Source of the DNA: Catenuloplanes niger
GTDB taxonomy: Bacteria; Actinomycetota; Actinomycetes; Mycobacteriales; Micromonosporaceae
NCBI RefSeq assembly: GCF_031458255.1
Contig: NZ_JAVDYC010000001.1
Coordinates: 1,993,001-2,057,000 of the forward strand
Reading direction: 5' to 3'
Length of the DNA stretch: 64,000 nucleotides
Under the pieces are notes generated by a model that saw only the letters and a list, made by a program, of their open reading frames with translations, did not search any database and was not told the origin of the DNA. Shown piece by piece: positions 1-64,000 of this stretch. Every line of letters starts with the position of its first letter. Within the stretch, counting starts at the first letter, position 1. The position numbers and the translations under genes are program-made.

Positions 1-1
1 G

Positions 2-454
2 GACGGGCAGGAGGCGGACGAGATGGCCTACGGTCTGGCGCAGCTCGGCATCGCCGCGGCCCGGCTGGGTCTGGCGGCGGAGGCGTACGGTGCGCTGACC
101 CGGCTGGCCGGTCGCTATTTCCGGCCGTCGCTGGTGCCGACGCACAACCGCGGCGAGATTTTCAACGTGGACGTCGCGGGTGCGTTGCCGGCGCTGGTCG
201 CGTCGATGCTGGTCCGGTCCGGCGGGGGGCGGGTGGATCTGTTGCCGGCGCTGCCGGCGGCCTGGCCGCGTGGTGCGGTGTCCGGGCTGCTGGCTCGCGG
301 CCCGGTCCGGATCGTCCGGATGTCCTGGTCCCCGGCCGGTCTGGAGGCGACGCTGACCGCTCCGCGCCGGGTGCGGACGGTCGTCGGCCTGCCGAACAAC
401 ACATCCGTACAGGTCGATTTATTTCCCGGCACGGAAACGCTCGTGAAGTGTTGA
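2..454 (+). CDS. C-terminal part of a GH95-like glycoside hydrolase (5' end outside window)
   Basis: The reading frame is open from base 2, so the gene begins before the window; the ATG at 23 is internal. The visible 151 residues contain the block PTHNRGEIFNVD followed by LLPALPAAWPRGAVSGLLAR, which matches the end of the catalytic domain and the C-terminal beta-domain of GH95 alpha-L-fucosidase/galactosidase-like enzymes (LLPALP.AWP.G.V.GL.ARG). Enzymes of this family remove terminal L-fucose or L-galactose from plant or host glycans. The next genes on the opposite strand are a GH3 glycosidase and a LacI repressor, which fits a glycan-use neighbourhood. Substrate cannot be read from this fragment; a related (alpha/alpha)6-barrel hydrolase is the alternative. 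Confidence 0.72.
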   Translation, partial: DGQEADEMAYGLAQLGIAAARLGLAAEAYGALTRLAGRYFRPSLVPTHNRGEIFNVDVAGALPALVASMLVRSGGGRVDLLPALPAAWPRGAVSGLLARGPVRIVRMSWSPAGLEATLTAPRRVRTVVGLPNNTSVQVDLFPGTETLVKC

Positions 455-587
455 CACTTAGTTTGGACACACGGAAAAATTAGCCGGGCGTGGCGCGCCA
501 TGGTGGGGGCGTCCACGTGGGATCGGGGCGTCGGCCAGCCGGCGCCCCGATCGCTGTCGCGACCGGACCGACCTCCAGGGGCCGATC

Positions 588-661
588 TTCCCGCTTCCGG
601 CGACTCCGGTTCCGCATGCTCCCGCGGGCACCGGTCGGCCGTTGGCCGGCCTCCCTGCACG
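588..661 (+). repeat. Dispersed convergent-junction repeat, copy 1 (forward)
   Basis: This ~74 bp element starts TTCCCGCTTCCGGCG, has the core TGCTCCCGCGGGCACCGGTC, then a GGCCG...CGGCC arm pair and ends CTCCCTGCACG. Six further copies occur in the window. It lies between the converging GH95-like gene and lacI. The rest of the gap 455-704 holds no gene that I can support. Confidence 0.85.
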
Positions 662-686
662 CCACGCGTCGCAAGCCCGAGAACCC

Positions 687-735
687 GATCTCCCTCTCGG
701 CCGGTCAGCCGTCGAGGCCGGCCGAGAGGGAGATC
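687..735 (-). terminator. 18-bp perfect inverted repeat at the 3' end of lacI
   Basis: The arms 687-704 and 718-735 (GATCTCCCTCTCGGCCGG and its complement) are perfectly complementary with a 13-nt loop. The lacI stop codon (705-707) sits in the loop, so the last codons form one arm of the stem. There is no clear U-tract, so this may be a terminator or an mRNA-stabilising hairpin. Confidence 0.7.
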
Positions 736-1847
736 GCCGGGCGGGCGGAGGCGGTGCTGGCGCGGGCGGTCAGGCGCGGGTCGAGCAGCGTGGCGTCCGG
801 GACCGGCTCGCCCTCGACCTTGCTGATCAGCAGCGACACCGCCTGCCGGCCGACCTCCTCGGCCGGTATCAGCACCGAGGACAGCGCCGGGTCGGAGCGC
901 TCCGCCAGTTCGTCCGGGCAGATCGCGACCACGGACATGTCGCGGGGCACGCGCCGGCCGAGCGCCGGGAGCGCGGCGAGCACGTGCGCGACCGCGGCCT
1001 CGTTGTGCACGACCAGGCCGGTCAGGTCGGGGCGTTCGGCGAGCAGCCGGGCGAGCCCGTCGCGGACCGCCGGGTAGGTCTCCTCGCACGGCTGCGCGAT
1101 CGCGGCCGCGCCGTGGCGCCGGGCGGTCTCCAGGAAGCCGGAGCGGGTGCGCCGGGCGTATCCGGTGTCGCGTTCGTAGACGACCGCGGGCGCGCCGAGC
1201 AGTGCCAGCGATCGGTGGCCGAGCGCGACCAGGTGTTCCACGCACGCGGCGCCGGCCCGGTAGAAGTCCAGGTCGACGCAGGTGAGCCCGCCCGCGTCGG
1301 CCGGGAAGCCGATCAGCACGCTGGGCCGTTCCAGGTCGTGCAGCAGCGGTACGCGCGGGTCGCGCATCTCCACGTCCATCAGCACGATGCCGTCGACCAT
1401 GGCGGACGCGGCGATCCGGCGCAGCCCGTGCGGTCCCTCGTCCGCGGTGACCAGCAGGACGTCGTGGTCGTACTGCCGGGCGGTGGTGACGACCGCGGTG
1501 GCGAACTGCATGAGGACCGGCAGGTGCATGCCGGTGCGCAGCGGCAGGACCAGCGCGATCACGTTGGAGCGGCGGCTGGCGAGCGCGCGGGCGCCGGCGT
1601 GCGGGTGGTACCCGAGCGTGCGGATGCTGGCCAGGACGCGCTCCCGGGTGATCGCGGAGATCGCGCGTTTGCCGCTGAGCACGTAGGACACGGTGCTGAC
1701 CGCGACGCCGGCGTGCTTGGCCACGTCGGTGATGGTGACCATGTCCGGTCGTTTCCCGGCGGCGCGGCGGCCGGTGGTGCGCCGCCCGGGTGCCGGCCGG
1801 TCCTCGTCGGACGGGCCGCCCTGTGCGGGTACGGAGACCTCAGCCAC
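705..1847 (-). CDS. LacI-family transcriptional repressor
   Basis: 380-residue regulator. After an unusual ~35-residue basic N-terminal extension comes the classic LacI helix-turn-helix (VTITDVAKHAGVAVSTVSYV, residues ~37-56) with hinge, followed by a periplasmic-binding-protein-like effector domain to the C-terminus. The GTG at 1847 is preferred because GAGGGG lies 5 nt upstream and the start overlaps the GH3 stop by 8 nt, giving translational coupling; ATG 1742 would give the usual family length. It is the second gene of the GH3-lacI pair and probably represses the pair through the palindromes upstream of GH3, released by a sugar product of that enzyme. The target and ligand are inference. 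Confidence 0.9.
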   Translation of the reverse strand: MAEVSVPAQGGPSDEDRPAPGRRTTGRRAAGKRPDMVTITDVAKHAGVAVSTVSYVLSGKRAISAITRERVLASIRTLGYHPHAGARALASRRSNVIALVLPLRTGMHLPVLMQFATAVVTTARQYDHDVLLVTADEGPHGLRRIAASAMVDGIVLMDVEMRDPRVPLLHDLERPSVLIGFPADAGGLTCVDLDFYRAGAACVEHLVALGHRSLALLGAPAVVYERDTGYARRTRSGFLETARRHGAAAIAQPCEETYPAVRDGLARLLAERPDLTGLVVHNEAAVAHVLAALPALGRRVPRDMSVVAICPDELAERSDPALSSVLIPAEEVGRQAVSLLISKVEGEPVPDATLLDPRLTARASTASARPAISLSAGLDG

Positions 1848-4632
1848 CGCCGCCCCTCCCGGTCACCGTGAACGTCATATCGCTCACCGTAATGCCCGCG
1901 CCGCCGTAGACGAGGAACAGGTCGCGTACACCACCCACCGGTGGCACCGGCGCGGTCACCTCGCCGAGCGGGGCGGGCAGTTCGACGGTGGCCAGCACCG
2001 GCCCGGCCGGGTCGTCGAGCCGCAGCGTGACCGTGCCCGGGCCGGTGCCGCGGACCCGTACCCACGCCTGGTCCCGGAAGTGGACGTGTTCGAACGCGGC
2101 CCAGGCGTCCGCGCGGGTGGCGGTGAGCATGTCGTGGTGCGTGGGCAGCACGCCGTCGTAGTCGTCGTTGTCCACGGCGCGCAGCGGCGCGGACGGGTCG
2201 CGGTCCGGGATCCGTTCGCCGCGCACGGTGAGCGTGGTGGTCAGCGCGAGGTCGGCGCTGGACCGTCCGATCGCGACGGTGTGCCGGGCCGCCTCGATCA
2301 CCGGCCGGCCGCGGGTGACGTCCCAGAACGCCAGGTCGGCCGCGCGCAGGGGCAGCGTGACGCGGGTGCTCTCGCCGGGTTGGAGGCGGATCCGGGCGAA
2401 GCCGCGCAGTGCTCGCAGCGGCTGTTTGACCCGGGAGCGCTGCTGGTGCGTGTAGAGCTGCACGACCTCCACGCCGGCGCGGTCCCCGGCGTTGGTGACC
2501 TCGGCGGACACCTCGACGGTGCCGTCCGGGCCGATCGTGGTCGCGTTGAGCCGCAGGTCCCGGTAGGTGAACCGGGTGTAGCTGAGCCCGTGCCCGAACG
2601 GGAACAGCGGTGTGCCCCGGTAGTAGAGGTAGGTGGCGTCGGTGGCGACGATGTCGTAGTCGAGCGGGTCCGGCAGTTCCGCCTCGGACCGGTACCAGGT
2701 CTGGGTGAGCCGTCCGGCCGCGTCGACCGGGTGCCCGTCGGTGTCCGCGCCGAAGAGCACGTCGGCGAGCGCGGTGCCGTGTTCCTGGCCGCCGTGCGCG
2801 GACCAGAGCACCGCGGGGACGCCGGTCGCGTCGATCGCGTACGGGTAGCTGCTGGTCAGCGCGAGCACGGTGCGTGGGTTGGCGGCGTGCACGGCGCGCA
2901 GCAGCGACTCCGCGGACGCGGGCAGGCCGAGGCCGGGCCGGTCCTCGGTCTCCCGGCCGTTGACCATGGGGTGGTTGCCGAGCACGACCACGGCCACGTC
3001 CGCGTCCGCGGCGGCGGCCACCGCGGCACCGGTGCCGTCGAGGATCAGGTCGACGGTGAGCGGTACCGCGTCCGCGGCGGTCGTCGCGGACGCGCGCAGC
3101 AGCCCGTCGTCGCCGAGCGCGATCCACCGGCCGGTCTGCCGGTGCCGCAGGTGCAGCCGTCCGTCGCCGGCGTCCGCGGTGTCGAACGTCTCGTGGACCT
3201 CCCAGCCGTTCGGGCCGGGCTGGTCGGCGACGAGCGGCCCGCCGGGTTCGGACACCGCGGTGAACCGCCCGTTCGCGACGGCGCGGAGCGCGATCACGCC
3301 GTACCCGTAGTCGAGCACGTCGTAGTGGCCGGGGGTGTCCGCGTCGCCGCGCAGTGGGCCGTCGTCCGGCCCGGACACGTACCCGCGCGGGGTCTGCACG
3401 GCGATCCGGTCGACGCCCTCGGTGAACGTGGCCGGCCCGCGCCCGGCGATCGCCCGGTACGGCGTGACCTGGTAGGGCAGGCTGCCGGAGTACCAGTCCT
3501 CGTGCACGGTGTCGCCGAGCGGGCCGATCACCGCGACCCGGGCGCCGGCGGTCAGCGGCAGGAGCGGCCCGCAGTCGTTCCTCAGCAGCACCACGGAGGC
3601 GCGCGCGGCCTCGCGGGCGAGGGCCTGGTGAGCGGCGCAGTTGATCGCGTCCGCGGTGGTCGCCGCGTACGGGTTGCGCTCCGGCGGGTCGAACTCGCCG
3701 AGCCGGAACCGCACGGTCAGGATGCGGCGGGCGGCGGCGTCCACGTGCGACTCGTCGATCAGGCCGCGGTCCAGCGCCTCGGTCAGGTGCCGCAGCGTCG
3801 GCCCGGAGTCGTCGCCGTCCTCGGTCATGCAGTCCACGCCGGCCCGCAGCGCGGCCGCGAATCCCTCGACGTGGTCGGGCAGCACGCGCTGGTCGCGGGC
3901 GATGTTGGAGACCGCGGCCGCGTCGCCGACCACCAGCACGTCCGCCAGTTCCTCCGCGATCAGCGGGCTGAGGTGCGCGGGCACGCCGTTGACCAGGTTG
4001 TAGGAGGCCATCACCGCGACCGCGGCGCCGGCGTCGAGCGGTGCCCGGAACGCGGGCAGCTCGTAGTCGTGCAGGACGCGCGGCGGCAGGTTGCTGGACG
4101 TCAGCGCCCGGTCGGTCTCGTTGTTGTAGCCGAGGAAGTGTTTGAGCGTGGGCGCGGTGCGCAGGTAGAACGGGTGGTCGCCGCGCAGGCCCTGGGCGTA
4201 GGCGGTGCCCATCACGCCGGTCAGCCACGGGTCCTCGGCGTAGCCTTCCTCGTTGCGGCCCCAGCGGGGGTCGCGCAGCGGGTTGACCACCGGCGCCCAC
4301 ACGTTGAGCCCGGCGCGTTCCGGGTCCTTGTGGTGGTGGCCGCGCACCTCGTCGCCGACCGCGGCGCCGACCCGGCGGACCAGGTCCGGGTCCCAGCTGC
4401 TGGCGAGGCCGATCGCCTGCGGGAACACGGTGGCCGGCCCGAGCCAGGCGACGCCGTGCAGCGCTTCCTGGCCGGTCCGGAACCGTTCCACGCCGAGGCG
4501 CGGCACCGCTGCCTGGTACTGATGCAGCAGCGCGACCTTCTCCGCGAGGGTGAGTCGGCCGAGCAGGTCCTCGACCCGGGAGGAAAGCGCTTGCTCGGGG
4601 TCGCGGAAGTCGGTGCGCTGAAGTTCGCTCAC
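1840..4632 (-). CDS. Glycoside hydrolase family 3 beta-glycosidase
   Basis: 930-residue enzyme hydrolysing terminal beta-linked sugars (beta-glucosidase/beta-xylosidase type). Visible parts: N-terminal (beta/alpha)8 domain with NPLRDPRWGRNEEGYAEDP and the KHFLGYNNE motif; the second alpha/beta domain with GRETEDRPGLGLPA; an inserted region (~residues 390-520) that looks like a PA14/fascin-type carbohydrate-binding insert; and a C-terminal fibronectin-III-like domain (FPFGHGLSYTRF...). There is no signal peptide, so it is probably cytoplasmic and acts on imported oligosaccharides. The GTG at 4632 is chosen because AAAGGA lies 7 nt upstream; an ATG at 4728 has no such site. In the family the nucleophile is Asp in an (S/T)DW-type motif; here the equivalent region reads VVGDAAAV, so the nucleophile assignment is uncertain. 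Confidence 0.9.
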   Translation of the reverse strand: MSELQRTDFRDPEQALSSRVEDLLGRLTLAEKVALLHQYQAAVPRLGVERFRTGQEALHGVAWLGPATVFPQAIGLASSWDPDLVRRVGAAVGDEVRGHHHKDPERAGLNVWAPVVNPLRDPRWGRNEEGYAEDPWLTGVMGTAYAQGLRGDHPFYLRTAPTLKHFLGYNNETDRALTSSNLPPRVLHDYELPAFRAPLDAGAAVAVMASYNLVNGVPAHLSPLIAEELADVLVVGDAAAVSNIARDQRVLPDHVEGFAAALRAGVDCMTEDGDDSGPTLRHLTEALDRGLIDESHVDAAARRILTVRFRLGEFDPPERNPYAATTADAINCAAHQALAREAARASVVLLRNDCGPLLPLTAGARVAVIGPLGDTVHEDWYSGSLPYQVTPYRAIAGRGPATFTEGVDRIAVQTPRGYVSGPDDGPLRGDADTPGHYDVLDYGYGVIALRAVANGRFTAVSEPGGPLVADQPGPNGWEVHETFDTADAGDGRLHLRHRQTGRWIALGDDGLLRASATTAADAVPLTVDLILDGTGAAVAAAADADVAVVVLGNHPMVNGRETEDRPGLGLPASAESLLRAVHAANPRTVLALTSSYPYAIDATGVPAVLWSAHGGQEHGTALADVLFGADTDGHPVDAAGRLTQTWYRSEAELPDPLDYDIVATDATYLYYRGTPLFPFGHGLSYTRFTYRDLRLNATTIGPDGTVEVSAEVTNAGDRAGVEVVQLYTHQQRSRVKQPLRALRGFARIRLQPGESTRVTLPLRAADLAFWDVTRGRPVIEAARHTVAIGRSSADLALTTTLTVRGERIPDRDPSAPLRAVDNDDYDGVLPTHHDMLTATRADAWAAFEHVHFRDQAWVRVRGTGPGTVTLRLDDPAGPVLATVELPAPLGEVTAPVPPVGGVRDLFLVYGGAGITVSDMTFTVTGRGGGG

Positions 4633-4685
4633 GGGGTCATCCTTTGACTGCGCCGTACAGCTCTGGTGGGAGCGCGAGAGGTTCC

Positions 4686-4709
4686 TCGAAGCGCTTCGAC
4701 GAACGTTCG
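4686..4709 (-). promoter_or_regulatory. Twin palindromes upstream of GH3-lacI (probable LacI operator)
   Basis: A perfect 14-bp palindrome TCGAAGCGCTTCGA (4686-4699) abuts a perfect 10-bp palindrome CGAACGTTCG (4700-4709), about 55-77 bp upstream of the GH3 start. A central CG flanked by A/G and C/T arms is typical of LacI-family operators. The regulator encoded by the second gene of the pair is the obvious candidate to bind it; this is inferred. Confidence 0.65.
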
Positions 4710-4832
4710 AGAAAAGCTCCGAGGTCACACGGTTTCCAGCGTGTTACGCCCGGAGCAACCTGAGGTTTGCACCCCCGGCCAGGCCCGGTCAAGGGGTGAG
4801 AAGCATCGATTCGATGTCGTCGCATGCGTCGA

Positions 4833-4846
4833 TGGAACCGCTCCCA
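4833..4846 (-). promoter_or_regulatory. CebR-like LacI operator half-way to the ROK gene
   Basis: On the minus strand the site reads TGGGAGCGGTTCCA, 12 of 14 matches to the actinobacterial cellobiose-repressor (CebR) operator TGGGAGCGCTCCCA. It lies 201 bp upstream of the GH3 start, in the gap between GH3 and the ROK gene. It could be a second operator for the local LacI protein or a site for a CebR encoded elsewhere. Confidence 0.5.
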
Positions 4847-4902
4847 TCGCAGCCTGCGGCTACACCCAAGATCAATGAAACGCACCGCATCAAAAAAGTC
4901 GG

Positions 4903-6072
4903 TCAGGCCGTGAGCGTCGGCAGCACGCCGGCGTCCAGCGCGTCCAGCACGCGGGCCGCGCCACCGGTCGCGGCCGCGCCCGGCCCGACCGCGGAACCGG
5001 CGAGCGTCACGCCGCCGGGCTCCACGCCGATCTCCGCCCGCACGGCCGGGAGCAGCCACTCGGTCAGCGGCACGAAGTAGCCGCCGAGCACGATCACCTC
5101 CGGGTCGAGCAGACTGACCAGCATGGACAGGCCGTGCCCGAGGTGGCGGCCCACGTCGCGCAGTGCCGCGAGCGCCTGGGCGTCGCCGGCCCGGGCCGCG
5201 GCGGCGACCCGCTCCACCTCCGGCGCGAAGTCGGCGATCGGGCCCTCCGCGTCCGCGTCCGGCAGCGCGCGCTGGATCAGCGACTCGATGCCGGCCAGTT
5301 CCTGCAACGTGCCGCCGTGCAGCTGGAGCCGGCCGATCTCGCCGGTGAAGCCGCGCCCGCCGCGCAGCAACCGGCCGTCGACGATCAGGCCGGCGCCGAG
5401 ACCGGTCTCGCCGGCCACGTAGATCAGGTTCCGCGCGCCGGCGTGGCCGCCGTAGCGCTGCTCGGCGAGCGCGGCGAGGTTCGCGTCGTTGTCCACGGCC
5501 ACCTCGTACTCCGGCTTGCGCAGCGCCTTGATCAGGTCACCGCGCAGGTCGACGCCGGACCACCCGAGCGCGTCCGCGCGGTGCACCGCGCCGGCCTCGT
5601 CGACCAGGCCGGGCACGCCCACGGTCAGGCCGAGCACCTGCCGGCCCTGCGCGGCCGCCCGGGACGCGGCCCGCCCGGCCAGCGCCGCGATCGCGCTGAC
5701 GCCGCGGCCGGACTCGGACCGGCCGGCGAACGCACGGCGCCAGGAGAGCAGCTGCTCTCCGGCCAGGTCGACCGCGACCGCGGTCAGGTGGTCGCCGGTG
5801 ACCTCGATGCCGATCGCCGCGTACGCCGAGCCGTCCAGCACCAGCATGGTGGCGGGCCGGCCGATCCGGTTCTCCGCCAGGCCGGTCTCGCGCAGCAGGC
5901 GGCGCTCGATCAGGTCCGCGACCAGGCTGGAGACCGTGGCCTTGTTCAGCCCGGTGGCGGCCGCGATGCCGGCCCGGGAGACCGGGCCGTGCGCGCGCAC
6001 GTGGCGCAGCACGACGGCCAGGTTGGTCGCCCGCACGTCGGCGAAGTCGGCCGGCTGCGGGCCGGTCTGCAT
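4903..6072 (-). CDS. ROK-family transcriptional repressor (XylR/NagC-like)
   Basis: About 389 residues. The N-terminal winged helix (residues ~10-60, with GLNKATVSSLVADLIERRLL) is followed by the two-lobed ROK sugar-kinase-like domain (GVPGLVDEAG, DNDANLAALAE, GETGLGAGLIVDGRLLRG). The cysteines that bind structural zinc in most ROK proteins (CxCGxxGC) are absent; the segment reads GRLQLHGGTLQELAG. ATG 6072 is used; an in-frame TTG at 6081 is possible. It is divergent from a sugar ABC operon, with a XylR-type inverted repeat between them, so it most likely represses that importer until its sugar is present. Which sugar is unknown. Confidence 0.88.
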   Translation of the reverse strand: MQTGPQPADFADVRATNLAVVLRHVRAHGPVSRAGIAAATGLNKATVSSLVADLIERRLLRETGLAENRIGRPATMLVLDGSAYAAIGIEVTGDHLTAVAVDLAGEQLLSWRRAFAGRSESGRGVSAIAALAGRAASRAAAQGRQVLGLTVGVPGLVDEAGAVHRADALGWSGVDLRGDLIKALRKPEYEVAVDNDANLAALAEQRYGGHAGARNLIYVAGETGLGAGLIVDGRLLRGGRGFTGEIGRLQLHGGTLQELAGIESLIQRALPDADAEGPIADFAPEVERVAAAARAGDAQALAALRDVGRHLGHGLSMLVSLLDPEVIVLGGYFVPLTEWLLPAVRAEIGVEPGGVTLAGSAVGPGAAATGGAARVLDALDAGVLPTLTA

Positions 6073-6173
6073 GGTGATCAACGTTTAGCCCCGCTCCCCG
6101 GTGTCCCGACCACATCATGCCCCATCCACCGCTCGGCGCCTCCCTTGTGGGGCCCTGCACCGTCGGCTACTTT

Positions 6174-6196
6174 GTTTAGTCATCAGACGAACTAAC
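6174..6196. promoter_or_regulatory. ROK/XylR-type operator in front of the sugar ABC operon
   Basis: GTTTAGT (6174-6180) and ACTAAC (6191-6196) form an imperfect inverted repeat separated by 10 nt, closely resembling XylR operators (TTAGT...ACTAA). It is 36 bp before the lipoprotein start and ~100 bp from the ROK start, so it can control both directions. Confidence 0.65.
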
Positions 6197-6231
6197 TCTA
6201 GCGCCTCAGACATATCCGAGAGGAGCGCCCG

Positions 6232-7887
6232 GTGACGAACCGCCGGACATTTTTAGGCATGGTCGGCCTGGGTGCCGCGTCCGTGGCCGGCGGCGGCCTG
6301 CTGACCGGCTGCAGCCGGGAGCCGGGCTCCACCGGGTCCGCCACGAACGCGGACGCGGCCAGCGCGGTCGTGCCGGACCACAAGCCGGTCCAGCTGGTGC
6401 AGCCGGACATCAAGGGCACGCCGCCGGTCGCGGACGGCTACGTCAAGTACCCGTCCAGCACGGTCGCCGCGATCACCGAGAAGCCGGGCACCAGCGGCAC
6501 CCCGATCTCCGCGACCACGCCCTGGTGGGGCCCGCCGCCGCCGGCCACCGGGCAGAACGCCTACGTGGACGCGGTGAACACCGCGCTCGGCGTGCCGATC
6601 CAGTTCAGCGTGCAGGACGGCAACACGTACAGCGAGAAGGTCAACGCGATGGTCGGCGCGCGGGACGTGCCGGAGCTGCTGGTCATCCCGGGCTGGGACA
6701 TCGGGCGCATCGCCCGCTTCTCCGAGGGCGCGCACGTGCTGTTCGAGGACCTCACGCCGTTCCTCGCGAAGGAGAAGGGCGCGAACTACCCGATGCTGGC
6801 CGGGCTGCCCACCGCGGCGTGGAAGGACTCGGTCTGGGGCGGGAAGCTGATGGGCGTGCCGTTCCCGACGGACAGCCCGTTCCCGTACGCGCTGTTCCAC
6901 CGCAAGGACCTCGCGGAGGCGGCCGGGCTGGCCGACCCGACGAACCTGGACGAGCTGTACGCGTACGGCAAGAAGCTCACCGACCCGGGCAAGGGCGTCT
7001 GGGCGTTCGGTGACATCGCGGCCGAGGTGCAGCAGGCGCTCGGCGTGCCCGGCTCGCAGCAGGGCTGGCGGAAGAACCCGGACGGCACGCTCGTGCACAA
7101 GTACGAGACCCCGGAGTACAAGCAGGCCGTCGAGTTCATGATCCGAATCCACCGGGACGGCCTGATGCACCCGGACCTGGCCGGCAGCAAGGGCGGTGAC
7201 GCGAACGCGCTGCTCCGCGCCGGCAAGGTGGTCTGCTGGCAGGGCGGTCTCGGCGTCTGGCGCGGCCTGCAGCGCGACGAGGCCCGGGTCAACCCGCAGT
7301 TCAACCTCCAGCCGATCAAGGTGTTCGGCGCCGCGCCCGGGCAGAAGCCGGTCCGCTGGCAGGGCACGCCCGGCATCATCTGGACGTTCGTCAAGAAGGG
7401 CCTCGGCCAGGCCCGCACCGAGGAACTGCTGCGCGTGCTCAACTGGACCGCCGCGCCGTTCGGCACCAAGGAGTACGAGCTGCGCGAGTACGGCGTGGAG
7501 GGCACCCACTTCACCCGCGCGGCGGACGGCACCCCGGTCACCAACGACCTCTACACCAAGGAGTTCGCGAACCAGTTCGGCTTCCTCGGCGGGCGCCCGG
7601 CGGTCATCGTCGGCGGCGCGGACGTGCCGAACTACGCGCAGGACTTCCTCACCTGGGCCAACGACGCGATCCAGTACGCCGAACCGGACCCGTGGACCGG
7701 CATCAAGGTGGAGACGCCCACCAGGATCGCCACGATCGCGCAGCCCACCGAGGACAAGCTGACCGACATCATGCGCGGCCGCCGGCCGATCACCGACCTG
7801 GAGTCGATCGTCACCGAGTGGCGCAACACCGGCGGTGACGAGGCCCGCGAGTTCTACGCCAAAGTCCTGGCCGACAACGGCCGATGA
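6232..7887 (+). CDS. Sugar ABC transporter substrate-binding lipoprotein
   Basis: 551-residue extracellular solute-binding protein. The N-terminus shows a twin-arginine motif (NRRTFLGMVG, residues 3-12), a hydrophobic stretch and a lipobox LLTGC (Cys ~27), so it should be exported folded by Tat and anchored by lipid. The GTG at 6232 follows GAGAGGAG with good spacing. The large size and the two coupled permeases match CUT1 systems of the LplA/YtcQ (oligouronide-type) group rather than small monosaccharide binders. It is the first gene of a three-gene operon (ATGA overlaps) controlled by the divergent ROK repressor. The ligand is probably an oligosaccharide; nothing in the sequence settles it. 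Confidence 0.88.
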   Translation: MTNRRTFLGMVGLGAASVAGGGLLTGCSREPGSTGSATNADAASAVVPDHKPVQLVQPDIKGTPPVADGYVKYPSSTVAAITEKPGTSGTPISATTPWWGPPPPATGQNAYVDAVNTALGVPIQFSVQDGNTYSEKVNAMVGARDVPELLVIPGWDIGRIARFSEGAHVLFEDLTPFLAKEKGANYPMLAGLPTAAWKDSVWGGKLMGVPFPTDSPFPYALFHRKDLAEAAGLADPTNLDELYAYGKKLTDPGKGVWAFGDIAAEVQQALGVPGSQQGWRKNPDGTLVHKYETPEYKQAVEFMIRIHRDGLMHPDLAGSKGGDANALLRAGKVVCWQGGLGVWRGLQRDEARVNPQFNLQPIKVFGAAPGQKPVRWQGTPGIIWTFVKKGLGQARTEELLRVLNWTAAPFGTKEYELREYGVEGTHFTRAADGTPVTNDLYTKEFANQFGFLGGRPAVIVGGADVPNYAQDFLTWANDAIQYAEPDPWTGIKVETPTRIATIAQPTEDKLTDIMRGRRPITDLESIVTEWRNTGGDEAREFYAKVLADNGR

Positions 7888-8915
7888 GCGCACCGAACGC
7901 GGTCGAGGTGGCCGGGCCGGATGACGCACCGGCCCAGCCCCTCGCCGAGATCCCCGCCACCCGCCACCGCCGCCACCGCCGCAACCGCCGCAACCTCCGG
8001 GACCGGCTGCGCCGCGACTGGCCGCTGCTGCTCATGGTCGTACCGGCGTTCCTGCTGGTCCTGGTCTTTCACTACGTGCCGACGCTGGGCAACGTGGTCG
8101 CGTTCCAGGACTACAACCCGTTCGCCGGCGACTCGCCGCTGGAGGCGTTCCTCTACAGCGAGTGGATCGGCTTCGGCAACTTCGAGGCGCTGTTCAAGGA
8201 CCCGTCGTTCTGGGACTCGCTGCGCAACACGCTCGCCATCCTGGTCTTCCAGCTGGTCTTCTACTTCCCGCTGCCGATCGTCCTGGCGCTGCTGCTGCAC
8301 AGCGTGCTGTCGCCGAGGCTGCGGTCGTTCATCCAGAGCGTGGTCTACCTGCCGCACTTCTTCAGCTGGGTGCTGGTCGTCTCGTTCTTCCAGCTGATGC
8401 TGGGCGGCGCCGGGCTGCTCGCCCAGGTCGTCCGGGACGCCGGCTACACGCCGCCGGACATCATGACGAACCCGGACGCGTTCATCGTGCTGGTCACGTC
8501 GCAGGCGGTCTGGAAGGACGCCGGCTGGGGCATGATCATCTTCCTGGCCGCGCTGGCCGCGATCGACCCGACGCTCTACGAGGCCGCCGCGGCCGACGGC
8601 GCCGGACGCTGGCGCCGGCTGTGGCACATCACGCTGCCCGGCCTGCGCTCCGTCATCATCCTGCTGCTCATCCTGCGGCTCGGCGACGCGCTCAACGTCG
8701 GCTTCGAGCAGTTCATCCTGCAACGCGACGCGGTCGGCCGGCAGGCCGCCGAGGTCCTCGACACCTACGTCTACTACCGCGGCGTGGTCGTCCAGCAGTA
8801 CGGCATCGGTGCCGCGGCGGGCCTGTTCAAGGCCGCGGTCGGGCTGGTCCTGATCCTGGCCGCCAACAAGATCGCACACCGGTTCGGCGAGCAAGGGATC
8901 TATCAAAAATCATGA
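7884..8915 (+). CDS. Sugar ABC transporter permease (LplB/MalF-like)
   Basis: 343-residue inner-membrane permease with a charged, His/Arg-rich cytoplasmic N-terminus (~45 residues) and about six hydrophobic segments starting at LLLMVVPAFLLVLVF. The EAA loop that docks the ATPase is visible as YEAAAADGAGRWRRLWHITL (residues ~232-251). It overlaps the lipoprotein gene by 4 nt (ATGA). It pairs with the next gene to form the membrane channel. No ATPase gene is present in the operon, so a shared MsiK/MsmX-type ATPase encoded elsewhere is presumed, as is usual in actinobacteria. Confidence 0.9.
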   Translation: MSAPNAVEVAGPDDAPAQPLAEIPATRHRRHRRNRRNLRDRLRRDWPLLLMVVPAFLLVLVFHYVPTLGNVVAFQDYNPFAGDSPLEAFLYSEWIGFGNFEALFKDPSFWDSLRNTLAILVFQLVFYFPLPIVLALLLHSVLSPRLRSFIQSVVYLPHFFSWVLVVSFFQLMLGGAGLLAQVVRDAGYTPPDIMTNPDAFIVLVTSQAVWKDAGWGMIIFLAALAAIDPTLYEAAAADGAGRWRRLWHITLPGLRSVIILLLILRLGDALNVGFEQFILQRDAVGRQAAEVLDTYVYYRGVVVQQYGIGAAAGLFKAAVGLVLILAANKIAHRFGEQGIYQKS

Positions 8916-9844
8916 CTGTCGTCGCGCCGCGTCGCACCTCCCGCCGCCCGGTCTGGGCGGAGAAGCCCAGCGTCCTCGGCCAGCTCGGCAAGGGCACCAT
9001 CCTGACGCTGGTCACCGCCGCCGTCCTGGTCCCGCTCTGGGTCGTGCTGGTCACCAGCCTCTCCTCGGCCGAAACGATCAACGAGGCCGGCGGCTACGTG
9101 ATCGTTCCGCGCGAGTTCGACCCGTCCGCCTACGTCGTGATCTTCTCCGGCGGGCTGATCGGCCGCGCGGTCTGGATCAGCACGCTGATCACGTTCATCG
9201 GCACCGCGATCAGCCTCACGCTCACCGTGCTCGCCGCCTACGGCCTGTCCCGCAGCAACTCCGTCGCGCACCGGCCGCTGCTGTTCTACTTCCTGCTCAC
9301 ATTCCTGATCTACCCGGGCATGATCCCGTCGTACCTGGTGGTCACCGGCCTCGGGCTCAAGAACAACCTGCTCGCGCTCACGCTGCCGACCGCGATCCAG
9401 GCGTTCAACCTGGTGGTGCTGCGCGCGTTCTTCATGAACATCCCGGCCGAGCTGCTCGACAGCGCCCGGATCGACGGCGCCGGCGAGTTCCGCATCCTCA
9501 CCCGCATCGTGCTGCCGCTGTCCAAGGCGGTCGTCGCCGTCATCGGCCTGTTCTACGCGGTCGGCTACTGGAACGCGTTCTTCAACGCCATCCTCTACAT
9601 CGACCGCAACGACCTGCAGCCGCTGCAACGCCTGCTCCAGGGCTACATCCTGCTCGGCCAGGCCCCACCCAACGTCGGCGGCGGCGCCGTCGTGCACATC
9701 CCCGGCATCGGCTACTCCGCCCCGCCCAGCCTCGCCATCAAGATGGCCGTCGTCATCGTCACGGTCATCCCGGCCCTGATCGTCTACCCGTTCATCCAGC
9801 GCCACTTCACCAAGGGCGTCATCATCGGCGCGGTCAAGGGCTGA
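8912..9844 (+). CDS. Sugar ABC transporter permease (LplC/MalG-like)
   Basis: 310-residue second permease. The start is the ATG at 8912, which overlaps the previous stop (ATGA). Six hydrophobic segments are visible and an EAA-type loop reads LLDSARIDGAGEFRILTRIV (residues ~185-204). The C-terminus FIQRHFTKGVIIGAVKG is the family ending. It forms the heterodimeric channel with the upstream permease for oligosaccharide import energised by a separately encoded ATPase. It is the last gene of the operon; a dispersed repeat follows. Confidence 0.9.
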   Translation: MTVVAPRRTSRRPVWAEKPSVLGQLGKGTILTLVTAAVLVPLWVVLVTSLSSAETINEAGGYVIVPREFDPSAYVVIFSGGLIGRAVWISTLITFIGTAISLTLTVLAAYGLSRSNSVAHRPLLFYFLLTFLIYPGMIPSYLVVTGLGLKNNLLALTLPTAIQAFNLVVLRAFFMNIPAELLDSARIDGAGEFRILTRIVLPLSKAVVAVIGLFYAVGYWNAFFNAILYIDRNDLQPLQRLLQGYILLGQAPPNVGGGAVVHIPGIGYSAPPSLAIKMAVVIVTVIPALIVYPFIQRHFTKGVIIGAVKG

Positions 9845-9909
9845 ACCCGCCAAGCGGCGAGACCACCGGAGCCCGAAACCCACCGGCCCAAAATCGATAA
9901 AGGACGATT

Positions 9910-9980
9910 TTCCCGCTTCCGGCGTGGCTGAGCTCCGAGTGCTCCCGCGGGCACCGGTCGTCGCTGGCGCTCCTCCCTGC
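9910..9980 (+). repeat. Dispersed convergent-junction repeat, copy 2 (forward)
   Basis: Begins TTCCCGCTTCCGGCG, has core GTGCTCCCGCGGGCACCGGT and ends CTCCTCCCTG. It lies just after the permease operon. A short complementary pair (AAAATCG at 9890 and CGATTTT at 9905) directly precedes it. Together with the opposite-facing copy 3 it brackets 9981-10225. Confidence 0.85.
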
Positions 9981-10225
9981 CGGATTCGCCGTGGTCCGGA
10001 ACAACCGCCACCCCGCACCACACTCGGAACGTGCCCCACCGCGTTCCGGCTACGTCGAGACCACCCCGCACCGCGATCCGGGCGCCTCCCCCACCGTTCC
10101 GACTACGTCGGGGCGCCCCGCACCGCGAGCGGGCGCGCCCCATGCCGTTCCGGTTCCGGCGGGAGGCCCCGATCGAGGCGGCGGCCGGCGCGGTGGAGCG
10201 CGGGGTCGTGGTGAGTGGGCCGGGA
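9981..10225. repeat. Degenerate ~53-bp tandem repeat tract between repeat copies 2 and 3
   Basis: Three diverged units can be aligned, each containing CCGTTCCG(G/A)CTACGTCG or a variant, followed by CCCCGCACCGCGA. No gene is supportable here. The tract is enclosed by two inverted copies of the dispersed element, in the gap between the converging permease operon and the cyclo-ligase gene. Confidence 0.5.
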
Positions 10226-10299
10226 CGTGCAGGGAGGCCGCTCGCGGCCGACCGGTGCCCGCGGGAGCGCTCGGAGCCCGGCCACGCCGGGAGCGGGAA
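10226..10299 (-). repeat. Dispersed convergent-junction repeat, copy 3 (reverse)
   Basis: Reverse-complement orientation: starts CGTGCAGGGAGGCCG, contains GACCGGTGCCCGCGGGAGC and ends AGCGGGAA. The outer arm pair GGCCGC/GCGGCC matches copies 1 and 6 rather than copies 2, 4 and 5. It ends 10 bp before the stop of the cyclo-ligase reading frame. Confidence 0.85.
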
Positions 10300-10308
10300 T
10301 ATCTGCTT

Positions 10309-11085
10309 TTAAAGGCTTTTGCGCAGTTGCTGGAGGAGCGGGATCGCGGCGATCTTCTCCTCGGTGAGGTCGGCCCAGTCGATGCGGCCGGTGGCGCGCG
10401 CGGGGCGGTGCGGGCGGCAGTCGATCACGCGGGACGGCGTGACGATCAGGTCGAGCGGGACGTCGTGGCTCGTGGTGGGAATGTCGCCGGCGGGACGGAC
10501 CTGGGTCTCGTGGACCGTGGTGACCACCAGCGTGTGCGGGCCGATCAGGCCGGCGGCGGACGCGACCGCGTACTCCAGGTCGGCGAAGCCACCCCCCTAG
10601 CCGAGCCGGGCACCGTCCGCGCCGGCGGCCACGCAGCCGGTCACCACCAGGTCGACCGCGGTGAGCTCGGCGACCGGGACGCGGCGGGCGGAACGGGTCG
10701 CGCCGGCGATCGACGCGGCGCGACGTGGCGTGTCGGCCAGGTGCGCGGGGTCGAGGAGGAAGAACGGCTCCGGCTCGGCCAGCCGGGGCACGGCCATGAA
10801 GACGGTCTTGCCGTCCTGCAGCGCGCGCTGGCGGACCGGCAGCTGCGCGGAGTCCGGGTTCGCCTTGACCGTGCGGGCGGCGGCCCACTCGGGCAGCGCG
10901 CGCAGGCGCTCGGCCGCGGCCTCGGCGCCGATGAAGTTGGAGATGCGGTGCCGGGCACCGGGGAACCGGGCCGCCTTCGCCGCGATCAGCGCGTCCCAGA
11001 CCTCGTCGCGGAGCGCGGCCTTCGCGGCCAGCAGCTCGGCCGGGCCGCCGGCGTCGTGGTCGTGGCGCTTCGGCGGTCGGGGCAT
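10309..11085 (-). pseudogene. 5-formyltetrahydrofolate cyclo-ligase-like gene interrupted by an in-frame TAG
   Basis: The frame reads as a complete 258-codon MTHFS-family protein (ATP-dependent conversion of 5-formyl-THF to 5,10-methenyl-THF) except that codon 163 (10597-10599) is TAG. Before it the protein ends ...GCVAAGADGARLG; after it, in the same frame, it continues GGGFADLEYAVASAAGLIG and runs to a TAA at 10309 with the family ending. The stop replaces the residue before GGG in the nucleotide-binding loop RLG(K/Y)GGG, where AAG or TAC would need one base change. The N-terminal substrate motif (KANPDSAQLPVRQRAL) is intact. No frameshift is needed. Explanations are recent inactivation, sequencing error, or readthrough. 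A second functional copy elsewhere would be expected if this one is dead. Confidence 0.85.
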
Positions 11086-11207
11086 CCGCCGATCATCCCA
11101 AAAGCATGCGCCGGGTGGCCATCGGCCCGGCACGACCAGGACTTAAGGCACGTTCAGGCAGGTCGTGTCGTCTGGGGGTGGGCACCACGCGGGTACCGGC
11201 ACAGGGC

Positions 11208-11220
11208 TAGCCTGAGGTAT
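11208..11220 (+). promoter_or_regulatory. -10 element of a probable leaderless promoter for pyk
   Basis: TAGCCT (11208-11213) lies 7 nt before the GTG start of pyruvate kinase, the spacing typical of leaderless actinobacterial transcripts. A weak GAGG also sits close to the start. No convincing -35 was found. Confidence 0.4.
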
Positions 11221-12639
11221 GTGACACGCCGCGCGAAAATCGTCTGCACTCTCGGCCCCGCGACCTCGTCCCCGGAACGCATCCGGGGTCTCGTGGAGGC
11301 CGGCATGGATGTGGCCCGGCTGAACTTCAGCCACGGTGACCACTCCGATCACGAGCAGGTCTACCAGCTGGTGCGGGAGGCCGCGAAGGCCTCGGGCCGC
11401 GCCGTCGCCGTCCTGGCGGACCTGCAGGGGCCGAAGATCCGGCTCGGCCGGTTCGAGAACGGCCCGCACGAGTGGCGCACCGGGGACTCCGTGGTCATCA
11501 CCGGCGATGACATCATCGGCTCGGCCACCCGCGTCTCGTGCACCTACCGCAAGCTCCCGCAGGAGGTCAAGGTCGGCGACCGACTCCTGATCGACGACGG
11601 CAGGGTCGCCGTCGAGGTCACCAACGTCGAGGACAACGACATCCACGTCCTCGTCGTCGAGGGTGGCAAGGTCTCGAACAACAAGGGCGTCTCGCTGCCC
11701 AACGTGGCCGTCAGCGTGCCCGCCATGTCCGAGAAGGACGCCGAGGACCTGCGGTTCGCGCTCCGGATCGGCGCGGACCTGATCGCGCTCTCCTTCGTGC
11801 GCACGCCGGAGGACATCAAGCTGGTGCACAGCGTCATGGACGAGGAGGGCATCCGCCGCCCCGTCCTGGCCAAGGTGGAGAAGCCGGAGGCGGTCACCCA
11901 CCTGGAGGCGATCGTCGAGGCGTTCGACGGTGTGATGGTCGCTCGCGGTGATCTCGGCGTGGAGATGCCGCTCGACCAGGTGCCGCTCGTGCAGAAGAAG
12001 CTGGTGCAGCTCTGCCGGGAGAACGCGAAGCCGGTCATCGTGGCCACCCAGATGCTCGACTCCATGATCGAGAACTCGCGGCCCACCCGCGCGGAGACCT
12101 CCGACGTGGCGAACGCGGTGCTCGACGGCGCGGACGCGGTGATGCTGTCCGGCGAGACCAGCGTCGGCAAGTTCCCGGTCCTGACGGTCAGCACCATGGC
12201 CAAGATCATCGAGACCACCGAGTCCGGCGAGTTCGGCGTGCCGCGCCTGCAGCACGACCCGCGCACGCACGGTGGCGCGCTGACCGTGGCCGCGTCCCAG
12301 ATCGCGCGGAACATCGGGGCGAAGGCGCTGGTCGCGTTCTCGCAGACCGGTGACACCGTGCGCCGCCTGGCCCGGCTGCACTGCGAGCTGCCGCTGCTGG
12401 CGTTCACGCCGATCGCGGAGGTCCGCGACCAGCTGGCGCTCAGCTGGGGCGTGCAGACGTTCCAGACCGCGTTCGTGGAGCACACCGACGACATGTTCCG
12501 GCAGGTCGACGGCGCGCTGCTCGGCCTCGGCCAGTTCAAGCCCGGCGACTACGTGGTCGTCGTGGCCGGCACCCCGGCCGGCACGCCCGGCTCGACGAAC
12601 ACGCTGCGCGTGCACCAGCTCGGCACGCTCTCCGCGTGA
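11221..12639 (+). CDS. pyk: Pyruvate kinase
   Basis: 472-residue glycolytic enzyme transferring phosphate from phosphoenolpyruvate to ADP. The N-terminal signature RRAKIVCTLGPATSS is followed by the substrate-binding MDVARLNFSHGDH, then the B-domain, the active-site block LAKVEKPEAV...MVARGDLGVEMP and MLDSM...RAETSDVANAVLDG, and a C-terminal allosteric domain ending near residue 472. Length and motifs are complete. The GTG at 11221 matches the family N-terminus; longer in-frame extensions upstream carry no coding signal. It overlaps tesB by 4 nt (GTGA), so the two are co-transcribed. Confidence 0.97.
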   Translation: MTRRAKIVCTLGPATSSPERIRGLVEAGMDVARLNFSHGDHSDHEQVYQLVREAAKASGRAVAVLADLQGPKIRLGRFENGPHEWRTGDSVVITGDDIIGSATRVSCTYRKLPQEVKVGDRLLIDDGRVAVEVTNVEDNDIHVLVVEGGKVSNNKGVSLPNVAVSVPAMSEKDAEDLRFALRIGADLIALSFVRTPEDIKLVHSVMDEEGIRRPVLAKVEKPEAVTHLEAIVEAFDGVMVARGDLGVEMPLDQVPLVQKKLVQLCRENAKPVIVATQMLDSMIENSRPTRAETSDVANAVLDGADAVMLSGETSVGKFPVLTVSTMAKIIETTESGEFGVPRLQHDPRTHGGALTVAASQIARNIGAKALVAFSQTGDTVRRLARLHCELPLLAFTPIAEVRDQLALSWGVQTFQTAFVEHTDDMFRQVDGALLGLGQFKPGDYVVVVAGTPAGTPGSTNTLRVHQLGTLSA

Positions 12640-13520
12640 GTGACGTCCCTGCCTCCGGGCAGGCCGCGGTGAACCAGCTGCTGGAGATGCTCGACCTCCA
12701 GCGGCTGGGCCCGTCGGAGTTCCGGGGCCACACCCCGCAGGTCTCCCGGCAGCGCATCTTCGGCGGCCAGGTCGCCGCGCAGGCACTGGTCGCGGCCGGG
12801 CGCACCGTGGAACCGGACCGCACCGTGCACTCGCTGCACGGCTACTTCGTACGGCCGGGCGACCCGGCCGTGCCGATCGAGTTCCGGGTGGAGAACATCC
12901 GGGACGGCCGGTCGTTCTCGGTGCGGCGCTCCGTCGCCTACCAGCACGACACGGTCATCTTCTTCATGTCCGCCTCGTTCCACGTGGCCGAGGAAGGACT
13001 GGACCACCACGAGCCGTTCCCGGCCGGCGTCCCGGCGCCGGAGGACGTGCCGACCGTGTCCGAACGGATGGCGCGCTACCCGGAACGGCTCGCCGTGCTG
13101 GCCGCAGCCGGACCGCACGCCATCGACGTGCGCTACCTCGGCGAACCCGGTTGGGTGCCACCCGGCGACCGGCCGGTCAACGCGGAACCGCGCGTGTGGA
13201 TGCGCATCGACGGCAAGCTCCCCGACGACCCGCTGATCCACGCGGCCGCGCTGACCTACGCGTCCGACCTGACGCTGCTCGACGCGGTGCTGGCCACGCA
13301 CGGCGAGGTGTGGGGCCCGGGCGGCGTGGTCGGCGCGAGCCTCGACCACGCGCTCTGGCTGCACCGGCCGTTCCGGGCCGACGAGTGGTTCCTCTACGAC
13401 TGCTCCAGCCCGTCCGCGTCCGGCGCACGCGGCCTGGCGGACGGGCGGATGTTCGCCGCGGACGGGCGCCTGATCGCCAGCGCGGTCCAGGAGGGCCTGC
13501 TGCGGCGGGTGGGCGGCTAG
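12636..13520 (+). CDS. tesB: Acyl-CoA thioesterase II
   Basis: 294-residue double-hotdog thioesterase that hydrolyses medium and long acyl-CoA to free acid and CoA. Visible signatures are RIFGGQVAAQALVAAGRTV (residues ~40-58), the first-hotdog HSLHGYFVRPGD, the FRVENIRDGRSFSVRRSVAYQ strand pair, and in the second half SLDHALWLHRPFRADEWFLY with the catalytic Asp (SLDHA), followed by GARGLADGRMFAADGRLIAS. It is coupled to pyruvate kinase (GTGA). It probably acts in the cytoplasm in fatty-acid turnover. Confidence 0.93.
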   Translation: MSDVPASGQAAVNQLLEMLDLQRLGPSEFRGHTPQVSRQRIFGGQVAAQALVAAGRTVEPDRTVHSLHGYFVRPGDPAVPIEFRVENIRDGRSFSVRRSVAYQHDTVIFFMSASFHVAEEGLDHHEPFPAGVPAPEDVPTVSERMARYPERLAVLAAAGPHAIDVRYLGEPGWVPPGDRPVNAEPRVWMRIDGKLPDDPLIHAAALTYASDLTLLDAVLATHGEVWGPGGVVGASLDHALWLHRPFRADEWFLYDCSSPSASGARGLADGRMFAADGRLIASAVQEGLLRRVGG

Positions 13521-14034
13521 CCTCGGCGGGTCCGCGTCACGCGGCCCGGTGTCGCGCGGTCCATGTCGCGCGGCGTCACGCGGCTCGCGTCGCGCGGTGC
13601 GGCTCGGCGGCGCTCGGTGCGGCGCCACGCGGCCCAGCGCCATGCGGCCCGTGTCGCTCGGCGTCACGGGGGCCCGTGTCGCGCAGTGAGGCTCAGCGCC
13701 GCTCGGGTCGCGCAGTGAGGCTCAGCGCCGCTCGGGTCGCGCAGTGAGGCTCAGCGCCGCTCGGGTCGCGCAGTGAGGCTCAGCGCCGCTCGGGTCGCGC
13801 AGTGAGGCTCAGCGCCGCTCGGTGCGGCGCTACGCGCCGCTCGGTGCGGCGCCAGGCGGCCCAGACGCCATGCGGCCCGTGTCGCGCAGTGAGGCTCAGC
13901 GTCGCGCGGTGCGGCGTCGCGCGGCCCGCGTCGCGCGGTGCGGCTTCGGGCGGTTCGGCGTCACCCCGTCGTGTCGCTCCGGCTTTCACGCAGGGTGGGA
14001 AAAGGCTCATTCCCGATGCGGATACTCTTCTTTT
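13521..14034. repeat. Low-complexity intergenic tract with a 29-bp tandem array
   Basis: A TCGCGCAGTGAGGCTCAGCG-containing 29-bp unit is repeated five times without spacers at 13679-13823, with a sixth partial copy at 13882-13901. The flanks (13530-13678 and 13824-13960) are built from shorter, diverged GTCGCGCGG/GTGCGGCG pieces. No gene is supportable. The lack of unique spacers rules out a CRISPR array. Confidence 0.85.
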
Positions 14035-14526
14035 ATGCGTCTGTCCGCACGGGTCGACTATGCGCTCCGCGCGGTCGCCGAACTCGCCCAAGCCGCCGCC
14101 GACGCGGTGCCGGACCCCACGTCGCGCTCGGCGCGCCCGGGTAACCCGCTCACCGCCGAGCGCATCGCACGGGCGCAGGAGATCCCGCCGAAGTTCCTGG
14201 AGAGCATCCTGCTCCAGTTGCGCCGCGGCGGCATCGTGCACGCCCAGCGCGGCCCAGAGGGCGGTTACTGGCTGGCCCGGCCGGCCACGGAGATCTCGCT
14301 GGCGGACGTGATCCGGGTGATCGACGGCCCGTTGGCGAACGTGCGCGGTCAGCGCCCCGAGGACCTCGGCTACTCCGGTGCGGCGGTGGCGCTCCAGGAG
14401 GTCTGGATCGCGCTGCGCGCCAGTGAACGGGAGATCCTGGAGCTGGTCACGCTCGCCGACATCGCCGCCGGCAAGCTGCCCGACCGGGTGCAGGAACTGG
14501 CCGCCGATCCGCGCGCCTGGGTATAG
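14035..14526 (+). CDS. Rrf2-family transcriptional regulator without cluster cysteines
   Basis: 163-residue winged-helix regulator. The N-terminus MRLSARVDYALRAVAELAQA and the recognition region (PPKFLESILLQLRRGGIVHA) followed by RGPEGGYWLARP are classic Rrf2. The protein has no cysteine, so it cannot hold the [Fe-S] cluster of IscR/NsrR; it is closer to the CymR type, which senses sulfur metabolism through partners. ATG 14035 has no Shine-Dalgarno, but GATACT lies 12 nt upstream, suggesting a leaderless mRNA. The next gene encodes a TSUP exporter often linked to sulfur, which supports a sulfur-related role (inference). Confidence 0.87.
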   Translation: MRLSARVDYALRAVAELAQAAADAVPDPTSRSARPGNPLTAERIARAQEIPPKFLESILLQLRRGGIVHAQRGPEGGYWLARPATEISLADVIRVIDGPLANVRGQRPEDLGYSGAAVALQEVWIALRASEREILELVTLADIAAGKLPDRVQELAADPRAWV

Positions 14527-14616
14527 CCCGACCCTCTCATCAGCTGGACGGTGCTCGACCTCGCGGCTAATCTCCACTAATCTGATCGACATTGTCTGAC
14601 AGATGGGTGGTGTGGG

Positions 14617-15519
14617 ATGCGCAAGCTGGTCGTGCTGGCACTGGTCGGGTTCGCAGCGCAGCTCGTCGACGGCGCACTCGGCATGGGTTACGGCGTCACC
14701 TCCACCACGCTGCTGCTGGTGGCGGGCCTGACCCCGGCGTCCGCGTCCGCGTCCGTGCACCTCGCCGAGATCGGCACCACGCTCGCCGCCGGCACCGCGC
14801 ACTGGCGCTTCGGCAACGTCGACTGGCGCGTGGTCCGGCGGATCGCGCTGCCCGGCGCGCTCGGCGCGTTCCTCGGTGCCACCGCGCTCAGCGCACTCTC
14901 CACCGAGGCCGCCGAGCCGTGGATGGCCGGCATCTTGCTCGCGCTCGGCGTCTACCTGCTGGTCCGCTTCGCCCGCCCGATCGGCCGCGTGATCAACCGC
15001 TCGCCGCTGCGCAGCCGTTTCCTGGCCCCGCTCGGCCTGGTCGCCGGCTTCGTCGACGCCACCGGTGGCGGCGGCTGGGGCCCGGTCGCCACCCCGTCCC
15101 TGCTGGTCAGCGGCCGGATGGAGCCGCGCAAGGTGATCGGCTCGGTGGACACGTCCGAATTCGTGGTCGCACTCGCCGCCAGCGCCGGCTTCCTCCTCGG
15201 CCTCGGCACCTCCGGCTTCGTCTGGGGCACGGTCCTGGCCCTGCTGGCCGGCGGCCTCATCGCGGCACCGATCGCGGCCTGGCTGGTCCGGATCGTCCCG
15301 GCACAACTGCTCGGCGCGGTCGTCGGCGGCATGATCGTGCTGACCAACGCACGAACGCTGATGAAGTCCTTCGACATCACCGGCGGCACGACCTCCGTGG
15401 TCTACGCCCTGATCATCATCGGCTGGCTGGCAGCCGCCACGCTGGCGATCCGCGCCCTCCGCCGCTCCCGCCGCGCCGAGGCCGCCGCGCCGGAGGAGCG
15501 GGAGCTCATCCCGGCCTGA
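14617..15519 (+). CDS. TSUP (TauE/SafE) family membrane exporter
   Basis: 300-residue integral membrane protein with about eight hydrophobic segments and the duplicated family motif: GALGMGYGVTSTTLLL near residues 20-35 and ATGGGGWGPVATPSLLVSGR near 149-168, followed by PRKVIGSVDTSEFVV. Family members move sulfite, sulfoacetate or related organosulfur anions. It starts at ATG 14617, 90 bp after the Rrf2 gene, and is probably its target. The gap carries repeated CTAATCT elements (14571 and 14579 region), a possible Rrf2 operator. The substrate is not determined. Confidence 0.9.
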   Translation: MRKLVVLALVGFAAQLVDGALGMGYGVTSTTLLLVAGLTPASASASVHLAEIGTTLAAGTAHWRFGNVDWRVVRRIALPGALGAFLGATALSALSTEAAEPWMAGILLALGVYLLVRFARPIGRVINRSPLRSRFLAPLGLVAGFVDATGGGGWGPVATPSLLVSGRMEPRKVIGSVDTSEFVVALAASAGFLLGLGTSGFVWGTVLALLAGGLIAAPIAAWLVRIVPAQLLGAVVGGMIVLTNARTLMKSFDITGGTTSVVYALIIIGWLAAATLAIRALRRSRRAEAAAPEERELIPA

Positions 15520-16075
15520 CCGCGGGCCGCCCCCGGAGTCAGGCCGCGCACCGCTCGCGCCGTCGCGTGCTTGCGCCGTCGCGTGCTTGCGCCACCGCGC
15601 GCTTGCGCCACCGCGCGCTTGCGCCACCGCGCGCTTGCGCCACCGCGCCGACCGACGATGCGTGTCGGCCGACGACCACGTCAGCCGTCGGCCACGTCAG
15701 CCGCAGCGATGGGCCGCCTCAGCCATCCGCCGCATCAGACATCGGCCGCATCAGACATCGGCTTCGTGGCGCCGCGCGAGCCGTGGCAATCCCTAGGGTC
15801 CCGGAGGCCAGTGGCAGTGGCGCTTCCCGTGGCCCCACGGCCAGTGGCTGGCTGTTGCACTGCCACATCACGCGGCGCAACAGCCGCAGCGGTCCCGTGA
15901 CCCCTCGTGCGCCGGGTGGCGGCGGCGCTTACGCGGGCCGGTGCCGGCCGCGATCCCGCAGCCCGCGGGCCAGCGGCGGCGGTGATTCCGCACCGCACGG
16001 CGCAACAGCCACGGCGATGCGGCCCGCCGGTGGACTGGATCTCACCCCGGCTCGACGGGATCCGCCGAGCCCGGC
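15520..16075. repeat. Gene-free tract with a 16-bp tandem array
   Basis: A 16-bp unit CGCGCTTGCGCCACCG (variants CGTGC..., ...GTCG) is repeated five times at 15566-15645 with a partial copy before it. Further on, CCGCATCAGACATCGG occurs twice in tandem near 15728-15759. The remaining ~300 bp to the MarR stop show no coding signal, hairpin or RNA gene I can support. Confidence 0.75.
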
Positions 16076-16552
16076 CTAGCGCCCGGGGCGGGCGTTCAGG
16101 CCGTCCAGTGCGCGTTTCAGCAGGTCGGTGAGGGTGATGCGGTCGGTGGGTGCCAGCGCGGCGAGCAGGGCGTCCTGGGCGGCGGCGAGGCGGATGTCGA
16201 GGCGGGCCAGATGGTCGAAGCCGTCATCGGTCAGCGTGATGATGTTGCGGCGGCGGTCGGCCGGATCGGGGTCGCGCCGGATGTGACCGCGGTCGGCCAG
16301 CGTGTTGAGCGTGGCCACCAGGTCGCTGAGGTGGATGCCGCTGCGGCGGCCGAGCGTGGCCTGGCTCGCGGGACCACCGTCGGCGAGCGAGGCGAGCACC
16401 CGATATTCGTACGGCTTCGTGCCCTCGGCCGCGAACTGCTCGGTGAGCAGCCGGTAGCCGTGGACGGAGAGTTGGCCGATCATCCAGCTGGGTGTGCGGC
16501 GGAATCGCTCGCCGCCCCAGGTCTGCTCGTTCGCGGGCATGTCGTCGGCCAT
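16076..16552 (-). CDS. MarR-family transcriptional regulator
   Basis: 158-residue winged-helix protein. The MarR core is visible: GTKPYEYRVLASLADGGPAS (helix 1-2), the recognition helix SGIHLSDLVATLNTLADRGH and the wing RRDPDPADRRRNIITLTDDG. It is divergent from a haloalkane dehalogenase-like gene, and two inverted repeats lie between them, so it probably represses both. Start choice is awkward: ATG 16552 has no ribosome site, whereas a strong AGGAGG with ATG 16571 lies just upstream but in another frame, so either the mRNA uses ATG 16552/16540 or there is a frameshift near the 5' end. Confidence 0.85.
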   Translation of the reverse strand: MADDMPANEQTWGGERFRRTPSWMIGQLSVHGYRLLTEQFAAEGTKPYEYRVLASLADGGPASQATLGRRSGIHLSDLVATLNTLADRGHIRRDPDPADRRRNIITLTDDGFDHLARLDIRLAAAQDALLAALAPTDRITLTDLLKRALDGLNARPGR

Positions 16553-16581
16553 GGAGATCAGGATATTTCATTTGCCCTCCT

Positions 16582-16618
16582 AACGATGAGCGGCTATCGT
16601 TCGCCTCACTAACGTTAG
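16582..16618. promoter_or_regulatory. Two MarR-type operators
   Basis: AACGAT (16582-16587) pairs with ATCGTT (16596-16601), and a perfect palindrome CTAACGTTAG lies at 16609-16618. Both carry the TAACG/CGTTA half-site and both lie in the 89-bp gap between the divergent MarR and hydrolase starts. Confidence 0.6.
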
Positions 16619-16641
16619 ACCGGCAAACGATTGGCGGCAAG

Positions 16642-17484
16642 ATGCCTCACATCGCTTCCATGCACTACACCGACGTCGGCGAGGGTGGCCGGCCGGTGGT
16701 GCTGTTGCACGGCAATCCCACGTCGTCGCACATCTGGCGCCACGTGATCCCGCACCTCACCGGCCACGGCCGGGTGCTGGCGCCCGACCTGATCGGCATG
16801 GGGCGGTCGGAGCGGCCGGACATCGCGTACCGGTTCGCCGACCACGCGCGCTACCTGGCCGACTGGTGCGACGCGCTCGGGCTGGGTGACGTGACGTTCG
16901 TCGGGCACGACTGGGGTGGTGCGCTCGCGCTCGACTTCGCCGCGCGACATCCCGGGCGGGTCGCGGGCGTCGCGCTGGTCGAGACGTTCCTGCGGCCGAT
17001 GACCTGGGACATCTACGCCCCGGCCGCGGTGGACCTGTTCCAGCGGCTGCGCACGCCGGGCGAGGGCGAGCGGATGGCGCTCGACGAGAACTGGTTCATC
17101 GAGACGTCGCTGCGCCTGACCGTTCCCGACCTCACCGACGAGGACCTCGCGGTCTACCGCGCGCCGTACCCGGATCGCGAGTCCCGTCGCCCGTTGCTGC
17201 AGTGGCCGCGGGAGATCCCGATCGACGGCGCGCCGGCGGACGTGCACGCGCGCATGGTGACGTACGGGGAGTGGATGGCGACCACGCCGGCGGTGCCGAA
17301 GCTGTTGATGCTGATCGAGCCGTCCACCGGTCTGGTGCAGCCCGCGACCGAGCGGTGGGCCCGGGAGACGATCGCCGGGCTCGAGGTGGAGAGCATCGGC
17401 AAGGCCGGTCACCAGGCACCGGAGCAGCAGCCCGACGCGATCGGCCGCACGGTCGCGGCCTGGCTGGAGCGCCATGACCTCTAG
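16642..17484 (+). CDS. Haloalkane dehalogenase-like alpha/beta hydrolase (HLD-II type)
   Basis: 280-residue alpha/beta-hydrolase. Halide-binding Asn25 sits in HGNPTSSHIWR and the nucleophile Asp90 with halide-binding Trp91 in GHDWGG. The acid Glu114 is in LVETFLRPMTW, as in DhaA/LinB-type enzymes, and the base His257 is in AGHQAPEQQPDAIG. The SRRPLLQWPREIPIDGAP segment is also typical of the HLD-II subfamily. All five functional residues are therefore present, which supports hydrolytic C-halogen cleavage rather than ester hydrolysis. It is divergent from a MarR repressor, suggesting induction by a small hydrophobic compound. The real substrate is unknown. Start ATG 16642 follows GGCGGC; ATG at residue 7 is possible. 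Confidence 0.85.
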   Translation: MPHIASMHYTDVGEGGRPVVLLHGNPTSSHIWRHVIPHLTGHGRVLAPDLIGMGRSERPDIAYRFADHARYLADWCDALGLGDVTFVGHDWGGALALDFAARHPGRVAGVALVETFLRPMTWDIYAPAAVDLFQRLRTPGEGERMALDENWFIETSLRLTVPDLTDEDLAVYRAPYPDRESRRPLLQWPREIPIDGAPADVHARMVTYGEWMATTPAVPKLLMLIEPSTGLVQPATERWARETIAGLEVESIGKAGHQAPEQQPDAIGRTVAAWLERHDL

Positions 17485-17540
17485 GTGCACTGCCCACGGA
17501 GGTTGGTCGGTGGATTTGGCTCGAGCGGGCGAGCGCGCCG

Positions 17541-18404
17541 CTAGTCCGCGACGACCTCGAAGGCGAGATCCACCAGCGCGGGTACGGACGGGTGCGTCAC
17601 CGGCTCGGGCCAGGCCAGCACGACCGTGACCGGTGGTGCGTCGGTCAGCGGGACGTAGGCGACGTCCGGGTTGGGGTAGACGGCGACGGTCGCCTCGGTG
17701 CTCACGCCGACCGCGCGGCCGGCCGCGATCGTGATCAGCCAGTCGTCGGTGTTGCCGACATCGATCACGCGAGCCGGGCCGGCGCCGGGTGGCCACAGGC
17801 CGCGGGTGGTGCTCCCGGTTATCGGGTTCATCGCGACCGGTTCCGCGGCCAGGTCCGCCAGGCTCAACTCCGGGCGGGCGGCGAGCGGGCCGTCCGACGG
17901 CACGACCGCGAACCGGTGCTCGGTGAGCAGCCGTGCGGTCCGCAACGACGTCAGCGTCTCCGGCGCCGGGTCGCGCAGGATCGCCACGTCGCTCCGGCCG
18001 CGCAGCACACCGGCGGACCGGTCGTCGTCCAGGCGGAGCAGTTCCAGCGGTACGTCCGGGTGGGCGCGGGCCCAGCGGCGCAGCAGCGAGGTGGTGTGCA
18101 CGCCGAGCGCAGACCAGGCGTGGCCGAGCCGCAGCGGCCAGGTGCCGGCCCGAGCCGGGTCGAGTGCGGCGTCGACGGCCGCGACCGCCGCCTCCGCGCG
18201 CTGGCGATACGACTCCCCCGCCGCGGTCAGCCGCAGGTGGTGGGTGGAACGGTCGACGAGCCGCACGCCGAGGTGCTGTTCGAGTTGCCGGAGGGTGCGG
18301 GAGAGCGCGGGCTGGGTGACGTGCAACCGCGCCGCGGCGCGGGTCACGGTGCCCTCGGCCGCGATCGCCAGGAACGCACGCAGGTGCCGCAGGTCCGCGG
18401 TCAT
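17541..18404 (-). CDS. LysR-family transcriptional regulator
   Basis: 287-residue regulator. The N-terminal winged helix is clear (MTADLRHLRAFLAIAAEGTV, then AAARLHVTQPALSRTLRQLE, residues ~25-45), followed by the linker helix and a periplasmic-binding-like effector domain. ATG 18404 is chosen from the family N-terminus; TATGCT lies 8 nt upstream of it, so the mRNA may be nearly leaderless. It is divergent from an EamA transporter gene with only 70 bp between starts, the usual arrangement in which a LysR protein activates the neighbour. The effector is unknown. Confidence 0.9.
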   Translation of the reverse strand: MTADLRHLRAFLAIAAEGTVTRAAARLHVTQPALSRTLRQLEQHLGVRLVDRSTHHLRLTAAGESYRQRAEAAVAAVDAALDPARAGTWPLRLGHAWSALGVHTTSLLRRWARAHPDVPLELLRLDDDRSAGVLRGRSDVAILRDPAPETLTSLRTARLLTEHRFAVVPSDGPLAARPELSLADLAAEPVAMNPITGSTTRGLWPPGAGPARVIDVGNTDDWLITIAAGRAVGVSTEATVAVYPNPDVAYVPLTDAPPVTVVLAWPEPVTHPSVPALVDLAFEVVAD

Positions 18405-18474
18405 AACGTCAGAGCATAACCGCCGCCCGTTCGGCATTTCCGCGGCGCTTCGGCACCGGATAGCGTGACGTCAC
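18405..18474. promoter_or_regulatory. Divergent LysR/EamA promoter region with a 12-bp palindrome
   Basis: CGTGACGTCACG is a perfect palindrome at 18464-18475, ending at the GTG of the transporter gene. TAGCGT (18461-18466) 8 nt before that GTG could be its -10 for a leaderless message. The palindrome overlaps the presumed transcription start and could be the regulator site. Confidence 0.4.
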
Positions 18475-19389
18475 GTGACGGCTGACGTTCACGCACCCGA
18501 GACTCCCACCGCACCCTTCTCGCCCGCCCGCCAAAGACGCGGTGGCCTGCGCGGCGAGCTGGGCGCGGTGGGTCTGGTGCTCGGCGCGGCCGTTTCCGTC
18601 CAGTTCGGGTCCGGTCTGGCCACGCTGCTCTTCCCCCGGGCCGGTGCGGCCGGCATGGTGGCGCTCCGGCTCGGCGTCGCTGCCGTGCTGATGCTCGCGC
18701 TCTGCCGTCCTCGGCTGCGTGGCCGCTCGCGGGCCGACTGGCTCGCCGTGGTCGGGCTCGGCGTCGTCTTCGCGACCATGAACTCGGTCTTCTATCAGGC
18801 GATCGCCCGCATCCCACTGGGCCCCGCAGTCACGCTCGAGGTGCTCGGCCCGCTCGCGCTGGCCATCGTCACCGCCCGACGCCGCGGCACCTGGCTCTGG
18901 GCGCTGGTCGCGCTGGCCGGCGTGGCCCTGCTCGGCACCGGCGGTTACCACCGGCTCACCCTGCCCGGAGTGCTGCTGGCGCTGGCCGCGGGCGCGCTGT
19001 GGGCGGCGTACATCCTGCTCAGCTCGTCCGTCGGCACCCGGTTCGCGGGCGCGGACGGGCTCGCGCTCGCGCTGGGCGTCGCCGCGCTGCTGACGCTCCC
19101 GGTCGGCGCGGTCACCGCCGGTTCCGCGCTGGCCGACCCGCTGGTGCTCGGCCTCGGCTTCGCGGTCGCGCTGCTCAGCTCGGTGCTCCCCTACACGTTC
19201 GAGATGTCCGCGCTGCGCCGCCTGCCGTCGTCGACGTTCGCGGTCATGATGAGCCTCGGCCCCGCACTCGCCTGCCTGGCCGGTTTCACGGTCCTCGGCC
19301 AGTCCCTGAACTGGGTGGAGGCGCTGGCGGTGCTGCTGGTGATCGCGGCCAGCGTGGGCGCGGTACGCACCGACCGGCCGACCGCCTGA
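18475..19389 (+). CDS. EamA/DMT-superfamily transporter (RhtA-like)
   Basis: 304-residue membrane protein with a ~28-residue cytoplasmic head and ten hydrophobic segments in two EamA repeats (first from GAVGLVLGAAVSVQFGSGLA, second from LPGVLLALAAGALWAAYILL). RhtA-type members export amino acids such as threonine or homoserine. The end of the second repeat reads LPSSTFAVMMSLGPALACLA, the conserved family block. GTG 18475 is used. It is divergent from the LysR gene and probably under its control. The exported substrate is not determined. Confidence 0.9.
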   Translation: MTADVHAPETPTAPFSPARQRRGGLRGELGAVGLVLGAAVSVQFGSGLATLLFPRAGAAGMVALRLGVAAVLMLALCRPRLRGRSRADWLAVVGLGVVFATMNSVFYQAIARIPLGPAVTLEVLGPLALAIVTARRRGTWLWALVALAGVALLGTGGYHRLTLPGVLLALAAGALWAAYILLSSSVGTRFAGADGLALALGVAALLTLPVGAVTAGSALADPLVLGLGFAVALLSSVLPYTFEMSALRRLPSSTFAVMMSLGPALACLAGFTVLGQSLNWVEALAVLLVIAASVGAVRTDRPTA

Positions 19390-19862
19390 CCACCCGACGA
19401 ACCGCCCGCGGCACCGCACGGCACAGCGAGTTCCCGGGCATCGATCCCCGCGAGGCGACGGGCCCAGCGACCGGCTGGGCTCTTTATCCCTGATGTATCC
19501 GACATGCTGGCCGCCGAACGTGACGCGCACCGCGAGCGACCGCCCCGCGGTGCCGACCGGCTGCGGACTTCCCCCGGGCGCAAGCATCGGCGATGAGCTG
19601 CGGCGCGCGCACTCCCAGAACCGCCACGCCGCACGGACCCAACAGGCGGCACGGAACCGGCCACGCGGCTCGACTCGGCCACGCACGGAACCGGCTACGC
19701 GGCGCGGACATGGGCAGGCGTCACGAACCCAGCACGCGGCGCGGAAGCAGCCACGCGCGGAAGCAGCCACGCGCGGAAGCAGCCACGCGCGGAAGCAGCC
19801 ACACGGCATGGAAGCGGCCAGGCTGCGCGGGAACACGGCACGGAAACAGCCCGAGGCTCTGA
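19390..19862. repeat. Gene-free repeat tract left of the IS element
   Basis: From about 19600 the DNA is built of diverged ACGCGGCGCGGAA(C/G)CAGCC-like pieces. A clean 16-bp unit (GCGGAAGCAGCCACGC) is repeated four times at 19741-19804. The same motif continues to the right of the IS element at 21116-21500. 19390-19600 contains nothing I can assign. Confidence 0.7.
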
Positions 19863-19922
19863 TGCACCGATAGGTGACATCTGAGATGGCTTGCCATGAC
19901 GGCGGGCTGGAAGGATGTTGCT

Positions 19923-20231
19923 GTGCCCAAGCCCTACCCCCGTGAGTTCCGCGATGACGTCGTGCGGGTCGCCCGTGACAGGGACCCCGGCGTGACGGTC
20001 GAGCAGATCGCGAAGGACTTCGGGGTCCACCCGATGACGTTGTTCAAGTGGCTGCGCCAGGCCGGCATCGAGGAAGGCGCCCAGCCCGGTGCGAGCCGCA
20101 GCGACTCGGTCGAGCTGCGTGAGGCCCGTAAGCGGATCAAGCTTCTCGAACAGGAGAACGAGGTCCTGCGCCGAGCCGCAGCATATTTGTCGCAGGCGAA
20201 CCTGCCGGGAAAAGGCTCTACCCGCTCGTGA
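19923..20231 (+). CDS. IS3-family transposase OrfA (HTH and leucine-zipper subunit)
   Basis: 102 residues. The N-terminal helix-turn-helix (VTVEQIAKDFGVHPMTLFKW, residues ~22-41) recognises the element ends, and a C-terminal coiled coil (LREARKRIKLLEQENEVLRRA) mediates multimerisation. GTG 19923 follows AAGGA with 7-nt spacing and matches family starts; an ATG 27 nt further up is in frame but unlikely. It ends in the region where -1 frameshifting makes the OrfAB transposase; its own stop overlaps the GTG of orfB. Confidence 0.92.
   Translation: MPKPYPREFRDDVVRVARDRDPGVTVEQIAKDFGVHPMTLFKWLRQAGIEEGAQPGASRSDSVELREARKRIKLLEQENEVLRRAAAYLSQANLPGKGSTRS
20207..20213 (+). promoter_or_regulatory. Slippery heptamer for programmed -1 frameshift
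   Basis: G GGA AAA is positioned exactly in the orfA zero frame (codons GGA AAA), the X XXY YYZ form used by IS3 elements. Slipping back one base after AAA gives the continuation RLYPLVNELADDGIP, joining OrfA to OrfB without a stop. orfB lies in the -1 frame relative to orfA, as required. Confidence 0.75.
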
Positions 20232-21091
20232 ACGAGCTCGCCGACGACGGGATCCCCATCGCGGTCACGTGCCGGGTGCTGAACATCGCTCGACAGCCCT
20301 ACTACCGGTGGCGTGCCCGCCCGGTCACCGACGCCGAACTGGCCGAGGCCTACCGGGCGGACGCGTTGTTCGACGCTCACCGTGACGACCCGGAGTTCGG
20401 CTACCGGTTCCTGGCCGACGAAGCCCGTGCCGCAGGCCAGGCGATGACCGAGCGTACTGCCTGGAAGATCTGTTCCGGCATGGGCTGGTTCAGCACGTGC
20501 AGCCGCAAGCGGCGGCGAGGAAAGGGCGGGAGGCCGGGCCCGCCGGTCCACGACGACCTGGTCAAACGCGATTTCACCGCGAGCGGCCCGAACCGGTTGT
20601 GGCTGGCCGACATCACCGAACACCGCACCGGTGAGGGCAAGCTCTACCTGTGCGCGATCAAGGACGTATGGTCCAACCGGATCGTCGGCTACTCCATCGA
20701 CTCACGGATGAAGTCGAGGCTGGCGGTCAACGCCTTGCGCAATGCGGTCACCCGGCGCGGTGACGTGGCCGGTTGCGTGCTGCACACCGACCGTGGGTCG
20801 CAGTTTCGTAGCCGGAAGCTTGTCGGTGAACTGCACCGTCACGACATGATCGGATCGATGGGCAGAGTCGGTGCCGCCGGCGACAACGCCGCCATGGAAT
20901 CGTTCTTCGGCCTGCTGCAGAACAACGTCCTCGACCGCCGGACCTGGCCCACCCGGCAGGCGTTGAGGACCGCGATCGTGACCTGGATCGAACGCACCTA
21001 CCACCGCCGCCGACGCCAACGAAGCCTGTCCCGGTTGACCCCCATCGAGTACGAGACCATCATGACCCCACCGGCCAGTCAGGCCGCGTGA
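20228..21091 (+). CDS. IS3-family transposase OrfB (DDE catalytic domain)
   Basis: 287 residues as an independent frame; the functional product is normally the OrfAB fusion. The N-terminal HTH_21 region (YRADALFDAHRDDPEFGYR) is followed by the rve integrase core with the catalytic triad: Asp in LWLADITEH, Asp in VLHTDRGSQF and Glu in NAAMESFFGLLQ, with the family ending RLTPIEYETI. The triad is complete. A GTG at 20228 overlaps the orfA stop (GTGA), so independent reinitiation is also possible. The family normally catalyses copy-out-paste-in transposition through a circular intermediate. Confidence 0.95.
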   Translation: MNELADDGIPIAVTCRVLNIARQPYYRWRARPVTDAELAEAYRADALFDAHRDDPEFGYRFLADEARAAGQAMTERTAWKICSGMGWFSTCSRKRRRGKGGRPGPPVHDDLVKRDFTASGPNRLWLADITEHRTGEGKLYLCAIKDVWSNRIVGYSIDSRMKSRLAVNALRNAVTRRGDVAGCVLHTDRGSQFRSRKLVGELHRHDMIGSMGRVGAAGDNAAMESFFGLLQNNVLDRRTWPTRQALRTAIVTWIERTYHRRRRQRSLSRLTPIEYETIMTPPASQAA

Positions 21092-21115
21092 CTTGACCTG
21101 TCACCTATTGGTGCA

Positions 21116-21500
21116 GCAGACCCCGACGGCACGCAACGGCCAGGCGACACGCAAACGGCCACCCGGCGCGGAAACAACCAGCCGGCGCAGAAGCAGCCAG
21201 CCGGCGCAGAAGCAGCCAGCCGGCGCAGAAGCAGCCCAGCCGGCACGAAAGCAGCCCAGCGGCGCGGAAACAGCCGCGCACGGAAGCAGCCACGCGGCGC
21301 GGAACCAGCCCACGGCGGAACCATCCCCACGGCGCGGAGGCAGCCACGCGGCACGGCACCAGCCCCACGGCGGAACCAGCCCCACGGCGGAACCAGCCAC
21401 GCGGCACGAAAACAGCCCCACGGCGGAACCAGCCACGCGGCACGAAAACAGCCCCACGGCGGAACCAGCCACGCGGCACGGAAACAGCCGCGCGGCGCTG
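21116..21500. repeat. Repeat tract right of the IS element
   Basis: This continues the tract interrupted by the IS. A 19-bp unit around GGCGCAGAAGCAGCCAGCC occurs about three times near 21183-21240. A 36-bp unit (start CACGGCGGAACCAGCC) is repeated three times from 21383 to about 21490. Long open frames here in several phases are a by-product of the repeats; I see no real gene. Confidence 0.75.
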
Positions 21501-21605
21501 AGCTAACCGGCTACTCGGTCCGACGCGCGCGGCTACGGAACCGTCGCGTGGGTCGTGCACGCCCGGGCGTGGGAGGGCCCGTGGGGTTTGGCCGGGCCGG
21601 GACCG

Positions 21606-21675
21606 GCAGGGAGGAGCGCCAGCGACGACCGGTGCCCGCGGGAGCACTGGGAAGCGATCACGCCGGAAGCGGGAA
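21606..21675 (-). repeat. Dispersed convergent-junction repeat, copy 4 (reverse)
   Basis: Starts GCAGGGAGGAGCGCCAGCG, has GACCGGTGCCCGCGGGAGCA and ends CCGGAAGCGGGAA. It lies 21 bp beyond the stop of the AAA15 ATPase gene. Ignoring the IS insertion, this is the junction of the converging EamA and ATPase genes. Confidence 0.85.
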
Positions 21676-21695
21676 ATCCGCTTCTGAAGGGTCTG

Positions 21696-22946
21696 TCAGC
21701 CGGCCTTCGGCGTCTTGACCGCGCGCAGTTTCCGGCCGACCTGGCCCTCGCCGAGGTCCGGGACCGCGCCGAAGCGGCCCGCGAGGTACGACGTCGGCAG
21801 GTCCTCGTGGCGGCCGGGCTGGGCGGCGGTGAGCGGGAAGATGTCGCTGCAGCCGATTTTGTCCTTCTCGACGAGCCAGACCTGGCCGGGTTCGAGGAGG
21901 CGTTTGCCGCTCGGGGTGCTGAGCACGCTGACGTCGTGCGCGGTGAAGAGCAGTTGCGCGTCGTTCGTGTTGACCTCGGGGTCCTGGAAGAGGCGGACGA
22001 CCTCGGCGGCGAAGCGCGGGTGGAGGCTGGAGTCGAGTTCGTCGACGAGCAGGACGGCGCCCTCGTCGAGTGCGAGCAGCATCGGGCCGAGCATGGCGAA
22101 CCAGCTGCGGGTGCCGAAGGACTCGGATTCCCAGGGCATCGGGTACGCGGTGCCGTCCGCGCCGGTGTGGATGAGCTGGACGTCGGTGACGGTGCGGCCG
22201 GCGACGCGGGTCTCGACCGGTTCGACGCCCTCGATGCCGAGGTCGGCGGCGCGCAGCAGCGCTTCGATCCGGTCGCGTTGCGGGCCCAGCACGGCCTGGC
22301 GGGTGAACTCCTCGCGCTGGTAGCGCTCGTCCTCGGGGGTGAGGAACCAGAGGTTGCGCTCGAACCAGTAGAAGACCGGGGCCAGATCGGGGTGGTTGTT
22401 GGTGGCGGCGACGGTGAGGAACAGCGCGTTCGGCCGGGTCATCTTGACCATTGCGGCGCGGTCCTTGAGCCGGTCGCCGGGGAATTCGAAAGGCTGCCGG
22501 CGGGACGCGTCGCGGTCGAACCAGACCTGGCGGCGGCCGCGCGGATAGGCGTGCAGCCATTCGGCCACGACGCGGTCCGGGCCGAGCTCGAATCCGTAGG
22601 TGTAGCGAATGCCGTCGTTGACGAAATCCAGCTCGTAGAGCGACGTCTCCCGTTCGGCGGCGGGGTCGAGTGCGAACAGTTCGCGGGGCACGCCGCGCTG
22701 GGTGGCCCACTGGTAGTACGAGTCGAGCACGGCGGTGCGCATCTCGACGAGGCCCTTGAGGAGATTGGACTTGCCGGACGCGTTCGGCCCGAAGATGCCG
22801 ATCAGCGGGTAGACGTCCATGCTGCGGCCACCGGCCACCGGCACCTGACGCGAGGCGTGGGCGGTCTTGCCGGTCGGGACGGCGAATGCCAGCTCCCGCT
22901 CTTCGCGGAAGGACCGGACATTGGCGACCCGGAACTTCAGCAGCAT
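21696..22946 (-). CDS. AAA15-family ATP-binding protein (orphan, possible defence ATPase)
   Basis: 416-residue SMC/RecF-like ABC-type ATPase. The N-terminus MLLKFRVANVRSFREERELA is the family start, and the P-loop is GIFGPNASGKSNLLKG (residues ~49-64). The insertion region follows (residues ~100-290), then the Walker B block VLLVDELDSSLHPRFAAEVV and the switch histidine in LLFTAHDVSVL. GAGGAGA precedes ATG 22946. Proteins of this COG1106-like type occur in abortive-infection and PARIS-type systems, where they are paired with a DUF4435/RloB-like effector, but no partner gene is next to this one: gltD ends on one side and the IS/repeat tract lies on the other. The function is therefore open. 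Confidence 0.85.
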   Translation of the reverse strand: MLLKFRVANVRSFREERELAFAVPTGKTAHASRQVPVAGGRSMDVYPLIGIFGPNASGKSNLLKGLVEMRTAVLDSYYQWATQRGVPRELFALDPAAERETSLYELDFVNDGIRYTYGFELGPDRVVAEWLHAYPRGRRQVWFDRDASRRQPFEFPGDRLKDRAAMVKMTRPNALFLTVAATNNHPDLAPVFYWFERNLWFLTPEDERYQREEFTRQAVLGPQRDRIEALLRAADLGIEGVEPVETRVAGRTVTDVQLIHTGADGTAYPMPWESESFGTRSWFAMLGPMLLALDEGAVLLVDELDSSLHPRFAAEVVRLFQDPEVNTNDAQLLFTAHDVSVLSTPSGKRLLEPGQVWLVEKDKIGCSDIFPLTAAQPGRHEDLPTSYLAGRFGAVPDLGEGQVGRKLRAVKTPKAG

Positions 22947-23120
22947 CTGATCTCCTCAGCCGCGATCAGCGTTGCCCGCCCTCAGATTTCTGTGTCGCTG
23001 TCGAAGCAGCCGCAAGCCGGGCGTGCTCGTGGCAGCACCCAAAGATGATGCCAGTACGGAAAGAAATCAACAAGATCGCTCGCGTTTTGGTGACGGGTGG
23101 CGGCATAAACGTAACGGAAT

Positions 23121-23164
23121 GCTGAAGCCGCACCCCGAAATGAGTGACGGGGTGCGGCTTCAGC
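23121..23164 (-). terminator. Strong hairpin after gltD
   Basis: GCTGAAGCCGCACCCCG (23121-23137) and its exact complement (23148-23164) form a 17-bp stem with a 10-nt loop, 7 bp beyond the gltD stop. On the minus strand it is followed by a moderately T-rich ATTCCGTTACGTTT. It separates the gltBD operon from the ATPase gene. Confidence 0.8.
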
Positions 23165-23170
23165 GATTTG

Positions 23171-24643
23171 TCAGACGGACAGCGAGTTCGCCGCGGAACC
23201 GACCGGCGCGGGCAGTTCGCCGGCCGCGCCGAGGTAGTTGTGCACGGCCGCGGCGGCCGCCCGGCCCTCCGCGATCGCCCACACGATCAGCGACGCGCCG
23301 CGGTGCATGTCACCGGCGACGAAGACGCCCTCGGCCGCGGTCTGCCAGCCGGCGTCCGCGTCGATCGCGCCGCGTGCGTTGCGCTCGATGCCGAACTGCT
23401 TCAGCAGCGGCTGCCGCTCGGTGCCCTCGAAGCCGATCGCCAGCAGCACCAGGTCGGCCGGGAGCTCGCGCTCCGATCCGGGCTTGACGCTCATGATGCG
23501 CCGGCCGTCCACCTTGGTCACCTCGACCTCGGCGATCCGGACGCCCTTGACCTGCCCGGTGCCGTCGTCGACGAACTCCTGGACCGCGACCGCGAACTCG
23601 CGGACGCCGCCCTCCTCGTGCGCCGGGTAGTTGCGCAGCACGTAGGGCCAGGTCGGCCACGGGTCGCGGATGCCGACGCGCGTGGTCGGCGGCTCCGGGT
23701 AGATGTCCAGCTGGTAGACCGCGGTGGCGCCCTGCCGGTGCGCGACGCCGAGGCAGTCCGCGGCGGTGTCGCCACCACCGATGATCACCACGGACTTGCC
23801 GGCCGCGGAGATCGGCGCGGTCTCCTGGAGACCGGCGACCACCCGGTTGGCCGGGACCAGGTGGTCCATGGCCAGGTGGACGCCGGTCAGGTCGCGGCCC
23901 GGCGTCTCCGGGGTGTCACGGCCGGTGAGCGCGCCGGCGGCGAGCACGACCGCGTCGTAGTCGCGCTTGATGTCGGCGGCGGACAGGTCGACGCCCACGT
24001 TCACGCCGGTCCGGAACACGACGCCCTCGGCCTCCATCTGGGCCATCCGGCGGTCGATGTGCTCCTTCTCCAGCTTGAAGTCCGGGATGCCGTAGCGCAG
24101 CAGGCCGCCGATGCGGTCGTCGCGCTCCAGCACGGTCACGTCGTGGCCGGCGCGGGCCAGCTGCTGCGCCGCGGCCAGACCGGCCGGGCCGGACCCGACC
24201 ACCGCGACGCGCTTGCCGGACTTCGTCACCGGGACCTGCGGCGTCACGTAGCCGAGCGCGAACGCCCGGTTGATGATCTCGACCTCGACCTGCTTGATCG
24301 TGACCGGGTCGTCCGCGATGCCGAGCACGCAGGCACCCTCGCACGGCGCCGGGCACAGCCGCCCGGTGAACTCCGGGAAGTTGTTCGTGGCGTGCAGCGA
24401 CTCGATCGCCGAGGCCCAGTTGCCGGTCCGGACCAGGTCGTTCCAGTCCGGGATGCGGTTGCCGAGCGGGCAGCCCTCGTGGCAGAACGGGATGCCGCAG
24501 TCCATGCAGCGGGTGGCCTGCTCCCGGATGAGCTGGTCGCTCGCCTCCGGGTAGACCTCCCGGTAGTCCATCAGCCGCACCGGCACCGGGCGGCGGGCCG
24601 GCAGCTGCCGGCCGTAGCGCAGGAAACCGTTCGGGTCAGGCAC
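23171..24643 (-). CDS. gltD: Glutamate synthase small subunit (NADPH-dependent)
   Basis: 490 residues. The N-terminal cysteine-rich region ([20 protein letters not shown] and [15 protein letters not shown]) holds the two [4Fe-4S] clusters. It is followed by an FAD-binding fold ([20 protein letters not shown]), an NADPH-binding fold ([16 protein letters not shown]) and the terminal FAD block ([20 protein letters not shown]). It passes electrons from NADPH to the large subunit for glutamate formation. GTG 24643 is chosen for its GGAGG 7 nt upstream; it overlaps the gltB stop by 8 nt, so the two subunits are translationally coupled. Confidence 0.97.
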
Positions 24644-27600
24644 GTGCGACCTCCATGACCGCTTCGTCGACGTTTCGGCCGGCGGCTTCGGCGGCACGGA
24701 TCGTTTCGATCACTCGCTTGTAGTCACGCGGCACCACCGCGACGAACTCCTCGACCGCGTCGGACCAGCGCTTGAGCAGGTCCTCCGCGACCGCGGAACC
24801 GGTCTCGGTGAAGTGCCGCCGGACGAGGCCGTGCAGGGTGGCCTGCTCCTCGTCGGAGAGCGTGGACAGCTCGACCAGCTCCGGGTTGATCCGGCGCTTG
24901 TCCGGGCGCCACAGGAACGCGGTGCCACCGGACATACCGGCCGCGAAGTTGCGGCCGTGCTGGCCGAGCACCACCACGGTGCCGCCGGTCATGTACTCGC
25001 AGCCGTGGTCGCCGATGCCCTCGACGATCGCGGTCGCACCGGAGTTGCGGACCGCGAACCGCTCGCCGGCCCGGCCGCGGATGAACAGCTCACCCTGGGT
25101 CGCGCCGTAGAGGATGGTGTTGCCCGCGATGATCTGGTCCTCGGCCGTGAACGGCGCGGACGCGTCCGGGCGGATGATCACCCGGCCGCCGGCGAGCCCC
25201 TTGGCGACGTAGTCGTTCGCGTCGCCGAAGATCCGCAGCGTCACACCGCGCGGCACGAACGCGGCGAACGACTGACCGGCGGTGCCGTGCAGCGTGACGT
25301 CGATCGTGTCGTCCGGCAGGCCCGCACCGCCGAAGCGCCGCGCCACCTCGCCGCCGAGCATCGCACCGACGCTGCGGTGGTCGTTGCGGATGTCCACCGA
25401 GACGGTGACCGGCTCCCGGTTGTCCAGCGCCGGCCGGGCGAGCGCGATCAGCTGGTTGTCCAGCGCGTGCTCCAGGCCGTGGTCCTGGTCGCGGACCTTG
25501 ACCCGGGCCGCGCCGTCCGCCAGCTTCGGCACCGCGAGCACCGCGCGCAGGTCCAGTCCGCGGCCCTTCCAGTGCTCGATCGCCGGCACCAGGTCGAGCG
25601 ACTCCGCGTGCCCGATCGCCTCCTGGAGGGTACGGAAGCCCAGCTCGGCCAGGTATTCGCGCACCTCCTCCGCGATGAACATGAAGAAGTTCTCGACGAA
25701 CTCCGGCTTGCCGTTGAAGCGCTCGCGCAGCACCGGGTTCTGCGTGGCGATGCCGACCGGGCAGGTGTCCAGGTGGCAGACCCGCATCATGATGCAGCCG
25801 GAGACGATCAGCGGTGCCGTGGCGAAGCCGAACTCCTCCGCGCCGAGCAGCGCGGCCACGATCACGTCGCGGCCGGTCTTCAGCTGGCCGTCGACCTGCA
25901 CCGTGATCCGGTCGCGGAGCTTGTTGAGCAGCAGCGTCTGCTGCGTCTCGGCCAGGCCCAGCTCCCACGGCGTACCGGCGTGCTTGAGCGAGTTCATCGG
26001 GGACGCGCCGGTGCCGCCATCGTGCCCGGAGATGAGCACCACGTCGGCCTTCAGCTTCGCCACCCCGGCCGCGACCGTGCCGACGCCGGACTCGGAGACC
26101 AGTTTCACGTGGACGCGGGACGCCGGGTTGACGTTCTTCAGGTCGTGGACCAGCTGCGCCAGGTCCTCGATCGAGTAGATGTCGTGGTGCGGCGGCGGCG
26201 AGATGAGGCCGACGCCGGGCGTGGCGTGCCGGGTCTTGGCCACCCACGGGTAGACCTTGTAGCCGGGCAGCTGGCCGCCCTCGCCGGGCTTCGCGCCCTG
26301 CGCCATCTTGATCTGGATGTCGTCCGCGTTGACCAGGTACTCGGTGGTCACGCCGAACCGGCCGGACGCGACCTGCTTCACCGACGACCGGCGGGCCGGG
26401 TCGTAGAGGCGCTCGACGTCCTCGCCGCCCTCGCCGGTGTTCGACTTGCCGCCGAGGTTGTTCATCGCGATCGCGAGCGTCTCGTGCGACTCCGCGGAGA
26501 TCGAGCCGTACGACATCGCGCCGGTGGCGAACCGCTTGACGATCTCGCTCGCCGGCTCGACCTCGTCCAGCGGGACCGGCGTGCCCTTCTTGAAGGTGAA
26601 CAGCCCGCGCAGGTGACCGCCCTCGGCGGCCAGCGCGTCGACCTTCTCCGTGTAGCGGCGGAACACGTCGTACTGCTTGGACCGGGTGGCGTGCTGGAGC
26701 AGGAACACCGTCTCCGGGTTGAAGAGGTGGATCTCGCCCTCGCGGCGCCACTGGTACTCACCGCCGACCTCGAGCGCGCGGTGCGTGCGCTCGGCCGGGT
26801 TCAGCGGGTACGCCTTCGCGTGCCGGGCCGCGATCTCCGCGTGGATCTCGCCGAGGCCCGCTCCGCCGATCTTGCCGGGCGTGCCCGCGAAGTAGCGCTC
26901 GATCAGCCGCCGGTCCAGGCCAACCGCCTCGAAGACCTGCGCGCCGCAGTACGACGAGACCGTCGAGATGCCCATCTTCGACATGATTTTCTGGACGCCC
27001 TTGCCGAGCGCCTTCACGTAGTTCCGGACCGCCTTGCCGGGCTCGACGCCGGTCAGCGCGCCCGTGGCAATCAGGTCCTCGACCGACTCGAACGCCAGGT
27101 ACGGGTTGATCGCCGCGGCGCCGAAGCCGATCAGCGCGGCCGCGTGGTGCACCTCGCGGGCGTCGCCGGTCTCCACCACCAGCGCCACCCGGGTACGCGT
27201 CTGCTCGCGCACCAGGTGCTGGTGCACCGCGGCCGTGAGCAGCAGCGACGGGATCGGCGCCAGGTCGGCGTTGGAGTCCCGGTCGGAGAGCACCAGGATC
27301 CGCACGCCGTCCTCGATCGCCTCCGACACGTGCCGGCAGATCTGGATCAGCCGGGCGCGGATGCCGGCCGCGCCGTCGCGCAGCGGGTACAGGCCGGAGA
27401 CCCGCACGGCCTTGAAGCCGGGCAGGTCACCGTCCTCGTCGATGGAGAGGATCTTGGCGAGCTCGTCGTTGTCGATGATCGGGTACGGCAGCACGATCTG
27501 CCGGCAGGACGCCGGGCCCGGGTCGAGCAGGTTGCCCTCCGGCCCGATCGTCGTCTGCAGGCTGGTGACCAGCTCCTCCCGGATCGCGTCCAGCGGCGGG

Positions 27601-29246
27601 TTCGTCACCTGCGCGAACAGCTGGTGGAAGTAGTCGAACAGCAACCGCGGCCGCTTCGACAGCGGGGAGATCGGCGTGTCCGTGCCCATCGAGCCGAGCG
27701 GCTCCGCACCGGCCTTCGCCATCGGGCCGATGAGGATCTTCAGCTCCTCCTCGGTGTAGCCGAACGTCTGCTGACGCCGCTGCACCGAGTCGTGCGTGTA
27801 GACGATGTGCTCTCGGGCCGGCAGGTCCTCAAGGTTGATCAGCCCGGCGTGCAGCCACTCGTCGTACGGCTGCGCCGCGGCCAGCTCCGCCTTGATCTCG
27901 TCGTCCTCGACGATCTTCCCGGCGACCGTGTCGACCAGGAACATCCGGCCGGGCTGCAGCCGGCCCTTCGCCACCACGGACGCCGGGTCCAGGTCCAGCA
28001 CGCCGGCCTCGGAGCCGACCACGACCAGGCCGTCCTCGGTCCGCCACCAGCGGCCCGGGCGCAGGCCGTTGCGGTCCAGCACGGCGCCGACCACGGAGCC
28101 GTCCGTGAACGCCACGGCCGCCGGGCCGTCCCACGGCTCCATCAGGCTGGCGTGGAAGCGGTAGAAACTCCGCTTCGCCGGGTCCATGTCCGGGTCGTTC
28201 TCCCACGCCTCCGGGATCATCATCAGCACCGCGTGCGGGATGCTCCGCCCGGACAGGTGCAGCAGCTCCAGCACCGCGTCGAAGTTCGCGGAGTCGGACG
28301 CGTCCGGCGGGCAGACCGGGAACAGCCGCTTGATGTTGCCGGGCAGGTTCCTCGACTGCAGCGCCGCCTCGCGGGCCGCCATCCAGTTCTTGTTGCCCCG
28401 GATCGTGTTGATCTCGCCGTTGTGCGCGATCAGCCGGTACGGGTGGGCCAGCGGCCAGGACGGGAACGTGTTCGTCGAGAACCGGGAGTGCACCAGCGAG
28501 ATCGCGCTGGTCACCCGCTCGTCCTCGAGGTCGGGGAAGAACACCGGCAGCTGGTCCGGCGTGAGCATGCCCTTGTACACGAACGTGCGCGCGGACAGCG
28601 ACGGCAGGTAGGCCGGGATGCCCCGCTCGGCCGTCTCCCGCTCCGCCTGCTTGCGCACGCAGAACGCGACCCGCTCCAGGTCGAGCCCGGACAGCGGCGT
28701 ACCGGCCGGGACACCGTCCCGGGCGGCGAGCTGCTCGGCCGCGATGAACACCTGGCGGATCAGCGGCCGGGCCGCCTCCGCGGACGCGCCGAGGTCGTCG
28801 TTGACCACCGGAACGTCGCGCCAGCCCAGCACCTCCGCGCCCTCGACGAGCGCGTACTTCTCGAAGATCTGCACGGCGCGGGCCGCGTCGGCCTCGTCGC
28901 GCGGCAGGAAGACCAGACCGGTCGCGTACTGCCCGGCGGGCGGCAGCGCGAAGCCGGCGACCGCGCGGAAGAACTCGTCCGGGACCTGAATCATGATCCC
29001 GGCCCCGTCGCCGGTGTTGGTCTCGGCGCCCCGTGCGCCACGGTGGTCAAGGCGGATCAGTGCCGAGACACCCTTGGCGACCACGTCGTGTGAACGACGG
29101 CCGTGCAGATCCGCGACGAACGCGAACCCGCAGGCGTCATGCTCGAACGACGGGTCGTACATCAGGCCGGCCGTTGCGGGGAAATCGCCCGTGTGGGCGG
29201 CTCCGGCAACGGGGAGATGAACTCCCTGAGGGTGCGAAAAAGCCAC
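24636..29246 (-). CDS. gltB: Glutamate synthase large subunit
   Basis: 1,536-residue enzyme converting glutamine plus 2-oxoglutarate to two glutamates. The N-terminal Ntn amidotransferase begins at Cys39 ([12 protein letters not shown]) after a propeptide that is normally cleaved. The central domain and the FMN-binding synthase domain follow, with the [3Fe-4S] cysteines in [19 protein letters not shown]. The C-terminal beta-helix contains [25 protein letters not shown] and GMSGG. All domains are complete. GTG 29246 follows AGGAGG. It is the first gene of a gltBD operon, divergent from a GNAT gene. No GlnR box was recognised in the 146-bp gap. Confidence 0.97.
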
Positions 29247-29380
29247 CGGGCCTCCTGTCGTCGCTCGCTGGTTGAAGATGTGGGACGACGTCGGCCCTGT
29301 GCAGAGTCTCTAGAGTCTACGTGAGTGAACGCCGATTCCCACCAATACAGATAGATCACACGTCCACGATCTGAGACATG

Positions 29381-29392
29381 TACGATCCCTCG
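29381..29392 (+). promoter_or_regulatory. -10 element of a probable leaderless GNAT promoter
   Basis: TACGAT (29381-29386) is followed by 6 nt and then ATG 29393, a standard leaderless layout. If correct, an upstream ATG at 29378 lies inside the promoter and cannot be the start. Confidence 0.45.
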
Positions 29393-30268
29393 ATGCCTCA
29401 GGTCGACGCCGCCCTCTTCGCCCGCCTGGAACGCTTCTACGACGGGGTGCCGCGATTCGCCGCCCGGGCCGAAGACTTTGGCGCATTGGTGCTCTTCATT
29501 GGCAGTAACGACGCGTACCCGCTTTATGCCCGGCCAGCATTGCGGGCGGGGAAAACGCCGTCCGCCGCAGACATTACCGCCGTGCGGCGGCGCCAGCGGG
29601 ACATCGGCGCGCCGGAGGCGTTCGAGTGGGTGCACGAGACCAGCCCGGATCTGCTGGCCGTGGCCCGGTCGGCCGGGCTGGACGTGCTGGAGGCACCGCT
29701 GATGGTGCTCGACCCGGATGCGATGCCGGCCATCACCGATGACGAATTCATTTCGGTGCGGTTAATGGCGCCGGAGGACGCGTCGTTCGCGCACGACGTC
29801 GCGATCCGCGGCGCGGTCGCGGCGGTCTCGTTCGGGCACGCGGGCACCGCGGCCGGCCCGGCCGGCGCGTCCGCGCGGGACGCGGCGCTGACACCGCTGT
29901 CCGCCGGATCGCTGGCGCTGCACCGGCGCCGCGCCGAGACGGGACAGGCCGCGTCCGCGCTGGCCGAGGTGAAGAATCCCACTGACCCGGAAGTCAGCGG
30001 CGTGGTCGGCAGCGGCATGTATCAGCGAGCGGACGACGTCGCGGAGATCGTCGGCGTGGCCACGCTGCCGGCCGCCCGCCGCCGCGGGGTGGCCCGCGCG
30101 GTCACGGCCGCGCTGGCCCGGCACGCGCTCGACGCCGGCACCGGCCTGGTCTTCCTGTCCGCCGCGTCGGACGACGTCGCCGCCATGTACGCCCGCCTCG
30201 GCTTCCGCCGGGTCGGCACGGCCTGCATCGCCGAACCGGCGGCGGTCCCGGCGCCACAGGCACCCTGA
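29393..30268 (+). CDS. GNAT-family N-acetyltransferase
   Basis: 291 residues. The C-terminal half carries the acetyl-CoA-binding signature VGVATLPAARRRGVARAVTA and the strand/helix end VFLSAASDDVAAMYARLGFR with the (Y/F)xxxGF motif. The N-terminal half (from MPQVDAALFARLERFYDGVP) is a second, diverged GNAT-like fold seen in related two-domain actinobacterial proteins. It would transfer acetyl to an amine on an unknown small molecule or protein. ATG 29393 is preferred over 29378 because of the -10 position. Its last codons are the seed of a 17-bp tandem repeat running past the stop. Confidence 0.8.
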   Translation: MPQVDAALFARLERFYDGVPRFAARAEDFGALVLFIGSNDAYPLYARPALRAGKTPSAADITAVRRRQRDIGAPEAFEWVHETSPDLLAVARSAGLDVLEAPLMVLDPDAMPAITDDEFISVRLMAPEDASFAHDVAIRGAVAAVSFGHAGTAAGPAGASARDAALTPLSAGSLALHRRRAETGQAASALAEVKNPTDPEVSGVVGSGMYQRADDVAEIVGVATLPAARRRGVARAVTAALARHALDAGTGLVFLSAASDDVAAMYARLGFRRVGTACIAEPAAVPAPQAP

Positions 30269-30330
30269 GATCACAGGCGCCCTGAGACCACCGGCGCCCT
30301 GAGACCACCGGCGCTCCGAGACCACAGGCG
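30257..30330 (+). repeat. 17-bp tandem repeat copying the GNAT stop codon
   Basis: The unit CCCTGAGACCACCGGCG occurs about four times with small changes. The first TGA (30266-30268) is the gene stop; further TGAs in the same sequence context fall at 30283 and 30300, spaced 17 bp. Because 17 is not a multiple of three, the copies lie in different frames. Confidence 0.8.
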
Positions 30331-30374
30331 TCCCGAGGCCGCGCCGCGACACGATCAGACCCGCGAGATCTCTG

Positions 30375-30444
30375 TTCCCGCTTCCGGCGTGGTCGCGTTC
30401 CGAGTGCTCCCGCGGGCACCGGTCGTCGCTGGCGCTCCTCCCTG
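30375..30444 (+). repeat. Dispersed convergent-junction repeat, copy 5 (forward)
   Basis: Starts TTCCCGCTTCCGGCGTGGTC, core GTGCTCCCGCGGGCACCGGT, ends GCGCTCCTCCCTG; nearly identical to copies 2 and 4. It lies between the converging GNAT and monooxygenase genes. The rest of the gap (30445-30750) contains diverged GCGGACAGACCG-type repeats and no supportable gene. Confidence 0.85.
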
Positions 30445-30750
30445 TCAGTCAGCGGGTGGTCGCGACACCAGCCCCGCGTCACCCGCCGCCGCGCACCACC
30501 CGGCCGCGGGCACGGCTCGGTCGCCGGCGCACGGGCCGGTCACCGCGCACGGATCCGCGGGCACCCGGATCCCGCTGCGGCTGCACGGATCCCGCCACGT
30601 GCGCACAGACCGCCGCAGGCGGACAAATCGGCGGCGAGGCGCGGACAGACCGACGGCGGGCGGACAGACCGGCGGCAGCCGGACGGACCGGTGGCGGGGC
30701 GCGGCGGTGGCCGAGCGTCGTTCGTGCGCGGCGGACCGTCGAGGCGTGCG

Positions 30751-31953
30751 CTAGACGGGCGGGTTCCATTCGCCCGCGGTGGTGGCGACGCTGCCGAGCA
30801 GGCGCGGGGTGATCGTGCCGAGCGCGGCGTCGCGGGCGCGGAGCGCGAGACGGCCGCGGGCCTGGATGACCGCGGACATCCGGCGGGTCTGGCGCACGAT
30901 CGTCGCGGTGCGCGGGCGGCGGGCGCGGCTGTACTGCTCGATCGCGGTGGTCAGCGTGCGGCCCGGCACCGCCTCGGCCATCACCGACCGCAGCGTCGCC
31001 GCGTCCTCGAACGCCAGGCACGCGCCCTGCCCGAGGTGGTGCGGCATCGCGTGCGCGGCGTCGCCGAGCAGCACCACGCCGCCGGGGCCGGAGCCGAAGC
31101 CGTACTGCCGGGGCAGCGGGCGCAGCTCCCGTACCTCCTGCTGGATCAGGTCCTCCGGCTCGGTGGCCGCGAGCAGCTCGCCGACCGGCGCGTGCCAGTC
31201 GGCCAGCCAGCGGCGCAGCAGGTGCAGCTGGACCGCGGGCGACTCCGGGCGGGGCGCGCCGGCCGCGGTGGCGACCCAGTAGATGCCGCCCCGGCTGGAA
31301 CCGCCGGCCGAGCCGCGCTCGCCGAGCGACACCGCCACGAACCGGTAGCCGGCGCCGAGCGTCTCGCCGTTCGGTGACATGTCGTCGGGCAGCCGGGGCG
31401 CGCGGTACCAGGGGATGACCGCGCGCCAGGCGGCGCAGCCGGAGCTGACCACGGACGCCTCCGGCGCCAGGTGCTTGCGCAGCACGCTGTCGATGCCGTC
31501 CGCGGCCACGATCAGGTCGGCCTCGTGACGCGACCGGCCGTGCCCGACGGACGGCCGGTCGCCGGTGTGCAGCCGGACCGTGTCGATCGGCACGCCGGTG
31601 CGGATCTCCACGCCGTCGCCGAGCCCGGCGATCAGCGCGTCGTGCAGGTCCTCGCGGTGCACCACGACCGGCGGCTGCGCGTCCGGGCCGGGCTGGCGCG
31701 GCTGGACGAGCAACTGCCCGTCCGGCCGCCGCACGCCCCGGTCGCGCAGCGGCGTGGCGATCGCGTGCAGCCCGTCGCCCAGGCCGAGCGCGCGCAGCGC
31801 ACGCACGCCGTTCGGCCAGAGGATCAGCGCGGCCCGGTCGACCGGGACGCGATCACCCCGCTCCAGGACGGTGACCTGCCAGCCGGCTCGTGCGAGGGCG
31901 CCCGCCGCGGCGAGACCGCCGATCCCCGCACCCACCACGATCGCCGTGCGCAT
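30751..31953 (-). CDS. FAD-dependent monooxygenase (group A flavoprotein hydroxylase)
   Basis: 400 residues. It has the dinucleotide fold VVGAGIGGLAAAGALARAG at the N-terminus, the DG motif ADLIVAADGIDSVLRKHL (residues ~148-165) and the second FAD motif VVLLGDAAHAMPHHLGQGAC (residues ~288-307). These three motifs define the PHBH/salicylate-hydroxylase class, which hydroxylates aromatic or polyketide-like substrates with NAD(P)H and O2. GAGGGG precedes ATG 31953 by 6 nt. It is 99 bp downstream of lgt on the same strand and may be read with it. The substrate is unknown; no other aromatic-catabolism genes lie nearby. Confidence 0.88.
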   Translation of the reverse strand: MRTAIVVGAGIGGLAAAGALARAGWQVTVLERGDRVPVDRAALILWPNGVRALRALGLGDGLHAIATPLRDRGVRRPDGQLLVQPRQPGPDAQPPVVVHREDLHDALIAGLGDGVEIRTGVPIDTVRLHTGDRPSVGHGRSRHEADLIVAADGIDSVLRKHLAPEASVVSSGCAAWRAVIPWYRAPRLPDDMSPNGETLGAGYRFVAVSLGERGSAGGSSRGGIYWVATAAGAPRPESPAVQLHLLRRWLADWHAPVGELLAATEPEDLIQQEVRELRPLPRQYGFGSGPGGVVLLGDAAHAMPHHLGQGACLAFEDAATLRSVMAEAVPGRTLTTAIEQYSRARRPRTATIVRQTRRMSAVIQARGRLALRARDAALGTITPRLLGSVATTAGEWNPPV

Positions 31954-32052
31954 CACAGGCCCCTCTCACCGATCCGAGCTCGTTTCAACCCGCGCCACCG
32001 GATCGTGGACCGGTGGCGTACCACCGGCCGGGTTGAAAACGGCTCATCGCCG

Positions 32053-33141
32053 CTACTTCTTGTCGTCGCCGCCGGGCGCGGCCGGTGCCGCGTCGACGTC
32101 GCTGTCCGCCACCGTGTCGACGGGGCCGTCCGCCGCCGGCCGCGGTTCCGGGTCGGCGACGTCCGGGACGACACCGGTCTCCCGGTACGCCGTGAACTGT
32201 TCCTCGGTCACCACGTGATAGCTGGACGGCATGACCTGCTTGGCCGGCGCGGTGTCGCCGTCGGCCGGCTCGCTCCCGGCCGGCGGCACCGTCTCCGGCA
32301 GCACCGGGATCAGGAACTCGCGCGGGCCGCGGGCCCGGAGGAAGTAGATCAGCGCGCCGACGAACACGACCACCGAGGTGAACACGTTGAGCCGGATGCC
32401 GAAGAACGCGTTCGCCGGGTCGGTGCGCATCATCTCGATCCAGAACCGGCCGAGCGTGTAGCCCATCGCGTAGAGCGCGAACGCCCGGCCGCGGCCGAAC
32501 TTGAACTTCCGGTCCAGCGCGAGCACCACGCCCGCGACGCCGAGGTTCCAGACCAGCTCGTAGAGGAACGTCGGGTGGTAGAGGCCGGGTTCCAGGATCG
32601 GGTTGCCGTCGCCGTCGAGCAGCGCGCGGCCCGGGTTCTCGTCGTCCATCTTGTGGATCTCCAGGCCCCAGGGCAGCGTGGTCAGGCCGCCGTAGAGCTC
32701 GTTGTTCCACCAGTTGCCGAGCCGGCCGAGCGCCTGCGCCACCGGCAGGCCGGGCGCGAGCGCGTCCGCGAGCACGGTCAGCGGGATGCCGTACTGCCGG
32801 CAGGCGAACCAGGCACCGAGCGCGCCGCCGAGGATGGCGCCCCAGATGCCGAGGCCGCCCTCCCACACGTAGAGCGCCCGGATCGGTTCGCCGCCCTCGC
32901 CGAAGTATGCCTGCGGGGACGTGATGACGTGGTAGACGCGGGCACCGATGATGCCGGCCGGCACCGCCCAGACCGCGATGTCCAGCGTCACCCACGGCGC
33001 CGCGCCGCGACGGCGCAGACGGTACTCCGTGATGAGCACGGCGGCGACGATGCCGGCGACGATGCAGAGTGCGTATGCCCGGATCGGGAAGCCCGCGACG
33101 TGCCAGACCGCGACGCTGGGGCTCGGGATAGCGGAAATCAC
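32053..33141 (-). CDS. lgt: Prolipoprotein diacylglyceryl transferase
   Basis: 362-residue membrane enzyme that attaches diacylglycerol from phosphatidylglycerol to the lipobox cysteine of prolipoproteins such as the one at 6232. About seven membrane segments are visible. The Lgt signature GRLGNWWNNELYG (residues ~140-152) with its essential Arg and the earlier YHVITSPQAYF segment are intact. After residue ~285 there is a ~75-residue acidic, Pro/Ala/Asp-rich cytoplasmic tail, a common actinobacterial addition. It lies downstream of trpA on the same strand, the usual actinobacterial order. Confidence 0.96.
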   Translation of the reverse strand: MISAIPSPSVAVWHVAGFPIRAYALCIVAGIVAAVLITEYRLRRRGAAPWVTLDIAVWAVPAGIIGARVYHVITSPQAYFGEGGEPIRALYVWEGGLGIWGAILGGALGAWFACRQYGIPLTVLADALAPGLPVAQALGRLGNWWNNELYGGLTTLPWGLEIHKMDDENPGRALLDGDGNPILEPGLYHPTFLYELVWNLGVAGVVLALDRKFKFGRGRAFALYAMGYTLGRFWIEMMRTDPANAFFGIRLNVFTSVVVFVGALIYFLRARGPREFLIPVLPETVPPAGSEPADGDTAPAKQVMPSSYHVVTEEQFTAYRETGVVPDVADPEPRPAADGPVDTVADSDVDAAPAAPGGDDKK

Positions 33142-33216
33142 GGTTCCACACGCTACCGGTGCGCCGTCGCCACGCGTAGCCCCGGGCCGTGCGGCTTTTC
33201 CTGGTCGTCGCTCCGC

Positions 33217-33244
33217 TCCACCGGTGCGGCGCCGCTCCGGTGGA
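33217..33244 (-). terminator. Possible hairpin between trpA and lgt
   Basis: TCCACCGG (33217-33224) and CCGGTGGA (33237-33244) form an 8-bp stem with a 12-nt loop in the 207-bp trpA-lgt gap. There is no U-tract. It may be an attenuating hairpin between the trp genes and lgt or a chance GC palindrome. Confidence 0.35.
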
Positions 33245-33348
33245 CGGCGGCGTCCGGCCGAACGGGGAGCGTGTCCGGCCGGGTGCCGCCGTCGACGGTG
33301 GCGCGCGCCGCACCCGGTGGGCGCTTTGCGTGTTTGGGCGGTCCCCGG

Positions 33349-34152
33349 TCAGCGGGTGACGGACCGGGCCCCGGTCGCGAGATCGGCGCCCAGCTCGCGC
33401 AGCGCGGTCAGGCCGGCCGCCCGGTCCGGCGCCTCCAGCACGCGGCGGATGAGCGCGCTGCCCACGATGACCGCGTCCGCGTAGGCACCGACCTCGGCCG
33501 CCTGCTTGCCGTCGCGCACGCCGAGGCCGACCCCGACCGGGATCTCCGCGTCGATCGCCCGGATGCGTCGGACCAGGTCCGACGCCTCCGAGGAGACCAC
33601 GTCGCGGGCGCCGGTGACACCCATCAGCGCGGTGGCGTAGACCCAGCCGCGGCAGGCCTTCAGCGTCATCGCGATCCGCGCGTCGGTCGACGACGGCGAG
33701 ACCAGGAACGTGCGGTCCAGCCGGTACGCGTCGGACGCGGCCAGCCACTCGTCGGCCTCGTCCGGGATCAGGTCCGGCGTGATCATCCCGGTCGCGCCGG
33801 CCGCGGACAGGTCGCGGGCGAACGCGTCCACGCCGTACCGCTCGACCGGGTTCCAGTAGGTCATCAGGACCACCGTGGCGCCGGTCCGCGCGACCGCCTC
33901 GATGATCTTGAAGGTGTCCTTCGTCCGCACGCCGTTCGCCAGCGCGATGTCGCTGGCCTTCTGGATGACCGGGCCGTCCATCACCGGGTCGGAGTAGGGC
34001 AGCTCGACCTCGATCACGTCGATGCCGGACTCGACCATCGCGACCATCGACGCGACGCTCTCGTCCACCGTGGGGAACCCGGCCGGCATGCAGCCGACGA
34101 TCAGCGGTCGGCCCTCGGCCCGCGCCTTGTCGAACGCGCCGCTGAGGCTCAC
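33349..34152 (-). CDS. trpA: Tryptophan synthase alpha subunit
   Basis: 267-residue TIM barrel that cleaves indole-3-glycerol phosphate and channels indole to TrpB. Catalytic Glu48 sits in [20 protein letters not shown] and Asp59 in the same block (SDPVMDGP). The phosphate-binding loop is [15 protein letters not shown], followed by [10 protein letters not shown]. It overlaps trpB by 4 nt (ATGA), which favours 1:1 synthesis of the complex subunits. It is the last trp gene before lgt. Confidence 0.97.
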
Positions 34153-35390
34153 AGGTTCTCCTCCGGGACGATCGTCTCGTTCTGGTCCAGGATGCCGAAG
34201 TACGCCCCGGCGGTGTGCACGTCCTTGTCACCGCGCCCGGACAGGTTGACGAGCACGACCGGCTCGCGGCCGAGCTCCTCGCGCAGCGCCGGGATGATCT
34301 TGGCTGCGCCCGCGAGCGCATGCGCGCTCTCGATCGCCGGGATGATCCCCTCGGTGCGGCAGAGCAGCTGGAACGCGTCCATCGCCTCGCGGTCGGTGAC
34401 CGGCGTGTACGACGCGCGGCCGGTGTCGTGCAGCCACGAGTGCTCCGGCCCGACGCCCGGGTAGTCCAGGCCGGCCGAGATCGAGTGCGACTCGACGGTC
34501 TGCCCGTCCTCGTCCTGCAGGATGTAGGTGCGGGCGCCGTGCAGCACACCGGTCGAGCCGCCGGTGATCGAGGCGGCGTGCCGCCCGGTCTCCATGCCGT
34601 CGCCGCCGGCCTCGAAGCCGTAGAGCCGCACTCCCTCGTCCGGGACGAACGCGTGGAAGATGCCGATCGCGTTCGACCCGCCGCCCACGCACGCGGTGAC
34701 CGCGTCCGGCAGGGCGCCGGTCAGTTCCAGGCACTGCGCCCGCGCCTCGGTGCCGATCCCGCCGACGAAGTCGCGGACGATCTCCGGGAACGGGGCCGGG
34801 CCGGCCGCGGTGCCGAGCAGGTAGTGCGTGGTCTGCACGCTGGCCACCCAGTCGCGCAGCGCCTCGTTCAGCGCGTCCTTGAGCGTGCGCGAGCCGTTCG
34901 TGACCGGCACGACCGTGGCGCCGAGCATGCGCATGCGGGCCACGTTCAGCGCCTGCCGCTCGGTGTCGACCTCGCCCATGTAGACCACGCACTCGAGGTC
35001 GAGCAGCGCGGCCGCGGTGGCCGAGGCGACGCCGTGCTGGCCGGCGCCGGTCTCCGCGATCACCCGTTGCTTGCCCATCCGCTTCGCGAGCAGCGCCTGA
35101 CCGAGCACGTTGCGCACCTTGTGCGCGCCGGTGTGGTTCAGGTCCTCGCGCTTGAGCAGGATCCGCGCGCCCAGCCGTTCGGACAGCCGCCGCGCGGAGT
35201 AGAGCAGCGACGGCGTGCCCGCGTAGTCACGCAGCAGGCCACCGAACTCGGCCTGGAACTCCGGGTCGGTCTTCGCGGACCGGTACGCCGCGTCCAGCTC
35301 GTCCAGCGCCGCGATCAGCGCCTCCGGGACGAACCGGCCGCCGAACCGCCCGAAGTGGCCGGCGAGGTCGGGCAGGACCGGGGCGCTCAT
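34149..35390 (-). CDS. trpB: Tryptophan synthase beta subunit
   Basis: 413-residue PLP enzyme joining indole and serine. The N-terminus [20 protein letters not shown] is the family start; the PLP lysine is in [20 protein letters not shown] (usual form HKINN). GAGQHG and the phosphate-binding [12 protein letters not shown] are intact, and the C-terminal serine block reads LSGRGDKD. It overlaps both neighbours by 4 nt in the order trpC-trpB-trpA. Confidence 0.98.
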
Positions 35391-36232
35391 CGGGCCGGCC
35401 TCGGGGTCGCCGGGTGGTTGCCGGCGTTGACCAGCGCGGCCACCGCGTCCCGCGGGCTGCTCTGGGTCACCAGGCCCTCGCCGACCAGCACCGCGTCGGC
35501 ACCGGCGGACGCGTACCGGATCAGGTCGTGCGGTCCGCGCACCCCGGACTCGGCGATCTTGACGACCTCGTTCGGCAGGCCGGGCGCGATCCGCTCGAAC
35601 ACGGTCCGGTCGACCTCGAGCGTGCGCAGGTTGCGCGCGTTCACGCCGATCACCTTCGCGCCGGCCTCCAGCGCGCGGTCCGTCTCGTCCTCGTCGTGCA
35701 CCTCGACCAGCGCGGTCATGCCCAGCGACTCGATCCGCTCCAGCAGGCCGACCAGCGCGTTCTGCTCCAGCGCCGCGACGATCAGCAGCACCAGGTCGGC
35801 GCCGTGCGCCCGCGCCTCGTGCACCTGATAGCTGGAGACCACGAAGTCCTTGCGCAGGATCGGCACGTCCACGGCCGCGCGCACGGAGTCGAGGTCGGCC
35901 AGCGAGCCGCCGAACCAGCGGCCCTCGGTCAGCACGCTGATCACCCGCGCACCGCCCGCCGCGTAGTCACTCGCGAGCACCGCCGGGTCGGGGATCTCCG
36001 CGAGCGGCCCCTTCGACGGGGACGCGCGCTTGACCTCGGCGATCACGCCGACCCCGGGCTTGCGCAGCGCGGCGTACGCGTCGATCGGCGGCGCCACCTC
36101 GGCGCACATCTCTCTCAGACGCTCCAGCGGAACCTGCTGCTGACGGGTCTCGACGTCCTCGCGCACACCGGCCAGGATCTCGTCGAGCACGCTGCCGCCG
36201 CTGTTGTTCGCATTACCATGCTCAGCTGTCAC
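35387..36232 (-). CDS. trpC: Indole-3-glycerol phosphate synthase
   Basis: 281-residue TIM barrel closing the indole ring. Visible are [20 protein letters not shown] (catalytic Lys and Ser region), [12 protein letters not shown], the catalytic Lys in [34 protein letters not shown], and [23 protein letters not shown] 36232 is chosen for GGGGAG 6-7 nt upstream; longer frames upstream lack a ribosome site. It is the first gene of trpC-trpB-trpA(-lgt). The trpD, trpG and trpF genes are not in the window. Confidence 0.96.
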
Positions 36233-36257
36233 CAAGGACTCCCCTCTCCGGGTGTCA

Positions 36258-36341
36258 TGGGCCGATGCTAGGTCTCGCCGCACCGCAGGCCATGTCCGGG
36301 GTATGGCGCGCCTCACCGTATGGGCTCCGGCATAATGCCGG
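36258..36341 (-). promoter_or_regulatory. Candidate trpC promoter and 15-bp palindrome
   Basis: TAGCAT (minus strand, 36265-36270) is a plausible -10 with transcription starting about 25 nt before the trpC GTG. Upstream, CCGGCATAATGCCGG is a perfect palindrome at 36327-36341, AT-centred in GC-rich DNA, a candidate operator. I found no Trp-rich leader peptide or T-box. Confidence 0.4.
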
Positions 36342-36569
36342 ACCGGTCGTGAGTGCCGGGTGACGGTCGGTGCCCGGTTTCGTCCGGCGCACCGGATTCA
36401 CCAGCGTCGTCGTCGCCACCCGCGCAGGCGATGATCACTTTGCGTGAGGTGGACCGTTAGCCCTACGGTCATTGACCGGAAACACACCTCGGGCAGCATG
36501 GGAGCCGGGCACACTTGTCCCGGGCGCCCGCGCCCGCCAGCCGAGCGATCGACCGTGTGGGGTTAGCCG

Positions 36570-36791
36570 ATGACTTCCGAACGCGCCAACGGACTCGTTC
36601 ACATGACGCGCACCGTCTGCTCCGTCGCCGCCGACCTCGCGCAGAACGTGGAGCGGGTGGTCGTCGGCCCGACCCGGGTGCGCACCGCCAGCGGCAACGC
36701 CTGGGAGGCGGTGCTCGCCGACCGTGCCCGGGCCCGCCAGCGTGACGAGATGCGCCGCCGGGTGGCCGCGCTCACCGCCACCCGCCGCTAG
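36570..36791 (+). CDS. Small uncharacterised protein between the two halves of the trp cluster
   Basis: 73 residues with third codon positions almost all G/C over the full length, which supports real coding. It is basic (Arg-rich), has no membrane segment or signal peptide, and ends in a likely amphipathic helix (residues ~48-70: VLADRARARQRDEMRRRVAA). Family not recognised. The start may be ATG 36570 or ATG 36603; neither has a good ribosome site. It is transcribed against trpM and away from trpC, inserting a plus-strand gene into an otherwise minus-strand biosynthetic cluster. A dispersed repeat follows it. Confidence 0.6.
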   Translation: MTSERANGLVHMTRTVCSVAADLAQNVERVVVGPTRVRTASGNAWEAVLADRARARQRDEMRRRVAALTATRR

Positions 36792-36840
36792 GCAGACCTC
36801 GACCGCGTGGGTCACGCGCTCGTGGTGACCCCACGCGGAA

Positions 36841-36914
36841 CGTGCAGGGAGGCCGCCCGCGGCCGACCGGTGCCCGCGGGAGCACTCGGAACGCGACCAC
36901 GCCGGAAGCGGGAA
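36841..36914 (-). repeat. Dispersed convergent-junction repeat, copy 6 (reverse)
   Basis: Starts CGTGCAGGGAGGCCGCCCGC, has GACCGGTGCCCGCGGGAGCA and ends CCGGAAGCGGGAA. It lies between the converging small gene (36570) and trpM. Confidence 0.85.
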
Positions 36915-36948
36915 GGCGGCTTTCGGGCTTCTGCTCCTCGTTCTTGAT

Positions 36949-37011
36949 CTACTCGTCGTTCCTGCGTTACTAGTCGTTTGTGCGCTACTCGTCGTCTCTG
37001 CGCTACTCGTC
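36949..37011 (-). repeat. 18-bp tandem repeat copying the trpM stop codon
   Basis: CTACTCGTC-type blocks begin at 36949, 36967, 36985 and 37003, exactly 18 bp apart. On the minus strand each starts (G)ACGAGTAG, so the real stop TAG (37003-37005) is followed by two or three further in-frame stops in copied context. The third copy has drifted to GACTAGTAA. Confidence 0.85.
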
Positions 37012-37584
37012 CGTCGGGTCCTCGCCGCGGTCCAGCGCGTCCCAGGCCTGACGGGTGCCGCGCGGGGCGTTGACCGCCGGGGCCGGTTCGGACCGGCCGG
37101 CGGCGGGGCGCTCGTAACGGGCGCCGAGCGACGGCCAGTCCGCGCCGCGGGCCACCGTCCAGGCGCCCGCCGCCGCCACCGCCGCGCCGCCCAGCGACGT
37201 CAGCGCCGGCCAGACGCCCGCGGCCAGCTCGGTCGCGGCACCGGCCGCGATCGCCAGGCCCAGCGCGGCCACCAGGCCGCCGATCGCGCGCCGGACCAGC
37301 GCGCGGGTGGCGATCAGCGCGCCCGCGCCGGCCAGCGCCACCACCGCCAGTGGTTGCAGCCACACCAGCAGGTCGGAGCCGGTACGGTCGGCGCTGCGCG
37401 GCGGCAGCGGCGCGGGCCGCTCCGTCACCTCCACCAGCCAGACCCGGGTCACCGCGTAGAGCGCCAGGCCGGCGCCGGCCACGCAGAGCAGCAGCGCGAG
37501 CGTGAACGCCCGCCGGCCACCGGCGCCCGGCCCGGACGCGACCGGATCGCGTCCGGTCGCCGGACCGGCCGGATCGGTGGTCAT
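37003..37584 (-). CDS. Trp-biosynthesis-associated membrane protein (TIGR02234-like)
   Basis: 193 residues. It has four hydrophobic segments ([78 protein letters not shown]) with a short Pro/Gly-rich head and an acidic tail. Position between trpE and trpC and this topology match the actinobacterial family annotated as tryptophan-operon membrane protein, whose molecular role is not established. It overlaps trpE by 4 nt and is the last gene of the hisI-trpE-trpM unit. Its stop region is tandemly copied. Confidence 0.85.
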
Positions 37585-39098
37585 CGCGCCGGCCGGAGCG
37601 TCTCGGCGGCGGCGATCGCGGCGAGCACGGCCGCGGCCTTGTTCCGCGTCTCCTGCTCCTCCGCGGCCGGATCCGAGTCGGCCACGATGCCCGCACCCGC
37701 GCCCACGTAGGCGTGCCCGTCGCGGAGCAGCGCGGTCCGGATCGCGATCGCCATGTCCATGTCGCCGCCGAAGCCGAAGTAGCCGACCGTGCCGCCGTAC
37801 AGGCCGCGCCGGGTCGGTTCCAGACCCTCGATGATCTCCATGGCCCGAACCTTCGGCGCGCCGGACAGCGTGCCGGCCGGGAACGTCGCGGCCAGCGCGT
37901 CGAACGCGGTCCGGTCCTCGCTCAGCTCACCGGTGACCGTGCTGACGATGTGCATGACGTGGCTGTACCGCTCGATCGTGGCGAACTCCGGCACCTGCAC
38001 CGTGCCCGGCCGGCACACCCGGCCCAGGTCGTTGCGGCCCAGGTCGACCAGCATCACGTGCTCGGCCCGCTCCTTCGGGTCGGCCAGCAGCTCCGCGGCC
38101 AGGCTCGCGTCCTCGGCCGGGGTGGCGCCGCGCGGGCGCGTACCCGCGATGGGGTGCAGCATGGCCCGCCGGCCGTCGACCTTGAGGTGCGCCTCCGGGG
38201 ACGAGCCCACGATGTCGAAGTCGTCGAACCGCAGCAGGTACATGTACGGGCTCGGGTTCGTGGTCCGCAGCACCCGGTAGACGTCCAGCGGGTCCGCGGT
38301 CGTCGGGCGCTCGAACCGCTGCGCGACCACGATCTGGAAGCACTCGCCGTCCCGGATCGCCTCCTTCGCCACCGCCACGGCCTTCTGGTACTCGCCGTCC
38401 GGCGTACGGCTGTGCGGGCCGGTGCGCTGGATCCGCTCCACCGTGGAGACCATCGGCGGCGTCGGGCGGGACAGCGCGGTCGTCATCGAGTCCAGCCGGC
38501 CGATCGCCTGGTGGTACGCGGCGCCGACCTCCGCGTCGCCGGCGTCCGGCCCGACGATCGCGTTCGCCACCAGCGTCGCCGAGCCCTCGTAGTGGTCCAG
38601 CACCACCAGGTCGGTCGCCAGCATCATGCCGATCTCCGGCAGCCGCAGGTCGTTCTCCGCGATCTCGGGCAGCCGCTCGATCCGCCGGATCACGTCGTAC
38701 GCCAGGTAACCGACCATGCCGCCGGTCAACGGCGGGCCGTCGTCGTTGCTGCCGGTGAGCGCCTCGACCGTGGCGCGCAGCACCTCCATCGGCTCGCCGG
38801 TCACCGGCACACCGGCCGGGGGCGTGCCGAGCCACTCCGCGCGGCCGTCCCGCTCGGTCAGCGTGGCAGCGCTGCGCACACCGATGAACGAGTACCGCGA
38901 CCAGGCCGTGCCGGCCGACGCCGCGCCCTGCTCCGCGGACTCCAGCAGGAACGTGCCCGGGCCGCCGGCCAGCTTGCGGTAGACACCGACCGGCGTCTCC
39001 GCGTCGGCCAGCAGCTTCCTGGTCACCGGCACGACCCGGTGCTCACGGACCCGCGCGCGGAACGTGGCCTCGTCGGGGTGCACCGCACCGCTGGTCAT
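37581..39098 (-). CDS. trpE: Anthranilate synthase component I
   Basis: 505 residues, complete. The N-terminal regulatory part has the Trp-feedback motif in FLLESAEQG (residues ~49-57). The chorismate-utilising domain shows [74 protein letters not shown] and [12 protein letters not shown]. It makes anthranilate from chorismate with glutamine-derived ammonia supplied by TrpG, which is not in this window. It overlaps hisI upstream and trpM downstream by 4 nt each. Confidence 0.97.
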
Positions 39099-39475
39099 GC
39101 GCGCACCCCCTGGACCACCGGCAGCTCGTTGCTGAAGCAGCTGTGCGTGCCGGTGTGGCAGGCCGGGCCGACCTGCTCGACCGTGAGCAGCAGCGCGTCG
39201 CCGTCACAGTCCAGCGTGGCCGCCCGCACGTACTGCCGGTGGCCGGACGTCTCGCCCTTCACCCAGTACTCGTTGCGGCTGCGCGACCAGTAGGTGGCGT
39301 GCCCGGTGGTCAGCGTCCGCCGCAGCGCCTCGTCGTCCATCCAGGCCAGCATCAGCACCTCACCGGTGCCGTGCTCACGCACCACGGCGGCGATCAGACC
39401 GTCGTCGGTACGGCGCAGCCGCTCGGCGATGGTCGGGTCCAGCATGGGGGGTGCGGAATCAGTCGTGTCGGGCAC
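39095..39475 (-). CDS. hisI: Phosphoribosyl-AMP cyclohydrolase
   Basis: 126 residues; opens the purine ring of PR-AMP in histidine synthesis. Visible are [20 protein letters not shown], the zinc ligands in [11 protein letters not shown] and CHTGTHSCF, and the [17 protein letters not shown] block. GTG 39475 is used; ATG 39445 ([10 protein letters not shown]) is an alternative and would match the family core length. It is the first gene of hisI-trpE-trpM, a known actinobacterial link between His and Trp synthesis. It is divergent from the giant gene; on the minus strand a TAAAAT at 39600-39605 may be its -10. Confidence 0.95.
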
Positions 39476-39691
39476 AGCTCTCGATTCTCTCGCATCGCCC
39501 CGCGGGCCCCGCGACCCGCCCTTCGGTCGTGACAACGGCTCACGTCCCGGCGTGATCGGCGGGGCCCGGTGAATCGCCCGGCCGCGCATTAAGTCAGACA
39601 TTTTACCGGGCAAATGCACTCCCGGGGTGCTGTGCCGGTGACGTGTGCCGGGTACCGTCGGCTCACCTCACGAGCGGACGGAGATAACGCC

Positions 39692-42600
39692 ATGCCCCCG
39701 ACGCCCCCCTCCGCGGCCGACGACGACGGCCCTCCCGGCTGGCAGGCGCACGGGCGACCGGTCCCGCACCCCCGGCGGGCGGCGGACAGCGCGGCGTTCT
39801 TCTCCGACACCGGCGAGAGCCCGGAGGTCACCCAGCCGTCCGACGCGCCGCTCCCGCCGTACATGGCGCAGCTCTTCGACCACCCCGGCGCCGGGCAGCA
39901 GGCCGACGCGGGCAACCCGTGGGCCCCGCCGGCCGCGCCGCCGCCGACGGCCGGGCGCGGTGACGGGTTCTACGACTACGGGGACGACGACGAGTACGAG
40001 ACGGAGCGCTTCGGCGATCCGCGCGAGCAGCGCGCCGCCGTGGTCGACCTGGCCGGCTGGTCCCGCCTCAACCCGGCCAACGCACAACCCGACGCCTCCG
40101 GGGCGACGCCCGCGCACCGCCCGGACCCGCGGGACCCGGAGCCGGACCGGCCGAGCCTCGACTTCGGCACCGGCCAGGCCGAGGCGACACAGGCGATCGA
40201 TCTCGGCGACGTACCGCGCGCTCCCGGCCCCGGCGGGTACCCGCCGGGGCCGAGGTCCGCGGGTGGTCCGCCGCCCGGGCCGGGAGTCGCGGATGGTTCG
40301 CCGCCCGGGCCGGGAGTCGCGGACGGTTCGCCGCCCGGGCCGGGAGTGGCAGGTCAGGGGGCCGATCCGGCGGGAACGCCGGTGGCCGAGTTCTCGCCGT
40401 TGAGCGCGCGGGACCACGTGGACGGGAAGCCGCCGCCCGCGCCGTCGGGCGGTGGCCGGCACGTCGGTGGGCTGCAGCCGATCACGCCGGGCGTCCGGCC
40501 GGGAGTCCGCCCGGCCGTCCGGCCGTTCACTCCGCGGCAGGCCGGCTCGCCGCCGGCGGAGGGCGGGCCGGGTGCACGGTCCGGTGAACCCGGCGGACCG
40601 AACGTACCGGCGCAGGGTGGCCAGGGCTTTTCGCCCCGTGCGGCGGGTGCGCCGGCGACCGGCGCCGAGCCCGAGGTGGAGCAGGATGCCACGTTCGCTC
40701 CGCTCACGCCGGCCGGCGGTGTCCCGCAGCCACCGCGGACCGGGCAGAACCCGTGGAGTGGGCGGCCGTACGTGCCCGAGGTTCCGCCGATCCCGGACAC
40801 CGCGCGCAGCCCGTGGGCGCCGTTCGGCGGCGGGACGCCGGTGACCGAGCCGGAGTCGGGACCGGCGCCGGGCCATTCGGGGGCATCGCGTGTCGAGGAA
40901 GCCCCCGAGGTCATCGGCTGGCCGTTCGCCCCGCGGACGGCACCGGACGACTCAGCGCCGGATACCCGCACCGCCGCGGGGCCTGGCGATGTGTCAGCAC
41001 AACGTCCTGGCACAGTCGGGCCGGATGTATCGGCACAAAGTGTCGGTACTGAGGCGACATCTACTGGTACTGATACAGCGGCTGACGGCGGCGGTGAGGC
41101 GCCGAGTGGCGGGTCCGCGGTCGCCGGCGCAGATCGCAGTGTGGGGGGTGATCACCGCTCGGGCGGCAAGCCCGCCGGGAGCGGTGACCATCGAGTGAGC
41201 GGCAATCCCACGCCGGGCGGCAGCCCTGCTCACGCCGTGGGCGGCAGTCCCGCGGCGAGCGGAAATCCTGCGCACGTTGTGAGCGGCAGCCCCGCCCATG
41301 CCGTGAGCGGCAATCCCCCGGTGAGCGGCGGCCCCGCCCATGCCGTGAGCAGCAGCCCCACGGTGAGCGGCAGCACCACGGTGAGCGGCAGCACCACGGT
41401 GAGCGGCAGCACCACGGTGAGCGGCAGCACCACGGTGAGCGGCGGCTTCGCCGGAGGCGGTGGCCACGCCGAGCAGGGCGACGACCGGATCGCGGCCGAC
41501 GGTGAGGTCGCCAGCAGCGGTCAAGCCGTTGGAGCCGGCGGGGGTGCCGACGTCGGCGTGACTACGGACGCGGTGCGGACCGAACCGCCGGCTCGTGTGC
41601 GCCCGCGCACTTGGCAACCGATTCCTCCGCAGGCCACGATCACCGGGACGACGGCTCCTGGCGGCGCTCGGGGAGCGGCCGGGCTCGACGGCGAAGCGGT
41701 GGCCTCCGCGTGGCCGTCCGCGACTGAACCACCGACCGCGCCGCTACCCTCCACCGAGCCGGTGCCGGCTGCGGACAGGCTCGTTTCCGGGCCCGGCACG
41801 GCCGCGGTCGACGCCGGCGGGGCGACCGGTGGTGCAGCAGCCGATGACGTGACGGATCCGGCTCGCTCCGTGGTGGAGGAGCACACCGCGAATGCGGATC
41901 CGGCGGCACCGGATCCGGCGAGTGCGCCTCCCGCGCCGGTGTGGGTCGCGACCACCCGATTGCGGCCCGTGGACCTACCGCCGGACCGGGACGACGACCC
42001 GGCGACCGGGCCGGATCCACGCGACGCCACGACCGGCTGGAACGCGCGCACCGACGAACAGCCGATCCTCGACACCGCTCCGGACGGACGGACCGGCATC
42101 GCCGGCCTGCCGCCCGCCACCGTCGACGAGGGCGCATCGGGGCCCCGGTCCGACGACGGCCGGGTCACCGGTAAGCACTCGGTACGACCCCGGCAGCGCA
42201 CCGGCGGCGGTGCGCTGCCGTCCCAGGCCGCCGGCGCGCGGGACGAGACCCCGGTCGAGGTGATCGAGGCCATCATGGAGGCGTTGCGGGAGCGTACCGG
42301 CGAGCAGGTTCCGGTGTCCGACGCCGCCCTGGGCCTGAACGGCACCTCGCTGTCCGCCGAGGCCACGGCCGACGCGCTCCGGGCTGCGGGTGGCCTGCTG
42401 CCCGCAGCCGAACACCCGCAGGCCTCGACCGTTCGGGAGCCCGCCGCGGGTGTTGCCGAAACAGGCCCGGCCACGGAACTCGACGAACTGCCGCTCTCCC
42501 CCACCGATGTCCCACCGGTCGCACCGGGTCACGAAGACCGGGCCACCGCACCCGCCAGCATCCCGACGATCACCCCGGAAGACGACGACCGGCCGACCGC

Positions 42601-45391
42601 CCTCACCGGCACCCCGGCGACCGCACCGGGACACGAAGACGAGCCGACCACAGCCACCGGCACTCCGGCGACCGCGCATGGGGAAGAACACCGGGCCGCG
42701 GCACCCGCCGGCGGCCCGGCAGCCACGCCGGAACACGAGGACCGGTCGCCCAGCCCCGCCGGCGCTCCGGGACACGAGAACCGGGCCACCGCACCCGCCG
42801 GCGGCCCGGCGGCCACGCGGGAACACGAGGACCGGTCGCCCACGCCCGCCGGCGTTTCGCTGGAGGCGGGCACCGTCACGACGGCCAGCGGTCCGGGGAC
42901 TGCTTCCGCCGGAATCGGGCCGGCCTCGCCCTCCGCGGACATCCCTCGAGGTGGCTCGTCCGTCGACGGCGAGGCGGACACGCCCGCCGCCGGCTTGCCC
43001 GCGGTCCCGTCGGGCGGCAGGGTCGAGACGACGCCGTCGAGCGGCACGGACCGCGAGGAGCCGTTCGGTACTGTCCCGGCCTCGCCGATCGGTGACACCG
43101 CCGCGGCGGCAGAACGCGACCGGGCACGCGCGGACGACGCGGGTGTCCGGCCGGACACCGACGCCCACGTGCCCACGGACGCCACCACCCGAACCCTGAC
43201 CGGCCAGGACACCGGTACGCAGGAGGACGCCGACGCCGCAGGTCGCGTCGACGCCGCCACCCAGGACCGGACAGACGGCGATACCGGTATCCGGACAGAT
43301 CGCGACACCGGTATGCGGCCGGAAACCGACGGCGGTACGCGGGCCGACGCGGACGGTGCTGTCGGGGTCGACGCTGACGCCCGTGTTCGGACCGGTGTGA
43401 CGCCCGAGGAAGCACCGGAAGAGCTACAGGAACCGTCCGATGATGCAGAGCCGGGCGTGCCTCATCTCGCCGTGAATGCGCGGGCCGATGCGGACGACGC
43501 GCACCCCGCCACGGGCCAGCCGGCGCCGGAGGGCTCCGCGGCACAGGGCGGGCAGGGCCTCTCCTTCGAGCGAAGTGCCGAGATCGGCGCGGCCGTCGCC
43601 GCCCTCCGTTCGGGTGCGCGGAAGGCGGGCAGCATCGTCTACACACCGGCGGCGATCGCGCGCCGACGGGAGCCCGCTCCGGAGCACACGGAGGAGAATC
43701 CGCTCACGGCCACCGCCGAGGCCGACGCATCGGCCGTCGACCCGCCAGCCGGCGCCGGGGAGTCCGCCGCCCCGCAGGCACACGAGACCACACCATCCGC
43801 GGTCCGAGCGGCAGACGACGGCCCGCTATCCCGTCGAGCGGCAGACGACACCACGCCATCCGCCCGCGCAGCAGACGACAGCGCGGTTTCTGCCCGAGCG
43901 GCCGGCGGCAGCGCGATCTCCGCCCGAGCGGCAGGCGACAGCGTCATCTCCGCCCGGGCAGCAGGTGACACCACAGAACTCGTCACCCAGGCAGCGGATC
44001 ACACCGCAACGAACGCCGCGCGACCGGCGGACGACACCGCTGGACTCTCCGTGCAGGCGGGAGGCGACGGTGCGGTATCCGCCGCGCGGCCGACACCCGG
44101 CACCGGGAAACCCGCCACCCGGGCGGCAACCGACATCACGGACTTCAGTGCCCCGTCCGCGCCCGGTGCGTCGCACCGCAGCGCCGAATCGGTGACCGGC
44201 ATCGCGGGAGCCGGCGCCCATCCGGGAACTGGCATCGCGGAGTCCGCCTATCCGGGGACGAGCGTCGCGGACTCCTCTGGCGGTCCCGCGACGGACACCG
44301 CGGGGCCCGTCCGAGGTTCGGTGACCGGAGCCGGTGAATTCTCCGCGCCCGAGCCGCGCGATGACGTGGCTGACCTCGTGACCGAGGCGGAGGCATCCGC
44401 TGCTCAGCCGGCAGCCGGTGCTCACTCCCGGACCGTCCCGGCGTTCGCTGCAGACCCGGACCCGGACGCCGTCGCCGCCGAGGGCGGCTTCGCCGCTCAG
44501 CGGGATCCGGTTGGCGGCCCGGTGACGCCGGACATCGAAGCCTCTACGCCGGCAAAGATCAGCGGCACCGGTGATCCGGCGGCCACCTCGGTCCCGATCG
44601 AGACCAAAAGCCCTGTCGGCACCCAAAGCCGGCAAGACACCACGACCCCGAACGACACCAGGAGCCCGAACGACACCACGGGCCCGAACGACACCGCCGG
44701 CCCGGACGACGACCTGCGAGACGTTCCGGCGGCCACCGCCGGGGAGTATTCCGGGCGGACGAGCTGGGCGCGGACGCCCGCGGAGGAGCCCGGATGGGCC
44801 GCCGTCCCGGACACCGCCGCCCTCCTGGCCCCGGACGCCATCCCGGCCACCGCCCCAGCCGCGGCTCCGGACTCCGTTCCGGCCCCGGCCGCGGCGGCCG
44901 CCGCGGCCGGGGCCGTGCGGAGCGGTCCCGCGGCCGCCCCGCCGGACACGAACCTTTCCGGCGCGCCCGAGGATCGGGCGACCGTGACGAACGCACCCGA
45001 GCGTGATGACGAGGATGACGACGTGACTGTGCTCAGCACGACACCGGACCACGACCACCCCGACGACCACCACGACCACGAGGACGACGCGCCGCAGCTG
45101 CGGCCCGGTGATGTGGTGGAGACGCCGATCGCGGTGTGGACGGACGAGGCCGCGGCGCCGTTCCGGCAGCAGTGGCACGAGATCAAGGCGCAGTTCGTGG
45201 ACGACCCGGTGGGTGCGTTGGCGCAGGCGCAGACCGTGTGCGCGAACGCGGTGCACGACCTGGCGGACGCGCTGCTGGCGGAGCAGGCGGGCCTGGATCC
45301 GCACAAGACCAACGCCACGCCGGACACCGAGAGCATGCGGATCGCGATGCGCCGCTACCGCGAGTTCCTGGACCGCGTCCTCGCGCTCTGA
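39692..45391 (+). CDS. Giant low-complexity protein with a conserved C-terminal helical domain
   Basis: 1,899 residues. About 1,800 are Pro/Ala/Gly/Ser/Thr/Asp-rich and predicted disordered by composition, with almost no Lys or Cys and no signal peptide or membrane segment. Several internal repeats are visible: PPGPGVADGS (x3, ~residue 195), VSGSTTVSGSTT (~560), ATAPAGGPAAT-(P/R)EHEDRS (~1010-1060), SARAAG(G/D)S (~1390-1430) and PNDT (~1650). Only the last ~95 residues look folded (TPIAVWTDEAAAPFRQQWHE, FVDDPVGALAQAQTV, then MRRYREFLDRVLAL); that domain resembles a C-terminal helical domain of unknown function in streptomycete proteins (RW...FVD.PR.AV..AD...L...LRVALRRYR.F...L). ATG 39692 follows GGAG with good spacing. 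The frame is unbroken with strong third-position GC. Role unknown; a cytoplasmic scaffold is a guess. Confidence 0.8.
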   Translation: MPPTPPSAADDDGPPGWQAHGRPVPHPRRAADSAAFFSDTGESPEVTQPSDAPLPPYMAQLFDHPGAGQQADAGNPWAPPAAPPPTAGRGDGFYDYGDDDEYETERFGDPREQRAAVVDLAGWSRLNPANAQPDASGATPAHRPDPRDPEPDRPSLDFGTGQAEATQAIDLGDVPRAPGPGGYPPGPRSAGGPPPGPGVADGSPPGPGVADGSPPGPGVAGQGADPAGTPVAEFSPLSARDHVDGKPPPAPSGGGRHVGGLQPITPGVRPGVRPAVRPFTPRQAGSPPAEGGPGARSGEPGGPNVPAQGGQGFSPRAAGAPATGAEPEVEQDATFAPLTPAGGVPQPPRTGQNPWSGRPYVPEVPPIPDTARSPWAPFGGGTPVTEPESGPAPGHSGASRVEEAPEVIGWPFAPRTAPDDSAPDTRTAAGPGDVSAQRPGTVGPDVSAQSVGTEATSTGTDTAADGGGEAPSGGSAVAGADRSVGGDHRSGGKPAGSGDHRVSGNPTPGGSPAHAVGGSPAASGNPAHVVSGSPAHAVSGNPPVSGGPAHAVSSSPTVSGSTTVSGSTTVSGSTTVSGSTTVSGGFAGGGGHAEQGDDRIAADGEVASSGQAVGAGGGADVGVTTDAVRTEPPARVRPRTWQPIPPQATITGTTAPGGARGAAGLDGEAVASAWPSATEPPTAPLPSTEPVPAADRLVSGPGTAAVDAGGATGGAAADDVTDPARSVVEEHTANADPAAPDPASAPPAPVWVATTRLRPVDLPPDRDDDPATGPDPRDATTGWNARTDEQPILDTAPDGRTGIAGLPPATVDEGASGPRSDDGRVTGKHSVRPRQRTGGGALPSQAAGARDETPVEVIEAIMEALRERTGEQVPVSDAALGLNGTSLSAEATADALRAAGGLLPAAEHPQASTVREPAAGVAETGPATELDELPLSPTDVPPVAPGHEDRATAPASIPTITPEDDDRPTALTGTPATAPGHEDEPTTATGTPATAHGEEHRAAAPAGGPAATPEHEDRSPSPAGAPGHENRATAPAGGPAATREHEDRSPTPAGVSLEAGTVTTASGPGTASAGIGPASPSADIPRGGSSVDGEADTPAAGLPAVPSGGRVETTPSSGTDREEPFGTVPASPIGDTAAAAERDRARADDAGVRPDTDAHVPTDATTRTLTGQDTGTQEDADAAGRVDAATQDRTDGDTGIRTDRDTGMRPETDGGTRADADGAVGVDADARVRTGVTPEEAPEELQEPSDDAEPGVPHLAVNARADADDAHPATGQPAPEGSAAQGGQGLSFERSAEIGAAVAALRSGARKAGSIVYTPAAIARRREPAPEHTEENPLTATAEADASAVDPPAGAGESAAPQAHETTPSAVRAADDGPLSRRAADDTTPSARAADDSAVSARAAGGSAISARAAGDSVISARAAGDTTELVTQAADHTATNAARPADDTAGLSVQAGGDGAVSAARPTPGTGKPATRAATDITDFSAPSAPGASHRSAESVTGIAGAGAHPGTGIAESAYPGTSVADSSGGPATDTAGPVRGSVTGAGEFSAPEPRDDVADLVTEAEASAAQPAAGAHSRTVPAFAADPDPDAVAAEGGFAAQRDPVGGPVTPDIEASTPAKISGTGDPAATSVPIETKSPVGTQSRQDTTTPNDTRSPNDTTGPNDTAGPDDDLRDVPAATAGEYSGRTSWARTPAEEPGWAAVPDTAALLAPDAIPATAPAAAPDSVPAPAAAAAAAGAVRSGPAAAPPDTNLSGAPEDRATVTNAPERDDEDDDVTVLSTTPDHDHPDDHHDHEDDAPQLRPGDVVETPIAVWTDEAAAPFRQQWHEIKAQFVDDPVGALAQAQTVCANAVHDLADALLAEQAGLDPHKTNATPDTESMRIAMRRYREFLDRVLAL
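41363..41434 (+). repeat. 18-bp tandem repeat inside the giant gene
   Basis: GTGAGCGGCAGCACCACG is repeated four times without a single change, encoding (VSGSTT)4. Perfect identity at the DNA level points to recent expansion by slippage or recombination. The flanks contain diverged relatives (VSGNPAHAVSGSP). Confidence 0.9.
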
Positions 45392-45402
45392 CCGCGGTGA
45401 GC

Positions 45403-45434
45403 AAGGCGCCCTCCCGTCGGGAGGGCGCCTTTTC
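45403..45434 (+). terminator. Rho-independent terminator after the giant gene
   Basis: AAGGCGCCCTCCCG and CGGGAGGGCGCCTT (45403-45416 and 45418-45431) form a near-perfect stem with a minimal loop, followed by TTTTCG. It lies 12 bp past the stop codon. Confidence 0.9.
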
Positions 45435-45435
45435 G

Positions 45436-45464
45436 TTGCCCTCCGGGGCCGCCTCGGCTACCGT
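45436..45464 (+). promoter_or_regulatory. Candidate promoter of the ABC-2 efflux operon
   Basis: TTGCCC (45436-45441) and TACCGT (45459-45464) are spaced 17 bp, a good sigma-70-type layout. It starts directly after the terminator and leaves a ~50-nt leader before ATG 45518. Confidence 0.5.
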
Positions 45465-45517
45465 TATTTCAACACCCGATGAATTGAGGATCCACCCCAT
45501 GGAAAGGGGCCCGGCCC

Positions 45518-46234
45518 ATGACCGACGCGATCACGATCACGGACCTCGTCGTCGAGCGCGGACGACGGCGGGTGCTGCACGGGCTGAGCTGCGCGATCCC
45601 GCGGGGCCTGGTGACCGGCCTGCTGGGTCCGTCCGGCAGCGGCAAGACCACGCTGCTGCGCGCGATCGTCGGCGTGCAGGTGGTGCGCGGCGGCACGGTC
45701 ACGGTGCTCGGCGAGCCGGCCGGCAGCGCGTCGCTGCGCCACCGGATCGGGTACATGACGCAGGCGCCGAGCGTCTACACCGACCTGACCGTCCGGGAGA
45801 ACGCGCGCTACTTCGCCGCGCTGCACGGCCGGCCGGCGACGGAGGCCGACGAGGCGGTGGACGCGGTCGGTCTCGCGGGTGCGCGGGGGCAGCTGGTCGG
45901 CACGCTCTCCGGCGGTCAGCGCAACCGCGCGTCGCTGGCCTGCGCGATCGTCGGCCGGCCGGACCTGCTGGTGCTGGACGAGCCGACCGTGGGACTGGAC
46001 CCGGTGCTGCGCGCCGACCTCTGGGCGACATTTCATGAGATGGCGGGCCGGGGCACCACGCTGCTGGTCTCCAGTCACGTGATGGACGAGGCCGGCCGCT
46101 GCGACCGGCTGCTGCTGATCCGCGAGGGCCGGCTGGTGGCGGACGACACGCCGGACGCGATCCGCGCCGCCACCGCCCAGCACGACCTGGAGGCGGCGTT
46201 CCTGGAGCTGATCAGGGAAGGGGCACGCGCATGA
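45518..46234 (+). CDS. ABC-2 type transporter ATP-binding protein (DrrA-like)
   Basis: 238-residue nucleotide-binding subunit. Walker A is LLGPSGSGKTTLLRA (residues ~35-49), the Q-loop YMTQAPSVYTDLTVRENARY, the signature TLSGGQRNRASLACAI, Walker B LLVLDEPTVGLDP, and the H-loop LLVSSHVMDEAGRCD. All motifs are intact. It powers the permease encoded next (ATGA overlap), probably exporting a drug or lipid. AAAGGGG lies upstream of ATG 45518. A TetR gene follows on the same strand and may regulate the pair. Confidence 0.93.
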   Translation: MTDAITITDLVVERGRRRVLHGLSCAIPRGLVTGLLGPSGSGKTTLLRAIVGVQVVRGGTVTVLGEPAGSASLRHRIGYMTQAPSVYTDLTVRENARYFAALHGRPATEADEAVDAVGLAGARGQLVGTLSGGQRNRASLACAIVGRPDLLVLDEPTVGLDPVLRADLWATFHEMAGRGTTLLVSSHVMDEAGRCDRLLLIREGRLVADDTPDAIRAATAQHDLEAAFLELIREGARA

Positions 46235-46968
46235 ACCCGCGGATCACGCTGGCCACGGCCGGGCGCATCCTGCGTCAGCTGCGGCACGACCGCCGTACCG
46301 TGGCGTTGCTGGTGGTCGTGCCGACCGCGTTGCTGACGCTGCTGCACTTCATGTACCAGGACCAGCCCCGCGCGTTCGACCGGGTCGCGCTGACCATGCT
46401 CGGGATCTTCCCGTTCGTGGTGATGTTCCTGGTGACCAGCATCGCGATGTTGCGTGAGCGCACGTCCGGCACGCTGGAGCGCCTGCTGACCACGCCGCTC
46501 GGCCGGCTCGACCTGCTGTTCGGCTACGGTCTCGCGTTCGGCCTGGCCGCGGCGGTGCAGGCCGCGGTGGCCGCCGGCGCGGCGTACCTGCTGCTGGGTC
46601 TGGAGACGGCCGGGAGCGCCGCGCTGGTGGCGCTGATCGCGGTCGCGGACGCGGTGCTGGGCGTGGCGCTCGGGCTGTTCTGCAGCGCGTTCGCCCGCAC
46701 CGAGTTCCAGGCGGTGCAGTTCATGCCGGTGGTGGTGGCCCCGCAGCTGCTGCTCTGCGGCCTGTTCGTGGCGCGCGACGACATGGCCGGCTGGCTGGGC
46801 GCGGTGAGCGACGCGCTGCCGTTGACCTACGCGGTCGAGGCGCTGCTGGAGGTGGGCGCGCACCCGGACGCGACCGGCACGATGTGGCGCGACGTGACCG
46901 TGGTCCTGGTCGCGACGCTGCTGGCACTGGTGCTGGCCGCGACGACACTGCGCCGCCGCACCCCCTGA
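46231..46968 (+). CDS. ABC-2 type transporter permease
   Basis: 245-residue membrane subunit with six hydrophobic segments. The first is VALLVVVPTALLTLLHFMY; the conserved ABC-2 block ERTSGTLERLLTTPLGRLDL (residues ~72-91) marks the cytoplasmic loop after segment 2, and PQLLLCGLFVARDDM with ALPLTYAVEALLEV are family signatures near the end. It forms the channel with the upstream ATPase. Its final 30 bases and stop are duplicated once just downstream. Confidence 0.92.
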   Translation: MNPRITLATAGRILRQLRHDRRTVALLVVVPTALLTLLHFMYQDQPRAFDRVALTMLGIFPFVVMFLVTSIAMLRERTSGTLERLLTTPLGRLDLLFGYGLAFGLAAAVQAAVAAGAAYLLLGLETAGSAALVALIAVADAVLGVALGLFCSAFARTEFQAVQFMPVVVAPQLLLCGLFVARDDMAGWLGAVSDALPLTYAVEALLEVGAHPDATGTMWRDVTVVLVATLLALVLAATTLRRRTP

Positions 46969-47019
46969 GGGCCACTGGTCCCGGCCGCGACGACGCTGCG
47001 CCGCCGCACACCCTGAGGG
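46935..47019 (+). repeat. Duplicated 3' end of the permease gene
   Basis: A 37-bp segment ending CCGCCGCACCCCCTGAGGG is repeated 48 bp downstream with only a few changes (period 48). The second TGA (47014-47016) is in frame with the first, so the copy would act as a back-up stop. Confidence 0.85.
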
Positions 47020-47079
47020 ACGCACGCCGGTCCCCTGGCACGATGGATACCGACCATCGGGCCGAAGGGGGCGCAGCAC

Positions 47080-47688
47080 ATGGCGGGACGGACCGGGCGC
47101 AGGCCGGGCAACCCGGACACCCGGGAGGCGATTCTCGGCGCGGCACGGTCGGTCTTCGCCGACAGGGGTTACGACAAGGCCTCGATCCGCGCGATCGCGT
47201 CCGCCGCCGAGGTCGACCCGGCGCTGGTGCATCACTACTTCGGCACCAAGGACCAGCTGTTCCTGGCCGCCATGCAGTCGCCGATCGACCCGGGCCAGTT
47301 GCTGCCCGAGGTCCTCGCGGCCGGCCCGGACGGCGCCGGCGAGCGAATGGTCCGGATGATCCTCCGGGTGTGGGACGGCCCGGCCGGCAAGGCCGGGGTG
47401 GCGCTGATCCGGTCCGCGATGACGAACGACTGGACCGCGCGCCTGTTCCGCGAGTTCATCTCCACGCAGGTGCTGCGCCGCGCGATGACCGAGCTGGCGA
47501 TCGACCCGGCGGAGGCGCCGATCCGGTCGGGTCTGGTGGCCAGCCAGATCGGCGGCCTGATCATGATGCGTTACGTGATCAGGCTGGAGCCGATCGCGTC
47601 GGCACCGGCCGAGACGCTCGTCGCCACGCTCGGGCCCACCCTGCAGCGCTACCTCACCGGCGACCTCAGGAGCCTAAGCGGCGTGTGA
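47080..47688 (+). CDS. TetR-family transcriptional regulator
   Basis: 202 residues. The N-terminal DNA-binding domain reads TREAILGAARSVFADRGYDK and then SIRAIASAAEVDPALVHHYF-GTKDQLF (helices 1-4, residues ~13-60). The C-terminal half carries a TetR_C-type ligand domain (SQIGGLIMMRYVIRLEPIAS). It follows the ABC-2 ATPase and permease genes on the same strand, 111 bp on, and probably represses them until the exported compound is present (inference). AAGGGGG precedes ATG 47080. Its 3' end overlaps the converging DUF2470 gene by 15 bp. Confidence 0.9.
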   Translation: MAGRTGRRPGNPDTREAILGAARSVFADRGYDKASIRAIASAAEVDPALVHHYFGTKDQLFLAAMQSPIDPGQLLPEVLAAGPDGAGERMVRMILRVWDGPAGKAGVALIRSAMTNDWTARLFREFISTQVLRRAMTELAIDPAEAPIRSGLVASQIGGLIMMRYVIRLEPIASAPAETLVATLGPTLQRYLTGDLRSLSGV

Positions 47689-48432
47689 CGCCTCCGAGTC
47701 GGTGGAGCAGCGCGGGCAGAGCACCGGGTGCAGCAGCCGGGAGAGGTCCGCGCGGTCCGCGACCGGGTGCGCGTAGGCGAGCCGGACGGTCTTGGCCGCG
47801 CCGATGTCGACCAGCATGCCGTACCGGTCCATCCGCACCACCCGGGGTTCGCGCGCGCCGTACGGCATGCCGGCCTTGTCCAGCTGCGCCTTCAGGAACG
47901 TGGTGATCTCCGGCTCGTGGTGGTCCGCGAGGTCGCTGAGCAGGTCCCACTCGATGGCGTGCAGCGGGTCCGGCTCGGCCTCGGCGTACTCGTCCGGGTC
48001 CACGTCGAGCGTGACGCCGCCGCGCTCCAGCCGGACCTCGGCCACGTCCAGGCGGTGCAGCACGAACTCGCCGTCCACGTCCAGCAGGTCACCGGTCGGG
48101 TCGACCGCGGCGAACTCGATCGCGGCCTCGCGGGCCTCGTCGCCGGCGAGCGCGACGGCCCAGCCCGCGATCCAGGCGCGGCCCAGCGACGGCGCGCCGG
48201 CGACCGGCGGCACGTCCGTGACGTCCAGGACCATCGCGGTGTCGTCGGCGCCGTCCGTCGGGGCCAGCGACTCCGCGAGCGTGCCGTCGCGGCGGCTGAG
48301 CATCAGCACCCGGCCGGCGCCGTCGGTGACGTGGCGGACCGGGTGCGGGCCGGGACGGCAGGCGATCGCCGCGCTGCCGGGGAGCCGACCGGCGGCCAGC
48401 GTGCGGGCGACCTCGGCGGGGCTGGGGTGCAT
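47674..48432 (-). CDS. DUF2470-domain protein, probable haem/iron-utilisation split-barrel protein
   Basis: 252 residues. The N-terminal ~150 residues resemble the FMN-binding/haem-degrading split barrel (RVLMLSRRDGTLAESL, WIAGWAVALAGDEAREAAIE). The C-terminal DUF2470 domain is visible from PDPLHAIEWDLLSDLADHHE to KTVRLAYAHPVADRADL. This architecture is common in proteins linked to haem oxygenase-like iron release. Two iron boxes lie directly upstream, strongly supporting iron-repressed expression. GGAGGG precedes ATG 48432. A CPRC motif at the C-terminus (CPRCSTDSEASHAA) is a possible metal site. Catalytic activity is not shown. Confidence 0.85.
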   Translation of the reverse strand: MHPSPAEVARTLAAGRLPGSAAIACRPGPHPVRHVTDGAGRVLMLSRRDGTLAESLAPTDGADDTAMVLDVTDVPPVAGAPSLGRAWIAGWAVALAGDEAREAAIEFAAVDPTGDLLDVDGEFVLHRLDVAEVRLERGGVTLDVDPDEYAEAEPDPLHAIEWDLLSDLADHHEPEITTFLKAQLDKAGMPYGAREPRVVRMDRYGMLVDIGAAKTVRLAYAHPVADRADLSRLLHPVLCPRCSTDSEASHAA

Positions 48433-48449
48433 GTTCTGGTCCCTCCGAC

Positions 48450-48488
48450 TTACGTTAGGCTTGCCTTAGTAAGGGAAGGCTAACTTAC
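48450..48488 (-). promoter_or_regulatory. Tandem iron boxes (DtxR/IdeR/DmdR-type operators)
   Basis: Bases 48450-48468 match the consensus TTAGGTTAGGCTAACCTAA at 15 of 19 positions, and 48470-48488 match at 14 of 19. They start 18 bp upstream of the DUF2470 gene and end 62 bp upstream of rpsD. Two adjacent 19-bp boxes fit binding of paired repressor dimers. Confidence 0.85.
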
Positions 48489-48550
48489 TCGGCCCGGGAA
48501 GCCAATCAAGCCCCCGGGTCCGCGGACAACCACCTCTGGAGCGCTAGAAC

Positions 48551-49159
48551 GTGAACCAAACCAGGCCCAAGGTCCGCATTTCCCGTGCCCTCGGCATGCC
48601 GCTGACCCGCAAGTGCGTCAAGTACTTCGAGAAGCGGCCGTACCCGCCGGGCGTGCACGGGCGGTCCCGCAAGAAGCCGTCGGACTACCAGGTCCGGCTG
48701 CTGGAGAAGCAGCGGCTGCGGCATCAGTACAACATCTCCGAGACCCAGCTGCGGCGCGCGTTCGACGACGCGGTCCGCAAGCAGGGCCGTACCGGCGAGA
48801 ACCTGCTGCAGATCCTGGAGAGCCGTCTGGACGCCACCGTGCACCGCGCGGGGCTGGCCCGGACCATCTACCAGGCCCGCCAGCTGGTCGCCCACGGGCA
48901 CTTCACCGTGGACGGCAAGAAGGTCGACCGGCCCTCGTACCGGCTCAAGGAGGGCCAGGTCGTGGAGGTGCGCGAGCGTAGCCGCGTGAAGCCGCCGTTC
49001 CAGGTGGCCGCGAGCGGCGCGCACGTGGACGGCCCGACCGCGCCCTACCTGTCGACCGCGCTGGGCGAGCTCAAGACCACCGTCCTGCGCACCCCGACTC
49101 GTACCGAGATCCCGGTGCTCTGCGACGAGCAGCTGGTCGTCGAGTTCTACGCCCGCTGA
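48551..49159 (+). CDS. rpsD: 30S ribosomal protein S4
   Basis: 202 residues. KRPYPPGVHGRSRKKPSDYQ and the S4 RNA-binding domain (LESRLDATVHRAGLARTIYQ, then ARQLVAHGHFTVDGKKVDRP) are clear. Only one cysteine is present in the N-terminal region (RKCVKYFEKR), so this is the zinc-free form. The gene stands alone rather than in the alpha operon, and resembles the monocistronic S4 of streptomycetes. S4 nucleates 30S assembly and binds 16S rRNA. GTG 48551 follows TGGAG at 9 nt. Whether a second S4 exists elsewhere in the genome cannot be seen. Confidence 0.95.
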   Translation: MNQTRPKVRISRALGMPLTRKCVKYFEKRPYPPGVHGRSRKKPSDYQVRLLEKQRLRHQYNISETQLRRAFDDAVRKQGRTGENLLQILESRLDATVHRAGLARTIYQARQLVAHGHFTVDGKKVDRPSYRLKEGQVVEVRERSRVKPPFQVAASGAHVDGPTAPYLSTALGELKTTVLRTPTRTEIPVLCDEQLVVEFYAR

Positions 49160-49174
49160 TCCAGCACAGGGACA

Positions 49175-49222
49175 CACTTCGCCGGCCGCGGCTTCAGGCC
49201 CCGCGGCCGGCGAAGTGCTTTT
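49175..49222 (+). terminator. Rho-independent terminator after rpsD
   Basis: CACTTCGCCGGCCGCGG (49175-49191) pairs with its complement at 49201-49217 (17-bp stem, 9-nt loop), followed by CTTTTC. A dispersed repeat copy begins 10 bp later. Confidence 0.9.
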
Positions 49223-49231
49223 CAGAATCCT

Positions 49232-49304
49232 TTCCCGCTTCCCGGGTGGTCACCCTCCGAGTGCTCCCGCGGGCGACGGTCGGCCCGGGGGGCCTCCCTG
49301 CACG
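49232..49304 (+). repeat. Dispersed convergent-junction repeat, copy 7 (forward)
   Basis: Starts TTCCCGCTTCCCGGGTGGTC, core GTGCTCCCGCGGGCGACGGT, then GGCCCGGGGGGCC and CTCCCTGCACG. It is the most diverged copy but keeps both palindromic parts. It lies between converging rpsD and the ABC exporter gene. Confidence 0.82.
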
Positions 49305-49330
49305 TCCCGCGCGGGCCGGGAAGAACCGGG

Positions 49331-51094
49331 TCAGCGCGTCTGCTCGAGCCAGCTCGCGTACAGCCGGCCGTACACCGAATCGGGGTCCTTGAGCAGTTCG
49401 TCGTGGTGGCCGCGCTGCACGATCCGGCCCGCGTCGAAGACCAGCACCTCGTCCGCGGCCTGCGCGGTGGACAGCCGGTGCGCGATCGCGATCGTGGTCC
49501 GGCCGCGCGTCACGGTGTCCAGCGCGGCCTGCAACCGTACCTCGGTGGCCGGGTCGACCGCGGACGTCGCCTCGTCCAGCACCAGCAGGTCCGGGTCGGC
49601 GACGTACGCCCGGGCCAGCGCCACCAGCTGCCGCTCCCCCACGCTCAGCGCCTCGCCGCGCTCGCCGACCCGGGTCTCGATCCCGGCCGGCAGCGCGCCC
49701 AGCCAGTCGGCCAGCCCCAGCTCCGCGAACGCGGACACCAGTTCGGCGTCGGTCAGCGACGGCCGGGCGAACCGGACGTTCTCCGCGATCGTGGCGTCGA
49801 ACAGGAACCCGTCCTGCGGCACCATCACCACCCGGGACCGCAGCGAGTCGAACCGGACCGTGGTCAGCGGCGTGCCGGACAGCAGCACCCGTCCCGCCGT
49901 CGGGTCCATCAGCCGGGTCAGCAGCTTCGCGAACGTGGTCTTGCCGCTGCCGGTCTCGCCGACCACCGCCACCTTGGTCTTCGCCGCGATCTCCACCCGC
50001 ACGTCGGTGAGCACCCGCGGCCCGTCCGGGTAGTGGAAGTTGACCGCGTCGAAGCCCACGTCCAGCGGCCCGGCCGGCAGCTCGACGCCCCGCGTGCCCG
50101 GGTCGGCCACGTCCGGCTCGATGTCCAGCACGTCCAGCACCCGGCGCCAGCCCGCGATCGCGTTCTGCGCCTCGTTGAGCATCTCGGTCGCCATCTGCAC
50201 CGGCTGGATGAACAGCGTGACCAGGAACAGGTACGCGGTGAGCTGGCCGATCGTCACGTCGCCGCCGACACCGAGCGCCACGCCCGCGCAGACCACGCCG
50301 GCCAGCGCCAGCCCGGTCGCGACCTCGCCGGTGGAGAAGCTGGTGACGCTGGTGCGCATCGCGTACTGCTGGCGGGTGCGCACGTCGCCGATGGCCTTGT
50401 CGAGCCGGGCCTCGGTGCGGCCGGAGATGCCGTACGCCCGGATCACCGCGGCGCCGACCACGCTCTCCGACACCACGGCCAGCATCGCGGCCATCCGCGC
50501 GCGGACCTCGCCGTACGCCACCGCGAGCCGCTTCTGGTAGGCCCGGATCACGATCACGGCCGGCACGAACGCGGCGAACACCACGAGCGTGAGCTGCCAC
50601 GAGTAGATCGTCATCACCACGGTGGTGACGATCAGCTGGCCGCCGCTGACGATCAGCTGCACGCCGCCCATCTGCAGGAACGTGGTGATCTGGTCGACGT
50701 CGCTGGTCACCCGGGAGACCAGCGAGCCACGCCGCTCGGACTGCTGGTGCAGCATGGACAGGTCGTGCACGTGCCGGAACGTGCGCACCCGCAGCCCGGC
50801 CAGCGCGGTCTCGCTGACCGTGAACAGCCGGCGCATCATCCAGTAACCGCTGGCCGTGGTGACCACCAGCACCGCCAGCGTGGTACCGGCGATGATCGCG
50901 ACGGTCCCGACGTGCGGTCCGCCGGGCGCGGTGATGCCCCGGTCGATGCCCTGCTGGATCGCGATCGGCGCGGCGACCCGGCCGATCATCGACACCAGCG
51001 CGAGCGCGAGCGTGCCGGCCAGCCCGGCGCGCAGCTCCGGCGACAGCGCCAGCCCGCGTTTGAACGTGGCGAACGCGCCTGCTTTGTCAGTCAT
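49331..51094 (-). CDS. ABC exporter half-transporter, consensus-site subunit
   Basis: 587 residues: an ABC type-1 membrane domain (six helices, residues ~20-310; QSERRGSLVSRVTSDVDQIT in the coupling region) fused to an ATPase. Walker A is VVGETGSGKTTFAKLL, the signature is the non-canonical LSVGERQLVALAR, Walker B LLVLDEATSAVDP has the catalytic Glu, and the H-loop IAIAHRLST has His. Paired with the upstream gene (8-nt overlap), its Walker and H-loop residues make the active ATP site with the partner LSGGQ. It probably exports a drug, lipid or peptide. No TetR or resistance marker is adjacent. Confidence 0.93.
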   Translation of the reverse strand: MTDKAGAFATFKRGLALSPELRAGLAGTLALALVSMIGRVAAPIAIQQGIDRGITAPGGPHVGTVAIIAGTTLAVLVVTTASGYWMMRRLFTVSETALAGLRVRTFRHVHDLSMLHQQSERRGSLVSRVTSDVDQITTFLQMGGVQLIVSGGQLIVTTVVMTIYSWQLTLVVFAAFVPAVIVIRAYQKRLAVAYGEVRARMAAMLAVVSESVVGAAVIRAYGISGRTEARLDKAIGDVRTRQQYAMRTSVTSFSTGEVATGLALAGVVCAGVALGVGGDVTIGQLTAYLFLVTLFIQPVQMATEMLNEAQNAIAGWRRVLDVLDIEPDVADPGTRGVELPAGPLDVGFDAVNFHYPDGPRVLTDVRVEIAAKTKVAVVGETGSGKTTFAKLLTRLMDPTAGRVLLSGTPLTTVRFDSLRSRVVMVPQDGFLFDATIAENVRFARPSLTDAELVSAFAELGLADWLGALPAGIETRVGERGEALSVGERQLVALARAYVADPDLLVLDEATSAVDPATEVRLQAALDTVTRGRTTIAIAHRLSTAQAADEVLVFDAGRIVQRGHHDELLKDPDSVYGRLYASWLEQTR

Positions 51095-52889
51095 CGAGCG
51101 CTTCCGCCTTCTCGTACGCGGTGACCAGGTCCTTGTAGCCGGGCACGGTGGCCAGCAGTTCGGTGTGCGTGCCGCGCGCCACGACGCGGCCGCTCTCCAG
51201 GTAGACGACCTCGTCGGCGAGCGCGATTGTGGCCCGCCGGTACGCGACGACCAGGATGCTCGCGCCCTCGCCGGCGGCGGAGCGCAGCGCGCCGAGGATG
51301 GCCGCCTCCACCCGCGGGTCGACCGCGCTGGTGGCGTCGTCCAGGATCAGCAGCCGGGGCTTGCCGGCCAGCGCGCGGGCCAGCGTGATCCGCTGCCGCT
51401 GCCCGCCGGAGAGCGACGTGCCGCGCTCGCCGACCTCGGTGCCCAGCGACTCGGGCAGCCCGGCGACGAACGAGTCGATCTGGGCGAGCCGCAGCGCGGC
51501 CCAGACCTCGGCGTCGTCCGCGGCCGGCCGGTCCAGCGCGATGTTGGCCCGGATCGTGTCGTCGAACACGAACGGCAGCTGCGGGACCAGCGCGACACTG
51601 CGCGCGAGCGCCTCGGCGGTGAGCGTGCGCAGGTCGGCGCCGTCCAGCCGGACCGTGCCGGAGTCCGGGTCGACGAGCCGGACGGCCAGCGACGCGATCG
51701 TGGACTTGCCGGAGCCGGTCGGCCCGACCAGCGCGACCGTCTTCCCCCGCGGGACCGTCAGCGAGACGTCGCGCAGCACCGGCTCGCCGTCGACGTAGCG
51801 GAACCCGACGTCCTCGAAGTCCAGCGTGGCCGGGACCGCCCGGTCGAGATCCTCGGTGCCGTAGCGGGTGGAGCCCTCGGCCGCGAGCACCGCGTGCACC
51901 CGGTCGTAGCCGGCGACGCCGCGCGGCATGTCGCCGACCAGCCACGCGATCGCGCGCAGCGGGAACGCCAGCACGGTGAACAGGAACGCGACGCTGACCA
52001 GCTGGGACACCGTGATCGCGCCGGAGCTGAGCCGCCAGGTGCCGAGCAGCAGCACCGCGACCGTGCCGACGCTGGGCAGCGTGTCCATCACCGGGTCGAA
52101 GAGCCCGCGCAGCCGCCCGACGCGGATCAGCCCGTCGCGCAGCTCACCGACCTTCGCGGCGAAGCGCGCGGTCTCCGCCGCCTCCTTGCCCATGGTCTTG
52201 ATGACGAGCGCGCCGTCGAAGCTCTCGTGCGCGATCTCGGCGACGCCGGCCCGCAGCCGCTGCGCGCGCATCTGCAGCGGCGACATCCGCCGGGAGTAGA
52301 AGATGTTCAGCGCGAACAGCGACGGGACCAGCACCAGGCCGACCAGGCCGAGCACCCAGTCGGTCCAGAGCACGCTGCCCAGCGCGCCGACCAGCATCAC
52401 CACCGTGCCGACCGCGAGCGGGAGCGGCGCGAACGGCTGGACCGCGGCCTCCACGTCGGAGGTGGCGGTGGACAGCAGCGAGCCGGCCGAGTTGCGCTGG
52501 TGCCAGGCCAGCGGCAGCTCCAGGTAGCGGCGGGTGATCCGTTCGCGGTATCCGGCCTGGAGCCGGAACATCATGGCGCCGGCCGCGAGCCGGCGGGCGA
52601 ACATGGCCGCGACCCGCAGTCCGCTGATGGCCAGCAGCACGGCCGCGGCCAGCGCGAGCGCGGCGGTGTTGATCCGGTCCTCCGCGAACGCGGGCGTGAC
52701 GACGCGACCGACGATCTCGCCGATCACGAACGCGTTGCCGACCAGCAGCGCGCCGTGCAGCACGCTGCCGGCCACCGAGATCGAGAACAGTCTCGGCTCG
52801 GCCGCGATGCCCTGCCCGAGAATGCCCAGGCCACGCCGCAGCACCGCGCCGCCGGTCCTGGTCATGTCCGCTGTGCTGGTGACACTCAC
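51087..52889 (-). CDS. ABC exporter half-transporter, degenerate-site subunit
   Basis: 600 residues: membrane domain (residues ~30-320) plus ATPase. Walker A VALVGPTGSGKSTIASLAVR and signature TSLSGGQRQRITLARALAG are canonical, but the catalytic Glu after Walker B is Asp (LLILDDATSAVDP) and the H-loop His is Tyr (SILVVAYRRATIAL). This is the usual pattern of a heterodimeric exporter with one non-hydrolysing site, as in TM287/288 or BmrCD. GTG 52889 follows GGGAG at 7 nt. It is the first gene of the pair. Confidence 0.93.
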   Translation of the reverse strand: MSVTSTADMTRTGGAVLRRGLGILGQGIAAEPRLFSISVAGSVLHGALLVGNAFVIGEIVGRVVTPAFAEDRINTAALALAAAVLLAISGLRVAAMFARRLAAGAMMFRLQAGYRERITRRYLELPLAWHQRNSAGSLLSTATSDVEAAVQPFAPLPLAVGTVVMLVGALGSVLWTDWVLGLVGLVLVPSLFALNIFYSRRMSPLQMRAQRLRAGVAEIAHESFDGALVIKTMGKEAAETARFAAKVGELRDGLIRVGRLRGLFDPVMDTLPSVGTVAVLLLGTWRLSSGAITVSQLVSVAFLFTVLAFPLRAIAWLVGDMPRGVAGYDRVHAVLAAEGSTRYGTEDLDRAVPATLDFEDVGFRYVDGEPVLRDVSLTVPRGKTVALVGPTGSGKSTIASLAVRLVDPDSGTVRLDGADLRTLTAEALARSVALVPQLPFVFDDTIRANIALDRPAADDAEVWAALRLAQIDSFVAGLPESLGTEVGERGTSLSGGQRQRITLARALAGKPRLLILDDATSAVDPRVEAAILGALRSAAGEGASILVVAYRRATIALADEVVYLESGRVVARGTHTELLATVPGYKDLVTAYEKAEALDD

Positions 52890-53037
52890 CCCGTTGCTCC
52901 CCCGCCCCGGTCGCGCTCGTCGCGGCCCACCGGCCGGTAAGCGTTACAACCGTTTCAATCCCTTACCAATGTTTACTCCTGCACTCGCTGTGCCCACCGA
53001 CCGCCCCTCTGTAATGCGGTTCACAGGCATTCGGCTC

Positions 53038-53050
53038 TAGGATCGTTCGC
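53038..53050 (+). promoter_or_regulatory. -10 element of a probable leaderless promoter
   Basis: TAGGAT (53038-53043) lies 7 nt before ATG 53051, and no Shine-Dalgarno is present, so the TIGR03085 gene is probably translated from a leaderless mRNA. Confidence 0.45.
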
Positions 53051-53680
53051 ATGACGCGTCATTCGCTGACCGAACGAACGGCGCTAGCCGATCTTCTGCT
53101 CGACGTCGGCCCGGACGCCCCCACGCTCTGCACCGGCTGGACGGCCCGGGACCTCGCCGCCCACCTGGTCGTCCGGGACCGCGCACCGCTCGCCTCGATG
53201 GGCAACTTCATCAAACCCCTGCACGGGTACGGTGAGCGCGTCCGGCTGCGGACCGCCGCGCTGCCCTATCCGGAGCTGGTCGCGCGGGTGCGGACGGCGC
53301 CGTGGTGGAGCCCGACGAGCAACCCGGTGGCCGACCCGGCCGCGAACACCGGCGAGTTCTTCATCCACCACGAGGACGTCCGGCGCGGCGCGCCCGGCTG
53401 GCAGCCCCGCACGCTCGACCCGGAGCTGGACGCGAAGCTGTGGAGCAACGCCCGCTTCTTCAGCCGGCTGGCGCTGCGGCGGTTCCCGGCCGCGCTGACC
53501 GTGGTCGCGCCCGGCCACGGTGAGTTCACCGGCGGCGCGGGCGGTGAGCCGGTGCGCCTGATCGGCTCTCCCGGCGAGCTGGTGCTGTTCATCTCGGGCC
53601 GGCAGCGGGCCGCCCGGGTGCAGATCGACGGCCCGGCCGCGCTGGCCGACCGGCTGCGCACCGGCTCGTTCACGCTCTGA
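53051..53680 (+). CDS. TIGR03085-family (DinB/maleylpyruvate isomerase-like) protein
   Basis: 209 residues. The N-terminus has the four-helix mycothiol-dependent-type metal-binding fold: LCTGWTARDLAAHLVVRDRA carries the first His, and FFIHHEDVRRGAPGWQPRTL carries the HHED motif that completes the metal site. The C-terminal lobe (from FPAALTVVAPGHGEF to GPAALADRLRTG) is the MDMPI_C-like domain. Such proteins use mycothiol as cofactor in actinobacteria; the reaction of this subgroup is not known. It is a single gene with a leaderless-type promoter, and its stop region is triplicated. Confidence 0.85.
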   Translation: MTRHSLTERTALADLLLDVGPDAPTLCTGWTARDLAAHLVVRDRAPLASMGNFIKPLHGYGERVRLRTAALPYPELVARVRTAPWWSPTSNPVADPAANTGEFFIHHEDVRRGAPGWQPRTLDPELDAKLWSNARFFSRLALRRFPAALTVVAPGHGEFTGGAGGEPVRLIGSPGELVLFISGRQRAARVQIDGPAALADRLRTGSFTL

Positions 53681-53739
53681 GGCCCGCGGCCTCGTTCACG
53701 CCCTGAGGCCCGCGGCCTCGTTCACGCCCTGAGGCCCGC
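53662..53739 (+). repeat. 26-bp tandem repeat copying the TIGR03085 stop codon
   Basis: The last codons plus TGA and the following GGCCCGC are present three times (unit 26 bp; TGA at 53678, 53704 and 53730). Copies 2 and 3 are identical; copy 1 differs by two or three bases. Since 26 is not divisible by three, the copies are in different frames. Confidence 0.88.
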
Positions 53740-53779
53740 GGCGCGGGTGCGCGCCACGGGCCCCTCGGTGCGGAGACGG

Positions 53780-55003
53780 TCAGTTGACCACGTAGAGCAG
53801 GCGGTTCGGGGAGCCGGTGCCGGGGCTGGTCACCACGTTCGGCGTGGAGTTGTTGACCAGGTAGTCGCGCACCTGCGCCGGGGTGTAGGCGGGGTTGGCC
53901 GACAGCACCAGCGCGGCCGCGCCGGCCACGTGCGGCGCCGCCATCGACGTACCGCTGATCGTGCTGGTGGCCGAGGTGCTGGTGTACCAGGCCGACGTGA
54001 TCGACGAGCCCGGCGCGAAGATGTCCAGGCAGGTACCGTAGTTCGAGTACGACGCGCGCGCGTCCGTGTTCGTGGTGGCGCCGACCGTGATGCCGGCGGC
54101 GACCCGGGCCGGCGAGGAGTTGCACGCGTTCGCGTTGCTGTTGCCGGCCGCGAGGCTGAACGTGATGCCGGCCGAGATGGCCGAGTTGACCGCGTTGTCC
54201 AGCGTGGTGCTGACGCCGCCGCCGAGGCTCATGTTCGCCACCGCCGGCTTGACCGCGTTGGTGCGCACCCAGTTGATGCCGTTGACCACGCCGGTGGTGG
54301 TGCCGCCGCCGGAGCAGTCCAGCACCCGCACCGCGACCAGCTGCACGGCCTTGGCCACGCCGTACGTGGAGCCGCCGATCGTGCCGGCGACGTGCGTGCC
54401 GTGCCCGTTGCAGTCGGTGGCGTTGCTGTCGTTGCTGACGAAGTCGTACCCGCTGACCGCGCGCCCGCCGAACTGCGAGTGCGTGGTCAGGATGCCGGTG
54501 TCCAGCACGTACGCCCGCACGTTGCTCGCCGTGTTCGGGTAGGTGTACGTGGTCGACAGCGGCCGCGCCCGCTGGTCGATCCGGTCGATGCCCCAGGTCG
54601 CGTTCGTCTGGGTGGCCTCGGTCGAGAACCGCTGGTCCTGCTCGACGTAGGCGACCGCCGGGTTCGCCGCGAGCCGCTGCGCCTCGGCCGCGGACATGCC
54701 GGCGTGGAAGCCGCTCACCGCGCCGGACCAGGTCTGCTTCACGTCGGCGCCGTACGCCGCGGCCAGGCTCTTCGCGGTGCCGGGCACGGAGGCCCGGGCC
54801 TTCGCGGTGCCGGGCGCACCGGCCGCGGTGTCCTTGAACACCACCAGGTAGCTGCCGTCGATCGCGGCTTCGGCGCCGGCGTACCGGACCTCGCCCTTCG
54901 GGGCCGCGCTGGCCGGGCTGCCCGCGGTCAGCGAGACGGCCGCGACCGCGGCGAACAGGCCCAGAGCCGCGAGGGTACGGCCGGGGGTGCGGGGGGTCGT
55001 CAT
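53780..55003 (-). CDS. Secreted subtilisin-like serine protease (S8) with I9 propeptide
   Basis: 407 residues. Signal peptide ~1-33 (LAALGLFAAVAAVSLTAG, cleavage after SPASAA), I9 inhibitor propeptide ~48-127 (GSYLVVFKDT...NPAVAYVEQDQ), and a proteinase-K-like catalytic domain. Asp168 is in VLDTGI, His201 in GHGTHVAG and Ser353 in GTSMAAPH; the oxyanion Asn is in LAAGNSNANAC. Four or more cysteines suggest disulfides. No C-terminal P-domain is present. ATG 55003 follows GGGAGG. The leader contains the palindrome CACCGATCGGTG (55024-55035), and a minus-strand TACGAT at 55053-55058 may be its -10. It should act outside the cell on proteins. Confidence 0.94.
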   Translation of the reverse strand: MTTPRTPGRTLAALGLFAAVAAVSLTAGSPASAAPKGEVRYAGAEAAIDGSYLVVFKDTAAGAPGTAKARASVPGTAKSLAAAYGADVKQTWSGAVSGFHAGMSAAEAQRLAANPAVAYVEQDQRFSTEATQTNATWGIDRIDQRARPLSTTYTYPNTASNVRAYVLDTGILTTHSQFGGRAVSGYDFVSNDSNATDCNGHGTHVAGTIGGSTYGVAKAVQLVAVRVLDCSGGGTTTGVVNGINWVRTNAVKPAVANMSLGGGVSTTLDNAVNSAISAGITFSLAAGNSNANACNSSPARVAAGITVGATTNTDARASYSNYGTCLDIFAPGSSITSAWYTSTSATSTISGTSMAAPHVAGAAALVLSANPAYTPAQVRDYLVNNSTPNVVTSPGTGSPNRLLYVVN

Positions 55004-55278
55004 GGAGTCCTCCCAGAGATCGGCACCGATCGGTGATCGGAGTCGGTGCGCAGATCGTAGGGAGCGAATCGGGCAGTCCTCCCATCTCGCTCCGGTCATA
55101 TCGTCTGAACTGGGTGTTACCTCGGAGGGTGTCGATGCCGATCGGCCGTCGCCCTGCACATGGCTTCCAAGCTGTGCCGATTCGGGTCTCGACGAAACAG
55201 CGCCCCGGCCATACCCTTCGGTAACACAGAATTTACGAGACGCCGGTCACGTTCACATACCCACCTGAGGCGGCCCAT
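55004..55278. promoter_or_regulatory. Divergent promoter region between protease and acyl-CoA ligase
   Basis: This 275-bp gap serves both genes. Besides the protease leader palindrome, GTGTTACC (55114-55121) recurs as the complementary GGTAACAC (55220-55227), 99 bp apart, possible paired sites for one regulator. No gene is seen. Confidence 0.35.
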
Positions 55279-57105
55279 ATGACCCTTGACGTTCCTTACC
55301 GGTCAATTGCGGACATGTTGCTCCAGCGGGTGGCGAAGACGCCCGACCGGCACGCGTTCGCCCATCCGAGCGCGGACGATTCCGGCCCGGTCTGGCTGAG
55401 CTGGGCGCAGGTCGGCGAGCGGACCTCCGCGATCGCGGCCGGCGTGCGGGCGCTCGGCATCGGCGGCGAGGACCGGGTCGCGATCCTCTCCACCACCCGC
55501 CTCGAGTGGGTGCTCGCCGACCTCGGCGTGATGCTCGCCGGCGGCGCCACCACCACGGTCTACCCCACCACGGAGCCGGCCGACGCCGCGTTCATCGTCG
55601 GCGACTCCGGCTCCAAGGTGCTGATCGCGGAGAACCCGGAGCAGGCCCGCAAGATCATCGGTGCCGACCTGCCCGCGCTCACCCACGTCGTCCTGATCGA
55701 CGGCGAGCCGGACGCGGCCGCGGCCGTACCGCAGCTCACGCTCGCCGACCTGGAGGCGACGGGCCGGGCCACGCTGGCCGCGGACCCGTCGCTGATCGAG
55801 CGCGTGGTCGCGAACATCGCGCCGGAACACCTGGCCACGCTGATCTACACGTCCGGCACCACCGGCCGACCCAAGGGCGTGGAGCTGCTGCACCGCGGCT
55901 GGACCTGGGAGGGCGTGGCGCAGGCGCAGCTCGGCCTGCTGCTCGAGACCGACCTGCAGTACCTCTGGCTGCCGCTGTCCCACTCGTTCGGCAAGTCGCT
56001 GATCTGCGGCATCATCCACGTCGGCGTGCCCACCTACGTGGACGGCCGGGTCGACAAGCTGATCGACATGCTCGCGGTGATCCGCCCGACGCTGATGTGC
56101 TCCGCGCCCCGGGTCTACGAGAAGGTCTACAACAAGGCCGTCACCAACGGCACCGGTGCCGGCGGACTGAAGGCGAAGATCTTCACCTGGGCCGTCTCGG
56201 TCGGCAAGGAGAAGGTGGCGCACGAGCAGACCGGCATGGCGGTGCCGGCCACGCTGCGCGCCAAGTACGCGGTCGCGGAACGGCTGGTCTTCAGCAAGCT
56301 CCAGGCCCGGCTCGGCGGCCGCATGCGCGCGCTGGTCTCCGGCTCCGCCGCGCTCAGCCCGCAGATCGCCGAGTTCTTCGCGGCCGCGAACCTGCCGATC
56401 CTGGAGGGCTACGGCCTCACCGAGTCCAGCGCCGCCAACTTCGTCAACCGGCCGGAAAAGGTCAAGATCGGCACGGTCGGCAAGGCGCTCGGCGACCTGG
56501 AGTGCCGCATCGACTCCGACGGCGAGGTGCTGCTGCGCGGCACCCCCGTGATGCGCGGCTACCACAACCTCCCGGAGGAGACGGCCGCCGCGTTCACCGA
56601 GGACGGCTTCTTCCGCACCGGCGACATCGGCGAACTCGACGCGGACGGCTTCCTGAAGATCACCGACCGCAAGAAGGACCTGGTCAAGACGTCCGGCGGC
56701 AAGTACGTCGCGCCGTCGCACATCGAGGGCATGTTCAAGGCCATCTGCCCCTACACCTCACAGGTCGTGGTGATCGGCCAGTCCCGCAACTTCTGCACCA
56801 TGCTGATCGCCCTCGACCCGGACGCCATCACCGCGTGGGCCGCCGGTGGCCCGCACGCCGGCAAGCCGTACGCCGACATCGCCGCCTCCCCCGAGGTCAA
56901 GGCCATGGTCGACGACTACGTCCGCCAGCTCAACGACCAGCTCAACCGCTGGGAGACCATCAAGAAGTACACGATCCTGCACCGCGACCTGACCATCGAG
57001 GACGGCGAGATGACCCCGTCCCTGAAGATCAAGCGTCGCGTCGTCGAGGCCAACTTCTCCGACGAGATCGAAACCATGTACGAGGGCTCCCTGGCCCACC
57101 TCTGA
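55279..57105 (+). CDS. Long-chain fatty-acid-CoA ligase (FadD15-like)
   Basis: 608-residue ANL-superfamily enzyme activating fatty acids with ATP to acyl-AMP and then acyl-CoA. AMP-binding motif LIYTSGTTGRPKGVELLHRG (residues ~190-209), second motif LPILEGYGLTESSAANF, FRTGDIGELDADGFLKITDRKKDLVKTSGGK (shown here in part), and the C-terminal domain with KIKRRVVEANFSDEIE are all present. Length and motifs match the FadD15/LACS group. ATG 55279 is used after GAGGCGG. It is divergent from the secreted protease; no beta-oxidation genes are adjacent. Confidence 0.95.
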   Translation: MTLDVPYRSIADMLLQRVAKTPDRHAFAHPSADDSGPVWLSWAQVGERTSAIAAGVRALGIGGEDRVAILSTTRLEWVLADLGVMLAGGATTTVYPTTEPADAAFIVGDSGSKVLIAENPEQARKIIGADLPALTHVVLIDGEPDAAAAVPQLTLADLEATGRATLAADPSLIERVVANIAPEHLATLIYTSGTTGRPKGVELLHRGWTWEGVAQAQLGLLLETDLQYLWLPLSHSFGKSLICGIIHVGVPTYVDGRVDKLIDMLAVIRPTLMCSAPRVYEKVYNKAVTNGTGAGGLKAKIFTWAVSVGKEKVAHEQTGMAVPATLRAKYAVAERLVFSKLQARLGGRMRALVSGSAALSPQIAEFFAAANLPILEGYGLTESSAANFVNRPEKVKIGTVGKALGDLECRIDSDGEVLLRGTPVMRGYHNLPEETAAAFTEDGFFRTGDIGELDADGFLKITDRKKDLVKTSGGKYVAPSHIEGMFKAICPYTSQVVVIGQSRNFCTMLIALDPDAITAWAAGGPHAGKPYADIAASPEVKAMVDDYVRQLNDQLNRWETIKKYTILHRDLTIEDGEMTPSLKIKRRVVEANFSDEIETMYEGSLAHL

Positions 57106-57230
57106 CCACCCCCGACCCGGTCCGGCCCCGAGGCCGGACCGGGCCCGTCCCGCACGACGCGCTGCGACGGCGCGACCGGGTCACCGCCGAGGTGGCCATC
57201 GCCCCGGTCCCATCGCCCCGGTCCCAGCGC

Positions 57231-57339
57231 GCCTGCTACGACCGCGAGAGCTCGAGACACACGTCGCAACGCCACCTTGATCCGTCTGGCTCGCCGCCGC
57301 TGCGACGTGGTGTTCGCCATGCTCCGCGACGCATGGGCC
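57231..57339 (+). pseudogene. Remnant of an IS110-family transposase C-terminus
   Basis: One frame reads ACYDRES (57231-57251) and, after a frame change, the next reads RRNATLIRLARRRCDVVFAM and LRD. In IS110 transposases these are joined as AYYDRKR...(N)ALI.LARRRCDVL.AMLRDG near the C-terminus. Only ~110 bp survive and no start, ends or catalytic domain are present, so this is a decayed fragment. Confidence 0.6.
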
Positions 57340-57473
57340 CCCGCCGGCCACCGGCGCCCGGGACCGCACGAGATCAGCTCCACGCGCCCATGGCCACCGT
57401 GACGAGCACCAGAAAGGGCGATGACGCGTAAGCCACCGGCGCGAGTACGCGCCACCGCACACCACCGCCTTGA

Positions 57474-57767
57474 CCAGCACGTCTCCGGCATTCCCGGCCG
57501 AGCCCACGCGGCCGCGCCGCGACCGCCCCACTCGAAGGAAGCCGGCCGTGGCCCGGCGCGGCACGTGAGGCCCTCGACGCATGGCCCCGCTCCCTGCGCA
57601 ACCCCCATCACCGGCTGTTCGACCCGGCATACGGCTGCGGCGTCCTCGCCTGCTGCCCCGACTCGGTCGAGCTGCGCCGCATTCTGCACATCGTCATCCA
57701 CGTCCCACCCCGGCTCGGCGCCCGCACACTCCGCCGCCGCATCCCCGAACTCGACGACCGGTGGTGA
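57474..57767 (+). pseudogene. 3' remnant of a conserved actinobacterial hypothetical gene
   Basis: The frame is open from 57474 but has no credible start. From ~57561 it reads AREALDAWPRSLRNPHHRLF, DPAYGCGVLACCPDSVELRR, then ILHIVIHVPPRLGARTLRRR and IPELDDRW before a TGA at 57765. The cadence (helical protein with LRR...ELD ending) resembles the end of uncharacterised actinobacterial proteins of about 100-150 residues. The upstream 90 bp in this frame looks non-coding. Together with the transposase scrap next to it, this marks a decayed region. Confidence 0.5.
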
Positions 57768-57840
57768 CGGCGAGCCTTACCCCTCCGGCTCGATCTGCGG
57801 CCCACCCACCGGAACCATTGCGGCCCACCCAGCGGGGACC

Positions 57841-57900
57841 GGTCCGCCCGAGACCGGTCCGCCCGAGACCGGTCCACCCGAGACCGGTCCACCCGAGACC
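57841..57900 (+). repeat. 15-bp tandem repeat (x4)
   Basis: GGTCCGCCCGAGACC occurs twice and GGTCCACCCGAGACC twice in direct succession. The stretch 57768-58178 around it contains no gene I can support; a continuing open frame is due to the 15-bp period. Confidence 0.85.
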
Positions 57901-58178
57901 GGTCCGCGACCTGTCCCGAAATCGCGGTTGACGGAGATCACTCACACGGTCGGCGCCTCGTCCGGCCACCTCCGCAACCGCACGCGTCGAACTCGGCCGG
58001 GCGGCAGCGAACCCAGGAGCCGCGCGGGGCTGCGGGCCGGTCGACTGCCCGGTGCGTGTCGCCAACCGGAGCCGGGCGCTTCGCGCCCGAAATTTCGCGT
58101 TATAAGCGCCAACTGCTCGGTAGCTCACCAGCGGAGTCCGGATCGCTTGCCGCCCACCACGGGCCACCAGCGCCCAAC

Positions 58179-58247
58179 GATCATTGACCGATACAAAAAG
58201 TAGGTCAACTTCGATATTTGATCTACCTTTCGTATCGGTCAATGATC
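58179..58247. repeat. 25-bp inverted repeat with AT-rich loop
   Basis: The arms 58179-58203 and 58223-58247 both begin (outside in) GATCATTGACCGATAC and end GTAG, with two mismatches in 25; the 19-nt loop is AT-rich (TCGATATTTG). The whole 69-bp segment is far lower in GC than its surroundings. It could be a large hairpin terminator, a MITE-like insertion or the scar of a lost element. Coding of the short frames across it is not credible. Confidence 0.8.
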
Positions 58248-58392
58248 CATCCCGCGGGTTGGGTGCGGAGCGGGGGCGGACGCGGGTCGCAAGGCGTGAT
58301 GGGCTCGGTCCGTCGACGGTCGGGCGCTTGCCGGACATTCGGCATATCGGGCGAGACACGAAGTTTGTGCGTGACCAGGGCTGAAAGCCGAG

Positions 58393-58440
58393 AGCCGGGA
58401 GCCGGGAGCCGGGAGCCGGGAGCCGGGAGCCGGGAGCCGG
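58393..58440 (+). repeat. Heptanucleotide microsatellite (AGCCGGG)n
   Basis: Six perfect AGCCGGG units plus a seventh ending in C. It is intergenic, 150 bp beyond the inverted repeat, and a likely length-variable locus. Confidence 0.9.
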
Positions 58441-58739
58441 CGTGAGGGAATCACGGAACCGATGAACCGGCGAACGTCATCGGGCAGGCTATGCAGCCGA
58501 CCGCGAGCAGCTCCGGCCAGCCGCCGACCGGACGAGCCGCCGGCCGAACCGACCGGCGACAGCAGCGGTCAACCGCTGATCAGGGAGTTGATCAGGGCAA
58601 TGCTGCCGGCCGAGACGGTGATCGGGTGAATCGCCGGCCGACACGAACCGGCGGCTCCGGGCCGGCCCGGGAGCGGATGCAGCCGAAGCGCCCCCAGCCG
58701 GCGCGACCCGGCGGAAGCGAAGCCGTCGACCAGCCGGAG

Positions 58740-59045
58740 ACCGGGCGGAAGCGAAACACTCGCCCAGCTGGTGGTCGGGTGGGACGAAGCGTAATTCGGC
58801 TGGCGATCGGAGGGACCCAAGCGCCCGCCACCCCGTGGTCGGGTGGCCCTCAGCGTCAGTCAGCCCGCGGTCGGACGGGATGAAGCGTAAATCAGCTGGC
58901 GATCGGTGGGACCCAAGCGTCAGCCGGCCTGCGGTCGGGTGGGAGCGAAGCGTCAGCCAACCGGCGATCAGATGGGACCGAGGCGCCAGCCAGACGGTGG
59001 GTAGGGCGGCCAAAGCCGAAGCGTCGGTCAGCTGGCGGTGGGGTG
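58740..59045 (-). repeat. ~33-bp degenerate tandem array copying the TetR stop region
   Basis: Units anchored on (A)GCGTMAGYCAGC(T/C)GGCGATCGGRTGGGA-like sequence begin near 58787, 58820, 58852, 58885, 58917, 58950, 58983 and 59021. The first unit contains the real TetR stop (59028-59030, TGA within CAGCTGA on the minus strand) and later units repeat CAGCTGA or GGCTGA in the same context. The 33-bp period keeps frames open, producing long false reading frames on both strands. 58448-58740 looks like older, more diverged array. Confidence 0.7.
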
Positions 59046-59648
59046 GAACTGGGGGGTGGGCTGGGCGTCGTCGGGTGGGAGGGAGGGGTGTGGGGTCTGT
59101 AAGCCGGCGATGACCGTGTCGATGAGGAAGCGGAAGCTGCGGTCGACGTCGCTGGGGAGGCCGAAGCCGCCGGCGGTCTCGATGGCGGTGAAGCCCTGGA
59201 GTGCGGCCCGGAACGCGCGGGCCGCGTCGACTGCGCGGGCGCCGTGCAGGTCGAAGCCGGCCAGCACGTCGTAGAGCAGTTGCAGGAGGTCGTTGGTGAC
59301 GCGGAGGTTCTCCTCGTCGCCGGGGGCGGGCAGGCGGTCGCCGGCTGCGTACCGGCCGGGGTGGTCGAGGGCCCAGCGGCGCCACGCGTCGGCGAACGCG
59401 CGGCCCGCGTCGGCGCCGGACCGGCCGGCGGTCGCCCGGGCGAGTGCCTGCCCGAGCTCGGCCTTGGCCTGGATGGAGATGCCGCGGTGCAGCGCCTCCA
59501 GGTTCTCGACGTGCTTGTAGAGCGAGGGGGTGCGCACGCCGAGCCGCTCGGCCAGCAGGCCCATGGTGAGGCCGGCCAGGCCGACCTCGTCGGCGAGGGC
59601 GGCGCCGGCCGCGACGACCGTGGCACGGTCCAGCCCGGCCCTAGGCAC
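59028..59648 (-). CDS. TetR-family regulator with WHG-type C-terminal domain
   Basis: 206 residues. The DNA-binding domain is VVAAGAALADEVGLAGLTMG followed by LLAERLGVRTPSLYKHVENL (residues ~11-50). The C-terminal domain contains RAFRAALQGFTAIETAGGFG, the WHG-type block. A Pro-rich tail (HPSLPPDDAQPTPQFHP) ends the protein and runs into the repeat array. GTG 59648 overlaps the stop of the hydrolase gene by 8 nt, so the two form an operon that this protein probably autorepresses through the two GCTAA...TTAGC sites upstream of the hydrolase. Confidence 0.9.
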   Translation of the reverse strand: MPRAGLDRATVVAAGAALADEVGLAGLTMGLLAERLGVRTPSLYKHVENLEALHRGISIQAKAELGQALARATAGRSGADAGRAFADAWRRWALDHPGRYAAGDRLPAPGDEENLRVTNDLLQLLYDVLAGFDLHGARAVDAARAFRAALQGFTAIETAGGFGLPSDVDRSFRFLIDTVIAGLQTPHPSLPPDDAQPTPQFHPTAS

Positions 59649-60474
59649 GGGCCGTGCTCAGGAAGGACAGCATCGCGGTGACCACCTCTGCCGGGTACTG
59701 GACGTGCGGGTAGTGGCCCGCGCCCTCGATCATCTCAAGACGCCCGAGGCCGGCGGGGAGCGCGGCCACGATCGCCTCACCCTCGGCGCGCGGCGAGGCC
59801 CAGTCGGGGTCGAGCGTGCCCTGCACGACCAGCACCGGGCAGCGGACGTTGGCGAGCTGGGCGCCGGCGTCGGCGGGCGTGGTCTGGCCCATCTTCTGCA
59901 GCGCCTTCATCCGGCCGGGCTGGCGCAGCATCGCCTCGATCTCGGCCAGGCGCGCGTCCCAGTCGGCCGGCTTGCGACCCGGGTGGGCGATGTCCAGGTA
60001 TTTCTTCCACTGGCCGACGCTGCCGAACAGGCCGGCGCCGAGCAGCGCGGTCATGCCGCGGCGGAAGCGGGCCACGCCCAGGTCGCCGAACGCGATCGAC
60101 TGCGGGCGGGTGAACGGCGCCAGCTCCACGACGGCGGTGATCAGTGCCGGGGTGGTGGCGGCGGCGATCGTGGCGGCACCGCCGGAGATGGAGTGGCCGA
60201 CCAGCACGGCCGGGCCGCCCAGGTGGGTGATCAGCGCGATCAGGTCGCCGGCGATGTCGGTGCGCGAGTAGGACGGCCACTCCGCGCTGGACTCACCGGT
60301 GCCGCGCAGGTCCGTGACGGCGACCCGGTAACCGGCGTCGACCAGGGCAGGAGCGACGAAACGGTACGCCGCGCGACTGTCGCCCATGCCGTGCGCCAGC
60401 ACGATCAGCGGGCCGCTCGCGCCGGTCACCTCGTAGGCCAGCGTGCCACCGTCGACGTTCAGGAACTCGGTCAT
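59641..60474 (-). CDS. Alpha/beta hydrolase
   Basis: 277 residues. Canonical fold with the oxyanion segment IVLAHGMGDSRAAYRFVAPA, nucleophile Ser98 in LVGHSISGGAA, the acid in VVQGTLDPDWASPRAEGEAI and the His in IEGAGHYPHVQYPAEVV. This is a serine-type esterase/hydrolase, unlike the Asp-type enzyme at 16642. GGAGGTAG precedes ATG 60474. It is the first gene of an operon with the TetR repressor and is probably induced by its own substrate. The substrate is unknown. Confidence 0.9.
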   Translation of the reverse strand: MTEFLNVDGGTLAYEVTGASGPLIVLAHGMGDSRAAYRFVAPALVDAGYRVAVTDLRGTGESSAEWPSYSRTDIAGDLIALITHLGGPAVLVGHSISGGAATIAAATTPALITAVVELAPFTRPQSIAFGDLGVARFRRGMTALLGAGLFGSVGQWKKYLDIAHPGRKPADWDARLAEIEAMLRQPGRMKALQKMGQTTPADAGAQLANVRCPVLVVQGTLDPDWASPRAEGEAIVAALPAGLGRLEMIEGAGHYPHVQYPAEVVTAMLSFLSTARA

Positions 60475-60492
60475 CTCTACCTCCGAAGAATG

Positions 60493-60527
60493 GCTAAGTG
60501 CGTTAGCTACAAGTTAATGCAATTAGC
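60493..60527 (-). promoter_or_regulatory. Two TetR operators 20 bp apart
   Basis: GCTAAGTGCGTTAGC (60493-60507) is a perfect GCTAA-N5-TTAGC inverted repeat; GTTAATGCAATTAGC (60513-60527) is the same with one mismatch. They lie 19-53 bp upstream of the hydrolase start. The AT-rich sites in GC-rich DNA and 20-bp spacing suit cooperative binding of two dimers. Confidence 0.75.
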
Positions 60528-60681
60528 CAACCGCGTCAAGCGGAGATCGACCAAGGTCGCCAATACCCACAAAACGGGCAGCGCGCGGCGAGTTCGATGG
60601 TGACCCACGACGAGTCGAACAAAAGGAGTGCGCGGCTTCGGACGTGACCGGGCCGCGCGCCGAGGGAGGCCGGGAGGGGCG

Positions 60682-61104
60682 TCAGCGGCCGCGGGTGGAG
60701 AACTCGCGGACCGCGATCGCGTAGTCGCGCGGCTCGAGCGTCCAGGCGTCCGGGGCGCCGGGGGCGCTGTTGCGGTTGAGCTGGGCCTGGAGCGTGTCGA
60801 CGGCGGCGGAGAGGCCGCTGAACGGCCGGGTCCGCCAGAGATGTTCACCCGCGGGGGCCACCTGGAAGAGGTCGTCCTCGATCAGGACCAGGCCGGCGCC
60901 GGAGAGCCGCTGCAACGCGGTCTCGACCTCGGCGCGCTGCGGGAGGCTGCGGTGCAGGAAGTCGGCGGCGGAGAGGACGTCCGCGAGCGTGGCGCCGGCG
61001 GCGGGCAGGCCGATGGCCGAGGCGCGGTCACGTTCGGTGCGGTCGGCGATGACCACCGCAACGAAGATCCACGCGTCGGTCCAGCTCCAGCCAACGTCCC
61101 CCAT
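60682..61104 (-). CDS. Uncharacterised small protein, winged-helix-like
   Basis: 140 residues. The segment LPAAGATLADVLSAADFLHR followed by AEVETALQRLSGAGLVLIED and FQVAPAGEHL has the helix-helix-wing pattern of a winged-helix domain, but the usual sequence signatures of regulator families are missing. The N-terminus (WSWTDAWIFVAVVIADRTER) is rather hydrophobic but too short and polar for a clear membrane segment. ATG 61104 is used; the ribosome site is weak. Third-position GC supports coding. It stands alone between the hydrolase and YczE genes. I do not recognise a function. Confidence 0.7.
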   Translation of the reverse strand: MGDVGWSWTDAWIFVAVVIADRTERDRASAIGLPAAGATLADVLSAADFLHRSLPQRAEVETALQRLSGAGLVLIEDDLFQVAPAGEHLWRTRPFSGLSAAVDTLQAQLNRNSAPGAPDAWTLEPRDYAIAVREFSTRGR

Positions 61105-61263
61105 GACGACATGATGCCTTGATCACCCGAGACTCGTGAAGGAAGTGTGACTCGGCGATCATCGACATGACGATCCCTCGACGAACCGGTGACACGCTCC
61201 GGGCTGCCTGACCACTCAGGCAGCCCAGGGTGACATCGAAGCAGTTGGATCATTCCGAATTGA

Positions 61264-61908
61264 TCACTGCCCGGCGGGCGTGTCCCGGATCATCAGCCGC
61301 GGCAGGAACCACTGGGTGAGCGGGCCGATCGCGAGCGCGTAGGCGATCGTGCCGAGACCGACCGCGCCGCCGAGCAGCCAGCCGAGCGCCAGCACGGTCA
61401 CCTCCACCGCGGTACGGACCAGGCGGATCGAGCGGTGCGGATTGCGCGCCACGTACCCGGTCATCAGGCCGTCGCGCGGGCCGGGGCCGAGCCGCGCGCC
61501 GATGTAGAGGCCGGTGGCGAACGCGTTCAGCGCGATGCCACCGCTCAGGAACGCGATCCGCACCCAGAGCGGCGCCGGCGTGGGCAGCAGCGCCAGCGCG
61601 AGGTCGACGACCAGGCCGATCACGATCACGTTGCTGACCGTGCCGACGCCGGGGCGCTGCCGCAGCGGGATCCAGAGCAGCAGCACGATCGCGCCGACCA
61701 CGATCGTGACGGTGCCGAACGAGAGCCCGGTCCGCAGCGCCAGGCCCTGGTGGAACACGTCCCACGGGTCCAGGCCGAGATGCGACTCGATCATCAAAGC
61801 CATGCTCACGCCGTACGCCACGAGGCCCGCCTGGAGCTGGGTGAAGCGACGGCCGAAGCGGTCACGGAGCGCGAGTGGCGTGCCGAGCGAGTTGCTCACG
61901 GTGGTCAT
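61264..61908 (-). CDS. YczE/YitT-family membrane protein
   Basis: 214 residues with five to six hydrophobic segments (LQAGLVAYGVSMALMI, FGTVTIVVGAIVLLLWIP, VIVIGLVVDLALALLP, IAFLSGGIALNAFATGLYIG). The conserved family block GLDPWDVFHQGLALRTGLSF follows the first segment and GPGPRDGLMTGYVAR the fourth. Proteins of this family are of unknown transport function. ATG 61908 is 60 bp from a divergent MocR regulator, matching the yczE-yczR pairing seen in other bacteria, so it is probably the regulator's target. Confidence 0.87.
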   Translation of the reverse strand: MTTVSNSLGTPLALRDRFGRRFTQLQAGLVAYGVSMALMIESHLGLDPWDVFHQGLALRTGLSFGTVTIVVGAIVLLLWIPLRQRPGVGTVSNVIVIGLVVDLALALLPTPAPLWVRIAFLSGGIALNAFATGLYIGARLGPGPRDGLMTGYVARNPHRSIRLVRTAVEVTVLALGWLLGGAVGLGTIAYALAIGPLTQWFLPRLMIRDTPAGQ

Positions 61909-61922
61909 GAGTGCCACTCTGG

Positions 61923-61952
61923 TGGCCAATACGTCGCGATCAAAGGTCCAAT
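61923..61952. promoter_or_regulatory. Direct repeats in the YczE/MocR gap
   Basis: TGGCCAAT (61923-61930) and GGTCCAAT (61945-61952) are direct repeats 22 bp apart in the 60-bp divergent gap. MocR-type regulators usually bind direct repeats of about this spacing. Further GGCCAAT copies lie in the first codons of the MocR gene (near 61993 and 62011). Confidence 0.45.
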
Positions 61953-61968
61953 TTCCCGGAGGTGGCTC

Positions 61969-63426
61969 ATGTCGGTGGTGATCCGGGGCAGCCAATTGGC
62001 CCGGATGCTCGGCCAATGGCATCCGTTGCCCGGCACCCGGCGCAGCCCGGAGTACGCGGCGCTGGCCCAGGCCGTCCGCGGTCTGCTCTCCGACGGGCGG
62101 CTCGCGCTGGGCGTCCGGCTCCCGGCCGAGCGGGAGCTGGCCGAGGCGCTGTCGATCAGCCGCACCACGGTCACCGCGGCCTACCGGGAGCTGCGCGAGA
62201 CCGGCCACCTGGCCAGCCGCCGCGGCGCCGGCAGCTGGACCACGCTGCCGTCCGGCCACCGGGTCAGCACCAGCGGCCTGTGGACGCCGACCGACACGCT
62301 GGGCATGATCGACCTCGGCTGCGCCGCGCTCCCGCCACCGCCGCAGCTGGTCCCGGCCGCGCGGGCCGCCGCCGAGGCGCTGCCGTGCTACCTGGGCGAC
62401 GCCGGCTACCACCCGACCGGCATCATCGAGCTGCGCGAGGCCGTCGCGGAACGCTTCCGGGCCCGCGGCCTGCCCACCAGCCCGGAACAAATCATGATCA
62501 CCAGCGGTACGCAGCAGGCGCTGGACCTCGTGCTCCGGCACCACCTCGCGGTCGGCGCCGGCGTACTGGTGGAGTCGCCGACCTATCCGAACGCGCTGGC
62601 CGCGCTGGCCGCCCGCCGCGCCCGGATCGGCACGCACGGCCTCGACCCGGCCGCCGGCTGGGACTCGGAGCTGCTGTTCAGCACGCTCAGGCAGACCCGG
62701 CCGAAGCTCGCGTACCTGATCCCCGAGTTCCAGAACCCGACCGGTCGGCTGATGCCCCTCGAGCTGCGCGAACGCCTCGCCTCGGTGGCCCACGCGACCG
62801 GCACGGACGTGGTCTCGGACGAGTCCTTCGTGGAGCTTCCGCTGGACGGCACGCCGATGCCACCGCCGGTCGCCGCGTTCGACCGGCACTCGCGGGTGCT
62901 GACCATCGGCGGCATGAGCAAGCCGTACTGGGGCGGTCTGCGGATCGGCTGGGTTCGCGCGTCCGCCCCGGTGGTCCAGCGGCTGGCCGCGGCCCGGGTC
63001 GGCGTGGACATGGGCAGCCCGGTCATCGACCAGCTGGTCGCGGTGCAGCTGCTGCGGCAGAGCGACGAGATCGTCACCGCCCGCCGCCGCCAGCTCGCGG
63101 AGCAGCGCGACGCCCTGGTCGCCGCGGTCCGTTCGACGTTCCCGGAGTGGCGCGTGGTCGTGCCGTCCGGCGGCGTCTCGCTGTGGGCGGAACTGGACGG
63201 CCCGGTGTCGAGCGCGCTGTCCCACGCGGCGGAGGACGTCGGGGTCCGGCTGGCCCCGGGGCCACGGTTCGGGCTGGACGGGACGCTGGAGCGCTATCTG
63301 CGGCTGCCGTTCGCGCTGCCGGCCGAGGACCTGGTCGAGGCGGTCCGCCGGATAGCGGAGATCCGCTACGACCTGGACCGCATCCGGACCGGCTCCCGCT
63401 GGCGCACGCCCGAGGTCATCACCTGA
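61969..63426 (+). CDS. MocR-family (YczR-like) transcriptional regulator
   Basis: 485 residues: a GntR-type winged helix (residues ~25-95; LALGVRLPAERELAEALSIS, RTTVTAAYRELRETGHL) fused to a fold-type-I aminotransferase-like domain. In the latter are ITSGTQQALDLVLRHHL, YLIPEFQNPTGRLMP, VVSDESFVELPL and the PLP-lysine block TIGGMSKPYWGGLRIGW. The lysine is present, so PLP could be bound as effector. GGAGGTG precedes ATG 61969. The divergent YczE-like gene and the direct repeats between them make that gene the probable target. Confidence 0.93.
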   Translation: MSVVIRGSQLARMLGQWHPLPGTRRSPEYAALAQAVRGLLSDGRLALGVRLPAERELAEALSISRTTVTAAYRELRETGHLASRRGAGSWTTLPSGHRVSTSGLWTPTDTLGMIDLGCAALPPPPQLVPAARAAAEALPCYLGDAGYHPTGIIELREAVAERFRARGLPTSPEQIMITSGTQQALDLVLRHHLAVGAGVLVESPTYPNALAALAARRARIGTHGLDPAAGWDSELLFSTLRQTRPKLAYLIPEFQNPTGRLMPLELRERLASVAHATGTDVVSDESFVELPLDGTPMPPPVAAFDRHSRVLTIGGMSKPYWGGLRIGWVRASAPVVQRLAAARVGVDMGSPVIDQLVAVQLLRQSDEIVTARRRQLAEQRDALVAAVRSTFPEWRVVVPSGGVSLWAELDGPVSSALSHAAEDVGVRLAPGPRFGLDGTLERYLRLPFALPAEDLVEAVRRIAEIRYDLDRIRTGSRWRTPEVIT

Positions 63427-63438
63427 CGCGCGAAGGCT

Positions 63439-63498
63439 GAGGGCGGCGCTCCCGACCGTACCCCCGGAAGGGTGTGATCTGGTGGGAGCGCCGCCCTC
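63439..63498. terminator. Inverted repeat between converging MocR and sdhB genes
   Basis: GAGGGCGGCGCTCCC (63439-63453) pairs exactly with 63484-63498 (15 bp, 30-nt loop). It lies 13 bp after the MocR stop and 20 bp after the sdhB stop, so it could terminate both directions. No U-tract is visible. Confidence 0.6.
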
Positions 63499-63517
63499 GG
63501 CGGCGGTGGGAGTGGGG

Positions 63518-64000
63518 TCAGCGGCCGGAGACGGCCTTGAGGTAGTCGGCGTTGAGCCGGCCGATCAGGTTGAGCGGGATGCCCTTCGGGCAGACCGTGG
63601 TGCACTCGCCGGCGTTGGTGCAGCCGCCGAAGCCGGCCTCGTCCTGGGCCTCGATCATGCTGACCACGCGGGAGGAGCGCTCCGGCTGTCCCTGCGGCAT
63701 CAGGCCCAGGTGGGCGACCTTGGCCGCGGTGAACAGCATGGAGGAGCCGTTCGGGCAGGCGGCGACGCACGCGCCGCAGCCGATGCAGGTGGCGGCCTCG
63801 AACGCGGCGTCCGCGTCCGCCTTCGGCACCGGCGTGGCGTGCGCGTCCGGCGCGGTGCCGGTCGGCGCCGTGATGTAGCCACCGGCCTGGATGATCGTGT
63901 CGAACGCGCCGCGGTTGACCACCAGGTCCTTGATCACCGGGAACGCGGCGGCCCGCCACGGCTCGATGGTGATCGAGTCACCGTCGTTGAAGTGACGCAT
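63518..64000 (-). CDS. sdhB: Succinate dehydrogenase/fumarate reductase iron-sulfur subunit, C-terminal part
   Basis: The last 160 residues; the gene continues beyond the window edge, and the Met at the edge is internal to the family sequence ([20 protein letters not shown]). The cluster-binding cysteines are visible: [15 protein letters not shown] and [20 protein letters not shown], supplying ligands for the [4Fe-4S] and [3Fe-4S] clusters that pass electrons from the flavoprotein to the membrane anchor. The N-terminal [2Fe-2S] domain lies outside. It belongs to an actinobacterial sdhCAB operon by family knowledge; partners are not seen here. Confidence 0.93.

Follow-up and report, generated by a model that had tools for sequence, protein, structure and literature searches.

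MITEs are short, non-coding elements with lineage-specific amplification that carry terminal inverted repeats and target duplications. bcr1 is a repeat specific to the Bacillus cereus group with the behaviour of a mobile element. REP elements have a palindrome with the tetranucleotide GTAG or CGTC at its foot and lie for the most part downstream of genes, in gaps of convergent or unidirectional type (PMC3733652). BRE, the beta-proteobacterial repeat element of Bordetella, is GC-rich, about 90 bp long, present as full-length and partial copies in several genera and, in the section describing it, reaches a maximum of 29 copies (PMC3110155). Among the matches listed from the open-licence PMC literature, no such repeat is described for Catenuloplanes or Micromonosporaceae.

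In this study, we describe an interspersed repeat of Catenuloplanes niger. It is like MITEs in being short, non-coding and amplified by lineage. Of the marks of MITEs, clear terminal inverted repeats or target duplications were not seen at the repeat, orthologous gaps without it are not clean pre-insertion sites, and its ends show by eye a weak TTTTCC/GGAAAA match. With bcr1, set beside it by description only, it shares group specificity and an apparent mobile-element behaviour; the difference is that bcr1 belongs to another phylum. The likeness to BRE extends to size, GC-richness, full-length and partial copies and presence in several genera, the comparison being with the description in the same section and not with sequences (PMC3110155).

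Copies of the repeat in the window

The repeat is non-coding and approximately 75-120 bp long. The 139 copies of type R1 begin with a T-rich edge, after which come TTCCCGCTTCCGGCG (B1), a variable spacer (some 15 nt), TGCTCCCGCGGGCACCGGTCG (B2), a short module, of which there are two versions, then CCTCCCTGC and finally a tail whose end is near AAACCCG. The window, i.e. the whole stretch of 64,000 nucleotides that was analysed, contains seven copies, and the positions, strands and sequence reading of the initial annotation were confirmed for all of them. So was its division into two subtypes, with GGCC-type arms in copies 1, 3, 6 and 7 (type R1b) and TCGCTGGCGCTC in copies 2, 4 and 5 (type R1a). 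The extent of the repeat had been drawn too short on the right, where the actual end lies about 25-35 bp further on, in a tail like GGTGGTCCGG..AAACCC.

Copy 1 (R1b, 588..661, + strand) lies behind a gene with a Glyco_hydro_95_C match, which ends at 454 and is cut by the window edge; its tail reaches to about 690. Copy 2 (R1a, 9910..9980, +) follows a BPD_transp_1 gene (8912-9844) and consists of B1 (9910-9924), spacer (9925-9940), B2 (9941-9960), the module TCGCTGGCGCT (9961-9971) and CCTCCCTGC (9972-9980), with a tail to about 10007. It is faced by copy 3 (R1b, 10226..10299, - strand) in one common convergent gap. Copy 4 (R1a, 21606..21675, -) is situated 20 nt behind an AAA_21 gene (21696-22946), and GAAGCGG just before the repeat forms an inverted repeat with CCGCTTC. 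Copy 5 (R1a, 30375..30444, +) is found behind a GNAT acetyltransferase gene (29393-30268) and copy 6 (R1b, 36841..36914, -) behind a Trp_oprn_chp gene (37003-37584). The gaps orthologous to that of copy 6 lack the repeat in the congeneric genomes G001, G002 and G003, and G004 has a variant. Copy 7 (R1b, 49232..49304, +), whose core has two mismatches, follows an S4-type gene (48596-49159) together with the intrinsic terminator of that gene; the tail of the copy extends to 49330 and adjoins the stop codon of the converging gene. In all five Catenuloplanes species this gap carries the repeat in some form, the right-hand parts differing.

Searching the window with the 20-mer GCTCCCGCGGGCACCGGTCG at up to 3 mismatches gave 7 matches vs 0.15 expected, and at most one in each of 100 shuffles. 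The window is rich in copies, the genome average being about 1.5 per 64 kb (234 in 9.74 Mb). No tRNA was found in it, and comparison with the Rfam covariance models gave no match at gathering score; the region 9800-10400, which holds copies 2 and 3, gave two matches with E values of 7.6 and 8.1, neither overlapping a copy. Long gaps at 21140-21508 and 19616-19838 are filled by imperfect GC-rich tandem arrays, e.g. CGGAACCAGCCCCACGG, one of which adjoins copy 4.

Distribution among genomes

The core CTCCCGCGGGCACCGGTCG with at most 2 mismatches occurs 234 times in the C. niger genome and its reversed control 4 times. Four other genomes of the genus have 152, 154, 195 and 336 core matches, and the 56 others of 61 genomes have 0-7, which lies within the range of their controls. 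Scanning named genomes yielded 84 matching stretches, all in C. japonicus NRRL B-16061 except one in Dactylosporangium fulvum. A stricter pattern matched 7 of 300 genomes of the family, namely five Catenuloplanes and, with one copy each, G012 and G129; these two single exact-pattern copies gave no clue to origin. With a first profile (E<=1e-4), 9 of 61 genomes were matched, the five Catenuloplanes and one copy each in G006, G012, G020 and G022, and there was no match in 24 genomes of other families. A second profile, built with eight copies from other genera included and with at most 107 candidates scored per genome, matched 14 of 38 genomes: G021 has 57 copies, G071 15, G129 8 and ten further genomes 1-5. 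The other 24 of the 38, including all 5 from other families, were without a match. In a class-wide draw under stricter filters, only C. niger matched among 148 genomes.

As far as seen, the repeat family is limited to Micromonosporaceae and is patchy there, and Catenuloplanes represents a strong amplification of it. The search of the genome and its relatives that had been proposed, here run with patterns and profiles, thus bore out a large family within Catenuloplanes (152-336 copies in congeners), but outside the genus most genomes with the repeat have few or single copies.

These numbers invite comparison with REP elements. In common with REP/BIME, as far as the part of PMC3733652 concerned with them goes, the repeat has high copy number, a hairpin, an intergenic location mostly downstream of genes and some facing pairs. 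It differs in its length of 75-120 bp, in long conserved blocks outside the hairpin, in exchangeable right-hand modules and in its polarity to the stop codon (PMC3733652, same part). A profile search (controls matched in 5 of 14) found no match to the Y1 transposase family PF01797 in the five Catenuloplanes genomes (G000, the C. niger genome, and G001-G004), in G021 or in G071, and the machinery usual for REPs is thus not seen in these copy-rich genomes. PF01797 is present in G129 (2 matches) and G020 (1 match), which carry 8 and 1 copies of the repeat. It is highly improbable that the repeat belongs to the REP/BIME family and owes its mobility to a RAYT (Y1) transposase, even though its placement is that of REPs in the source's account, both behind genes and in the spaces separating convergent and unidirectional ORFs (PMC3733652), and even though some copies form facing pairs: the transposase was not found where copies abound, and the repeat is longer and modular. 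Unlike REP/RAYT, it was found in one bacterial family only.

Placement at gene ends

According to our own gene caller, all seven window copies lie inside convergent junctions and occupy 6 of the 12 such junctions, as counted in the initial annotation. The absence from divergent and head-to-tail gaps also stated there is true of the window (0 of 24 tandem and 0 of 11 divergent junctions) but not of the genome, where 54 copies with context comprise 39 convergent, 8 tandem sense, 5 tandem antisense and 2 divergent ones. Copies are therefore in convergent or tandem gaps in 52 of 54 cases. The corresponding figures for 70 copies of C. japonicus are 44, 11, 15 and 0; 31 copies of other genera comprise 21 convergent, 6 tandem sense, 3 tandem antisense and 1 divergent. 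Behind a gene in sense are 27 of these 31, including all 12 of the 12 in G071. Copies at a locus edge were dropped (1 of 55 in C. niger, 15 of 85 in C. japonicus, 12 of 43 in other genera). Gene orientations come from a codon-usage caller that shortened a 1,925-aa repetitive ORF, so that single junctions may be wrong. This ORF (39614-45391, + strand) has 18-bp tandem repeats GTGAGCGGCAGCACCACG near 41177-41464, and the caller retained only its end.

In 20 evenly spaced 20-kb samples, 19.1% of intergenic bases belonged to convergent gaps; among 3' ends that border gaps of 100 nt or more, the convergent share was 46.7%. The enrichment at converging junctions (39 of 54) that the initial annotation had suggested examining is significant against intergenic length (p=4e-17) and against the 3'-end null (p=1e-4), i.e. 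copies are not random as to gene orientation. Removing the window copies leaves p=3e-13 and p=0.003, respectively, and C. japonicus gives p=1e-15 and p=0.005.

Roomy convergent gaps (at least 150 nt spare) reveal a polarity. The TTCCCGC end is nearest the preceding sense stop in 24 of 24 copies of C. niger and 32 of 34 of C. japonicus (56 of 58). Tight convergent gaps show no such polarity (7 of 15 in C. niger and 4 of 10 in C. japonicus), and tandem gaps in the two species together show no orientation bias (19 sense vs 20 antisense). Of the explanations offered with the initial annotation, an insertion preference agrees with this picture, since a placement preference fits both the convergent bias and the polarity to gene 3' ends.

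Two rival readings bear on the same observations. A neutral mobile repeat might insert anywhere and survive only where harmless, in 3'-3' gaps; this would suit the scarcity of divergent copies (2 of 54 vs 29% of intergenic bases in divergent gaps, by evenly spaced samples) and the fact that no copy of C. niger was called inside a gene. We consider it unlikely, because it leaves unexplained both the 56 of 58 polarity in roomy convergent gaps and the convergent excess over the 3'-end null. The repeat might instead insulate convergent transcription units from one another, as a candidate DNA site to which a nucleoid protein or topoisomerase would bind. In favour are the convergent placement and the length of the conserved blocks. 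Tandem gaps also carry the repeat, however, and it is patchy among sister species and among genera; this reading appears very unlikely.

Modular structure and variants

The near-invariance of B2 is partly by construction, many copies having been fetched by B2 itself: the C. japonicus loci were found by the exact B2 pattern, and 20 centred C. niger loci were picked around exact matches. In 20 evenly spaced C. niger loci the exact core is present in 5 of the 7 copies having both or one arm. What stands behind B2 varies. Besides the short module of R1, short forms and rarer right-hand modules, there is an R2 module (AACCTC-stem-CTCCGCYGGCGCTCCGC-stem-GGAGCCGG), whose exact pattern was counted 7, 36, 171, 10 and 7 times in G000, G001, G002, G003 and G004, respectively, the 171 being those of C. 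japonicus. Further, the spacer variant CGGCAGCG is found in 33 of 70 C. japonicus copies vs 0 of 47 C. niger copies. Judged from sequence, such lineage-specific variants point to amplification or homogenisation inside lineages.

The left edge is T-rich, with three or more T among the 6 nt across it, in 45 of 54 C. niger and 68 of 70 C. japonicus copies. AAGCGG or GAGCGG directly upstream, which forms an inverted repeat with CCGCTT, accompanies 9 of 54 copies in the former and 0 of 70 in the latter. In 43 copies from other genera, collected as matches to a pattern with at most 1 mismatch, GCTCCCG, ACCGG and TCCCTGCC are found again, and ACCGG and TCCCTGCC flank a hairpin.

Some further structures were observed at individual loci. 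A third right-hand module, GGGCGCTNGAG..CTGGGG..CCCCAGACCCCGAGCCCGC, occurs at the C. japonicus loci L102, L142 and L092; at L102 and L142 it lies upstream of a copy of R2 type, at a distance of about 160 bp. In G071 (L240-L251) many copies are followed by extra hairpin repeats like CACGACCTGCGGTCGTG, which in some cases form short tandem arrays. At a few sites a second insert seemed to enter the loops; the pattern count gave 3 cases, 1 of them behind B2, and the claim was dropped.

Orthologous gene ends in sister species

Of 26 chosen C. niger sites, 25, all having the stop within 140 nt, were compared with three sister species; a locus edge cost us the remaining one. Presence was scored by pattern, degenerate copies being counted as absent. 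The repeat is present in sense at the orthologous end in 14 of 24 cases in G003, 19 of 25 in G004 and 9 of 24 in G001 (42 of 73 in total). Identity at the 42 shared sites is 90.6% for coding ends, 92% for B1 and 94% for B2, the block values being inflated by the use of the blocks to recognise copies. The linker between stop codon and repeat has an identity of 55.5% at shared vs 30.9% at random sites; identity well above random means that the sites are truly the same. Identity of the spacer is 66.6% at shared sites vs 61.7% at random ones (p=0.01), that of the flank beyond the module 62.1% vs 58.2% (p=0.0009), and the class of the right module agrees at 15 of 42 shared sites vs 11.8 +/- 2.8 at random. 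Turnover of the interior, by exchange or rewriting, is therefore much faster than that of the anchors or of the site itself.

Among the orthologous gaps, none was seen to be a clean empty site carrying a target duplication; gaps without the repeat differ across much intergenic sequence. At locus L291 of G003, orthologous to the facing pair at L049 of C. niger, only a short palindrome AGAAGCGG-ATGCTC-CCGCTTCT stands between both stops and resembles the left edge of the repeat. Other palindromes, TTATTCAGCGCGCTG and CCACAGC..GCTGTGG, were met in G004 (L064-L067, L300-L319), with 7 and 6 matches in 104 kb; in C. niger each has 1 match in 864 kb, a palindrome possibly counting on both strands.

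Folding, pairing and termination

Ten strands from the seven window copies gave fold z-scores of -1.01 to +1.33, no better than shuffles. Pairing was assessed by swapping halves among copies. The R2 stems fold at -11.98 kcal/mol with their own halves vs -7.22 with swapped ones, and the right-hand hairpin of other genera at -13.05 vs -10.69 kcal/mol (24 distinct sequences in each case, relatedness not corrected). The left spacer, first read by eye as a compensating hairpin, failed the same test, with -6.60 (own) vs -6.74 kcal/mol (swapped) for 151 distinct Catenuloplanes spacers and -10.27 vs -10.69 kcal/mol for 40 spacers of other genera. A weak opposite tilt is that spacers fold at -5.06 vs -4.44 kcal/mol for their shuffles, 61% being stabler. 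Covariation in 139 R1 copies was likewise rejected as pairing: the top column pairs 73-80 and 74-79 shift along with the unpairable 71-80 and 71-81, and one subtype switch explains them all. RNAalifold found 4 pairs in the 43 copies of other genera, 1 of them with changes on both sides. The compensation that the initial annotation saw in the arms comes down, inside type R1, to this one subtype switch; in the right module of R2 and in the hairpin of copies from other genera, own halves do pair better than swapped ones. Compensatory pairing is supported for the right-hand hairpin only.

A terminator-like hairpin with a T-run within 110 nt of the stop is found at 4 of 38 convergent ends with the repeat vs 8 of 168 without (Fisher p=0.24). 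At the former it precedes the repeat, and including the repeat region still gives 4 of 38. Taken with the fold z-scores, these counts do not support the bidirectional terminator proposed with the initial annotation. They likewise reveal no deficit of terminator-like hairpins at ends carrying the repeat, and we discarded the idea that it replaces terminators. C/(C+G) on the sense strand is 0.563 in the repeat, 0.576 upstream and 0.541 downstream, which lends no support to the C-rich, G-poor bubble of a Rho-dependent terminator. By eye, several copies lie beyond a clear intrinsic terminator; a strict script found one in 3 of 47 C. niger and 1 of 55 C. japonicus linkers.

A functional 3'-end signal may nevertheless be considered, i.e. 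a Rho-dependent or protein-assisted terminator or an RNA processing or stability element that would be selected behind stops and spread as useful. We regard this as a possible, tentative reading. It would account for the polarity behind stops, for B1 and B2 being kept at shared sites where linker and spacer have diverged, for the conservation of GCTCCCG, ACCGG and TCCCTGCC across genera, and for the right-hand hairpin backed by the half-swap tests. It is weakened by the ordinary fold z-scores, the missing C-rich bubble, the copies downstream of intrinsic terminators, the antisense copies in tandem gaps and terminator-like hairpins that are not depleted at repeat-bearing ends, though these are rare at both kinds of end.

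Conclusions

We give about an even chance to the reading that the repeat is interspersed and non-autonomous, that its placement is directed to gene 3' ends and that its copies exchange sequence with one another. In its favour are the copy numbers, the lineage-specific variants, the polarity in roomy convergent gaps, the location behind genes in other genera, and the shared sites with their changing interiors. Repeats would be mobilised in trans by a putative enzyme favouring free DNA behind gene 3' ends. Seated copies would swap spacer and right-hand module with other copies, via gene conversion or re-insertion, so that the site would be inherited and the interior would turn over. Amplification that is patchy among genomes is in keeping with such mobility, and the location of copies would then reflect placement and not function. 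No autonomous partner of the repeat was found. Some observations sit less easily with a mobile repeat: clean empty sites with a target duplication were not seen, tandem gaps show no orientation bias and tight convergent gaps no polarity, spacer and downstream flank at shared sites are slightly above random, and selection on a function would likewise keep the blocks conserved there. We rate as rather doubtful a 3'-end-seeking cassette-swapping system, in which site and anchor blocks would be kept and hairpin modules exchanged among hundreds of dispersed copies by a putative non-Y1 machinery.

Partly shared sites with changing contents, together with a common direction behind genes in convergent gaps, make two questions testable by ordinary sequencing: whether interspersed repeats help to end or protect transcripts, and what exchanges sequence among dispersed short bacterial repeats that have no visible transposase.
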